64,000 nt of DNA, taken from NCBI GenBank assembly GCA_030386875.1, contig CM059563.1:50533602-50597601 (forward strand), given 5' to 3'. The notes under the pieces are model-generated. The model was not told the DNA's origin. It worked only from the letters and a program-made list of their open reading frames with translations, and made no database searches. This stretch comes from Morinoia aosen. Taxonomy: Eukaryota; Arthropoda; Malacostraca; Amphipoda; Talitridae. Positions 1-64,000 of this stretch are shown in pieces. Each line of letters starts with the position of its first letter. Within the stretch, counting starts at the first letter, position 1. The position numbers and the translations under genes were made by a program.

Positions 1-1254
1 TCGCTTCTTCAACGGCGGCTTCTGTGTTTCTACTTCTCTACTTCACCGGCGGCTTCTGTGTCGCTACTTCTCTACTTTACCGGCGGCTTCTGTGTCGCTT
101 CTTCTCTACTTCACCGGCGGCTTGTGTGTCGCTACTTCTCTACTTCAACGGCGGCTTCTGTGTCGCCACTCTGCTACTTCAACGGCGGCTTCTGTGTCGC
201 TACTTCAACGGCGGCTTCTGTGTCCCTAATTCTTTACTTCAACGGCGGCTTCTGAGTCGCCACTCTGCTACTTTAACGGCGGTTTCTGTGTCGCTACTTC
301 AACGGCGGCTTCTGTGTCGCTACTTCAACGGCGGCTTCTGTGTCGCAACTTCAACGGCGGCTTCTGTGTCGCCACTCTGCTACTTCAACGGCGGCTTCTG
401 TGTCGCTACTTCGCTTCTTCAACGGCGGCTTCTGTGTCGCTACTTCGCTTCTTCAACGGCGGCTTCTGTGTCGCTACTTTGCTTCTTCAACGGCGGCTTC
501 TGTGTCGCTACTTCGCTTCTTCAACTGCGCCTTTTGAGTCGCCACTCTGCTACTTGAACGGCGGCTTCTGTGTCGCTATTTCACTACTTCAACGGCGGCT
601 TCTGTGTCGCTATTTCACTACTTCAACGGCGGCTTCTGTGTCGCTACTTCTCTACTTCAACGGCGGCTTCTGTGTCGCTACTTCTCTACTTCAACGGCGG
701 CTTCTGTGTCGCCACTGTGCTACTTCAACGGATGCTTGTGTGTCGCCACTCTGCTACTTCAACGGCGGCTTCTGTGTCGCCACTCTGCTACTTCAACGGC
801 GGCTTCTGTGTCGCCACTTCACAACTTAAACGGCGGCTTCTGTGTCGCTAGTTCTCTACTTCAACGGCGGCTTCTGTGTCGCTACTTCGCTTCTTCAACG
901 GCGGCTTCTGTGTTTCTACTTCTCTACTTCACCGGCGGCTTCTGTGTCGCTACTTCTCTACTTTACCGGCGGCTTCTGTGTCGCTTCTTCTCTACTTTAC
1001 CGGCGGCTTGTGTGTCGCCACTGTGCTACTTCAACGGCTGCTTCTGTGTCGCCACTCTGCTACTTCAACGGCGGCTTCTGTGTCGCCACTCTGCTACTTC
1101 AACGGCGGCTTCTGTGTCGCCACTCTGCTACTTCAACAGCGGCTTCTGTGTCGCCACTCTGCTACTTCAACGGCGGCTTCTGTGTTGCCACTCTGCTACT
1201 TCAACGGCGGCTTCTGTGTCGCTACTTCACTACTTCAAAGGCGGCTTCTGTGTC

Positions 1255-1710
1255 GCCTCTTCCACTGCGGCTTCTGTGTTACTACTTCTCTACTTTAACG
1301 GCGGCTTCTGTGTCGCTACTTCTCTACTTCAACGGCGGCTTCTGTGTCGCTAATTCTCTACTTCAACGGCGGCTTTCGTGTCGCTACTGCTCTACTTCAA
1401 CGGCAGCTTCTGTGTCGCTACTGCTCTACTTCAACGGCGGCTTCTGTGTCGCCACTCTGCTGCTACTTCAACGGCGGCTACTCGGTCGCTACTTCGCTTC
1501 TTCAACGGCGGCTTCTGTGTCGCTACTTCGCTTCTTCAACGGCGGCTTCTGTGTCGCTACTTCGCTTCTTCAACGGCGGCTTCTGTGTCGCTACTTTGCT
1601 TCTTTAGCGGCGGCTTCTGTGTCGCTACTTCGCTTCTTTGGCGGCGGCTTCTGTGTCGCTACTTCGCTTCTTTAACGGCGGCTTCTGTGTCGCTACCTCG
1701 CTACTTAAAC
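1255..1710 (+). repeat. Module Y, copy 1 (456 bp)
   Basis: Begins with a shortened GCCTCTTCCACTGCGG unit and GTGTTACTAC, then two TACTGCTCTAC units, a unit with a three-base insertion (CTGCTGCTAC, near 1458), a GGCTACTCGGTCGC unit, a CGCTTCTTC/CGCTTCTTTAGCGG run, and ends in CCTCGCTACTTAAAC. The diagnostic trinucleotide in GGCTACTnnnTCGC is CGG here. Confidence 0.87.
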
Positions 1711-4700
1711 GGCGGCTTCTGTGTCGCCACTCAGCTACTTCAACGATGGCTTCTGTGTCACTACTTCACTACTTCAACGGCGGCTTCTGTGTCGCTACTT
1801 CTCCACTTCAACGGCGGCTTCTGTGTCGCTACTTCTCTACTTCAACGGCGGCTTCTGTGTCGCTACTTCTCTACTTCAACGGCGGCTTCTGTGTCGCTAC
1901 CTCGCTACCTAAACGGCGGCTTCTGTGACGCCACTGTGCTACTTCAACGGCGGATTCTGTGTCGCATCTTCAACGGCGGCTTATGTGTTGCTAATTCTCT
2001 ACTGCAAGAGCTGCTTCTGTGTCGCTTCTTCACTACTGAAACGGCGGCTCTGTGTTGCTACTTCTCTACTTCAACGGCGTCTTCTGTGTCGCCACTCTGC
2101 TACTTCAACGGCGGCTTCTGTGTCGCTACTTCAACGGCGGCTTCTGTGTCGCTACTTCAACGGCGGCTTGTGTCGCTACTTCAACGGCGGCTTCTGTGTC
2201 GCCACTCGGCTACTTCAACGGCGGCTTCTGTGTCGCTATTTCGCTACTCCAACGGCGGCTTCTGTGTCGCTACTTCGCTTCTTCAACGGCGGCTTCTGTG
2301 TCGCTACTTCGCTCTTCAACGGCGCCTTCTGAGTCGCCACTCTGCTACTTCAACGGCGGCTTCTGTGTCGCTACTTTTCTACTTCAACGGCGGCGTTTGT
2401 GTCGACACTGTGCTACTTCAACGGCTGTTTCTGTGTCGCTTCTTCACCACTTCAACGACGGCTTCTGTGTAGCTACTTCGCTACTTCAACGGCGGCTTCT
2501 GTGTCTCGACTTCTCTACTTCAACGGCGGCTTCTGTGTCGCCACTCTGCTACTTCAACGGCGGCTTCTGTGTCGCTACTTCACTACTTCAACGGCGGCTT
2601 CTGTGTCGCTTCTTCACTACTTCAACGGCGGCTTCTGTGTTGCTACTTCTCTACTTCAAGGCCGGCTTCTGTGTCGCCACTCAGCTACTTCAACAGCGGC
2701 TTCTGTGTAGCTACTTCGCTACTTCAACGGCGGCTTCTGTGTCGCTACTTCTCTACTTCAACGGCGGCTTCTGTGTTGCTACTTCTCTACCTCAACGGCG
2801 GCTTCTGTGTCGCTACTTCTCTACCTCAACGGCGGCTTCTGTGTCGCTACTTCTCTACCTCAACGGCGGCTTCTGTGTCGCTTCTTCACTACTTCAACGG
2901 TGGCTTCTGTGTTGCTACTTCACTACTTCAACGGTGGCTTCTGTGTCGCTACTTCACTACTTCAACGGCGGCTTCTGTGTCGCTACTTCTCTACTTCAAC
3001 GGCGGCTTCTGTGTCGCTACTTCTCCACTTCAACGGCGGCTTCTGTGTCGCTACTTCTCTACTTCAACAGCGGCTTCTTTGTCGCCACTCTGCTACTTCA
3101 ACGGCGGCTTCTGTGTCGCCACTCTGCTTCTTCAACGGCGGCTTCTGTGTCGCCACTCTGCTACATCAACGGCGGCTTCTGTGTCGCCACTCTGCTACAT
3201 CAACGGCGGCTTCTGTGTCGCCACTCTACTACTTCAACGGCGGCTTCTGTGTCGCTACTTCAACGGCGGCTTCTGTGTCGCTACTTCTCTACTTCAACGG
3301 CGGCTTCTGTGTCGCTACTTCTCTACTTCAACGGCGGCTTCTGTGTCGCCACTGCTACTTCAACGGCGGCTTCTGTGTCGCCACTGCTACTTCAACGGCG
3401 GCTTCTGTGTCGCCACTGCTACTTCAACGGCGGCTTCTGTGTCGCTACTGCTCTTTTTCAACGGCGGCTTCTGTGTCGCTACTTCGCTTGTTCAACGGCG
3501 GCTTCTGTGTCGCTACTTCGCTTGTTCAACGGCGGCTTCTGTGTCGCTACTTCGCTTCTTCAACGGCGGCTTCTGTGTCGCCACTCTGCTAATTCAACGG
3601 CGGCTTCTGTGTCGCTAATTCAACGGCGGCTTCTGTGTCGCTACTTCGCTGCTTCAATGGCGGCATCTGTGTCGCTACTTCGCTTCTTCAACAGCGGCTT
3701 CTGTGTCGCTACTTCGCTTTTTCAACGGCGGCTTCTGTGTCGCTACTTCGCTTTTTCAACGGCGGCTTCTGTGTCGCTACTTCGCTGCTTCTACGGCGGC
3801 TTCTGTGTCGCTACTTCGCTTCTTCAACGGCGGCTTCTGTGTCGCTACTTCGCTTCTTCAACGGCGGCTTCTGTGTCGCTACTTCGCTTCTTCAACGGCG
3901 GCTTCTGTGTCGCTACTTCGCTTCTTCAACGGCGGCTTCTGTGTCGCTACTTCGCTTCTTCAACGGCGGCTTCTGTGTCGCTACTTCGCTTCTTCAACGG
4001 CGGCTTCTGTGTCGCTACTTCGCTTCTTCAAGGGCGGCTTCTGTGTCGCTACTTCGCTTCTTCAAGGGCGGCTTCTGAGTCGCCACTCTGCTACTTCAAC
4101 GGCGGCTTCTGTGTCGCTACTTCGCTACTTCAACGGCGGCTTCTGTGTCGCTACTTCACTACTTCAACGGCGGCTTCTGTGTCGCTACTTCTCTACTTCA
4201 ACGGCGGCTTCTGTGTCGCTACTTCTCTACCTCAACGGCGGCTTCTGTGTCGCTTCTTCACTACTTCAACGGCGGCTTCTGTGTCGCTTCTTCACTACTT
4301 CAACGGTGGCTTCTGTGTCGCTACTTCACTACTTCAACGGCGGCTTCTGTGTCGCTACTTCACTACTTCAACGGCGGCTTCTGTGTCGCTACTTCTCTAC
4401 TTCGAGGCCGGCTTGTGTCGCCACTCAGCTACTTCAACAGCGGCTTCTGTGTAGCTACTTCGCTACTTCAACGGCGGCTTCTGTGTCTCGACTTCTCTAC
4501 TTCAACGGCGGCTTCTGTGTCGCTACTTCACTACTTCAACGGCGGCTTCTGTGTCGCTACTTCTCTACCTCAACGGCGGCTTCTGTGTCGCTTCTTCACT
4601 ACTTCAACGGTGGCTTCTGTGTCGCTACTTCACTACTTCAACGGCGGCTTCTGTGTCGCTACTTCTCTACTTCAACGGCGGCTTCTGTGTCGCTACTTCT

Positions 4701-5958
4701 CTACTTCAACGGCGGCTTCTGTGTCGCTACTTCTCTACTTCAACGGCGGCTTCTGTGTCGCTACTTCTCTACTTCAACGGCGGCTTCTGTGTCGCTACTT
4801 CTCTACTTCAACGGCGGCTTCTGTGTCGCTACTTCTCTACTGCAACGGCGGCTTCTGTGTCGCTACTTCTCTACTTCAACGGCGGCTTCTGTGTCGCTAC
4901 TTCTCTACTTCAACGGCGGCTTCTGTGTCGCTACTTCTCTACTTCAACAGCGGCTTCTGTGTCGCCACTCTGCTACTTCAACGGCGGCTTCTGTGTCGCC
5001 ACTCTGCTTCTTCAACGGCGGCTTCTGTGTCGCCACTCTGCTACATCAACGGCGGCTTCTGTGTCGCCACTCAGCTACTTCAACGGCGGCTTCTGTGTCG
5101 ATACTTCAACGGCGGCTTCTGTGTTGCTACTTCTCTACTCCAACGGCGGCTTCTGTGTCGCCACTGTGCTACTTCAGCGGCTGCTTCTGGGTCGCTTCTT
5201 CACTACTTCAACAGCGGCTTCTGGGTCGCTTCTTCACTACTTCAACAGCGGCTTCTGGGTCGCTTCTTCACTACTTCAACAGCGGCTTCTGGGTCGCTTC
5301 TTCACTACTTCAACAGCGGCTTCTGTGTCGCTTCTTCACTACTTCAACGGCCGCTTCTGTGTCGCTACTTCTCTACTTCAACGGCGGCTTCTGTGTCGCC
5401 ACTGCTACTTCAACGGCGGCTTCTGTGTCACCACTGCTACTTCAACGGCGGCTTCTGTGTCGCTAATTCAACGGCGGCTTCTGTGTCGCTACTTCGCTAC
5501 TTCAACGGCGGCATCTGTGTCGCTACTTCGCTTCTTCAACGGCGGCTTCTGTGTCGCTACTTCGCTTTTTCAACGGCGGCTTCTCTGTCGCTACCTCGCT
5601 TTTTCAACGGCGGCTTCTGTGTCGCTACTTCACTACTTCAACGGCGGCTTCTGTGTCGCTACTTCTCTACTTCAACGACGGCTTCTGTGTCGCCACTGTG
5701 CCACTTCAACGGCTGCTTCTGGGTCGCTCCTTCACTACTTCAACGGCGGCTTCTGTGTTGCTACTCCTCTACTTCAAGGGCGGCTTCTGTGTCGTCACTC
5801 TGCTACTTCAACGGCGGCTTCTGTGTCGCTACTTCGCTTCTTCAACGGCGGCTTCTGTGTCGCTACTTCGCTTCTTCAACGGCGGCTTCTGTGTCGCTAC
5901 TTCTCTACTTCAACGGCGGCTTCTGTGTCGCTAATTCTCTACTTCAACGGCGGCTTCT

Positions 5959-6560
5959 GTGTCGCTACTGCTCTACTTCAACGGCGGCTTCTGTGTCGCT
6001 ACTGTTCTACTTCAACGGCGGCTTCTGTGTTGCTACTTCTCTACTTCAACGGCGGCTTCTGTGTTGCTAATTCTCTACTTCAACGGCTGCTTCTGTGTCG
6101 CTTCTTCAATACTTCAACGGCGGCTCTGTATTGCTACTTCTCTACTTCAACGGCGTCTTCTGTGTCGCCACTCTGCTACTTCAACGGCGGCTTCTGTGTC
6201 GCTACTTCGCTAACTCAGCGGCGGCTTCTGTGTCGCTACTTCAACGGCGGCTTCTGTGTCGCCACTCGGCTACTTCAACGGCGGCTTCTGTGTCGCTACT
6301 TCGCTACTCCAACGGCGGCTTCTGTGTCGCTACTTCGCTACTCCAACGGCGGCTTCTTCAACGGCGGCTTCTGTGTCGCTACTTCGCTTCTTCAACGGCG
6401 GCTTCTGTGTCGCTACTTCGCTTCTTCTACGGCGGCTTCTGAGTCGCCACTCTGCTACTTCAACGGCGGCTTCTGTGTCGCTACTTTTCTACTTCAACGG
6501 CGGCTTCTGTGTCGCCACTGTGCTACTTCAACGGCTGTTTCTGTGTCGCTTCTTCACCAC
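5959..6560 (+). repeat. Module X, copy 1 (602 bp)
   Basis: A fixed order of distinctive units: TACTGCTCTAC, TACTGTTCTAC, TAATTCTCTAC, a CTTCTTCAATAC unit with truncated GGCGGCTCTGT, a GCTAACTCAGCGG unit, two TACTCC units, a 15-bp fragment (near 6350) and finally TTCTTCACCAC. This copy belongs to the subtype with CTCTGTATTGC and has CTTCTACGGCGG before the CTGAGTCGCC unit at 6431. Confidence 0.88.
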
Positions 6561-7225
6561 TTCAACGGCGGCTTCTGTGTCGCCACTCAGCTACTTCAAC
6601 AGCGGCTTCTGTGTAGCTACTTCGCTACTTCAACGGCGGCTTCTGTGTCTCGACTTCTCTACTTCAACGGCGGCTTCTGTGTCTCGACTTCTCTACTTCA
6701 ACGGCGGCTTTTGTGTCGCCACTCTGCTACTTCAACGGCGGCTTCTGTGTCGCTACTTCACTACTTCAACGGCGGCTTCTGTGTCGCTTCTTCACTACTT
6801 CAACGGCGGCTTCTGTGTCGCTTCTTCACTACTTCAACGGCGGCTTATGTGTCGCTACTCTTACTTCAAGGCCGGCTTCTGTGTCGCCACTCAGCTACTT
6901 CAACAGCGGCTTCTGTGTTGCTACTTCTCTACTTCAAGGCCGGCTTCTGTGTAGCTACTTCGCTACTTCAACGGCGGCTTCTGTGTCTCGACTTCTCTAC
7001 TTCAACGGCGGCTTCTGTGTCGCCACTCTGCTACTTCAACGGCGGCTTCTGTGTCGCCACTCTGCTACTTCAACGGCGGCTTCTGTGTCGCCACTCTGCT
7101 ACTTCAACAGCGGCTTCTGTGTCGCCACTCTGCTACTTCAACGGCGGCTTCTGTGTCGCCACTCTGCTACTTCAACGGCGGCTTCTGTGTCGCTACTTCA
7201 CTACTTCAAAGGCGGCTTCTGTGTC

Positions 7226-7681
7226 GCCTCTTCCACTGCGGCTTCTGTGTTACTACTTCTCTACTTTAACGGCGGCTTCTGTGTCGCTACTTCTCTACTT
7301 CAACGGCGGCTTCTGTGTCGCTAATTCTCTACTTCAACGGCGGCTTCCGTGTCGCTACTGCTCTACTTCAACGGCAGCTTCTGTGTCGCTACTGCTCTAC
7401 TTGAACGGCGGCTTCTGTGTCGCCACTCTGCTGCTACTTCAACGGCGGCTACTCGGTCGCTACTTCGCTTCTTCAACGGCGGCTTCTGTGTCGCTACTTC
7501 GCTTCTTCAACGGCGGTTTCTGTGTCGCTACTTCGCTTCTTCAACGGCGGCTTCTGTGTCGCTACTTCGCTTCTTTAGCGGCGGCTTCTGTGTCGCTACT
7601 TCGCTTCTTTGGCGGCGGCTTCTGTGTCGCTACTTCGCTTCTTTAACGGCGGCTTCTGTGTCGCTACCTCGCTACTTAAAC
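7226..7681 (+). repeat. Module Y, copy 2 (456 bp)
   Basis: Exactly 5,971 bp after copy 1 and also with the CGG form. Small differences include TTGAACGGCGG near 7,402 where copy 1 has TTCAACGGCGG, and TTCCGTGTCGC near 7,348 where copy 1 has TTTCGTGTCGC. Confidence 0.88.
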
Positions 7682-10600
7682 GGCGGCTTCTGTGTCGCCA
7701 CTCAGCTACTTCAACGATGGCTTCTGTGTCACTACTTCACTACTTCAACGGCGGCTTCTGTGTCGCTACTTCTCCACTTCAACGGCGGCTTCTGTGTCGC
7801 TACTTCTCTACTTCAACGGCGGCTTCTGTGTCGCTACTTCTCTACTTCAACGGCGGCTTCTGTGTCGCTACCTCGCTACCTAAACGGCGGCTTCTGTGAC
7901 GCCACTGTGCTACTTCAACGGCGGCTTCTGTGTCGCATCTTCAACGGCGGCTTATGTGTTGCTAATTCTCTACTGCAAGAGCTGCTTCTGTGTCGCTTCT
8001 TCACTACTGAAACGGCGGCTCTGTGTTGCTACTTCTCTACTTCAACGGCGTCTTCTGTGTCGCCACTCTGCTACTTCAACGGCGGCTTCTGTGTCGCTAC
8101 TTCAACGGCGGCTTCTGTGTCGCTACTTCAACGGCGGCTTGTGTCGCTACTTCAACGGCGGCTTCTGTGTCGCCACTCGGCTACTTCAACGGCGGCTTCT
8201 GTGTCGCTATTTCGCTACTCCAACGGCGGCTTCTGTGTCGCTACTTCGCTTCTTCAACGGCGGCTTCTGTGTCGCTACTTCGCTCTTCAACGGCGCCTTC
8301 TGAGTCGCCACTCTGCTACTTCAACGGCGGCTTCTGTGTCGCTACTTTTCTACTTCAACGGCGGCGTTTGTGTCGACACTGTGCTACTTCAACGGCCGTT
8401 TCTGTGTCGCTTCTTCACCACTTCAACGGCGGCTTCTGTGTTGCTACTTCTCTACTTCAAGGCCGGCTTCTGTGTCGCCACTCAGCTACTTCAACAGCGG
8501 CTTCTGTGTAGCTACTTCGCTACTTCAACGGCGGCTTCTGTGTCTCGACTTCTCTACTTCAACGGCGGCTTCTGTGTCGCCACTCTGCTACTTCAACGGC
8601 GGCTTCTGTGTCGCTACTTCACTACTTCAACGGCGGCTTCTGTGTCGCTTCTTCACTACTTCAACGGCGGCTTCTGTGTTGCTACTTCTCTACTTCAAGG
8701 CCGGCTTCTGTGTCGCCACTCAGCTACTTCAACAGCGGCTTCTGTGTAGCTACTTCGCTACTTCAACGGCGGCTTCTGTGTCTCGACTTCTCTACTTCAA
8801 CGGCGGCTTCTGTATCGCCACTCTGCTACGTCAACGGCGGCTTCTGTGTCGCTACTTCGCTATTTCAACGGCGGCTTCTGTGTTGCTACTTCGCTATTTC
8901 AACGGCGGCTTCTGTGTTGCTACTTCTCTACCTCAACGGCGGCTTCTGTGTCGCTACTTCTCTACCTCAACGGCGGCTTCTGTGTCGCTACTTCTCTACC
9001 TCAACGGCGGCTTCTGTGTCGCTTCTTCACTACTTCAACGGTGGCTTCTGTGTTGCTACTTCACTACTTCAACGGTGGCTTCTGTGTCGCTACTTCACTA
9101 CTTCAACGGTGGCTTCTGTGTCGCTACTTCACTACTTCAACGGCGGCTTCTGTGTCGCTACTTCTCTACTTCAACGGCGGCTTCTGTGTCGCTACTTCTC
9201 CACTTCAACGGCGGCTTCTGTGTCGCTACTTCTCTACTTCAACAGCGGCTTCTTTGTCGCCACTCTGCTACTTCAACGGCGGCTTCTGTGTCGCCACTCT
9301 GCTTCTTCAACGGCGGCTTCTGTGTCGCCACTCAGCTACATCAACGGCGGCTTCTGTGTCGCCACTCTGCTACATCAACGGCGGCTTCTGTGTCGCCACT
9401 CTACTACTTCAACGGCGGCTTCTGTGTCGCTACTTCAACGGCGGCTTCTGTGTCGCTACTTCTCTACTTCAACGGCGGCTTCTGTGTCGCTACTTCTCTA
9501 CTTCAACGGCGGCTTCTGTGTCGCCACTGCTACTTCAACGGCGGCTTCTGTGTCGCCACTGCTACTTCAACGGCGGCTTCTGTGTCGCCACTGCTACTTC
9601 AACGGCGGCTTCTGTGTCGCTACTGCTCTTTTTCAACGGCGGCTTCTGTGTCGCTACTTCGCTTGTTCAACGGCGGCTTCTGTGTCGCTACTTCGCTTGT
9701 TCAACGGCGGCTTCTGTGTCGCTACTTCGCTTCTTCAACGGCGGCTTCTCAACGGCGGCTTCTGTGTCGCCACTCTGCTAATTCAACGGCGGCTTCTGTG
9801 TCGCTAATTCAACGGCGGCTTCTGTGTCGCTACTTCGCTGCTTCAACGGCGGCATCTGTGTCGCTACTTCGCTTCTTCAACAGCGGCTTCTGTGTCGCTA
9901 CTTCGCTTTTTCAACGGCGGCTTTTGTGTCGCTACTTCGCTTTTTCAACGGCGGCTTCTGTGTCGCTACTTCGCTGCTTCTACGGCGGCTTCTGTGTCGC
10001 TACTTCGCTTCTTCAACGGCGGCTTCTGTGTCGCTACTTCGCTTCTTCAACGGCGGCTTCTGTGTCGCTACTTCGCTTCTTCAACGGCGGCTTCTGTGTC
10101 GCTACTTCGCTTCTTCAACGGCGGCTTCTGTGTCGCTACTTCGCTTCTTCAACGGCGGCTTCTGTGTCGCTACTTCGCTTCTTCAACGGCGGCTTCTGTG
10201 TCGCTACTTCGCTTCTTCAACGGCGGCTTCTGTGTCGCTACTTCGCTTCTTCAACGGCGCCTTCTGAGTCGCCACTCTGCTACTTCAACGGCGGCTTCTG
10301 TGTCGCTACTTCACTACTTCAACAGCGGCTTCTGGGTCGCTTCTTCACTACTTCAACAGCGGCTTCTGTGTCGCTTCTTCACTACTTCAACGGCCGCTTC
10401 TGTGTCGCTACTTCTCTACTTCAACGGCGGCTTCTGTGTCGCCACTGCTACTTCAACGGCGGCTTCTGTGTCACCACTGCTACTTCAACGGCGGCTTCTG
10501 TGTCGCTAATTCAACGGCGGCTTCTGTGTCGCTACTTCGCTACTTCAACGGCGGCATCTGTGTCGCTACTTCGCTTCTTCAACGGCGGCTTCTGTGTCGC

Positions 10601-11035
10601 TACTTCGCTTTTTCAACGGCGGCTTCTGTGTCGCTACCTCGCTTTTTCAACGGCGGCTTCTGTGTCGCTACCTCGCTTTTTCAACGGCGGCTTCTGTGTC
10701 GCTACTTCACTACTTCAACGGCGGCTTCTGTGTCGCTACTTCTCTACTTCAACGACGGCTTCTGTGTCGCCACTGTGCCACTTCAACGGCTGCTTCTGGG
10801 TCGCTCCTTCACTACTTCAACGGCGGCTTCTGTGTTGCTACTCCTCTACTTCAAGGGCGGCTTCTGTGTCGTCACTCTGCTACTTCAACGGCGGCTTCTG
10901 TGTCGCTACTTCGCTTCTTCAACGGCGGCTTCTGTGTCGCTACTTCGCTTCTTCAACGGCGGCTTCTGTGTCGCTACTTCTCTACTTCAACGGCGGCTTC
11001 TGTGTCGCTAATTCTCTACTTCAACGGCGGCTTCT

Positions 11036-11603
11036 GTGTCGCTACTGCTCTACTTCAACGGCGGCTTCTGTGTCGCTACTGTTCTACTTCAACGGCGGCT
11101 TCTGTGTTGCTACTTCTCTACTTCAACGGCGGCTTCTGTGTTGCTAATTCTCTACTTCAACGGCTGCTTCTGTGTCGCTTCTTCAATACTTCAACGGCGG
11201 CTCTGTATTGCTACTTCTCTACTTCAACGGCGGCTTCTGTGTCGCTACTTCGCTAACTCAGCGGCGGCTTCTGTGTCGCTACTTCAACGGCGGCTTCTGT
11301 GTCGCCACTCGGCTACTTCAACGGCGGCTTCTGTGTCGCTACTTCGCTACTCCAACGGCGGCTTCTGTGTCGCTACTTCGCTACTCCAACGGCGGCTTCT
11401 TCAACGGCGGCTTCTGTGTCGCTACTTCGCTTCTTCAACGGCGGCTTCTGTGTCGCTACTTCGCTTCTTCTACGGCGGCTTCTGAGTCGCCACTCTGCTA
11501 CTTCAACGGCGGCTTCTGTGTCGCTACTTTTCTACTTCAACGGCGGCTTCTGTGTCGCCACTGTGCTACTTAAACGGCTGTTTCTGTGTCGCTTCTTCAC
11601 CAC
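11036..11603 (+). repeat. Module X, copy 2 (568 bp)
   Basis: Same order as copy 1 but one unit shorter: the unit with AACGGCGTCTTCTG is missing, so CTCTGTATTGC leads straight to the GCTAACTCAGCGG unit. It has CTTAAACGGCTG near 11,570 in place of CTTCAACGGCTG. Confidence 0.88.
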
Positions 11604-13221
11604 TTCAACGGCGGCTTCTGTGTCGCCACTCAGCTACTTCAACAGCGGCTTCTGTGTAGCTACTTCGCTACTTCAACGGCGGCTTCTGTGTCTCGACTTC
11701 TCTACTTCAACGGCGGCTTCTGTGTCGCCACTCTGCTACTTCAACGGCGGCTTCTGTGTCGCTACTTCACTACTTCAACGGCGGCTTCTGTGTCGCTTCT
11801 TCACTACTTCAACGGCGGCTTCTGTGTCGCTTCTTCACTACTTCAACGGCGGCTTATGTGTCGCTACTCTTACTTCAAGGCCGGCTTCTGTGTCGCCACT
11901 CAGCTACTTCAACAGCGGCTTCTGTGTTGCTACTTCTCTACTTCAAGGCCGGCTTCTGTGTAGCTACTTCGCTACTTCAACGGCGGCTTCTGTGTCTCGA
12001 CTTCTCTACTTCAACGGCGGCTTCTGTGTCGCCACTCGGCTACTTCAACGGCGGCTTCTGTGTCGCTACTTCGCTACTTAAACGGCCGCTTCTGTGTCGC
12101 TACTTCACTACTTCAACGGCGGCTTCTGTGTCGCTACTTCTCTACCTCAACGGCGGCTTCTGTGTCTCGACTTCTCTACTTCAACGGCGGCTTCTGTGTC
12201 GCCACTCTGCTACTTCAACGGCGGCTTCTGTGTCGCTACTTCGCTACTTCAACGGCGGCTTCTGTGTTGCTACTTCACTACTTCAACGGCGGCTTCTGTG
12301 TCGCTACTTCTCTACCTCAACGGCGGCTTCTGTGTCGCTACTTCTCTACCTCAACGGCGGCTTCTGTGTCGCTTCTTCACTACTTCAACGGTGGCTTCTG
12401 TGTCGCTACTTCACTAATTCAACAGCGGCTTCTGTGTCGCTACTTCTCTACTTTAACGGCGGCTTCTGTGTCGCTACTTCTCTACTTCAACGGTGGCTTC
12501 TGTGTCGCTACTTCTCTACTTCAACAGCGGCTTCTTTGTCGCCACTCTGCTACTTCAACGGCGGCTTCTGTGTCGCCACTCTGCTTCTTCAACGGCGGCT
12601 TCTGTGTCGCCACTCTGCTTCTTCAACGGCGGCTTCTGTGTCGCCACTCTGCTACATCAACGGCGGCTTCTGTGTCGCCACTCTGCTACATCAACGGCGG
12701 CTTCTGTGTCGCCACTCTGCTACATCAACGGCGGCTTCTGTGTCGCCACTCTGCTACTTCAACGGCGGCTTCTGTGTCGCTACTTCTCTACTTCAACTTC
12801 GGCTTCTGTGTCGCCACTGTGCTACTTCAGCGGCTGCTTCTGTGTCGCTTCTTCACCACTTCCACGGCGGCTTCTGTGTTGCTACTTCTCTACTTCAAGG
12901 CCGGCTTCTGTGTCGCCACTCAGCTACTTCAACAGCGGCTTCTGTGTAGCTACTTCGCTACTTCAACGGCGGCTTCTGTGTCTCGACTTCTCTACTTCAA
13001 CGGCGGCTTCTGTGTCGCCACTCTGCTACTTCAACCGCGGCTTCTGTGTCGCTACTTCACTACTTCAACGGCGGCTTCTGTGTCGCTACTTCGCTTTCTC
13101 AACGGCGGCATCTGTGTCGCTACTTCGCTTCTTCAACAGCGGCTTCTGTGTCGCTACTTCGCTTCTTCAACAGCGGCTTCTGTGTCGCTACTTCGCTTCT
13201 TCAACGGCGGCTTCTGTGTCG

Positions 13222-13595
13222 CTACTTCGCTTTTTCAACGGCGGCTTCTGTGTCGCTACTTCGCTTTTTCAACGGCGGCTTCTGTGTCGCTACTTCGCTT
13301 TTTCAACGGCGGCTTCTGTGTCGCTACTTCGCTTTTTCAACGGCGGCTTCTGTGTCGCTACTTCGCTTTTTCAACGGCGGCTTCTGTGTCGCTACTTCGC
13401 TTTTTCAACGGCGGCTTCTGTGTCGCTACTTCGCTTTTTCAACGGCGGCTTCTGTGTCGCTACTTCGCTTTTTCAACGGCGGCTTCTGTGTCGCTACTTC
13501 GCTTTTTCAACGGCGGCTTCTGTGTCGCTACTTCGCTTTTTCAACGGCGGCTTCTGTGTCGCTACTTCGCTTTTTCAACGGCGGCTTCTGTGTCG
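13222..13595 (+). repeat. Homogeneous run of 11 CGCTTTTTC units
   Basis: Eleven successive units with the linker ending CGCTTTTTC, at 13228, 13262 and every 34 bp to 13568. I saw no base change within the run. Matching runs elsewhere have five units (25166-25302), six (26424-26594) and about five (36.49-36.64 kb). Confidence 0.93.
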
Positions 13596-16007
13596 CTACT
13601 TCGCTTCTTCAACGGCGGCTTCTCAACGGCGGCTTCTGTGTCGCCACTCTGCTAATTCAACGGCGGCTTCTGTGTCGCTAATTCAACGGCGGCTTCTGTG
13701 TCGCCACTCTGCAACTTCAACGGCGTTTTCTGTGTCGCTACCTCACTACTTCATCGGCGGCTTCTGTGTCGCTACTTCTCTACTTCAACGGCGGCTTCTG
13801 TGTCGCTACTTCGCTTTTTCAACGGCGGCTTCTGTGTCGCTACTTCGCTTCTTCAACGGCGGCTTCTGTGTCGCTACTTCGCTTCTTCAACGACGGCTTC
13901 TGTGTCGCCACTCTGCTACCTCAACGGCGGCTTCTGTGTCGCTACTTCGCAACTTCAACGGTGGCTTCTGCGTCGCTACTTCGCTTCTTCAACGGGGGCT
14001 TCTGTGTCGCCACTGTGCTACTTCGACGGCGGCTTCTGTGTCGCTTCTTCACTTCTTCAACGGCGGCTTCTGTGTTGCTACTTCTCTACTTCAACGGCGG
14101 CTTCTGTGTCGCCACTCTGCTACTTCAACGGCGGCATCGGTGTCGCTACTTCGCTTTTTCAACGGCGGCTTCTGTGTCGCTACTTCGCTTTTTCAACGGC
14201 GGCTTCTGTGTCGCTACTTCGCTTTTTCAACGGCGGCTTCTGTGTCGCTACTTCGCTTTTTCAACGGCGGCTTCTGTGTCGCTACTTCGCTTTTTCAACG
14301 GCGGCTTCTGTGTCGCTACTCCGCTTCTTCAACGGCGCCTTCTGAGTCGCCACTCTGCTACTTCAACGGCGGCTTCTGTGTCGCCACTTCACAACTTGAA
14401 CGGCGGCTTCTGTGTCGCTAGTTCTCTACTTCAACGGCGGCTTCTGTGTCGCTAATTCTCTACTTCAACGGCGGCTTCTGTGTCGCTAATTCTCTACTTC
14501 AACGGCTGCTTCTGTGTCGCTTCTTCACTACTTCAACAGCGGCTCTGTGTTGCTACATCTCTACTTCAACGGCGTCTTCTGTGTCGCCACTCTGCTACTG
14601 CAACGGCGGCTTCTGTGTCGCTACTTCGCTAACTCAGCGGCGGCTTCTGTGTCGCTACTTCGCTAACTGAGCGGCGGCTTCTGTGTCACTACTTCAACCG
14701 CGGCTTCTGTGTCGCCACTCGGCTACTTCAACGGCGGCTTCTGTGTCGCTACTTCAACGGCGCCTTCTGTGTCGCTACTTCGCTACTTCAACGGCGGCTT
14801 CTGTGTCGCTACTTCGCTACTTCAACGGCGGCTTCTGTGTCGCTACTTCGCTACTTCAACGGCGGCTTCTGTGTCGCTACTTCGCTACTTCAACGGCGGC
14901 TTCTATGTCGCTACTTCGCTTCTTCAACGGCGGCTTCTGTGTCGCTACTTCGCTTCTTCAACGGCGGCTTCTGTGTCGCTACTTCGCTTCTTCAACGGCG
15001 GCTTCTGTGTCGCTACTTCGCTTCTTCAACGGCGGCTTCTGTGTTCCTACTTCTCTACTTTACCGGCGGCTTCTGTGTCGCTACTTCTCTACTTTACCGG
15101 CGGCTTCTGTGTCGCTACTTCTCTACTTTACCGGCGGCTTCTGTGTCGCTACTTCTCTACTTCAACAGCGGCTTCTGTGTCGCTACTTCTCTACTTCAAC
15201 GGCGGCTTCTGTGTCGCTACTTCTCTACTTCAACGGCGGCTTCTGTGTCGCCACTCTGCTACTTCAACGGCGGCTTCTGTGTCGCTACTCCAACGGCGGC
15301 TTCTGTGTCCCTACTTCTCTACTTCAACGGCGGCTTCTGAGTCGCCACTCTGCTACTTTAACGGCGGTTTCTGTGTCGCTACTTCAACGGCGGCTTCTGT
15401 GTCGCTACTTCAACGGCGGCTTCTGTGTCGCTACTTCGCTTCTTCAACGGCGGCTTCTGTGTCGCTACTTTGCTTCTTCAACGGCGGCTTCTGTGTCGCT
15501 ACTTCGCTTCTTCAACTGCGCCTTGTGAGTCGCCACTCTGCTACTTAAACGGCGGCTTCTGTGTCGCTATTTCACTACTTCAACGGCGGCTTCTGTGTCG
15601 CTATTTCACTACTTCAACGGCGGCTTCTGTGTCGCTACTTCTCTACTTCAACGGCGATTTCTGTGTCGCTACTTCTCTACTTCAACGGCGGCTTCTGTGT
15701 CGCCACTGTGCTACTTCAACGGCTGCTTCTGTGTCGCCACTCAGCTACTTCAACGGCGGCTTCTGTGTCGCCACTCTGCTACTTCAACGGCGGCTTCTGT
15801 GTCGCCACTCTGCTACTTCAACGGCGGCTTCTGTGTCGCCACTCTGCTACTTCAACGGCGGCTTCTGTGTCGCCACTCTGCTACTTCAACGGCGGCTTCT
15901 GTGTCGCCACTCTGCTACTTCAACGGCGGCTTCTGTGTCGCTACTCTGCTACTTCAACGGCGGCTTCTGTGTCGCTACTTCACTACTTCAACGGCGGCTT
16001 CTGTGTC

Positions 16008-16395
16008 GCCTCTTCCACTGCGGCTTCTGTGTTACTACTTCTCTACTTTAACGGCGGCCTCTGTGTCGCTACTTCTCTACTTCAACGGCGGCTTCTGTGT
16101 CGCTAATTCTCTACTTCAACGGCGGCTTCCGTGTCGCTACTGCTCTACTTCAACGGCAGCTTCTGTGTCGCTACTGCTCTACTTCAACGGCGGCTTCTGT
16201 GTCGCCACTCTGCTGCTACTTCAACGGCGGCTACTCCGTCGCTACTTCGCTTCTTCAACGGAGGCTTCTGTGTCGCTACTTCGCTTCTTTAGCGGCGGCT
16301 TCTGTGTCGCTACTTCGCTTCTTTAGCGGCGGCTTCTGTGTCGCTACTTCGCTTCTTTAACGGCGGCTTCATTGTCGCTACCTCGCTACTTAAAC
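16008..16395 (+). repeat. Module Y, copy 3 (388 bp)
   Basis: Two units shorter than copies 1 and 2 and with the CCG form (GGCTACTCCGTCGC). It has GGCGGCTTCATTGTCGC near 16,371 and AACGGAGGC near 16,260. Confidence 0.86.
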
Positions 16396-17355
16396 GGCGG
16401 CTTCTGTGTCGCCACTCAGCTACTTCAACGGTGGCTTCTGTGTCATTACTTCACTACTTCAACGGCGGCTTCTGTGTCGCTACTTCTCTACTTCAACGGC
16501 GGCTTCTGTGTCGCTACTTCTCTACTCCAACGGCGGCTTCTGTGTCGCTACTTCTCTACTTCAACGGCGGCTTCTGTGTCGCTACTTCTCTACTTCAACG
16601 GCGGCTTCTGTGTCGCTACCTCGCTACCTAAACGGCGGCTTCTGTGACGCCACTGTGCTACTTCAACGGCGGCTTCTGTGTCGCAACTTCAACGGCGGCT
16701 TCTGTGTTGCTAATTCTCTACTGCAAGGGCTGCTTCTGTGTCGCTTCTTCACTACTTCAACGGCGGCTCTGTGTTGCTACTTCTCTACTTCAACGGCGTC
16801 TTCTGTGTCGCCACTCTGCTACTTCAACGGCGGCTTCTGTGTCGCCACTCGGCTACTTCAACGGCGGCTTCTGTGTCGCTACTTCGCTACTTCAACGGCG
16901 GCTTCTGTGTCGCTACTTCGCTACTCCAACGGCGGCTTCTGTGTCGCTACTTCGCTACTCCAACGGCGGCTTCTGTGTCGCTACTTCGCTTCTTCAACGG
17001 CGGCTTCTGTGTCGCTTCTTCACTACTTCAACGGCGGCTTCTGTGTTGCTACTTCTCTACTTCAAGGCCGGCTTCTGTGTCGCCACTCAGCTACTTCAAC
17101 AGCGGCTTCTGTGTAGCTAATTCGCTACTTCAACGGCGGCTTCTGTGTCTCGACTTCTCTACTTCAACGGCAGCTTCTGTGTCGCCACTCTTCTACTTCA
17201 ACGGCGGCTTCTGTGTCGCCACTGTGCTACTTCAACGGTGGCTTCTGTGTCGCCACTGTGCTACTTCAACGGCGGCTTCTGTGTCGCCACTCAGCTACTT
17301 CAACGGCGGCTTCTGTGTCGCCACTCTGCTACTTCAACGGCGGCTTCTGTGTCGC

Positions 17356-17525
17356 CACTCAGCTACTTCAACGGCGGCTTCTGTGTCGCCACTCAGCTAC
17401 TTCAACGGCGGCTTCTGTGTCGCCACTCAGCTACTTCAACGGCGGCTTCTGTGTCGCCACTCAGCTACTTCAACGGCGGCTTCTGTGTCGCCACTCAGCT
17501 ACTTCAACGGCGGCGTCTGTGTCGC
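17356..17525 (+). repeat. Run of five CACTCAGCTAC units
   Basis: Five units (17356 to 17492), preceded by one CACTCTG and one more CACTCAG unit. The block D copy near 30.38-30.55 kb has the same run. The third copy near 60.09 kb has a single unit, a six-unit difference. Confidence 0.9.
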
Positions 17526-17993
17526 TACTTCGCTTCTTTAACGGTGGCTTCTGTGTCGCCACTCAGATACTTGAACGGCGGCTTCTTTGTCGCCACTCAG
17601 CTACTTCAACGGCGGCTTCTGTGTCACTACTTCACTACTTCAACGGCGGCTTCTGTGTCGCTACTTCTCTACTTCAATGGCGGCTTTTGTGTCGCCACTG
17701 TGCTACTTCAACGGCGGCTTCTGTGTTGCTACTTCTCTACTTTAACGGCGGCTTCTGTGTCGCCACTCTGCTAATTCAACGGCGGCTTCTGTGTCGCTAA
17801 TTCAACGGCGGCTTCTGTGTCGCTACTTCGTTACTTCAACGGCGGCATCTGTGTCGCTACTTCGCTTCTTAAACGGCGGCTTCTGTGTCGCTACTTCGCT
17901 TCTTCAACGGCGGCTTCTCTGTCGCTACTTCGCTTTTTCAACGGCGGCTTCTGTGTCGCTACCTCGCTTTTTCAACTGCGGCTTCTGTGTCGC

Positions 17994-18197
17994 CACTCAG
18001 CTACTTCAACGGCGGCTTCTGTGTCGCCACTCAGCTACTTCAACGGCGGCTTCTGTGTCGCCACTCAGCTACTTCAACGGCGGCTTCTGTGTCGCCACTC
18101 AGCTACTTCAACGGCGGCTTCTGTGTCGCCACTCAGCTACTTCAACGGCGGCTTCTGTGTCGCCACTCAGCTACTTCAACGGCGGCTTCTGTGTCGC
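17994..18197 (+). repeat. Run of six CACTCAGCTAC units
   Basis: Six successive units starting at 17994 and 34 bp apart. The same six-unit run lies at 31020-31223 and at 37670-37873. Confidence 0.92.
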
Positions 18198-19508
18198 TAC
18201 TTCGCTTCTTTAACGGCGGCTTCTGTGTCGCCACTCAGATACTTGAACGGCGGCTTCTGTGTCGCCACTCAGCTACTTCAACGGCGGCTTCTGTGTCGCT
18301 ACTTCGCTTCTTTAACGGCGGCTTCTGTGTCGCCACTCAGATACTTGAACGGCGGCTTCTGTGTCGCCACTCAGCTACTTCAACGGCGGCTTCTGTGTCG
18401 CTACTTCTCTACTTCAACGGCGGCTTTTGTGTCGCCACTGTGCTACTTCAACGGCGGCTTCTGTGTCGCTAATTCAACGGCGGCTTCTGTGTCGCTACTT
18501 CGCTTCTTCAACGGCGGCTTCTGTGTCGCTACTTCGCTTTTTCAACGGCGGCTTCTGTGTCGCTACCTCGCTTTTTCAACGGCGGCTTCTGTGTCGCTAC
18601 TTCACTACTTCAACGGCGGCTTCTGTGTCGCTACTTCTCTACTTCAACGACGGCTTCTGTGTCGCCACTGTGCCACTTCAACGGCTGCTTCTGGGTCGCT
18701 TCTTCACTACTTCAACGGCGGCTTCTGTGTTGCTACTCTACTTCAAGGGCGGCTTCTGTGTCGTCACTCTGCTACTTCAACGGCGGCTTCTGTGTCGCTA
18801 CTTCGCTTCTTCAACGGCGGCTTCTGTGTCGCTACTTCGCTTCTTCAACGGCAGCTTCTGTGTCGCTTCATCACTACTTCAACAGCGGCTCTGTGTTGCT
18901 ACATCTCTACTTCAACGGTATCTTCTGTGTCGCCACTCTGCTACTGCAACGGCGGCTTCTGTGTCGCCACTCTGCTACTGCAACGGCGGCTTCTGTGTCG
19001 CTACTTCGCTAACTCAGCGGCGGCTTCTGTGTCGCTACTTCAACCGCGGCTTCTGTGTCGCCACTCGGCTACTTCAACGGCGGCTTCTGTGTCGCTACTT
19101 CGCTACTTCAACGGCGGCTTCTGTGTCGCTACTTCGCTACTTCAACGGCGGCTTCTGTGTCGCTACTTCGCTACTTCAACGGCGGCTTCTGTGTCGCTAC
19201 TTCGCTACTTCAACGACGGCTTCTGTGTCGCTACTTCGCTTCTTCAACGGCGGCTTCTGTGTCGCTACTTCGCTTCTTCAACGGCGGCTTCTGTGTCGCT
19301 ACTTCGCTTCTTCAACGGCGGCTTCTGTGTCGCTACTTCGCTTCTTCAACGGCGGCTTCTGTGTCGCTACTTCGCTTCTTCAACGGCGGCTTCTGTGTCG
19401 CTACTTCGCTTCTTCAACGGCGGCTTCTGTGTCGCTACTTCGCTTCTTCAACGGCGGCTTCTGTGTCGCTACTTCGCTTCTTCAACGGCGGCTTCTGTGT
19501 CGCTACTT

Positions 19509-21069
19509 CGCTTCTTCAACGGCGGCTTCTGTGTTTCTACTTCTCTACTTCACCGGCGGCTTCTGTGTCGCTACTTCTCTACTTTACCGGCGGCTTCTGT
19601 GTCGCTTCTTCTCTACTTTACCGGCCGCTTGTGTGTCGCCACTTCTCTACTTCAACGGCGGCTTCTGTGTCGCCACTCTGCTACTTCAACGGCGGCTTCT
19701 GTGTCGCTACTTCAACGGCGGCTTCTGTTTCCCTAATTCTCTACTTCAACGGCGGCTTCTGAGTCGCCAATCTGCTACTTTAACGGCGGTTTCTGTGTCG
19801 ACTTCAACGGCGGCTTCTGTGTCGCTACTTCAACGGCGGCTTCTGTGTCGCAACTTCAACGGCGGCTTCTGTGTCGCCACTCTGCTACTTCAACGGCGGC
19901 TTCTGTGTCGCTACTTCGCTTCTTCAACGGCGGCTTCTGTGTCGCTACTTCGCTTCTTCAACGGCGGCTTCTGTGTCGCTACTTCGCTTCTTCAACGGCG
20001 GCTTCTGTGTCGCTACTTCGCTTCTTCAACGGCGGCTTCTGTGTCGCTACTTCGCTTCTTCAACGGCGGCTTCTGTGTCGCTACTTCGCTTCTTCAACGG
20101 CGGCTTCTGTGTCGCTACTTCGCTTCTTCAACGGCGGCTTCTGTGTCGCTACTTTGCTTCTTCAACGGCGGCTTCTGTGTCGCTACTTCGCTTCTTCAAC
20201 TGCGCCTTTTGAGTCGCCACTCTGCTACTTGAACGGCGGCTTCTGTGTCGCTATTTCACTACTTCAACGGCGGCTTCTGTGTCGCTATTTCACTACTTCA
20301 ACGGCGGCTTCTGTGTCGCTACTTCTCTACTTCAACGGCGGCTTCTGTGTCGCCACTGTGCTACTTCAACGGCTGCTTCTGTGTCGCCACTCTGCTACTT
20401 CAACGGCGGCTTCTGTGTCGCCACTCTGCTACTTCAACGGCGGCTTCTGTGTCGCCACTCTGCTACTTCAACAGCGGCTTCTGTGTCGCCACTCTGCTAC
20501 TTCAACGGCGGCTTCTGTGTTGCCACTCTGCTACTTCAACGGCGGCTTCTGTGTCGCTACTTCACTACTTCAAAGGCGGCTTCTGTGTCGCCTCTTCCAC
20601 TGCGGCTTCTGTGTTACTACTTCTCTACTTTAACGGCGGCTTCTGTGTCGCTACTTCTCTACTTCAACGGCGGCTTCTGTGTCGCTAATTCTCTACTTCA
20701 ACGGCGGCTTCCGTGTCGCTACTGCTCTACTTCAACGGCAGCTTCTGTGTCGCTACTGCTCTACTTCAACGGCGGCTTCTGTGTCGCCACTCTGCTGCTA
20801 CTTCAACGGCGGCTACTCTGTCGCTACTTCGCTTCTTCAACGGCGGCTTCTGTGTCGCTACTTCGCTTCTTCAACGGCGGCTTCTGTGTCGCTACTTCGC
20901 TTCTTCAACGGCGGCTTCTGTGTCGCTACTTCGCTTCTTTAGCGGCGGCTTCTGTGTCGCTACTTCGCTTCTTTAGCGGCGGCTTCTGTGTCGCTACTTC
21001 GCTTCTTTAACGGCGGCTTCTGTGTCGCTACCTCGCTACTTAAACGTCAGCTTCTGTGTCGCCACTCAG
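19509..21069 (+). repeat. Copy of the window's left end (2-1744)
   Basis: From the GTGTTTC unit at 19531 (24 in the first copy; another at 909) to the CCTCGCTACTTAAAC unit at 21045 (1710), the variant order matches the first 1.74 kb at offsets of 19,507 to 19,675 and then 19,335. Differences are run lengths: the CGCTTCTTC run at 19917-20150 is about five units longer than its partner near 411-470, and about ten units (offset drop of 340 bp) are missing farther right. It is bounded on the left by a CGCTTCTTC run and on the right by the join at 21070. Confidence 0.78.
20590..21045 (+). repeat. Module Y, copy 4 (456 bp)
   Basis: Full length, with the CTG form (GGCTACTCTGTCGC). It ends in TTAAACGTCAGC at the 21070 join, after which the array switches to block D. 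Confidence 0.87.
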
Positions 21070-22973
21070 CTACTTCAACGGCGGCTTCTGTGTCGCTACT
21101 TCTCTACTTCAACGGCGGCTTCTGTGTCGCTACTTCTCCACTTCAACGGCGGCTTCTGTGTCGCTACTTCTCTACTTCAACAGCGGCTTCTTTGTCGCCA
21201 CTCTGCTACTTCAACGGCGGCTTCTGTGTCGCCACTCTGCTTCTTCAACGGCGGCTTCTGTGTCGCCACTCAGCTACATCAACGGCGGCTTCTGTGTCGC
21301 CACTCTGCTACATCAACGGCGGCTTCTGTGTCGCCACTCTACTACTTCAACGGCGGCTTCTGTGTCGCTACTTCAACGGCGGCTTCTGTGTCGCTACTTC
21401 TCTACTTCAACGGCGGCTTCTGTGTCGCTACTTCTCTACTTCAACGGCGGCTTCTGTGTCGCCACTGCTACTTCAACGGCGGCTTCTGTGTCGCCACTGC
21501 TACTTCAACGGCGGCTTCTGTGTCGCCACTGCTACTTCAACGGCGGCTTCTGTGTCGCTACTGCTCTTTTTCAACGGCGGCTTCTGTGTCGCTACTTCGC
21601 TTGTTCAACGGCGGCTTCTGTGTCGCTACTTCGCTTGTTCAACGGCGGCTTCTGTGTCGCTACTTCGCTTCTTCAACGGCGGCTTCTCAACGGCGGCTTC
21701 TGTGTCGCCACTCTGCTAATTCAACGGCGGCTTCTGTGTCGCTAATTCAACGGCGGCTTCTGTGTCGCTACTTCGCTGCTTCAACGGCGGCATCTGTGTC
21801 GCTACTTCGCTTCTTCAACAGCGGCTTCTGTGTCGCTACTTCGCTTTTTCAACGGCGGCTTTTGTGTCGCTACTTCGCTTTTTCAACGGCGGCTTCTGTG
21901 TCGCTACTTCGCTGCTTCTACGGCGGCTTCTGTGTCGCTACTTCGCTTCTTCAACGGCGGCTTCTGTGTCGCTACTTCGCTTCTTCAACGGCGGCTTCTG
22001 TGTCGCTACTTCGCTTCTTCAACGGCGGCTTCTGTGTCGCTACTTCGCTTCTTCAACGGCGGCTTCTGTGTCGCTACTTCGCTTCTTCAACGGCGGCTTC
22101 TGTGTCGCTACTTCGCTTCTTCAACGGCGGCTTCTGTGTCGCTACTTCGCTTCTTCAACGGCGGCTTCTGTGTCGCTACTTCGCTTCTTCAACGGCGCCT
22201 TCTGAGTCGCCACTCTGCTACTTCAACGGCGGCTTCTGTGTCGCTACTTCACTACTTCAACAGCGGCTTCTGGGTCGCTTCTTCACTACTTCAACAGCGG
22301 CTTCTGTGTCGCTTCTTCACTACTTCAACGGCCGCTTCTGTGTCGCTACTTCTCTACTTCAACGGCGGCTTCTGTGTCGCCACTGCTACTTCAACGGCGG
22401 CTTCTGTGTCACCACTGCTACTTCAACGGCGGCTTCTGTGTCGCTAATTCAACGGCGGCTTCTGTGTCGCTACTTCGCTACTTCAACGGCGGCATCTGTG
22501 TCGCTACTTCGCTTCTTCAACGGCGGCTTCTGTGTCGCTACTTCGCTTTTTCAACGGCGGCTTCTGTGTCGCTACCTCGCTTTTTCAACGGCGGCTTCTG
22601 TGTCGCTACCTCGCTTTTTCAACGGCGGCTTCTGTGTCGCTACTTCACTACTTCAACGGCGGCTTCTGTGTCGCTACTTCTCTACTTCAACGACGGCTTC
22701 TGTGTCGCCACTGTGCCACTTCAACGGCTGCTTCTGGGTCGCTCCTTCACTACTTCAACGGCGGCTTCTGTGTTGCTACTCCTCTACTTCAAGGGCGGCT
22801 TCTGTGTCGTCACTCTGCTACTTCAACGGCGGCTTCTGTGTCGCTACTTCGCTTCTTCAACGGCGGCTTCTGTGTCGCTACTTCGCTTCTTCAACGGCGG
22901 CTTCTGTGTCGCTACTTCTCTACTTCAACGGCGGCTTCTGTGTCGCTAATTCTCTACTTCAACGGCGGCTTCT

Positions 22974-23541
22974 GTGTCGCTACTGCTCTACTTCAACGGC
23001 GGCTTCTGTGTCGCTACTGTTCTACTTCAACGGCGGCTTCTGTGTTGCTACTTCTCTACTTCAACGGCGGCTTCTGTGTTGCTAATTCTCTACTTCAACG
23101 GCTGCTTCTGTGTCGCTTCTTCAATACTTCAACGGCGGCTCTGTATTGCTACTTCTCTACTTCAACGGCGGCTTCTGTGTCGCTACTTCGCTAACTCAGC
23201 GGCGGCTTCTGTGTCGCTACTTCAACGGCGGCTTCTGTGTCGCCACTCGGCTACTTCAACGGCGGCTTCTGTGTCGCTACTTCGCTACTCCAACGGCGGC
23301 TTCTGTGTCGCTACTTCGCTACTCCAACGGCGGCTTCTTCAACGGCGGCTTCTGTGTCGCTACTTCGCTTCTTCAACGGCGGCTTCTGTGTCGCTACTTC
23401 GCTTCTTCTACGGCGGCTTCTGAGTCGCCACTCTGCTACTTCAACGGCGGCTTCTGTGTCGCTACTTTTCTACTTCAACGGCGGCTTCTGTGTCGCCACT
23501 GTGCTACTTAAACGGCTGTTTCTGTGTCGCTTCTTCACCAC
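22974..23541 (+). repeat. Module X, copy 3 (568 bp)
   Basis: Lies exactly 11,938 bp from copy 2 and shares both of its private features (the missing GTCTTCTG unit and CTTAAACGGCTG), so it was made from copy 2 when block D was copied. Confidence 0.9.
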
Positions 23542-24051
23542 TTCAACGGCGGCTTCTGTGTCGCCACTCAGCTACTTCAACAGCGGCTTCTGTGTAGCTA
23601 CTTCGCTACTTCAACGGCGGCTTCTGTGTCTCGACTTCTCTACTTCAACGGCGGCTTCTGTGTCGCCACTCTGCTACTTCAACGGCGGCTTCTGTGTCGC
23701 TACTTCACTACTTCAACGGCGGCTTCTGTGTCGCTTCTTCACTACTTCAACGGCGGCTTCTGTGTCGCTTCTTCACTACTTCAACGGCGGCTTATGTGTC
23801 GCTACTCTTACTTCAAGGCCGGCTTCTGTGTCGCCACTCAGCTACTTCAACAGCGGCTTCTGTGTTGCTACTTCTCTACTTCAAGGCCGGCTTCTGTGTA
23901 GCTACTTCGCTACTTCAACGGCGGCTTCTGTGTCTCGACTTCTCTACTTCAACGGCGGCTTCTGTGTCGCCACTCGGCTACTTCAACGGCGGCTTCTGTG
24001 TCGCTACTTCGCTACTTAAACGGCCGCTTCTGTGTCGCTACTTCACTACTT

Positions 24052-25309
24052 CAACGGCGGCTTCTGTGTCGCTACTTCTCTACCTCAACGGCGGCTTCTG
24101 TGTCTCGACTTCTCTACTTCAACGGCGGCTTCTGTGTCGCCACTCTGCTACTTCAACGGCGGCTTCTGTGTCGCTACTTCGCTACTTCAACGGCGGCTTC
24201 TGTGTTGCTACTTCACTACTTCAACGGCGGCTTCTGTGTCGCTACTTCTCTACCTCAACGGCGGCTTCTGTGTCGCTACTTCTCTACCTCAACGGCGGCT
24301 TCTGTGTCGCTTCTTCACTACTTCAACGGTGGCTTCTGTGTCGCTACTTCACTAATTCAACAGCGGCTTCTGTGTCGCTACTTCTCTACTTTAACGGCGG
24401 CTTCTGTGTCGCTACTTCTCTACTTCAACGGTGGCTTCTGTGTCGCTACTTCTCTACTTCAACAGCGGCTTCTTTGTCGCCACTCTGCTACTTCAACGGC
24501 GGCTTCTGTGTCGCCACTCTGCTTCTTCAACGGCGGCTTCTGTGTCGCCACTCTGCTTCTTCAACGGCGGCTTCTGTGTCGCCACTCTGCTACATCAACG
24601 GCGGCTTCTGTGTCGCCACTCTGCTACATCAACGGCGGCTTCTGTGTCGCCACTCTGCTACATCAACGGCGGCTTCTGTGTCGCCACTCTGCTACTTCAA
24701 CGGCGGCTTCTGTGTCGCTACTTCTCTACTTCAACTTCGGCTTCTGTGTCGCCACTGTGCTACTTCAGCGGCTGCTTCTGTGTCGCTTCTTCACCACTTC
24801 CACGGCGGCTTCTGTGTTGCTACTTCTCTACTTCAAGGCCGGCTTCTGTGTCGCCACTCAGCTACTTCAACAGCGGCTTCTGTGTAGCTACTTCGCTACT
24901 TCAACGGCGGCTTCTGTGTCTCGACTTCTCTACTTCAACGGCGGCTTCTGTGTCGCCACTCTGCTACTTCAACCGCGGCTTCTGTGTCGCTACTTCACTA
25001 CTTCAACGGCGGCTTCTGTGTCGCTACTTCGCTTTCTCAACGGCGGCATCTGTGTCGCTACTTCGCTTCTTCAACAGCGGCTTCTGTGTCGCTACTTCGC
25101 TTCTTCAACAGCGGCTTCTGTGTCGCTACTTCGCTTCTTCAACGGCGGCTTCTGTGTCGCTACTTCGCTTTTTCAACGGCGGCTTCTGTGTCGCTACTTC
25201 GCTTTTTCAACGGCGGCTTCTGTGTCGCTACTTCGCTTTTTCAACGGCGGCTTCTGTGTCGCTACTTCGCTTTTTCAACGGCGGCTTCTGTGTCGCTACT
25301 TCGCTTTTT
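24052..25309 (+). repeat. 1,258-bp tandem duplication, left copy
   Basis: The TACCTC unit at 24081, the GTCTCGAC unit, the AACAGCGGCTTCTTTGTC unit and a short run of CGCTTTTTC units all recur exactly 1,258 bp later, which is 37 x 34. This left copy ends after five CGCTTTTTC units (25166, 25200, 25234, 25268, 25302), where the array returns to the TCTCTACCTC unit that starts the block. The related stretch of block D copy 1 (12.1-13.6 kb) has only one such segment. Confidence 0.9.
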
Positions 25310-26567
25310 CAACGGCGGCTTCTGTGTCGCTACTTCTCTACCTCAACGGCGGCTTCTGTGTCTCGACTTCTCTACTTCAACGGCGGCTTCTGTGTCGCCA
25401 CTCTGCTACTTCAACGGCGGCTTCTGTGTCGCTACTTCGCTACTTCAACGGCGGCTTCTGTGTTGCTACTTCACTACTTCAACGGCGGCTTCTGTGTCGC
25501 TACTTCTCTACCTCAACGGCGGCTTCTGTGTCGCTACTTCTCTACCTCAACGGCGGCTTCTGTGTCGCTTCTTCACTACTTCAACGGTGGCTTCTGTGTC
25601 GCTACTTCACTAATTCAACAGCGGCTTCTGTGTCGCTACTTCTCTACTTTAACGGCGGCTTCTGTGTCGCTACTTCTCTACTTCAACGGTGGCTTCTGTG
25701 TCGCTACTTCTCTACTTCAACAGCGGCTTCTTTGTCGCCACTCTGCTACTTCAACGGCGGCTTCTGTGTCGCCACTCTGCTTCTTCAACGGCGGCTTCTG
25801 TGTCGCCACTCTGCTTCTTCAACGGCGGCTTCTGTGTCGCCACTCTGCTACATCAACGGCGGCTTCTGTGTCGCCACTCTGCTACATCAACGGCGGCTTC
25901 TGTGTCGCCACTCTGCTACATCAACGGCGGCTTCTGTGTCGCCACTCTGCTACTTCAACGGCGGCTTCTGTGTCGCTACTTCTCTACTTCAACTTCGGCT
26001 TCTGTGTCGCCACTGTGCTACTTCAGCGGCTGCTTCTGTGTCGCTTCTTCACCACTTCCACGGCGGCTTCTGTGTTGCTACTTCTCTACTTCAAGGCCGG
26101 CTTCTGTGTCGCCACTCAGCTACTTCAACAGCGGCTTCTGTGTAGCTACTTCGCTACTTCAACGGCGGCTTCTGTGTCTCGACTTCTCTACTTCAACGGC
26201 GGCTTCTGTGTCGCCACTCTGCTACTTCAACCGCGGCTTCTGTGTCGCTACTTCACTACTTCAACGGCGGCTTCTGTGTCGCTACTTCGCTTTCTCAACG
26301 GCGGCATCTGTGTCGCTACTTCGCTTCTTCAACAGCGGCTTCTGTGTCGCTACTTCGCTTCTTCAACAGCGGCTTCTGTGTCGCTACTTCGCTTCTTCAA
26401 CGGCGGCTTCTGTGTCGCTACTTCGCTTTTTCAACGGCGGCTTCTGTGTCGCTACTTCGCTTTTTCAACGGCGGCTTCTGTGTCGCTACTTCGCTTTTTC
26501 AACGGCGGCTTCTGTGTCGCTACTTCGCTTTTTCAACGGCGGCTTCTGTGTCGCTACTTCGCTTTTT
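25310..26567 (+). repeat. 1,258-bp tandem duplication, right copy
   Basis: Second of two adjacent copies. It ends in six CGCTTTTTC units (26424 to 26594) before the array continues as block D. Copy 1 of block D has eleven such units at the matching place, and the offset falls by 170 bp (five units) across this point. The join therefore formed inside the homogeneous run. Confidence 0.9.
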
Positions 26568-29033
26568 CAACGGCGGCTTCTGTGTCGCTACTTCGCTTTT
26601 TCAACGGCGGCTTCTGTGTCGCTACTTCGCTTCTTCAACGGCGGCTTCTCAACGGCGGCTTCTGTGTCGCCACTCTGCTAATTCAACGGCGGCTTCTGTG
26701 TCGCTAATTCAACGGCGGCTTCTGTGTCGCCACTCTGCAACTTCAACGGCGTTTTCTGTGTCGCTACCTCACTACTTCATCGGCGGCTTCTGTGTCGCTA
26801 CTTCTCTACTTCAACGGCGGCTTCTGTGTCGCTACTTCGCTTTTTCAACGGCGGCTTCTGTGTCGCTACTTCGCTTCTTCAACGGCGGCTTCTGTGTCGC
26901 TACTTCGCTTCTTCAACGACGGCTTCTGTGTCGCCACTCTGCTACCTCAACGGCGGCTTCTGTGTCGCTACTTCGCAACTTCAACGGTGGCTTCTGCGTC
27001 GCTACTTCGCTTCTTCAACGGGGGCTTCTGTGTCGCCACTGTGCTACTTCGACGGCGGCTTCTGTGTCGCTTCTTCACTTCTTCAACGGCGGCTTCTGTG
27101 TTGCTACTTCTCTACTTCAACGGCGGCTTCTGTGTCGCCACTCTGCTACTTCAACGGCGGCATCGGTGTCGCTACTTCGCTTTTTCAACGGCGGCTTCTG
27201 TGTCGCTACTTCGCTTTTTCAACGGCGGCTTCTGTGTCGCTACTTCGCTTTTTCAACGGCGGCTTCTGTGTCGCTACTTCGCTTTTTCAACGGCGGCTTC
27301 TGTGTCGCTACTTCGCTTTTTCAACGGCGGCTTCTGTGTCGCTACTCCGCTTCTTCAACGGCGCCTTCTGAGTCGCCACTCTGCTACTTCAACGGCGGCT
27401 TCTGTGTCGCCACTTCACAACTTGAACGGCGGCTTCTGTGTCGCTAGTTCTCTACTTCAACGGCGGCTTCTGTGTCGCTAATTCTCTACTTCAACGGCGG
27501 CTTCTGTGTCGCTAATTCTCTACTTCAACGGCTGCTTCTGTGTCGCTTCTTCACTACTTCAACAGCGGCTCTGTGTTGCTACATCTCTACTTCAACGGCG
27601 TCTTCTGTGTCGCCACTCTGCTACTGCAACGGCGGCTTCTGTGTCGCTACTTCGCTAACTCAGCGGCGGCTTCTGTGTCGCTACTTCGCTAACTGAGCGG
27701 CGGCTTCTGTGTCACTACTTCAACCGCGGCTTCTGTGTCGCCACTCGGCTACTTCAACGGCGGCTTCTGTGTCGCTACTTCAACGGCGCCTTCTGTGTCG
27801 CTACTTCGCTACTTCAACGGCGGCTTCTGTGTCGCTACTTCGCTACTTCAACGGCGGCTTCTGTGTCGCTACTTCGCTACTTCAACGGCGGCTTCTGTGT
27901 CGCTACTTCGCTACTTCAACGGCGGCTTCTATGTCGCTACTTCGCTTCTTCAACGGCGGCTTCTGTGTCGCTACTTCGCTTCTTCAACGGCGGCTTCTGT
28001 GTCGCTACTTCGCTTCTTCAACGGCGGCTTCTGTGTCGCTACTTCGCTTCTTCAACGGCGGCTTCTGTGTTCCTACTTCTCTACTTTACCGGCGGCTTCT
28101 GTGTCGCTACTTCTCTACTTTACCGGCGGCTTCTGTGTCGCTACTTCTCTACTTTACCGGCGGCTTCTGTGTCGCTACTTCTCTACTTCAACAGCGGCTT
28201 CTGTGTCGCTACTTCTCTACTTCAACGGCGGCTTCTGTGTCGCTACTTCTCTACTTCAACGGCGGCTTCTGTGTCGCCACTCTGCTACTTCAACGGCGGC
28301 TTCTGTGTCGCTACTCCAACGGCGGCTTCTGTGTCCCTACTTCTCTACTTCAACGGCGGCTTCTGAGTCGCCACTCTGCTACTTTAACGGCGGTTTCTGT
28401 GTCGCTACTTCAACGGCGGCTTCTGTGTCGCTACTTCAACGGCGGCTTCTGTGTCGCTACTTCGCTTCTTCAACGGCGGCTTCTGTGTCGCTACTCTGCT
28501 TCTTCAACGGCGGCTTCTGTGTCGCTACTTCGCTTCTTCAACTGCGCCTTGTGAGTCGCCACTCTGCTACTTAAACGGCGGCTTCTGTGTCGCTATTTCA
28601 CTACTTCAACGGCGGCTTCTGTGTCGCTATTTCACTACTTCAACGGCGGCTTCTGTGTCGCTACTTCTCTACTTCAACGGCGATTTCTGTGTCGCTACTT
28701 CTCTACTTCAACGGCGGCTTCTGTGTCGCCACTGTGCTACTTCAACGGCTGCTTCTGTGTCGCCACTCAGCTACTTCAACGGCGGCTTCTGTGTCGCCAC
28801 TCTGCTACTTCAACGGCGGCTTCTGTGTCGCCACTCTGCTACTTCAACGGCGGCTTCTGTGTCGCCACTCTGCTACTTCAACGGCGGCTTCTGTGTCGCC
28901 ACTCTGCTACTTCAACGGCGGCTTCTGTGTCGCCACTCTGCTACTTCAACGGCGGCTTCTGTGTCGCTACTCTGCTACTTCAACGGCGGCTTCTGTGTCG
29001 CTACTTCACTACTTCAACGGCGGCTTCTGTGTC

Positions 29034-29421
29034 GCCTCTTCCACTGCGGCTTCTGTGTTACTACTTCTCTACTTTAACGGCGGCCTCTGTGTCGCTACTT
29101 CTCTACTTCAACGGCGGCTTCTGTGTCGCTAATTCTCTACTTCAACGGCGGCTTCCGTGTCGCTACTGCTCTACTTCAACGGCAGCTTCTGTGTCGCTAC
29201 TGCTCTACTTCAACGGCGGCTTCTGTGTCGCCACTCTGCTGCTACTTCAACGGCGGCTACTCCGTCGCTACTTCGCTTCTTCAACGGAGGCTTCTGTGTC
29301 GCTACTTCGCTTCTTTAGCGGCGGCTTCTGTGTCGCTACTTCGCTTCTTTAGCGGCGGATTCTGTGTCGCTACTTCGCTTCTTTAACGGCGGCTTCATTG
29401 TCGCTACCTCGCTACTTAAAC
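29034..29421 (+). repeat. Module Y, copy 5 (388 bp)
   Basis: 13,026 bp after copy 3, with the same CCG form, AACGGAGGC and TTCATTGTCGC. The one difference I found is C to A at 29359. Confidence 0.88.
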
Positions 29422-32256
29422 GGCGGCTTCTGTGTCGCCACTCAGCTACTTCAACGGTGGCTTCTGTGTCATTACTTCACTACTTCAACGGCGGCTTCTG
29501 TGTCGCTACTTCTCTACTTCAACGGCGGCTTCTGTGTCGCTACTTCTCTACTCCAACGGCGGCTTCTGTGTCGCTACTTCTCTACTTCAACGGCGGCTTC
29601 TGTGTCGCTACTTCTCTACTTCAACGGCGGCTTCTGTGTCGCTACCTCGCTACCTAAACGGCGGCTTCTGTGACGCCACTGTGCTACTTCAACGGCGGCT
29701 TCTGTGTCGCAACTTCAACGGCGGCTTCTGTGTTGCTAATTCTCTACTGCAAGGGCTGCTTCTGTGTCGCTTCTTCACTACTTCAACGGCGGCTCTGTGT
29801 TGCTACTTCTCTACTTCAACGGCGTCTTCTGTGTCGCCACTCTGCTACTTCAACGGCGGCTTCTGTGTCGCCACTCGGCTACTTCAACGGCGGCTTCTGT
29901 GTCGCTACTTCGCTACTTCAACGGCGGCTTCTGTGTCGCTACTTCGCTACTCCAACGGCGGCTTCTGTGTCGCTACTTCGCTACTCCAACGGCGGCTTCT
30001 GTGTCGCTACTTCGCTTCTTCAACGGCGGCTTCTGTGTCGCTTCTTCACTACTTCAACGGCGGCTTCTGTGTTGCTACTTCTCTACTTCAAGGCCGGCTT
30101 CTGTGTCGCCACTCAGCTACTTCAACAGCGGCTTCTGTGTAGCTAATTCGCTACTTCAACGGCGGCTTCTGTGTTTCGACTTCTCTACTTCAACGGCAGC
30201 TTCTGTGTCGCCACTCTTCTACTTCAACGGCGGCTTCTGTGTCGCCACTGTGCTACTTCAACGGTGGCTTCTGTGTCGCCACTGTGCTACTTCAACGGCG
30301 GCTTCTGTGTCGCCACTCAGCTACTTCAACGGCGGCTTCTGTGTCGCCACTCTGCTACTTCAACGGCGGCTTCTGTGTCGCCACTCAGCTACTTCAACGG
30401 CGGCTTCTGTGTCGCCACTCAGCTACTTCAACGGCGGCTTCTGTGTCGCCACTCAGCTACTTCAACGGCGGCTTCTGTGTCGCCACTCAGCTACTTCAAC
30501 GGCGGCTTCTGTGTCGCCACTCAGCTACTTCAACGGCGGCGTCTGTGTCGCTACTTCGCTTCTTTAACGGTGGCTTCTGTGTCGCCACTCAGATACTTGA
30601 ACGGCGGCTTCTTTGTCGCCACTCAGCTACTTCAACGGCGGCTTCTGTGTCACTACTTCACTACTTCAACGGCGGCTTCTGTGTCGCTACTTCTCTACTT
30701 CAATGGCGGCTTTTGTGTCGCCACTGTGCTACTTCAACGGCGGCTTCTGTGTTGCTACTTCTCTACTTTAACGGCGGCTTCTGTGTCGCCACTCTGCTAA
30801 TTCAACGGCGGCTTCTGTGTCGCTAATTCAACGGCGGCTTCTGTGTCGCTACTTCGTTACTTCAACGGCGGCATCTGTGTCGCTACTTCGCTTCTTAAAC
30901 GGCGGCTTCTGTGTCGCTACTTCGCTTCTTCAACGGCGGCTTCTCTGTCGCTACTTCGCTTTTTCAACGGCGGCTTCTGTGTCGCTACCTCGCTTTTTCA
31001 ACTGCGGCTTCTGTGTCGCCACTCAGCTACTTCAACGGCGGCTTCTGTGTCGCCACTCAGCTACTTCAACGGCGGCTTCTGTGTCGCCACTCAGCTACTT
31101 CAACGGCGGCTTCTGTGTCGCCACTCAGCTACTTCAACGGCGGCTTCTGTGTCGCCACTCAGCTACTTCAACGGCGGCTTCTGTGTCGCCACTCAGCTAC
31201 TTCAACGGCGGCTTCTGTGTCGCTACTTCGCTTCTTTAACGGCGGCTTCTGTGTCGCCACTCAGATACTTGAACGGCGGCTTCTGTGTCGCCACTCAGCT
31301 ACTTCAACGGCGGCTTCTGTGTCGCTACTTCGCTTCTTTAACGGCGGCTTCTGTGTCGCCACTCAGATACTTGAACGGCGGCTTCTGTGTCGCCACTCAG
31401 CTACTTCAACGGCGGCTTCTGTGTCGCTACTTCTCTACTTCAACGGCGGCTTTTGTGTCGCCACTGTGCTACTTCAACGGCGGCTTCTGTGTCGCTAATT
31501 CAACGGCGGCTTCTGTGTCGCTACTTCGCTTCTTCAACGGCGGCTTCTGTGTCGTTACTTCGCTTTTTCAACGGCGGCTTCTGTGTCGCTACCTCGCTTT
31601 TTCAACGGCGGCTTCTGTGTCGCTACTTCACTACTTCAACGGCGGCTTCTGTGTCGCTACTTCTCTACTTCAACGACGGCTTCTGTGTCGCCACTGTGCC
31701 ACTTCAACGGCTGCTTCTGGGTCGCTTCTTCACTACTTCAACGGCGGCTTCTGTGTTGCTACTCTACTTCAAGGGCGGCTTCTGTGTCGTCACTCTGCTA
31801 CTTCAACGGCGGCTTCTGTGTCGCTACTTCGCTTCTTCAACGGCGGCTTCTGTGTCGCTACTTCGCTTCTTCAACGGCAGCTTCTGTGTCGCTTCATCAC
31901 TACTTCAACAGCGGCTCTGTGTTGCTACATCTCTACTTCAACGGTATCTTCTGTGTCGCCACTCTGCTACTGCAACGGCGGCTTCTGTGTCGCCACTCTG
32001 CTACTGCAACGGCGGCTTCTGTGTCGCTACTTCGCTAACTCAGCGGCGGCTTCTGTGTCGCTACTTCAACCGCGGCTTCTGTGTCGCCACTCGGCTACTT
32101 CAACGGCGGCTTCTGTGTCGCTACTTCGCTACTTCAACGGCGGCTTCTGTGTCGCTACTTCGCTACTTCAACGGCGGCTTCTGTGTCGCTACTTCGCTAC
32201 TTCAACGGCGGCTTCTGTGTCGCTACTTCGCTACTTCAACGACGGCTTCTGTGTCG

Positions 32257-32583
32257 CTACTTCGCTTCTTCAACGGCGGCTTCTGTGTCGCTACTTCGCT
32301 TCTTCAACGGCGGCTTCTGTGTCGCTACTTCGCTTCTTCAACGGCGGCTTCTGTGTCGCTACTTCGCTTCTTCAACGGCGGCTTCTGTGTCGCTACTTCG
32401 CTTCTTCAACGGCGGCTTCTGTGTCGCTACTTCGCTTCTTCAACGGCGGCTTCTGTGTCGCTACTTCGCTTCTTCAACGGCGGCTTCTGTGTCGCTACTT
32501 CGCTTCTTCAACGGCGGCTTCTGTGTCGCTACTTCGCTTCTTCAACGGCGGCTTCTGTGTCGCTACTTCGCTTCTTCAACGGC
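32257..32583 (+). repeat. Homogeneous run of 10 CGCTTCTTC units at a block join
   Basis: Ten units from 32263 to 32569. The left part belongs to block D copy 2 (nine units at 19237-19509 in copy 1) and the right end leads into a copy of 4.07 kb, so a crossover between two such runs is the simplest origin. Confidence 0.88.
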
Positions 32584-35495
32584 GCCTTCTGAGTCGCCAC
32601 TCTGCTACTTCAACGGCGGCTTCTGTGTCGCTACTTCGCTACTTCAACGGCGGCTTCTGTGTCGCTACTTCACTACTTCAACGGCGGCTTCTGTGTCGCT
32701 ACTTCTCTACTTCAACGGCGGCTTCTGTGTCGCTACTTCTCTACCTCAACGGCGGCTTCTGTGTCGCTTCTTCACTACTTCAACGGCGGCTTCTGTGTCG
32801 CTTCTTCACTACTTCAAGGGTGGCTTCTGTGTCGCTACTTCACTACTTCAACGGCGGCTTCTGTGTCGCTACTTCACTACTTCAACGGCGGCTTCTGTGT
32901 CGCTACTTCACTACTTCAACGGCGGCTTCTGTGTCGCTACTTCTCTACTTCAAGGCCGGCTTGTGTCGCCACTCAGCTACTTCAACAGCGGCTTCTGTGT
33001 AGCTACTTCGCTACTTCAACGGCGGCTTCTGTGTCTCGACTTCTCTACTTCAACGGCGGCTTCTGTGTCGCTACTTCACTACTTCAACGGCGGCTTCTGT
33101 GTCGCTACTTCTCTACCTCAACGGCGGCTTCTGTGTCGCTTCTTCACTACTTCAACGGTGGCTTCTGTGTCGCTACTTCACTACTTCAACGGCGGCTTCT
33201 GTGTCGCTACTTCTCTACTTCAACGGCGGCTTCTGTGTCGCTACTTCTCTACTTCAACGGCGGCTTCTGTGTCGCTACTTCTCTGCTTCAACGGCGGCTT
33301 CTGTGTCGCTACTTCTCTACTTCAACGGCGGCTTCTGTGTCGCTACTTCTCTACTTCAACGGCGGCTTCTGTGTCGCTACTTCTCTACTTCAACGGCGGC
33401 TTCTGTGTCGCTACTTCTCTACTTCAACGGCGGCTTCTGTGTCGCTACTTCTCTACTTCAACAGCGGCTTCTGTGTCGCCACTCTGCTACTTCAACGGCG
33501 GCTTCTGTGTCGCCACTCTGCTTCTTCAACGGCGGCTTCTGTGTCGCCACTCTGCTACATCAACGGCGGCTTCTGTGTCGCCACTCAGCTACTTCAACGG
33601 CGGCTTCTGTGTCGATACTTCAACGGCGGCTTCTGTGTTGCTACTTCTCTACTCCAACGGCGGCTTCTGTGTCGCCACTGTGCTACTTCAGCGGCTGCTT
33701 CTGGGTCGCTTCTTCACTACTTCAACAGCGGCTTCTGGGTCGCTTCTTCACTACTTCAACAGCGGCTTCTGGGTCGCTTCTTCACTACTTCAACAGCGAC
33801 TTCTGTGTCGCTTCTTCACTACTTCAACGGCCGCTTCTGTGTCGCTACTTCTCTACTTCAACGGCGGCTTCTGTGTCGCCACTGCTACTTCAACGGCGGC
33901 TTCTGTGTCACCACTGCTACTTCAACGGCGGCTTCTGTGTCGCTAATTCAACGGCGGCTTCTGTGTCGCTACTTCGCTACTTCAACGGCGGCATCTGTGT
34001 CGCTACTTCGCTTCTTCAACGGCGGCTTCTGTGTCGCTACTTCGCTTTTTCAACGGCGGCTTCTGTGTCGCTACCTCGCTTTTTCAACGGCGGCTTCTGT
34101 GTCGCTACTTCACTACTTCAACGGCGGCTTCTGTGTCGCTACTTCTCTACTTCAACGACGGCTTCTGTGTCGCCACTGTGCCACTTCAACGGCTGCTTCT
34201 GGGTCGCTCCTTCACTACTTCAACGGCGGCTTCTGTGTTGCTACTCCTCTACTTCAAGGGCGGCTTCTGTGTCGTCACTCTGCTACTTCAACGGCGGCTT
34301 CTGTGTCGCTACTTCGCTTCTTCAACGGCGGCTTCTGTGTCGCTACTTCGCTTCTTCAACGGCGGCTTCTGTGTCGCTACTTCTCTACTTCAACGGCGGC
34401 TTCTGTGTCGCTAATTCTCTACTTCAACGGCGGCTTCTGTGTCGCTACTGCTCTACTTCAACGGCGGCTTCTGTGTCGCTACTGTTCTACTTCAACGGCG
34501 GCTTCTGTGTTGCTACTTCTCTACTTCAACGGCGGCTTCTGTGTTGCTAATTCTCTACTTCAACGGCTGCTTCTGTGTCGCTTCTTCAATACTTCAACGG
34601 CGGCTCTGTATTGCTACTTCTCTACTTCAACGGCGTCTTCTGTGTCGCCACTCTGCTACTTCAACGGCGGCTTCTGTGTCGCTACTTCGCTAACTCAGCG
34701 GCGGCTTCTGTGTCGCTACTTCAACGGCGGCTTCTGTGTCGCCACTCGGCTACTTCAACGGCGGCTTCTGTGTCGCTACTTTGCTACTCCAACGGCGGCT
34801 TCTGTGTCGCTACTTCGCTACTCCAACGGCGGCTTCTTCAACGGCGGCTTCTGTGTCGCTACTTCGCTTCTTCAACGGCGGCTTCTGTGTCGCTACTTCG
34901 CTTCTTCAACGGCGGCTTCTGAGTCGCCACTCTGCTACTTCAACGGCGGCTTCTGTGTCGCTACTTTTCTACTTCAACGGCGGCTTCTGTGTCGCCACTG
35001 TGCTACTTCAACGGCTGTTTCTGTGTCGCTTCTTCACCACTTCAACGGCGGCTTCTGTGTCGCCACTCAGCTACTTCAACAGCGGCTTCTGTGTAGCTAC
35101 TTCGCTACTTCAACGGCGGCTTCTGTGTCTCGACTTCTCTACTTCAACGGCGGCTTCTGTGTCGCCACTCTGCTACTTCAACGGCGGCTTCTGTGTCGCT
35201 ACTTCACTACTTCAACGGCGGCTTCTGTGTCGCTTCTTCACTACTTCAACGGCGGCTTCTGTGTCGCTTCTTCACTACTTCAACGGCGGCTTATGTGTCG
35301 CTACTCTTACCTCAAGGCCGGCTTCTGTGTCGCCACTCAGCTACTTCAACAGCGGCTTCTGTGTTGCTACTTCTCTACTTCAAGGCCGGCTTCTGTGTAG
35401 CTACTTCGCTACTTCAACGGCGGCTTCTGTGTCTCGACTTCTCTACTTCAACGGCGGCTTCTGTGTCGCCACTCTGCTACTTCAACGGCGGCTTC
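32584..35495 (+). repeat. ~2.9-kb copy of 4.07-7.05 kb
   Basis: Variant order matches 4.07-7.05 kb at offsets of 28,514 to 28,548, 28,480 and finally 28,446. The left join is at the CTGAGTCGCC unit (4075 and 32589), directly after a run of ten CGCTTCTTC units that belongs to block D copy 2. The four units with CTTCTGGGTCGC around 5.18-5.30 kb are represented by three near 33.69-33.78 kb. The segment contains module X copy 4. Confidence 0.82.
34439..35040 (+). repeat. Module X, copy 4 (602 bp)
   Basis: Full-length like copy 1 and with the same CTCTGTATTGC subtype. It has AACGGCGGCTTCTGAGTC where copies 1 to 3 have TACGGCGGC. A private TTTGCTACTCC unit lies near 34,780. Confidence 0.87.
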
Positions 35496-37645
35496 TGTGT
35501 CGCTACTTCGCTACTTCAACGGCCGCTTCTGTGTCGCTACTTCACTACTTCAACGGCGGCTTCTGTGTCGCTACTTCTCTACCTCAACGGCGGCTTCTGT
35601 GTCTCGACTTCTCTACTTCAACGGCGGCTTCTGTGTCGCCACTCTGCTACTTCAACGGCGGCTTCTGTGTCGCTACTTCGCTACTTCAACGGCGGCTTCT
35701 GTGTTGCTACTTCACTACTTCAACGGCGGCTTCTGTGTCGCCACTCTGCTACTTCAACGGCGGCTTCTGTGTCGCTACTTCACTAATTCAACAGCGGCTT
35801 CTGTGTCGCTACTTCTCTACTTTAACGGCGGCTTCTGTGTCGCTACTTCTCTACTTCAACGGTGGCTTCTGTGTCGCTACTTCTCTACTTCAACAGCGGC
35901 TTCTTTGTCGCCACTCTGCTACTTCAACGGCGGCTTCTGTGTCGCCACTCTGCTTCTTCAACGGCGGCTTCTGTGTCGCCACTCTGCTACATCAACGGCG
36001 GCTTCTGTGTCGCCACTCTGCTACTTCAACGGCGGCTTCTGTGTCGCTACTTCTCTACTTCAACTTCGGCTTCTGTGTCGCCACTGTGCTACTTCAGCGG
36101 CTGCTTCTGTGTCGCTTCTTCACCACTTCCACGGCGGCTTCTGTGTTGCTACTTCTCTACTTCAAGGCCGGCTTCTGTGTCGCCACTCAGCTACTTCAAC
36201 AGCGGCTTCTGTGTAGCTACTTCGCTACTTCAACGGCGGCTTCTGTGTCTCGACTTCTCTACTTCAACGGCGGCTTCTGTGTCGCCACTCTGCTACTTCA
36301 ACCGCGGCTTCTGTGTCGCTACTTCACTACCTCAACGGCGGCTTCTGTGTCGCTACTTCGCTTTCTCAACGGCGGCATCTGTGTCGCTACTTCGCTTCTT
36401 CAACAGCGGCTTCTGTGTCGCTACTTCGCTTCTTCAACAGCGGCTTCTGTGTCGCTACTTCGCTTCTTCAACGGCGGCTTCGGTGTCGCTACTTCGCTTT
36501 TTCAACGGCGGCTTCTGTGTCGCTACTTCGCTTTTTCAACGGCGGCTTCTGTGTCGCTACTTCGCTTTTTCAACGGCGGCTTCTGTGTCGCTACTTCGCT
36601 TTTTCAACGGCGGCTTCTGTGTCGCTACTTCGCTTTTTCAACGGCGGCTTCTGTGTCGCTACTTCGCTTCTTCAACGGCGGCTTCTCAACGGCGGCTTCT
36701 GTGTCGCCACTCTGCTAATTCAACGGCGGCTTCTGTGTCGCTAATTCAACGGCGGCTTCTGTGTCGCCACTCTGCAACTTCAACGGCGGCTTCTGTGTCG
36801 CTACCTCACTACTTCATCGGCGGCTTCTGTGTCGCTACTTCTCTACTTCAACGGCGGCTTCTGTGTCGCTACTTCGCTTTTTCAACGGCGGCTTCTGTGT
36901 CGCTACTTCGCTTCTTCAACGGCGGCTTCTGTGTCGCTACTTCGCTTCTTCAACGACGGCTTCTGTGTCGCCACTCTGCTACCTCAACGGCGGCTTCTGT
37001 GTCGCTACTTCGCAACTTTAACGGTGGCTTCTGCGTCGCTACTTCGCTTCTTCAACGGGGGCTTCTGTGTCGCCACTGTGCTACTTCGACGGCGGCTTCT
37101 GTGTCGCTTCTTCACTTCTTCAACGGCGGCTTCTGTGTTGCTACTTCTCTACTTCAACGGCGTCTTCTGTGTCGCCACTCTGCTACTGCAACGGCGGCTT
37201 CTGTGTCGCTACTTCGCTAACTCAGCGGCGGCTTCTGTGTCGCTACTTCGCTAACTCAGCGGCGGCTTCTGTGTCACTACTTCAACCGCGGCTTCTGTGT
37301 CGCCACTCGGCTACTTCAACGGCGGCTTCTGTGTCGCTACTTCAACGGCGCCTTCTGTGTCGCTACTTCGCTACTTCAACCGCGGCTTCTGTGTCGCTAC
37401 TTCGCTACTTCAACGGCGGCTTCTGTGTCGCTGCTTCGCTACTTCAACGGCGGCTTCTGTGTCGCTACTTCGCTACTTCAACGGCGGCTTCTATGTCGCT
37501 ACTTCGCTTCTTCAACGGCGGCTTCTGTGTCGCTACTTCGCTTCTTCAACGGCGGCTTCTGTGTCGCTACTTCGCTTCTTCAACGGCGGCTTCTGTGTCG
37601 CTACTTCGCTTCTTCAACGGCGGCTTCTGTGTTCCTACTTCTCTA
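35496..37645 (+). repeat. Rearranged copy of 12.03-15.05 kb
   Basis: Matches block D from about 12.03 kb at an offset of 23,437 that falls stepwise to 23,369, 23,267, 23,063 and 22,588, so about 850 bp has been lost. The largest single loss, 475 bp near 37,150, removes the units found at about 14.09-14.57 kb. At about 37,645 the order jumps to that of 17.98 kb (start of a CACTCAGCTAC run), skipping nearly 3 kb of block D. Confidence 0.72.
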
Positions 37646-38484
37646 CTTTAACGGCGGCTTCTGTGTCGCCACTCAGCTACTTCAACGGCGGCTTCTGTGT
37701 CGCCACTCAGCTACTTCAACGGCGGCTTCTGTGTCGCCACTCAGCTACTTCAACGGCGGCTTCTGTGTCGCCACTCAGCTACTTCAACGGCGGCTTCTGT
37801 GTCGCCACTCAGCTACTTCAACGGCGGCTTCTGTGTCGCCACTCAGCTACTTCAACGGCGGCTTCTGTGTCGCTACTTCGCTTCTTTAACGGCGGCTTCT
37901 GTGTCGCCACTCAGATACTTGAACGGCGGCTTCTGTGTCGCCACTCAGCTACTTCAACGGCGGCTTCTGTGTCGCTACTTCTCTACTTCAACGGCGGCTT
38001 TTGTGTCGCCACTGTGCTACTTCAACGGCGGCTTCTGTGTCGCTAATTCAACGGCGGCTTCTGTGTCGCTACTTCGCTTCTTCAACGGCGGCTTCTGTGT
38101 CGCTACTTCGCTTTTTCAACGGCGGCTTCTGTGTCGCTACCTCGCTTTTTCAACGGCGGCTTCTGTGTCGCTACTTCACTACTTCAACGGCGGCTTCTGT
38201 GTCGCTACTTCTCTACTTCAACGACGGCTTCTGTGTCGCCACTGTGCCACTTCAACGGCTGCTTCTGGGTCGCTTCTTCACTACTTCAACGGCGGCTTCT
38301 GTGTTGCTACTCTACTTCAAGGGCGGCTTCTGTGTCGTCACTCTGCTACTTCAACGGCGGCTTCTGTGTCGCTACTTCGCTTCTTCAACGGCGGCTTCTG
38401 TGTCGCTACTTCGCTTCTTCAACGGCAGCTTCTGTGTCGCTACTTCTCTACTTCAACGGCGGCTTCTGTGTCGCTAATTCTCTA

Positions 38485-41400
38485 CTTCAACGGCGGCTTC
38501 TGTGTCGCTACTGCTCTACTTCAACGGCGGCTTCTGTGTCGCTACTGTTCTACTTCAACGGCGGCTTCTGTGTCGCTACTTCTCTACTTCAACGGCGGCT
38601 TCTGTGTTGCTAATTCTCTACTTCAACGGCTGCTTCTGTGTCGCTTCTTCAATACTTCAACGGCGGCTCTGTGTTGCTACTTCTCTACTTCAACGGCGTC
38701 TTCTGTGTCGCCACTCTGCTACTTCAACGGCGGCTTCTGTGTCGCTACTTCGCTAACTCAGCGGCGGCTTCTGTGTCGCTACTTCAACGGCGGCTTCTGT
38801 GTCGCCACTCGGCTACTTCAACGGCGGCTTCTGTGTCGCTACTTCGCTACTCCAACGGCGGCTTCTGTGTCGCTACTTCGCTACTCCAACGGCGGCTTCT
38901 TCAACGGCGGCTTCTGTGTCGCTACTTCGCTTCTTCAACGGCGGCTTCTGTGTCGCTACTTCGCTTCTTCAACGGCGCCTTCTGAGTCGCCACTCTGCTA
39001 CTTCAACGGCGGCTTCTGTGTCGCTACTTTTCTACTTCAACGGCGGCTTCTGTGTCGCCACTGTGCTACTTCAACGGCTGTTTCTGTGTCGCTTCTTCAC
39101 CACTTCAACGGCGGCTTCTGTGTTGCTACTTCTCTACTTCAAGGCCGGCTTCTGTGTCGCCACTCAGCTTCTTCAACAGCGGCTTCTGTGTAGCTACTTC
39201 GCTACTTCAACGGCGGCTTCTGTGTCTCGACTTCCCTACTTCAACGGCGGCTTCTGTGTCGCCACTCTGCTACTTCAACGGCGGCTTCTGTGTCGCTACT
39301 TCACTACTTCAACGGCGGCTTCTGTGTCGCTTCTTCACTACTTCAACGGCGGCTTCTGTGTCGCTTCTTCACTACTTCAACGGCGGCTTCTGTGTCGCTT
39401 CTTCACTACTTCAACGGCGGCTTATGTGTCGCTACTTCTCTACTTCAAGGCCGGCTTCTGTGTCGCCACTCAGCTACTTCAACAGCGGCTTCTGTGTTGC
39501 TACTTCTCTACTTCAAGGCCGGCTTCTGTGTAGCTACTTCGCTACTTCAACGGCGGCTTCTGTGTCTCGACTTCTCTACTTCAACGGCGGCTTCTGTGTC
39601 TCGACTTCTCTACTTCAACGGCGGCTTCTGTGTCGCCACTCTGCTACTTCAACGGCGGCTTCTGTGTCGCTACTTCACTACTTCAACGGCGGCTTCTGTG
39701 TCGCTACTTCACTACTTCAACGGCGGCTTCTGTGTCGCTACTTCTCTACCTCAACGGCGGCTTCTGTGTCTCGACTTCTCTACTTCAACGGCGGCTTCTG
39801 TGTCGCCACTCTGCTACTTCAACGGCGGCTTCTGTGTCGCCACTTCGCTACTTCAACGGCGGCTTCTGTGTTGCTACTTCACTACTTCAACGGCGGCTTC
39901 TGTGTCGCTACTTCTCTACCTCAACGGCGGCTTCTGTGTCGCTACTTCTCTACCTCAACGGCGGCTTCTGTGTCGCTTCTTCACTACTTCAACGGTGGCT
40001 TCTGTGTCGCTACTTCACTAATTCAACGGCGGCTTCTGTGTCGCTACTTCTCTACTTTAACGGCGGCATCTGTGTCGCTACTTCTCTACTTCAACGGCGG
40101 CTTCTGTGTCGCTACTTCTCTACTTCAACAGCGGCTTCTTTGTCGCCACTCTGCTACTTCAACGGCGGCTTCTGTGTCGCCACTCTGCTTCTTCAACGGC
40201 GGCTTCTGTGTCGCCACTCTGCTACATCAACGGCGGCTTCTGTGTCGCCACTCTGCTACTTCAACGGCGGCTTCTGTGTCGCTTCTTCAACGGCGGCTTC
40301 TGTGTCGCTACTTCTCTACTTCAACTTCGGCTTCTGTGTCGCCACTGTGCTACTTCAGCGGCTGCTTCTGTGTCGCTTCTTCACCACTTCCACGGCGGCT
40401 TCTGTGTTGCTACTTCTCTACTTCAAGGCCGGCTTCTGTGTCGCCACTCAGCTACTTCAACAGCGGCTTCTGTGTAGCTACTTCGCTACTTCAACGGCGG
40501 CTTCTGTGTCTCGACTTCTCTACTTCAACGGCGGCTTCTCTGTCGCCACTCTGCTACTTCAACGGCGGCTTCTGTGTCGCTACTTCACTACTTCAACGGC
40601 GGCTTCTGTGTCGCTACTTCGCTTTCTCAACGGCGGCTTCTGTGTCGCTACTTCGCTTTCTCAACGGCGGCTTCTGTGTCGCTACTTCGCTTCTTCAACA
40701 GCGGCTTCTGTGTCGCTACTTCGCTTCTTCAACGGCGGCTTCTGTGTCGCTACTTCGCTTCTTCAACGGCGGCTTCTGTGTCGCTACTTCGCTTTTTCAA
40801 CGGCGGCTTCTGTGTCGCTACTTCGCTTTTTCAACGGCGGCTTCTGTGTCGCTACTTCGCTTTTTCAACGGCGGCTTCTGTGTCGCTACTTCGCTTTTTC
40901 AACGGCGGCTTCTGTGTCGCTACTTCGCTTTTTCAACGGCGGCTTCTGTGTCGCTACTTCGCTTCTTCAACGGCGGCTTCTCAACGGCGGCTTCTGTGTC
41001 GCCACTCTGCTAATTCAACGGCGGCTTCTGTGTCGCTAATTCAACGGCGGCTTCTGTGTCGCCACTTTGCAACTTCAACGGCGGCTTCTGTGTCGCTACC
41101 TCACTACTTCATCGGCGGCTTCTGTGTCGCTACTTCTCTACTTCAACGGCGGCTTCTGTGTCGCTACTTCGCTTTTTCAACGGCGGCTTCTGGGTCGCTA
41201 CTTCGCTTCTTCAACGGCGGCTTCTGTGTCGCCACTTCGCTTCTTCAACGGCGGCTTCTGTGTCGCCACTCTGCTACCTCAACGGCGGCTTCTGTGTCGC
41301 TACTTCGCAACTTCAACGGTGGCTTCTGCGTCGCTACTTCGCTTTTTCAACGGCGGCTTCTGTGTCGCTACTTCGCTTTTTCAACGGCGGCTTCTGTGTC

Positions 41401-41514
41401 GCTACTTCGCTTTTTCAACGGCAGCTTCTGTGTCGCTACTTCGCTTCTTCAACGGCGCCTTCTGAGTCGCCACTCTGCTACTTCAACGGCGGCTTCTGTG
41501 TCGCCACTTCACAA
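38485..41514 (+). repeat. ~3.03-kb nested duplication, left copy
   Basis: From the TACTGCTCTAC unit near 38505 the variant order repeats 3,030 bp later, and 3,064 bp later in its right half where the second copy has one extra unit. It contains module X, four successive TTCTTCACTAC units (39.3-39.42 kb), a GTCTCGAC pair and a CGCTTTTTC run. The join to the next copy passes through the CACTTCACAACTTGAAC unit near 41508. Confidence 0.85.
38502..39103 (+). repeat. Module X, copy 5 (602 bp)
   Basis: First of the second subtype: CTCTGTGTTGC instead of CTCTGTATTGC, and AACGGCGCCTTCTGAGTC at the boundary unit near 38,972. This copy lies at the left end of the 9.15-kb block. Confidence 0.88.
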
Positions 41515-43980
41515 CTTGAACGGCGGCTTCTGTGTCGCTACTGCTCTACTTCAACGGCGGCTTCTGTGTCGCTACTGTTCTACTTCAACGGCGGCTTCTG
41601 TGTCGCTACTTTTCTACTTCAACGGCGGCTTCTGTGTTGCTAATTCTCTACTTCAACGGCTGCTTCTGTGTCGCTTCTTCAATACTTCAACGGCGGCTCT
41701 GTGTTGCTACTTCTCTACTTCAACGGCGTCTTCTGTGTCGCCACTCTGCTACTTCAACGGCGGCTTCTGTGTCGCTACTTCGCTAACTCAGCGGCGGCTT
41801 CTGTGTCGCTACTTCAACGGCGGCTTCTGTGTCGCCACTCGGCTACTTCAACGGCGGCTTCTGTGTCGCTACTTCGCTACTCCAACGGCGGCTTCTGTGT
41901 CGCTACTTCGCTACTCCAACGGCGGCTTCTTCAACGGCGGCTTCTGTGTCGCTACTTCGCTTCTTCAACGGCGGCTTCTGTGTCGCTACTTCGCTTCTTC
42001 AACGGCGCCTTCTGAGTCGCCACTCTGCTACTTCAACGGCGGCTTCTGTGTCGCTACTTTTCTACTTCAACGGCGGCTTCTGTGTCGCCACTGTGCTACT
42101 TCAACGGCTGTTTCTGTGTCGCTTCTTCACCACTTCAACGGCGGCTTCTGTGTTGCTACTTCTCTACTTCAAGGCCGGCTTCTGTGTCGCCACTCAGCTA
42201 CTTCAACAGCGGCTTCTGTGTAGCTACTTCGCTACTTCAACGGCGGCTTCTGTGTCTCGACTTCCCTACTTCAACGGCGGCTTCTGTGTCGCCACTCTGC
42301 TACTTCAACGGCGGCTTCTGTGTCGCTACTTCACTACTTCAACGGCGGCTTCTGTGTCGCTTCTTCACTACTTCAACGGCGGCTTCTGTGTCGCTTCTTC
42401 ACTACTTCAACGGCGGCTTCTGTGTCGCTTCTTCACTACTTCAACGGCGGCTTATGTGTCGCTACTTCTCTACTTCAAGGCCGGCTTCTGTGTCGCCACT
42501 CAGCTACTTCAACAGCGGCTTCTGTGTTGCTACTTCTCTACTTCAAGGCCGGCTTCTGTGTAGCTACTTCGCTACTTCAACGGCGGCTTCTGTGTCTCGA
42601 CTTCTCTACTTCAACGGCGGCTTCTGTGTCTCGACTTCTCTACTTCAACGGCGGCTTCTATGTCGCCACTCTGCTACTTCAACGGCGGCTTCTGTGTCGC
42701 TACTTCGCTACTTCAACGGCGGCTTCTGTGTCGCTACTTCACTACTTCAACGGCGGCTTCTGTGTCGCTACTTCTCTACCTCAACGGCGGCTTCTGTGTC
42801 TCGACTTCTCTACTTCAACGGCGGCTTCTGTGTCGCCACTCTGCTACTTCAACGGCGGCTTCTGTGTCGCCACTTCGCTACTTCAACGGCGGCTTCTGTG
42901 TTGCTACTTCACTACTTCAACGGCGGCTTCTGTGTCGCTACTTCTCTACCTCAACGGCGGCTTCTGTGTCGCTACTTCTCTACCTCAACGGCGGCTTCTG
43001 TGTCGCTTCTTCACTACTTCAACGGTGGCTTCTGTGTCGCTACTTCACTAATTCAACGGCGGCTTCTGTGTCGCTACTTCTCTACTTTAACGGCGGCTTC
43101 TGTGTCGCTACTTCTCTACTTCAACGGCGGCTTCTGTGTCGCTACTTCTCTACTTCAACAGCGGCTTCTTTGTCGCCACTCTGCTACTTCAACAGCGGCT
43201 TCTTTGTCGCCACTCTGCTACTTCAACGGCGGCTTCTGTGTCGCCACTCTGCTTCTTCAACGGCGGCTTCTGTGTCGCCACTCTGCTACATCAACGGCGG
43301 CTTCTGTGTCGCCACTCTGCTACTTCAACGGCGGCTTCTGTGTCGCTACTTCAACGGCGGCTTCTGTGTCGCTACTTCTCTACTTCAACTTCGGCTTCTG
43401 TGTCGCCACTGTGCTACTTCAGCGGCTGCTTCTGTGTCGCTTCTTCACCACTTCCACGGCGGCTTCTGTGTTGCTACTTCTCTACTTCAAGGCCGGCTTC
43501 TGTGTCGCCACTCAGCTACTTCAACAGCGGCTTCTGTGTAGCTACTTCGCTACTTCAACGGCGGCTTCTGTGTCTCGACTTCTCTACTTCAACGGCGGCT
43601 TCTCTGTCGCCACTCTGCTACTTCAACGGCGGCTTCTGTGTCGCTACTTCACTACTTCAACGGCGGCTTCTGTGTCGCTACTTCGCTTTCTCAACGGCGG
43701 CTTCTGTGTCGCTACTTCGCTTTCTCAACGGCGGCTTCTGTGTCGCTACTTCGCTTCTTCAACAGCGGCTTCTGTGTCGCTACTTCGCTTCTTCAACGGC
43801 GGCTTCTGTGTCGCTACTTCGCTTCTTCAACGGCGGCTTCTGTGTCGCTACTTCGCTTTTTCAACGGCGGCTTCTGTGTCGCTACTTCGCTTTTTCAACG
43901 GCGGCTTCTGTGTCGCTACTTCGCTTTTTCAACGGCGGCTTCTGTGTCGCTACTTCGCTTTTTCAACGGCGGCTTCTGTG
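41515..43980 (+). repeat. ~3.03-kb nested duplication, right copy
   Basis: Partner of 38.49-41.5 kb, cut short at about 43,980. There a run of CGCTTTTTC units is followed by CACTCAGCTAC rather than CGCTTCTTC plus the CTTCTCAACGG fragment seen at 40,978. An extra AACAGCGGCTTCTTTGTC unit (43159 and 43193) distinguishes it from the left copy. Confidence 0.83.
41532..42133 (+). repeat. Module X, copy 6 (602 bp)
   Basis: Second subtype, 3,030 bp after copy 5. It has a private TACTTTTCTAC linker near 41,608 where its relatives have TACTTCTCTAC. Confidence 0.88.
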
Positions 43981-45589
43981 TCGCCACTCAGCTACTTCAA
44001 CAGCGGCTTCTGTGTTGCTACTTCTCTACTTCAAGGCCGGCTTCTGTGTAGCTACTTCAACGGCGGCTTCTGTGTCTCGACTTCTCTACTTCAACGGCGG
44101 CTTCTGTGTTGCCACTCTGCTACTTCAACGGCGGCTTCTGTGTCGCTACTTCGCTACTTCAACGGCGGCTTCTGTGTCGCTACTTCACTACTTCAACGGC
44201 GGCTTCTGTGTCGCTACTTCTCTACCTCAACGGCGGCTTCTGTGTCTCGACTTCTCTACTTCAACGGCGGCTTCTGTGTCGCCACTCTGCTACTTCAACG
44301 GCGGCTTCTGTGTCGCCACTCTGCTACTTCAACGGCGGCTTCTGTGTCGCTACTTCGCTACTTCAACGGCGGCTTCTGTGTTGCTACTTCACTACTTCAA
44401 CGGCGGCTTCTGTGTCGCTACTTCTCTACCTCAACGGCGGCTTCTGTGTCGCTACTTCTCTACCTCAACGGCGGCTTCTGTGTCGCTTCTTCACTACTTC
44501 AACGGTGGCTTCTGTGTCGCTACTTCACTACTTCAACGGCGGCTTCTGTGTCGCTACTTCTCTACTTCAACGGCGGCTTCTGTGTCGCTACTTCTCCACT
44601 TCAACGGCGGCTTCTGTGTCGCTACTTCTCTACTTCAACAGCGGCTTCTTTGTCGCCACTCTGCTACTTCAACGGCGGCTTCTGTGTCGCCACTCTGCTT
44701 CTTCAACGGCGGCTTCTGTGTCGCCACTGCTACTTCAACGGCGGCTTCTGTGTCGCCACTGCTACTTCAACGGCGGCTTCTGTGTCGCTACTGCTCTTTT
44801 TCAACGGCGGCTTCTGTGTCGCTACTTCGCTTGTTCAACGGCGGCTTCTGTGTCGCTACTTCGCTTGTTCAACGGCGGCTTCTGTGTCGCTACTTCGCTT
44901 CTTCAACGGCGGCTTCTGTGTCGCCACTCTGCTAATTCAACGGCGGCTTCTGTGTCGCTAATTGAACGGCGGCTTCTGTGTCGCTACTTCGCTGCTTCAA
45001 CGGCGGCATCTGTGTCGCTACTTCGCTTCTTCAACAGCGGCTTCTGTGTCGCTACTTCGCTTTTTCAACGGCGGCTTCTGTGTCGCTACTTCGCTTTTTC
45101 AACGGCGGCTTCTGTGTCGCTACTTCGCTGCTTCTACGGCGGCTTCTGTGTCGCTACTTCGCTTTTTCAACGGCGGCTTCTGTGTCGCTACTTCGCTTCT
45201 TCAACGGCGGCTTCTGTGTCGCTACTTCGCTTCTTCAACGGCGGCTTCTGTGTCGCTACTTCGCTTCTTCAACGGCGGCTTCTGTGTCGCTACTTCGCTT
45301 CTTCAACGGCGGCTTCTGTGTCGCTACTTCGCTTCTTCAACGGCGGCTTCTGTGTCGCTACTTCGCTTCTTCAACGGCGGCTTCTGTGTCGCTACTTCGC
45401 TTCTTCAACGGCGCCTTCTGAGTCGCCACTCTGCTACTTCAACGGCGGCTTCTGTGTCGCTACTTCGCTACTTCAACGGCGGCTTCTGTGTCGCTACTTC
45501 ACTACTTCAACGGCGGCTTCTGTGTCGCTACTTCTCTACTTCAACGGCGGCTTCTGTGTCGCTACTTCTCTACCTCAACGGCGGCTTCT

Positions 45590-46197
45590 GTGTCGCTTCT
45601 TCACTACTTCAACGGCGGCTTCTGTGTCGCTTCTTCACTACTTCAAGGGTGGCTTCTGTGTCGCTACTTCACTACTTCAACGGCGGCTTCTGTGTCGCTA
45701 CTTCACTACTTCAACGGCGGCTTCTGTGTCGCTACTTCTCTACTTCAAGGCCGGCTTGTGTCGCCACTCAGCTACTTCAACAGCGGCTTCTGTGTAGCTA
45801 CTTCGCTACTTCAACGGCGGCTTCTGTGTCGCTACTTCTCTACTTCAAGGCCGGCTTCTGTGTCGCCACTCAGCTACTTCAACGGCGGCTTCTGTGTCGC
45901 TTCTTCACTACTTCAACGGCGGCTTCTGTGTCGCTTCTTCACTACTTCAAGGGTGGCTTCTGTGTCGCTACTTCACTACTTCAACGGCGGCTTCTGTGTC
46001 GCTACTTCACTACTTCAACGGCGGCTTCTGTGTCGCTACTTCTCTACTTCAAGGCCGGCTTGTGTCGCCACTCAGCTACTTCAACAGCGGCTTCTGTGTA
46101 GCTACTTCGCTACTTCAACGGCGGCTTCTGTGTCGCTACTTCTCTACTTCAAGGCCGGCTTCTGTGTCGCCACTCAGCTACTTCAACAGCGGCTTCT
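45590..46197 (+). repeat. 304-bp tandem duplication
   Basis: Two adjacent copies of a nine-unit segment (about 45,590-45,893 and 45,894-46,197). The AAGGGTGG unit at 45645 recurs at 45949, 304 bp on. Nine units would be 306 bp; each copy contains one GGCTTGTGTCGCC unit that lacks two bases. The sister block at 54.9-55.3 kb has a single copy, so this duplication is younger than the 9.15-kb duplication, or was lost there. Confidence 0.88.
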
Positions 46198-47639
46198 GTG
46201 TTGCTACTTCTCTACTTCAAGGCCGGCTTCTGTGTAGCTACTTCGCTACTTCAACGGCGGCTTCTGTGTCTCGACTTCTCTACTTCAACGGCGGCTTCTG
46301 TGTCGCCACTCTGCTACTTCAACGGCGGCTTCTGTGTCGCTACTTCGCTACTTCAACGGCCGCTTCTGTGTCGCTACTTCACTACTTCAACGGCGGCTTC
46401 TGTGTCGCTACTTCTCTACCTCAACGGCGGCTTCTGTGTCTCGACTTCTCTACTTCAACGGCGGCTTCTGTGTCGCCACTCTGCTACTTCAACGGCGGCT
46501 TCTGTGTCGCTACTTCTCTACCTCAACGGCGGCTTCTGTGTCGCTACTTCTCTACCTCAACGGCGGCTTCTGTGTCTCGACTTCTCTACTTCAACGGCGG
46601 CTTCTGTGTCGCCACTCTGCTACTTCAACGGCGGCTTCTGTGTCGCTACTTCGCTACTTCAACGGCGGCTTCTGTGTTGCTACTTCACTACTTCAACGGC
46701 GGCTTCTGTGTCGCTACTTCTCTACCTCAACGGCGGCTTCTGTGTCGCTACTTCTCTACCTCAACGGCGGCTTCTGTGTCGCTTCTTCACTACTTCAACG
46801 GTGGCTTCTGTGTCGCTACTTCACTAATTCAACAGCGGCTTCTGTGTCGCTACTTCTCTACTTTAACGGCGGCTTCTGTGTCGCTACTTCTCTACTTCAA
46901 CGGTGGCTTCTGTGTCGCTACTTCTCTACTTCAACAGCGGCTTCTTTGTCGCCACTCTGCTACTTCAACGGCGGCTTCTGTGTCGCCACTCTGCTTCTTC
47001 AACGGCGGCTTCTGTGTCGCCACTCTGCTACATCAACGGCGGCTTCTGTGTCGCCACTCTGCTACTTCAACGGCGGCTTCTGTGTCGCTACTTCTCTACT
47101 TCAACTTCGGCTTCTGTGTCGCCACTGTGCTACTTCAGCGGCTGCTTCTGTGTCGCTTCTTCACCACTTCCACGGCGGCTTCTGTGTTGCTACTTCTCTA
47201 CTTCAAGGCCGGCTTCTGTGTCGCCACTCAGCTACTTCAACAGCGGCTTCTGTGTAGCTACTTCGCTACTTCAACGGCGGCTTCTGTGTCTCGACTTCTC
47301 TACTTCAACGGCGGCTTCTGTGTCGCCACTCTGCTACTTCAACCGCGGCTTCTGTGTCGCTACTTCACTACTTCAACGGCGGCTTCTGTGTCGCTTCTTC
47401 ACTACTTCAAGGGTGGCTTCTGTGTCGCTACTTCACTACTTCAACGGCGGCTTCTGTGTTGCTACTCTACTTCAAGGGCGGCTTCTGTGTCGTCACTCTG
47501 CTACTTCAACGGCGGCTTCTGTGTCGCTACTTCGCTTCTTCAACGGCGGCTTCTGTGTCGCTACTTCGCTTCTTCAACGGCAGCTTCTGTGTCGCTACTT
47601 CTCTACTTCAACGGCGGCTTCTGTGTCGCTAATTCTCTA

Positions 47640-50600
47640 CTTCAACGGCGGCTTCTGTGTCGCTACTGCTCTACTTCAACGGCGGCTTCTGTGTCGCTAC
47701 TGTTCTACTTCAACGGCGGCTTCTGTGTCGCTACTTCTCTACTTCAACGGCGGCTTCTGTGTTGCTAATTCTCTACTTCAACGGCTGCTTCTGTGTCGCT
47801 TCTTCAATACTTCAACGGCGGCTCTGTGTTGCTACTTCTCTACTTCAACGGCGTCTTCTGTGTCGCCACTCTGCTACTTCAACGGCGGCTTCTGTGTCGC
47901 TACTTCGCTAACTCAGCGGCGGCTTCTGTGTCGCTACTTCAACGGCGGCTTCTGTGTCGCCACTCGGCTACTTCAACGGCGGCTTCTGTGTCGCTACTTC
48001 GCTACTCCAACGGCGGCTTCTGTGTCGCTACTTCGCTACTCCAACGGCGGCTTCTTCAACGGCGGCTTCTGTGTCGCTACTTCGCTTCTTCAACGGCGGC
48101 TTCTGTGTCGCTACTTCGCTTCTTCAACGGCGCCTTCTGAGTCGCCACTCTGCTACTTCAACGGCGGCTTCTGTGTCGCTACTTTTCTACTTCAACGGCG
48201 GCTTCTGTGTCGCCACTGTGCTACTTCAACGGCTGTTTCTGTGTCGCTTCTTCACCACTTCAACGGCGGCTTCTGTGTTGCTACTTCTCTACTTCAAGGC
48301 CGGCTTCTGTGTCGCCACTCAGCTTCTTCAACAGCGGCTTCTGTGTAGCTACTTCGCTACTTCAACGGCGGCTTCTGTGTCTCGACTTCCCTACTTCAAC
48401 GGCGGCTTCTGTGTCGCCACTCTGCTACTTCAACGGCGGCTTCTGTGTCGCTACTTCACTACTTCAACGGCGGCTTCTGTGTCGCTTCTTCACTACTTCA
48501 ACGGCGGCTTCTGTGTCGCTTCTTCACTACTTCAACGGCGGCTTCTGTGTCGCTTCTTCACTACTTCAACGGCGGCTTATGTGTCGCTACTTCTCTACTT
48601 CAAGGCCGGCTTCTGTGTCGCCACTCAGCTACTTCAACAGCGGCTTCTGTGTTGCTACTTCTCTACTTCAAGGCCGGCTTCTGTGTAGCTACTTCGCTAC
48701 TTCAACGGCGGCTTCTGTGTCTCGACTTCTCTACTTCAACGGCGGCTTCTGTGTCTCGACTTCTCTACTTCAACGGCGGCTTCTGTGTCGCCACTCTGCT
48801 ACTTCAACGGCGGCTTCTGTGTCGCTACTTCGCTACTTCAACGGCGGCTTCTGTGTCGCTACTTCACTACTTCAACGGCGGCTTCTGTGTCGCTACTTCT
48901 CTACCTCAACGGCGGCTTCTGTGTCTCGACTTCTCTACTTCAACGGCGGCTTCTGTGTCGCCACTCTGCTACTTCAACGGCGGCTTCTGTGTCGCCACTT
49001 CGCTACTTCAACGGCGGCTTCTGTGTTGCTACTTCACTACTTCAACGGCGGCTTCTGTGTCGCTACTTCTCTACCTCAACGGCGGCTTCTGTGTCGCTAC
49101 TTCTCTACCTCAACGGCGGCTTCTGTGTCGCTTCTTCACTACTTCAACGGTGGCTTCTGTGTCGCTACTTCACTAATTCAACGGCGGCTTCTGTGTCGCT
49201 ACTTCTCTACTTTAACGGCGGCATCTGTGTCGCTACTTCTCTACTTCAACGGCGGCTTCTGTGTCGCTACTTCTCTACTTCAACAGCGGCTTCTTTGTCG
49301 CCACTCTGCTACTTCAACGGCGGCTTCTGTGTCGCCACTCTGCTTCTTCAACGGCGGCTTCTGTGTCGCCACTCTGCTACATCAACGGCGGCTTCTGTGT
49401 CGCCACTCTGCTACTTCAACGGCGGCTTCTGTGTCGCTACTTCAACGGCGGCTTCTGTGTCGCTACTTCAACGGCGGCTTCTGTGTCGCTACTTCTCTAC
49501 TTCAACTTCGGCTTCTGTGTCGCCACTGTGCTACTTCAGCGGCTGCTTCTGTGTCGCTTCTTCACCACTTCCACGGCGGCTTCTGTGTTGCTACTTCTCT
49601 ACTTCAAGGCCGGCTTCTGTGTCGCCACTCAGCTACTTCAACAGCGGCTTCTGTGTAGCTACTTCGCTACTTCAACGGCGGCTTCTGTGTCTCGACTTCT
49701 CTACTTCAACGGCGGCTTCTCTGTCGCCACTCTGCTACTTCAACGGCGGCTTCTGTGTCGCTACTTCACTACTTCAACGGCGGCTTCTGTGTCGCTACTT
49801 CGCTTTCTCAACGGCGGCTTCTGTGTCGCTACTTCGCTTTCTCAACGGCGGCTTCTGTGTCGCTACTTCGCTTCTTCAACGGCGGCTTCTGTGTCGCTAC
49901 TTCGCTTCTTCAACGGCGGCTTCTGTGTCGCTACTTCGCTTCTTCAACGGCGGCTTCTGTGTCGCTACTTCGCTTTTTCAACGGCGGCTTCTGTGTCGCT
50001 ACTTCGCTTTTTCAACGGCGGCTTCTGTGTCGCTACTTCGCTTTTTCAACGGCGGCTTCTGTGTCGCTACTTCGCTTTTTCAACGGCGGCTTCTGTGTCG
50101 CTACTTCGCTTCTTCAACGGCGGCTTCTGTGTCGCCACTCTGCTAATTCAACGGCGGCTTCTGTGTCGCTAATTCAACGGCGGCTTCTGTGTCGCCACTT
50201 TGCAACTTCAACGGCGGCTTCTGTGTCGCTACCTCACTACTTCATCGGCGGCTTCTGTGTCGCTACTTCTCTACTTCAACGGCGGCTTCTGTGTCGCTAC
50301 TTCGCTTTTTCAACGGCGGCTTCTGGGTCGCTACTTCGCTTCTTCAACGGCGGCTTCTGTGTCGCCACTTTGCTTCTTCAACGGCGGCTTCTGTGTCGCC
50401 ACTCTGCTACCTCAACGGCGGCTTCTGTGTCGCTACTTCGCAACTTCAACGGTGGCTTCTGCGTCGCTACTTCGCTTTTTCAACGGCGGCTTCTGTGTCG
50501 CTACTTCGCTTTTTCAACGGCGGCTTCTGTGTCGCTACTTCGCTTTTTCAACGGCAGCTTCTGTGTCGCTACTTCGCTTCTTCAACGGCGCCTTCTGAGT

Positions 50601-50647
50601 CGCCACTCTGCTACTTCAACGGCGGCTTCTGTGTCGCCACTTCACAA
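47640..50647 (+). repeat. ~3.01-kb nested duplication, left copy of second pair
   Basis: Counterpart of 38.49-41.51 kb within the second 9.15-kb block. The repeat distance to the next copy is 3,008 bp. It lacks the CTTCTCAACGG fragment near its right end and has one more short 26-bp unit near 49,440. It contains module X copy 7. Confidence 0.83.
47657..48258 (+). repeat. Module X, copy 7 (602 bp)
   Basis: Second subtype, 9,155 bp after copy 5. I found no base difference from copy 5 in the parts compared. The left junction near 47,450 differs because two blocks were joined there. Confidence 0.88.
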
Positions 50648-53040
50648 CTTGAACGGCGGCTTCTGTGTCGCTACTGCTCTACTTCAACGGCGGCTTCTGT
50701 GTCGCTACTGTTCTACTTCAACGGCGGCTTCTGTGTCGCTACTTCTCTACTTCAACGGCGGCTTCTGTGTTGCTAATTCTCTACTTCAACGGCTGCTTCT
50801 GTGTCGCTTCTTCAATACTTCAACGGCGGCTCTGTGTTGCTACTTCTCTACTTCAACGGCGTCTTCTGTGTCGCCACTCTGCTACTTCAACGGCGGCTTC
50901 TGTGTCGCTACTTCGCTAACTCAGCGGCGGCTTCTGTGTCGCTACTTCAACGGCGGCTTCTGTGTCGCCACTCGGCTACTTCAACGGCGGCTTCTGTGTC
51001 GCTACTTCGCTACTCCAACGGCGGCTTCTGTGTCGCTACTTCGCTACTCCAACGGCGGCTTCTTCAACGGCGGCTTCTGTGTCGCTACTTCGCTTCTTCA
51101 ACGGCGGCTTCTGTGTCGCTACTTCGCTTCTTCAACGGCGCCTTCTGAGTCGCCACTCTGCTACTTCAACGGCGGCTTCTGTGTCGCTACTTTTCTACTT
51201 CAACGGCGGCTTCTGTGTCGCCACTGTGCTACTTCAACGGCTGTTTCTGTGTCGCTTCTTCACCACTTCAACGGCGGCTTCTGTGTTGCTACTTCTCTAC
51301 TTCAAGGCCGGCTTCTGTGTCGCCACTCAGCTACTTCAACAGCGGCTTCTGTGTAGCTACTTCGCTACTTCAACGGCGGCTTCTGTGTCTCGACTTCCCT
51401 ACTTCAACGGCGGCTTCTGTGTCGCCACTCTGCTACTTCAACGGCGGCTTCTGTGTCGCTACTTCACTACTTCAACGGCGGCTTCTGTGTCGCTTCTTCA
51501 CTACTTCAACGGCGGCTTCTGTGTCGCTTCTTCACTACTTCAACGGCGGCTTCTGTGTCGCTTCTTCACTACTTCAACGGCGGCTTATGTGTCGCTACTT
51601 CTCTACTTCAAGGCCGGCTTCTGTGTCGCCACTCAGCTACTTCAACAGCGGCTTCTGTGTTGCTACTTCTCTACTTCAAGGCCGGCTTCTGTGTAGCTAC
51701 TTCGCTACTTCAACGGCGGCTTCTGTGTCTCGACTTCTCTACTTCAACGGCGGCTTCTGTGTCTCGACTTCTCTACTTCAACGGCGGCTTCTATGTCGCC
51801 ACTCTGCTACTTCAACGGCGGCTTCTGTGTCGCTACTTCGCTACTTCAACGGCGGCTTCTGTGTCGCTACTTCACTACTTCAACGGCGGCTTCTGTGTCG
51901 CTACTTCTCTACCTCAACGGCGGCTTCTGTGTCTCGACTTCTCTACTTCAACGGCGGCTTCTGTGTCGCCACTCTGCTACTTCAACGGCGGCTTCTGTGT
52001 CGCCACTCCGCTACTTCAACGGCGGCTTCTGTGTTGCTACTTCACTACTTCAACGGCGGCTTCTGTGTCGCTACTTCTCTACCTCAACGGCGGCTTCTGT
52101 GTCGCTACTTCTCTACCTCAACGGCGGCTTCTGTGTCGCTTCTTCACTACTTCAACGGTGGCTTCTGTGTCGCTACTTCACTAATTCAACGGCGGCTTCT
52201 GTGTCGCTACTTCTCTACTTTAACGGCGGCTTCTGTGTCGCTACTTCTCTACTTCAACGGCGGCTTCTTTGTCGCTACTTCTCTACTTCAACAGCGGCTT
52301 CTTTGTCGCCACTCTGCTACTTCAACAGCGGCTTCTTTGTCGCCACTCTGCTACTTCAACGGCGGCTTCTGTGTCGCCACTCTGCTTCTTCAACGGCGGC
52401 TTCTGTGTCGCCACTCTGCTACATCAACGGCGGCTTCTGTGTCGCCACTCTGCTACTTCAACGGCGGCTTCTGTGTCGCTACTTCAACGGCGGCTTCTGT
52501 GTCGCTACTTCTCTACTTCAACTTCGGCTTCTGTGTCGCCACTGTGCTACTTCAGCGGCTGCTTCTGTGTCGCTTCTTCACCACTTCCACGGCGGCTTCT
52601 GTGTTGCTACTTCTCTACTTCAAGGCCGGCTTCTGTGTCGCCACTCAGCTACTTCAACAGCGGCTTCTGTGTAGCTACTTCGCTACTTCAACGGCGGCTT
52701 CTGTGTCTCGACTTCTCTACTTCAACGGCGGCTTCTCTGTCGCCACTCTGCTACTTCAACGGCGGCTTCTGTGTCGCTACTTCACTACTTCAACGGCGGC
52801 TTCTGTGTCGCTACTTCGCTTTCTCAACGGCGGCTTCTGTGTCGCTACTTCGCTTTCTCAACGGCGGCTTCTGTGTCGCTACTTCGCTTCTTCAACAGCG
52901 GCTTCTGTGTCGCTACTTCGCTTTTTCAACGGCGGCTTCTGTGTCGCTACTTCGCTTTTTCAACGGCGGCTTCTGTGTCGCTACTTCGCTTTTTCAACGG
53001 CGGCTTCTGTGTCGCTACTTCGCTTTTTCAACGGCGGCTT
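50648..53040 (+). repeat. ~3.01-kb nested duplication, right copy of second pair
   Basis: Counterpart of 41.5-43.98 kb at +9,133 bp. It ends at the same kind of join, a CGCTTTTTC run followed by CACTCAGCTAC at about 53,050. The shared join shows that the nested 3-kb pair existed before the 9.15-kb block was duplicated. Private changes include CACTCCGCTAC near 52,006 and CGGCTTCTTTGTCGC near 52,263. Confidence 0.83.
50665..51266 (+). repeat. Module X, copy 8 (602 bp)
   Basis: Second subtype, 3,008 bp after copy 7 and 9,133 bp after copy 6. It has the ordinary TACTTCTCTAC linker, so the private change of copy 6 arose after the 9.15-kb duplication. Confidence 0.88.
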
Positions 53041-54500
53041 CTGTGTCGCCACTCAGCTACTTCAACAGCGGCTTCTGTGTTGCTACTTCTCTACTTCAAG
53101 GCCGGCTTCTGTGTAGCTACTTCGCTACTTCAACGGCGGCTTCTGTGTCTCGACTTCTCTACTTCAACGGCGGCTTCTGTGTTGCCACTCTGCTACTTCA
53201 ACGGCGGCTTCTGTGTCGCTACTTCGCTACTTAAACGGCGGCTTCTGTGTCGCTACTTCACTACTTCAACGGCGGCTTCTGTGTCGCTACTTCTCTACCT
53301 CAACGGCGGCTTCTGTGTCTCGACTTCTCTACTTCAACGGCGGCTTCTGTGTCGCCACTCTGCTACTTCAACGGCGGCTTCTGTGTCGCCACTCTGCTAC
53401 TTCAACGGCGGCTTCTGTGTCGCTACTTCGCTACTTCAACGGCGGCTTCTGTGTTGCTACTTCACTACTTCAACGGCGGCTTCTGTGTCGCTACTTCTCT
53501 ACCTCAACGGCGGCTTCTGTGTCGCTACTTCTCTACCTCAACGGCGGCTTCTGTGTCGCTTCTTCACTACTTCAACGGTGGCTTCTGTGTCGCTACTTCA
53601 CTACTTCAACGGCGGCTTCTGTGTCGCTACTTCTCTACTTCAACGGCGGCTTCTGTGTCGCTACTTCTCCACTTCAACGGCGGCTTCTGTGTCGCTACTT
53701 CTCTACTTCAACAGCGGCTTCTTTGTCGCCACTCTGCTACTTCAACGGCGGCTTCTGTGTCGCCACTCTGCTTCTTCAACGGCGGCTTCTGTGTCGCCAC
53801 TCTGCTACATCAACGGCGGCTTCTGTGTCGCCACTCTGCTACATCAACGGCGGCTTCTGTGTCGCCACTCTACTACTTCAACGGCGGCTTCTGTGTCGCT
53901 ACTTCAACGGCGGCTTCTGTGTCGCTACTTCTCTACTTCAACGGCGGCTTCTGTGTCGCTACTTCTCTACTTCAACGGCGGCTTCTGTGTCGCCACTGCT
54001 ACTTCAACGGCGGCTTCTGTGTCGCCACTGCTACTTCAACGGCGGCTTCTGTGTCGCCACTGCTACTTCAACGGCGGCTTCTGTGTCGCCACTGCTACTT
54101 CAACGGCGGCTTCTGTGTCGCTACTGCTCTTTTTCAACGGCGGCTTCTGTGTCGCTACTTCGCTTGTTCAACGGCGGCTTCTGTGTCGCTACTTCGCTTG
54201 TTCAACGGCGGCTTCTGTGTCGCTACTTCGCGTCTTCAACGGCGGCTTCTCAACGGCGGCTTCTGTGTCGCCACTCTGCTAATTCAACGGCGGCTTCTGT
54301 GTCGCTAATTGAACGGCGGCTTCTGTGTCGCTACTTCGCTGCTTCAACGGCGGCATCTGTGTCGCTACTTCGCTTCTTCAACAGCGGCTTCTGTGTCGCT
54401 ACTTCGCTTTTTCAACGGCGGCTTCTGTGTCGCTACTTCGCTTTTTCAACGGCGGCTTCTGTGTCGCTACTTCGCTGCTTCTACGGCGGCTTCTGTGTCG

Positions 54501-54862
54501 CTACTTCGCTTCTTCAACGGCGGCTTCTGTGTCGCTACTTCGCTTCTTCAACGGCGGCTTCTGTGTCGCTACTTCGCTTCTTCAACGGCGGCTTCTGTGT
54601 CGCTACTTCGCTTCTTCAACGGCGGCTTCTGTGTCGCTACTTCGCTTCTTCAACGGCGGCTTCTGTGTCGCTACTTCGCTTCTTCAACGGCGGCTTCTGT
54701 GTCGCTACTTCGCTTCTTCAACGGCGGCTTCTGTGTCGCTACTTCGCTTCTTCAACGGCGGCTTCTGTGTCGCTACTTCGCTTCTTCAACGGCGGCTTCT
54801 GTGTCGCTACTTCGCTTCTTCAACGGCGGCTTCTGTGTCGCTACTTCGCTTCTTCAACGGCG
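54501..54862 (+). repeat. Homogeneous run of 11 CGCTTCTTC units
   Basis: Eleven successive units from 54507 to 54847, ended by the AACGGCGCCTTCTGAGTC unit. Paralogous runs have eight units (3817-4055, 10006-10244 and the copy near 21.95-22.18 kb) or seven plus one CGCTTTTTC unit (45161-45398). This is the longest run of its lineage. Confidence 0.93.
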
Positions 54863-57800
54863 CCTTCTGAGTCGCCACTCTGCTACTTCAACGGCGGCTT
54901 CTGTGTCGCTACTTCGCTACTTCAACGGCGGCTTCTGTGTCGCTACTTCACTACTTCAACGGCGGCTTCTGTGTCGCTACTTCTCTACTTCAACGGCGGC
55001 TTCTGTGTCGCTACTTCTCTACCTCAACGGCGGCTTCTGTGTCGCTTCTTCACTACTTCAACGGCGGCTTCTGTGTCGCTTCTTCACTACTTCAAGGGTG
55101 GCTTCTGTGTCGCTACTTCACTACTTCAACGGCGGCTTCTGTGTCGCTACTTCACTACTTCAACGGCGGCTTCTGTGTCGCTACTTCTCTACTTCAAGGC
55201 CGGCTTGTGTCGCCACTCAGCTACTTCAACAGCGGCTTCTGTGTAGCTACTTCGCTACTTCAACGGCGGCTTCTGTGTCTCGACTTCTCTACTTCAACGG
55301 CGGCTTCTGTGTCGCTACTTCACTACTTCAACGGCGGCTTCTGTGTCGCTACTTCTCTGCCTCAACGGCGGCTTCTGTGTCGCTTCTTCACTACTTCAAC
55401 GGTGGCTTCTGTGTCGCTACTTCACTAATTCAACAGCGGCTTCTGTGTCGCTACTTCTCTACTTTAACGGCGGCTTCTGTGTCGCTACTTCTCTACTTCA
55501 ACGGTGGCTTCTGTGTCGCTACTTCTCTACTTCAACAGCGGCTTCTTTGTCGCCACTCTGCTACTTCAACGGCGGCTTCTGTGTCGCCACTCTGCTTCTT
55601 CAACGGCGGCTTCTGTGTCGCCACTCTGCTACATCAACGGCGGCTTCTGTGTCGCCACTCTGCTACTTCAACGGCGGCTTCTGTGTCGCTACTTCTCTAC
55701 TTCAACTTCGGCTTCTGTGTCGCCACTGTGCTACTTCAGCGGCTGCTTCTGTGTCGCTTCTTCACCACTTCCACGGCGGCTTCTGTGTTGCTACTTCTCT
55801 ACTTCAAGGCCGGCTTCTGTGTCGCCACTCAGCTACTTCAACAGCGGCTTCTGTGTAGCTACTTCGCTACTTCAACGGCGGCTTCTGTGTCTCGACTTCT
55901 CTACTTCAACGGCGGCTTCTGTGTCGCCACTCTGCTACTTCAACCGCGGCTTCTGTGTCGCTACTTCACTACTTCAACGGCGGCTTCTGTGTCGCTACTT
56001 CGCTTTCTCAACGGCGGCATCTGTGTCGCTACTTCGCTTCTTCAACAGCGGCTTCTGTGTCGCTACTTCGCTTCTTCAACAGCGGCTTCTGTGTCGCTAC
56101 TTCGCTTCTTCAACGGCGGCTTCGGTGTCGCTACTTCGCTTTTTCAACGGCGGCTTCTGTGTCGCTACTTCGCTTTTTCAACGGCGGCTTCTGTGTCGCT
56201 ACTTCGCTTTTTCAACGGCGGCTTCTGTGTCGCTACTTCGCTTTTTCAACGGCGGCTTCTGTGTCGCTACTTCGCTTTTTCAACGGCGGCTTCTGTGTCG
56301 CTACTTCGCTTTTTCAACGGCGGCTTTTGTGTCGCTACTTCGCTTCTTCAACGGCGGCTTCTCAACGGCGGCTTCTGTGTCGCCACTCTGCTAATTCAAC
56401 GGCGGCTTCTGTGTCGCTAATTCAACGGCGGCTTCTGTGTCGCCACTCTGCAACTTCAACGGCGGCTTCTGTGTCGCTACCTCACTACTTCATCGGCGGC
56501 TTCTGTGTCGCTACTTCTCTACTTCAACGGCGGCTTCTGTGTCGCTACTTCGCTTTTTCAACGGCGGCTTCTGTGTCGCTACTTCGCTTCTTCAACGGCG
56601 GCTTCTGTGTCGCTACTTCGCTTCTTCAACGACGGCTTCTGTGTCGCCACTCTGCTACCTCAACGGCGGCTTCTGTGTCGCTACTTCGCAACTTCAACGG
56701 TGGCTTCTGCGTCGCTACTTCGCTTCTTCAACGGGGGCTTCTGTGTCGCCACTGTGCTACTTCGACGGCGGCTTCTGTGTCGCTTCTTCACTTCTTCAAC
56801 GGCGGCTTCTGTGTTGCTACTTCTCTACTTCAACGGCGGCTTCTGTGTCGCCACTCTGCTACTTCAACGGCGGCTTCGGTGTCGCTACTTCGCTTTTTCA
56901 ACGGCGGCTTCTGTGTCGCTACTTCGCTTTTTCAACGGCGGCTTCTGTGTCGCTACTTCGCTTTTTCAACGGCGGCTTCTGTGTCGCTACTTCGCTTCTT
57001 CAACGGCGCCTTCTGAGTCGCCACTCTGCTACTTCAACGGCGGCTTCTGTGTCGCCACTTCACAACTTGAACGGCGGCTTCTGTGTCGCTAGTTCTCTAC
57101 TTCAACGGCGGCTTCTGTGTCGCTAATTCTCTACTTCAACGGCGGCTTCTGTGTCGCTAATTCTCTACTTCAACGGCTGCTTCTGTGTCGCTTCTTCACT
57201 ACTTCAACAGCGGCTCTGTGTTGCTACATCTCTACTTCAACGGCGTCTTCTGTGTCGCCACTCTGCTACTGCAACGGCGGCTTCTGTGTCGCTACTTCGC
57301 TAACTCAGCGGCGGCTTCTGTGTCGCTACTTCGCTAACTCAGCGGCGGCTTCTGTGTCACTACTTGAACCGCGGCTTCTGTGTCGCCACTCGGCTACTTC
57401 AACGGCGGCTTCTGTGTCGCTACTTCAACGGCGCCTTCTGTGTCGCTACTTCGCTACTTCAACGGCGGCTTCTGTGTCGCTACTTCGCTACTTCAACGGC
57501 GGCTTCTGTGTCGCTACTTCGCTACTTCAACGGCGGCTTCTGTGTCGCTGCTTCGCTACTTCAACGGCGGCTTCTGTGTCGCTACTTCGCTACTTCAACG
57601 GCGGCTTCTATGTCGCTACTTCGCTTCTTCAACGGCGGCTTCTGTGTCGCTACTTCGCTTCTTCAACGGCGGCTTCTGTGTCGCTACTTCGCTTCTTCAA
57701 CGGCGGCTTCTGTGTCGCTACTTCGCTTCTTCAACGGCGGCTTCTGTGTTCCTACTTCTCTACTTTACCGGCGGCTTCTGTGTCGCTACTTCTCTACTCT

Positions 57801-58780
57801 ACCGGCGGCTTCTGTGTCGCTACTTCTCTACTTTACCGGCGGCTTCTGTGTCGCTACTTCTCTACTTCAACGGCGGCTTCTGTGTCGCTACTTCTCTACT
57901 TCAACGGCGGCTTCTGTGTCGCTACTTCTCTACTTCAACGGCGGCTTCTGTGTCGCTACTTCTCTACTTCAACGGCGGCTTCTGTGTCGCTACTTCTCTA
58001 CTTCAACGGCGGCTTCTGTGTCGCCACTCTGCTACTTCAACGGCGGCTTCTGTGTCGCTACTCCAACGGCGGCTTCTGTGTCCCTACTTCTCTACTTCAA
58101 CGGCGGCTTCTGAGTCGCCACTCTGCTACTTTAACGGCGGTTTCTGTGTCGCTACTTCAACGGCGGCTTCTGTGTCGCTACTTCAACGGCGGCTTCTGTG
58201 TCGCTACTTCGCTTCTTCAACGGCGGCTTCTGTGTCGCTACTTTGCTTCTTCAACGGCGGCTTCTGTGTCGCTACTTCGCTTCTTCAACTGCGCCTTGTG
58301 AGTCGCCACTCTGCTACTTAAACGGCGGCTTCTGTGTCGCTATTTCACTACTTCAACTGCGGCTTCTGTGTCGCTATTTCACTACTTCAACGGCGGCTTC
58401 TGTGTCGCTACTTCTCTACTTCAACGGCGATTTCTGTGTCGCTACTTCTCTACTTCAACGGCGGCTTCTGTGTCGCCACTGTGCTACTTCAACGGCTGCT
58501 TCTGTGTCGCCACTCAGCTACTTCAACGGCGGCTTCTGTGTCGCCACTTTGCTACTTCAACGGCGGCTTCTGTGTCGCCACTCTGCTACTTCAACGGCGG
58601 CTTCTGTGTCGCCACTCTGCTACTTCAACGGCGGCTTCTGTGTCGCCACTCTGCTACTTCAACGGCGGCTTCTGTGTCGCCACTCTGCTACTTCAACGGC
58701 GGCTTCTGTGTCGCCACTCTGCTACTTCAACGGCGGCTTCTGTGTCGCTACTTCACTACTTCAACGGCGGCTTCTGTGTC

Positions 58781-59202
58781 GCCTCTTCCACTGCGGCTTC
58801 TGTGTTACTACTTCTCTACTTTAACGGCGGCCTCTGTGTCGCTACTTCTCTACTTCAACGGCGGCTTCTGTGTCGCTAATTCTCTACTTCAACGGCGGCT
58901 TCCGTGTCGCTACTGCTCTACTTCAACGGCAGCTTCTGTGTCGCTACTGCTCTACTTCAACGGCGGCTTCTGTGTCGCCACTCTGCTGCTACTTCAACGG
59001 CGGCTACTCCGTCGCTACTTCGCTTCTTCAACGGCGGCTTCTGTGTCGCTACTTCGCTTCTTCAACGGCGGCTTCTGTGTCGCTACTTCGCTTCTTTAGC
59101 GGCGGCTTCTGTGTCGCTACTTCGCTTCTTTAGCGGCGGCTTCTGTGTCGCTACTTCGCTTCTTTAACGGCGGCTTCATTGTCGCTACCTCGCTACTTAA
59201 AC
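58781..59202 (+). repeat. Module Y, copy 6 (422 bp)
   Basis: CCG form and TTCATTGTCGC, as in copies 3 and 5, but one unit longer than they are and with AACGGCGGC in place of AACGGAGGC. The three module lengths (388, 422, 456) differ by exactly 34. Confidence 0.86.
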
Positions 59203-60630
59203 GGCGGCTTCTGTGTCGCCACTCAGCTACTTCAACGGTGGCTTCTGTGTCGCCACTCAGCTACTTCAACGGCGGCTTCTGTGTCGCTACTTCTCTACTT
59301 CAACGGCGGCTTCTGTGTCGCTACTTCTCTACTCCAACGGCGGCTTCTGTGTCGCTACTTCTCTACTTCAACGGCGGCTTCTGTGTCGCTACTTCTCTAC
59401 TTCAACGGCGGCTTCTGTGTCGCTACCTCGCTACCTAAACGGCGGCTTCTGTGACGCCACTGTGCTACTTCAACGGCGGCTTCTGTGTCGCAACTTCAAC
59501 GGCGGCTTCTGTGTTGCTAATTCTCTACTGCAAGGGCTGCTTCTGTGTCGCTTCTTCACTACTTCAACGGCGGCTCTGTGTTGCTACTTCTCTACTTCAA
59601 CGGCGTCTTCTGTGTCGCCACTCTGCTACTTCAACGGCGGCTTCTGTGTCGCCACTCGGCTACTTCAACGGCGGCTTCTGTGTCGCTACTTCGCTACTTC
59701 AACGGCGGCTTCTGTGTCGCTACTTCGCTACTCCAACGGCGGCTTCTGTGTCGCTACTTCGCTACTCCAACGGCGGCTTCTGTGTCGCTACTTCGCTTCT
59801 TCAACGGCGGCTTCTGTGTCGCTTCTTCACTACTTCAACGGCGGCTTCTGTGTTGCTACTTCTCTACTTCAAGGCCGGCTTCTGTGTCGCCACTCAGCTA
59901 CTTCAACAGCGATTTCTGTGTAGCTAATTCGCTACTTCAACGGCGGCTTCTGTGTCTCGACTTCTCTACTTCAACGGCAGCTTCTGTGTCGCCACTCTTC
60001 TACTTCAACGGCGGCTTCTGTGTCGCCACTGTGCTACTTCAACGGTGGCTTCTGTGTCGCCACTGTGCTACTTCAACGGCGGCTTCTGTGTCGCCACTCA
60101 GCTACTTCAACGGCGGCGTCTGTGTCGCTACTTCGCTTCTTTAACGGTGGCTTCTGTGTCGCCACTCAGATACTTGAACGGCGGCTTCTTTGTCGCCACT
60201 CGGCTACTTCAACGGCGGCTTCTGTGTCACTACTTCACTACTTCAACGGCGGCTTCTGTGTCGCTACTTCTCTACTTCAATGGCGGCTTTTGTGTCGCCA
60301 CTGTGCTACTTCAACGGCGGCTTCTGTGTTGCTACTTCTCTACTTTAACGGCGGCTTCTGTGTCGCCACTCTGCTAATTCAACGGCGGCTTCTGTGTCGC
60401 TAATTCAACGGCGGCTTCTGTGTCGCTACTTCGTTACTTCAACGGCGGCATCTGTGTCGCTACTTCGCTTCTTCAACGGCGGCTTCTGTGTCGCTACTTC
60501 GCTTCTTCAACGGCGGCTTCTGTGTCGCTACTTCGCTTTTTCAACGGCGGCTTCTGTGTCGCTACCTCGCTTTTTCAACGGCGGCTTCTGTGTCGCTACC
60601 TCGCTTTTTCAACTGCGGCTTCTGTGTCGC

Positions 60631-60902
60631 CACTCAGCTACTTCAACGGCGGCTTCTGTGTCGCCACTCAGCTACTTCAACGGCGGCTTCTGTGTCGCCA
60701 CTCAGCTACTTCAACGGCGGCTTCTGTGTCGCCACTCAGCTACTTCAACGGCGGCTTCTGTGTCGCCACTCAGCTACTTCAACGGCGGCTTCTGTGTCGC
60801 CACTCAGCTACTTCAACGGCGGCTTCTGTGTCGCCACTCAGCTACTTCAACGGCGGCTTCTGTGTCGCCACTCAGCTACTTCAACGACGGCTTCTGTGTC
60901 GC
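60631..60902 (+). repeat. Run of eight CACTCAGCTAC units
   Basis: Eight units from 60631 to 60869; the last carries AACGACGGC. It is two units longer than the runs in the other copies and marks where the copy of 37.67 kb begins. Confidence 0.92.
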
Positions 60903-63900
60903 TACTTCGCTTCTTTAACGGCGGCTTCTGTGTCGCCACTCAGATACTTGAACGGCGGCTTCTGTGTCGCCACTCAGCTACTTCAACGGCGGCTTCTGTG
61001 TCGCTACTTCTCTACTTCAACGGCGGCTTTTGTGTCGCCACTGTGCTACTTCAACGGCGGCTTCTGTGTCGCTAATTCAACGGCGGCTTCTGTGTCGCTA
61101 CTTCGCTTCTTCAACGGCGGCTTCTGTGTCGCTACTTCGCATTTTCAACGGCGGCTTCTGTGTCGCTACCTCGCTTTTTCAACAGCGGCTTCTGTGTCGC
61201 TACTTCACTACTTCAACGGCGGCTTCTGTGTCGCTACTTCTCTACTTCAACGACGGCTTCTGTGTCGCCACTGTGCCACTTCAACGGCTGCTTCTGGGTC
61301 GCTTCTTCACTACTTCAACGGCGGCTTCTGTGTTGCTACTCTACTTCAAGGGCGGCTTCTGTGTCGTCACTCTGCTACTTCAACGGCGGCTTCTGTGTCG
61401 CTACTTCGCTTCTTCAACGGCGGCTTCTGTGTCGCTACTTCGCTTCTTCAACGGCAGCTTCTGTGTCGCTACTTCTCTACTTCAACGGCGGCTTCTGTGT
61501 CGCTAATTCTCTACTTCAACGGCGGCTTCTGTGTCGCTACTGCTCTACTTCAACGGCGGCTTCTGTGTCGCTACTGTTCTACTTCAACGGCGGCTTCTGT
61601 GTCGCTACTTCTCTACTTCAACGGCGGCTTCTGTGTTGCTAATTCTCTACTTCAACGGCTGCTTCTGTGTCGCTTCTTCAATACTTCAACGGCGGCTCTG
61701 TGTTGCTACTTCTCTACTTCAACGGCGTCTTCTGTGTCGCCACTCTGCTACTTCAACGGCGGCTTCTGTGTCGCTACTTCGCTAACTCAGCGGCGGCTTC
61801 TGTGTCGCTACTTCAACGGCGGCTTCTGTGTCGCCACTCGGCTACTTCAACGGCGGCTTCTGTGTCGCTACTTCGCTACTCCAACGGCGGCTTCTGTGTC
61901 GCTACTTCGCTACTCCAACGGCGGCTTCTTCAACGGCGGCTTCTGTGTCGCTACTTCGCTTCTTCAACGGCGGCTTCTGTGTCGCTACTTCGCTTCTTCA
62001 ACGGCGCCTTCTGAGTCGCCACTCTGCTACTTCAACGGCGGCTTCTGTGTCGCTACTTTTCTACTTCAACGGCGGCTTCTGTGTCGCCACTGTGCTACTT
62101 CAACGGCTGTTTCTGTGTCGCTTCTTCACCACTTCAACGGCGGCTTCTGTGTTGCTACTTCTCTACTTCAAGGCCGGCTTCTGTGTCGCCACTCAGCTTC
62201 TTCAACAGCGGCTTCTGTGTAGCTACTTCGCTACTTCAACGGCGGCTTCTGTGTCTCGACTTCCCTACTTCAACGGCGGCTTCTGTGTCTCGACTTCCCT
62301 ACTTCAACGGCGGCTTCTGTGTCGCCACTCTGCTACTTCAACGGCGGCTTCTGTGTCGCTACTTCACTACTTCAACGGCGGCTTCTGTGTCGCTTCTTCA
62401 CTACTTCAACGGCGGCTTCTGTGTCGCTTCTTCACTACTTCAACGGCGGCTTCTGTGTCGCTTCTTCACTACTTCAACGGCGGCTTATGTGTCGCTACTT
62501 CTCTACTTCAAGGCCGGCTTCTGTGTCGCCACTCAGCTACTTCAACAGCGGCTTCTGTGTTGCTACTTCTCTACTTCAAGGCCGGCTTCTGTGTAGCTAC
62601 TTCGCTACTTCAACGGCGGCTTCTGTGTCTCGACTTCTCTACTTCAACGGCGGCTTCTGTGTCTCGACTTCTCTACTTCAACGGCGGCTTCTGTGTCGCC
62701 ACTCTGCTACTTCAACGGCGGCTTCTGTGTCGCTACTTCGCTACTTCAACGGCGGCTTCTGTGTCGCTACTTCACTACTTCAACGGCGGCTTCTGTGTCG
62801 CTACTTCTCTACCTCAACGGCGGCTTCTGTGTCTCGACTTCTCTACTTCAACGGCGGCTTCTGTGTCGCCACTCTGCTACTTCAACGGCGGCTTCTGTGT
62901 CGCCACTTCGCTACTTCAACGGCGGCTTCTGTGTTGCTACTTCACTACTTCAACGGCGGCTTCTGTGTCGCTACTTCTCTACCTCAACGGCGGCTTCTGT
63001 GTCGCTACTTCTCTACCTCAACGGCGGCTTCTGTGTCGCTTCTTCACTACTTCAACGGTGGCTTCTGTGTCGCTACTTCACTAATTCAACGGCGGCTTCT
63101 GTGTCGCTACTTCTCTACTTTAACGGCGGCATCTGTGTCGCTACTTCTCTACTTCAACAGCGGCTTCTTTGTCGCCACTCTGCTACTTCAACGGCGGCTT
63201 CTGTGTCGCCACTCTGCTTCTTCAACGGCGGCTTCTGTGTCGCCACTCTGCTACATCAACGGCGGCTTCTGTGTCGCCACTCTGCTACATCAACGGCGGC
63301 TTCTGTGTCGCCACTCTGCTACTTCAACGGCGGCTTCTGTGTCGCTACTTCAACGGCGGCTTCTGTGTCGCTACTTCTCTACTTCAACTTCGGCTTCTGT
63401 GTCGCCACTGTGCTACTTCAGCGGCTGCTTCTGTGTCGCTTCTTCACCACTTCCACGGCGGCTTCTGTGTTGCTACTTCTCTACTTCAAGGCCGGCTTCT
63501 GTGTCGCCACTCAGCTACTTCAACAGCGGCTTCTGTGTAGCTACTTCGCTACTTCAACGGCGGCTTCTGTGTCTCGACTTCTCTACTTCAACGGCGGCTT
63601 CTCTGTCGCCACTCTGCTACTTCAACGGCGGCTTCTGTGTCGCTACTTCACTACTTCAACGGCGGCTTCTGTGTCGCTACTTCACTACTTCAACGGCGGC
63701 TTCTGTGTCGCTACTTCGCTTTCTCAACGGCGGCTTCTGTGTCGCTACTTCGCTTTCTCAACGGCGGCTTCTGTGTCGCTACTTCGCTTCTTCAACAGCG
63801 GCTTCTGTGTCGCTACTTCGCTTCTTCAACGGCGGCTTCTGTGTCGCTACTTCGCTTCTTCAACGGCGGCTTCTGTGTCGCTACTTCGCTTTTTCAACGG

Positions 63901-64000
63901 CGGCTTCTGTGTCGCTACTTCGCTTTTTCAACGGCGGCTTCTGTGTCGCTACTTCGCTTCTTCAACGGCGGCTTCTGTGTCGCTACTTCGCTTTTTCAAC
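60640..64000 (+). repeat. Copy of 37.67-41 kb running off the window
   Basis: Follows 37.67 kb onward at offsets of 23,029 and then 23,063 bp; the extra unit is a duplicated GTCTCGACTTCCC unit near 62,250-62,290. It starts inside a CACTCAGCTAC run with eight units here and six at 37.67 kb. Its first 0.8 kb is also shared with 18.0-18.86 kb. It carries module X copy 9 and continues past the right edge of the window. Confidence 0.8.
61531..62132 (+). repeat. Module X, copy 9 (602 bp)
   Basis: Second subtype, 23,029 bp after copy 5 and with the same flanks on both sides, so it was copied together with 37.7-41 kb. Confidence 0.88.

Follow-up and report, generated by a model that had tools for sequence, protein, structure and literature searches.

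Nested block duplications of variable size in a 34-bp satellite array

In the Smith 1976 model, as cited in PMC9549924, satellite DNA evolves by unequal crossover. Arrays of variant telomeric repeats in Arabidopsis are described as showing local homogenization and higher-order repeats, and their expansion and contraction are ascribed to slippage and unequal crossing over (PMC11406999). For minisatellites, a map is represented as a symbol string of repeat types (PMC2897807). Here we analyzed a window, i.e., the whole stretch of 64,000 bp under study, that consists throughout of a 34-bp satellite arranged head to tail (1,897 copies of period 34 according to TRF). The array to which the window belongs spans 353 kb of an arthropod contig of 69 Mb (C8), with edges at C8:50375221 and C8:50728220 (50.4-50.7 Mb), and such a long head-to-tail run of similar units is characteristic of satellite DNA. 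Arthropod origin is indicated by 115 matches to the cuticle domain PF00379 and by TTAGG repeats; neither the insect odorant-receptor family nor its controls gave a match. The mean unit of the array is AACGGCGGCTTCTGTGTCGCTACTTCGCTACTTC, and the unit cutting of the window yielded 1,897 units that fall into 255 types, the less usual unit lengths being 26, 32, 33, 48/49, 37, 31 and 24 bp. The identity between neighbouring units at lag 34 is about 85%. The C8-type pattern has a single orientation, with 5,209 forward and 0 reverse exact matches genome-wide; the signature of the 34-bp form has 623 reverse matches genome-wide at two or fewer mismatches. An initial supposition that C8 alone carries the 34-bp form was dropped, since at least 22 exact signature matches are listed on C7. 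A narrow text search of the literature, which says little, did not find the 18-base core of the unit.

Judging from its sequence, the array appears to be non-coding and free of protein-coding constraint. The unit lengths (34, 26, 32, 33, 49, 48, 37, 31 and 24 bp) shift the frame freely, and all 146 listed open reading frames of at least 150 aa lie on the + strand and start with GTG in all but six cases, as expected for a unit without stops on that strand. A coding repeat was rejected on the indirect evidence of these frame-shifting lengths together with the open reading frame pattern. No Rfam match to a known RNA family was found for the window at gathering scores. The array probably has no function, and the offsets analyzed below would not be functional periods.

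An earlier note on this DNA claimed that the order of unit variants repeats at six size scales, with smaller duplications inside larger ones. In a base-level self-comparison of the window, the longest exact matches were 1,287 bp at offset 1,258, 681 bp at 3,008, 587 bp at 3,030, 471 bp at 5,971, 1,262 bp at 9,133, 1,401 bp at 9,155, 4,267 bp at 11,938 and 2,100 bp at 13,026; offset 304 was represented by a single exact match of 309 bp at 45575, i.e., a tandem pair of 9 units. When units were encoded as symbols, the window contained 141 uninterrupted runs of at least 8 units (the longest of 125), compared to zero in 20 order shuffles and a mean of 33 (longest 19) in 20 first-order Markov chains. 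The uninterrupted runs at offsets 304 (9 units), 5,971 (14), 3,030 (16) and 3,008 (19) did not exceed the Markov maximum. Because this null model did not clear the 304, 5,971 and 3-kb offsets, we added a mismatch-tolerant test, in which the best 40-unit window at each offset was compared to 20 Markov chains at all lags of at least 8 units. The null maximum was 22 matches, whereas the observed values were 37 for 1,258, 37 for 3,008-3,030, 34 for 5,971, and 40 for each of 9,133-9,155, 11,938 and 13,026, so that the repetition of unit order holds at all of these offsets. By this test it does not hold for 304: 14 of 40 units matched, within the Markov null. Altogether, 38 unit lags in the window were above the null maximum (these lags are not independent), and therefore six offsets is an undercount. 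Neither are six scales a property of the array, as pairs of offsets collapse to fewer events and other offsets occur beyond the window.

Table 1. Repeat features located in the window (coordinates are window positions)
Feature	Position	Strand	Basis
34-bp head-to-tail satellite array	1..64000	+	TRF and unit cutting
5,971-bp tandem duplication	1040..12037	+	1040-7010 <-> 7011-12037
~12-kb duplication	9132..32560	+	9132-19534 <-> 21070-32560, chain
Run of identical units	13200..13606	+	exact match of 373 bp at lag 34
1,258-bp perfect tandem duplication	24050..26594	+	exact match of 1,287 bp at offset 1,258
9.1-kb duplication	38276..55279	+	38276-45830 <-> 47431-55279, chain
3.0-kb duplication, left	38489..43984	+	offset 3,030/3,064, chain
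304-bp (9-unit) tandem pair	45577..46184	+	309 bp exact at offset 304; not above Markov null
3.0-kb duplication, right	47644..53049	+	offset 3,008/3,016, chain

The 12-kb pair (Table 1) starts at offset 11,938 and continues at 13,026 past an internal duplication of 1,258 bp and a length difference of 170 bp (5 units); since 13,026 = 11,938 + 1,258 - 170, the two offsets represent one event with later changes. Two ungapped stretches of this pair have 0/4267 and 4/6165 mismatches, and positions 19535-21069 have no partner in the chain. The 1,258-bp duplication is present only in the right copy, and the run of identical units is the site of the 5-unit length difference (the offset changes from 13196 to 13026 near 13,400). 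The 9.1-kb pair starts at offset 9,155, and indels make the offset drift between 9,065 and 9,449; its two ungapped stretches have 1/2008 and 4/2810 mismatches, and positions 45831-47430 are without partner in the chain. Offsets 9,133 and 9,155 are best read as stretches of one chain with indels, i.e., as a probable single event. The left 3.0-kb pair (mismatches 4/1579 and 1/801) is nested in the left 9.1-kb copy, and the right 3.0-kb pair (10/1757 and 0/445) is best read as the left pair, apparently carried along into the right 9.1-kb copy; offsets 3,008 and 3,030 are likewise best read as one putative event with indels. The 5,971-bp pair consists of two chains, 1040-4031 <-> 7011-10220 and 5266-7028 <-> 10309-12037, with 6/1386 and 1/661 mismatches, and its second copy carries a net 1,146-bp deletion (offset 6,189 to 5,043). 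The claimed nesting is thus borne out by the 1,258-bp pair inside the right 12-kb copy and by a 3-kb pair inside each 9-kb copy. The pooled mismatches, 15/4,582 for the 3-kb pairs, 5/4,818 for the 9-kb pair, 4/10,432 for the 12-kb pair and 0/1,287 for the 1,258-bp pair, agree with the nesting order of the duplications.

The copies are placed in tandem or nearly so. The ratio of offset to aligned span of the first copy (304/309, 1258/1287, 3030/2432, 3008/2458, 9155/7555 and 11938/10403) ranges from 0.98 to 1.25. Adjacent copies are seen at 304, 1,258 and 5,971, the 5,971 copies touching each other (1040-7028, 7011 onward), with 1,234 bp inside the first copy unmatched. In the first copies of the 3-, 9- and 12-kb pairs, the final 13-20% is unpaired, which calls for an additional assumption: that part of the block was deleted later, that the exchange involved a different allele, or that the copy was not adjacent. 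The unit register is preserved at block ends: the unit spanning the break is as long in one copy as in the other at 90 of 100 breaks (45/49 left, 45/51 right), which are not independent events, as pairs have break points in common. The spanning units at the remaining ten breaks differ in length by 8, 14, 2 or 1 bp. Odd-length units were found at 2 of 138 break places, compared to 31 of 1,897 units overall.

We consider it highly probable that this non-coding array grows via repeated unequal, homology-guided recombination with random block size. This reading is supported by the nearly tandem position of the copies, the preservation of whole units at block ends, the single orientation of the C8-type pattern and the presence of 26-bp units on either side of the 34-bp array. 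Misaligned copies would recombine, either by unequal sister-chromatid exchange or by break-induced replication restarted out of register, and with each event a block of consecutive, complete units would be gained or lost, mostly adjoining itself. Block sizes would span a single unit to about 10 kb or more in the sequence read, and probably tens of kilobases; hence later small duplications would arise inside earlier large ones, and vice versa, and the offsets would be frozen accidents of the duplication history. In 27 simulated runs, which were not fitted, broad block sizes produced distant runs of the order observed, whereas the 9 runs with 1-10-unit steps did not. Blocks of up to 51 kb gave 202-337 distant runs at a similar type number, compared to 115 observed, and blocks of up to 3.4 kb gave 74-102, the longest being 52-89 units compared to the observed 125. 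A study of the human centromere (PMC11062924) reports that simple unequal crossover is not how new variants spread there, which counts against the unequal-recombination reading.

The unit changes toward the array edges, with 23/26-bp units on the left, 26-bp units on the right and 34-bp units inside; about 25 kb of the ~153 kb of array separating the window from the left edge stretch was read, in short stretches. The 34-bp unit corresponds to the 26-bp unit carrying an 8-bp duplication inside it, TCGCTACT. This layout, with 34-bp units in the middle and 23/26-bp units outside, suggests a younger 34-bp form that expanded from the interior. Age and decay are, however, not a sufficient description of the edges, since successive 26-bp units are nearly 100% identical over about 2 kb close to the left edge.

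In-register blocks of any size in one orientation would likewise result from rolling-circle amplification, in which excised circles are copied and reinserted by homologous recombination, and reinsertion elsewhere in the array would account for the imperfectly adjacent blocks. This pathway is, nevertheless, unlikely, as it predicts bursts of identical copies per offset, whereas the largest offsets in the window are represented by two copies each.

A somewhat less probable alternative is a true higher-order repeat (HOR) array of the alpha-satellite kind, built on one or a few fixed periods and partly decayed or disturbed by indels. As expected for an HOR, blocks of many variants repeat in order, and the measured ungapped block stretches are 99.4-100% identical, compared to about 85% for neighbouring units. 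Nine occurrences of one marker fall within the window, and outside it, near the right end of the array, a period of 2,708 bp extends over about 2.8 copies, the closest approach to a settled period there. However, the marker spacings are 5,043, 11,938, 11,499, 4,063, 3,030, 6,125, 3,008 and 10,866 bp, i.e., they range from 3,008 to 11,938 bp, and many tandem copies at one period were not found within the window. No three-copy match at periods of at least 1 kb exceeded 70% in the window in an ungapped, fixed-offset test, which copies differing by indels would escape. Furthermore, within the window each of the largest offsets is represented by two copies, and different offsets dominate to the right, those beyond the window being 2.7 to 15.9 kb. 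Because module spacing is irregular and no period of at least 1 kb has three good consecutive copies, the array is not a settled HOR. The earlier likening to an HOR without a settled period is therefore upheld for the recurring modules and fails for consecutive copies. A loose-offset scan of tandem coverage returned many nested units of up to 52 kb; it mixes separate events, and its numbers were set aside. We put forward only tentatively, as a possibility we rather doubt, that the beginnings of HORs can be read from the 353-kb array, with scale-free unequal exchanges of between one unit and tens of kilobases, no winning period, a scattered module, the 2,708-bp candidate period and a switch from 26- to 34-bp units mid-array.

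An assembly artefact, in which haplotype copies or wrongly joined reads were strung together, is about as improbable or slightly more so. Identical kilobase tandem blocks resemble false duplication, but more than two copies of one stretch exist (four 3.4-kb stretches are identical over 3,400 bp, with neighbours 30.8, 38.7 and 47.3 kb apart), the copies differ by substitutions and whole-unit indels, and repeated offsets among matches on another contig hint in the same direction. Replication slippage by a few units per step, with coincidental large offsets, would be compatible with the run of identical units, with small length differences and with the one offset (304) inside the Markov null, but as the sole source of the large blocks it is refuted by the simulations, in which 0 of 9 runs with 1-10-unit steps had any lag of at least 30 units collecting 24 units in runs, compared to 19 such lags observed, and by 4 to 6 kb stretches copied with 0 to 4 mismatches.

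The array represents ordinary satellite growth and turnover, yet it is an unusually readable record of duplications. As in the Smith 1976 model, in the form cited, units are head to tail, blocks are gained or lost in register, and a central expanded form is accompanied by other units at the edges; unlike in satellites of that model, the unit is as short as 34 bp and 255 variants are distinguishable among 1,897 units, which makes the block history directly readable. Alpha-satellite HOR arrays with evolutionary layers, as presented in PMC11062924 and PMC9549924, share the ordered blocks of variant monomers, with newer forms inside (here the putatively younger 34-bp unit) and others peripheral; here, however, the unit is 34 bp instead of about 171 bp, and no set period is repeated many times. 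Variant units are also readable in order in the Arabidopsis telomeric arrays of PMC11406999, but those have a unit of about 7 bp and lie at chromosome ends, whereas this array is contig-internal, spans 353 kb and has kilobase blocks. Minisatellite maps, as described in PMC2897807, use the same coding as the earlier note proposed, in their case for a locus typed across individuals and here for a single very long array in one genome. With a short unit and many variants, single duplication events, which are hard to discern in homogeneous satellites, can be delimited, ordered and sized, and the array is useful for estimating the distribution of exchange sizes and for testing how higher-order periods emerge.

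The 34-bp unit forms one tandem array across the entire window, where cutting at a conserved anchor gave 1,897 units of 255 sequence types. The array is bounded at approximately C8:50375221 and C8:50728220, i.e., it occupies 353 kb of C8 (CM059563.1), a 69.0-Mb contig in a 1.99-Gb genome of 29 contigs. We examined the whole window and 128.2 kb rightward beyond a 2.4-kb gap, as well as a 4.8-kb stretch at the left edge, plus ~25 kb of short stretches from the 153 kb between this edge stretch and the window. A genome search with an exact 24-base C8 pattern returned 5,209 forward and 0 reverse matches. The ~193.5 kb of counted array held 2,853 matches (14.7 per kb), and the remaining 2,356, if placed in the ~156 kb of uncounted array, correspond to 15.1 per kb; thus, judging from density, with places known for the first matches listed, every match can belong to the single C8 array. 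All 146 open frames of at least 150 aa in the window (1-64000) are on the plus strand because the unit has no stop codons on that strand.

From the left edge inward, 23-bp and 26-bp units are followed by 34-bp units, and units at the right edge are again 26 bp long. The 34-bp unit is the 26-bp unit with TCGCTACT doubled. Relatives of the 26-bp unit are found on contigs C2 and C7, the latter also carrying 34-bp forms. This distribution fits a 26-bp family whose 34-bp form would have expanded mid-array on C8. The array's right tail contains a 9.8-kb LTR retrotransposon (C8:50728221-50738035; L051:8221 to L052:8035 in the contig stretches read) with two identical 237-bp LTRs, a 4-bp target duplication CTGC, and matches to reverse transcriptase, RNase H, integrase core and zinc knuckle, which we take to be of the Ty3/gypsy type; a short decayed array tail lies beyond it. 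Another contig stretch, L055, holds a tandem repeat with a period of 182 bp and ~4 copies (53-898) and a perfect 388-bp inverted repeat resembling a fold-back element (3273-3660 / 3990-4377, spacer 329 bp). On contig C1, TTAGG telomere-type arrays occur at several interior places, e.g., 29645251-29645520, among the first places listed. Together with 115 cuticle-domain (PF00379) matches, TTAGG repeats suggest an arthropod genome.

Duplications in the window and 26-bp relative arrays on other contigs
Feature	Position	Strand	Detail
~12-kb duplication	9132-19534 and 21070-32560		offset 11,938 then 13,026; chaining
Perfect 1,258-bp tandem duplication	24050-25336 and 25308-26594		in right copy of 12-kb block
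9-kb duplication	38276-45830 and 47431-55279		chaining
3.0-kb pairs	one within each 9-kb copy		chaining
5,971-bp duplication	1040-7010 and 7011-12037		net 1,146 bp missing from second copy; chaining
304-bp pair	45577-46184		chaining
26-bp relative arrays	C7:61938778-62013614 and C7:64605012-64674739	reverse	minimum extents, matches listed
26-bp relative array	C2:17602592-17625377	forward	minimum extent, matches listed

The earlier note had listed offsets of 304, 1,258, ~3,010-3,030, 5,971, 9,133-9,155 and 11,938-13,026 bp as six nested scales. All are present as exact matches, and five of the six groups exceed the null: the best 40-unit window has 34 to 40 matching units at 1,258, 3,008-3,030, 5,971, 9,133-9,155, 11,938 and 13,026, compared to at most 22 in 20 runs of a first-order Markov null. 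Offset 304, with 14 matching units, is within this chance level. By uninterrupted runs alone, only 1,258, 9,133-9,155 and 11,938/13,026 exceed the longest null run of 19 units. About six events account for the listed offsets, and the three ranges are each best read as a single event plus later indels. The shift of the 12-kb offset is due to the 1,258-bp duplication in the right copy and a 170-bp (five-unit) length difference near 13,400, and the 9-kb offset is 9,155 at its start and 9,133 mid-way (drift range 9,065 to 9,449). In total, 96.2% of the window falls in blocks that are 680 bp or longer and match another part of the window at 97% identity or more, a figure that carries no null comparison.

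The 3-kb pair predates the 9-kb duplication because it is found in both 9-kb copies, in accord with mismatches of 15/4,582 versus 5/4,818. Conversely, the 1,258-bp pair (0/1,287) is confined to one copy of the 12-kb block (4/10,432) and therefore postdates it; the 5,971 pair has 7/2,047. It should be noted that these counts come from ungapped stretches chosen after chaining and understate divergence.

Within the window we located nine copies of a 29-bp marker (6344, 11387, 23325, 34824, 38887, 41917, 48042, 51050 and 61916), with spacings of 5,043, 11,938, 11,499, 4,063, 3,030, 6,125, 3,008 and 10,866 bp, among which several of the listed offsets reappear. A single module, some kilobases long, has been copied over and over at no fixed spacing. 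The array had been likened to a higher-order repeat without a settled period; block likeness equals that of such repeats and modules recur, but a period is absent, the ungapped test for periods of at least 1 kb finding no three-copy match above 70% in the window. The window is not a settled higher-order repeat. On C8, four 3.4-kb stretches around 50416808, 50464106, 50502803 and 50533602 are identical across 3,400 bp, and the copies of a further identical pair lie 47.4 kb apart; these separations are distances rather than proven block sizes, the intervening DNA being mostly unread. Nearest-copy distances in the 128 kb right of the window include 2,708 (a period with ~2.8 copies), 5,673, 9,632, 10,576, 13,637, 15,927 and 15,961 bp. 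At 10,576, every 680-bp window of a 10.9-kb stretch, the largest block read whole, has a partner at least 97% identical. Among the 69 matches listed on C7, offset 8,846 joins four same-type pairs, compared to at most three in 1,000 label shuffles, and is only suggestive because two of these pairs come from neighbouring units.

Duplicated blocks lie side by side or almost so, and the copies of the 304, 1,258 and 5,971 pairs touch. Of 100 block ends, 90 have a break-spanning unit of equal length in both copies (the others differ by 8, 14, 2 or 1 bp), and odd-length units are not commoner at breaks (2/138 places versus 31/1,897 overall). Simulated duplication and deletion (27 unfitted runs in all) with blocks of 1-100 or 1-1,500 units gave distant runs of the observed order, although neither broad setting reproduces all statistics; steps of 1-10 units failed in 9/9 runs and were rejected. 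Together, adjacency or near-adjacency, unit lengths kept at breaks, the lack of reverse pattern matches and the simulations point to growth by homology-guided out-of-register exchange of any block size. The route might be sister exchange, break-induced replication or re-insertion of circles, which the present data do not separate. Against such exchange, the 3-, 9- and 12-kb pairs lack a partner for the final 13-20% of the first copy, which requires a second change, and at the left edge 26-bp units are nearly identical to one another over ~2 kb, which indicates that edges are not simply old. A further point against it is that new variants in human centromeres are reported to use routes of spread beyond simple unequal crossover (PMC11062924). 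The earlier note's interpretation thus holds in part; the process is ordinary, and its record is unusually legible. Nothing marks the C8 array as a centromere, but its layering is somewhat like that described for primate centromeres in PMC11062924 and PMC9549924.
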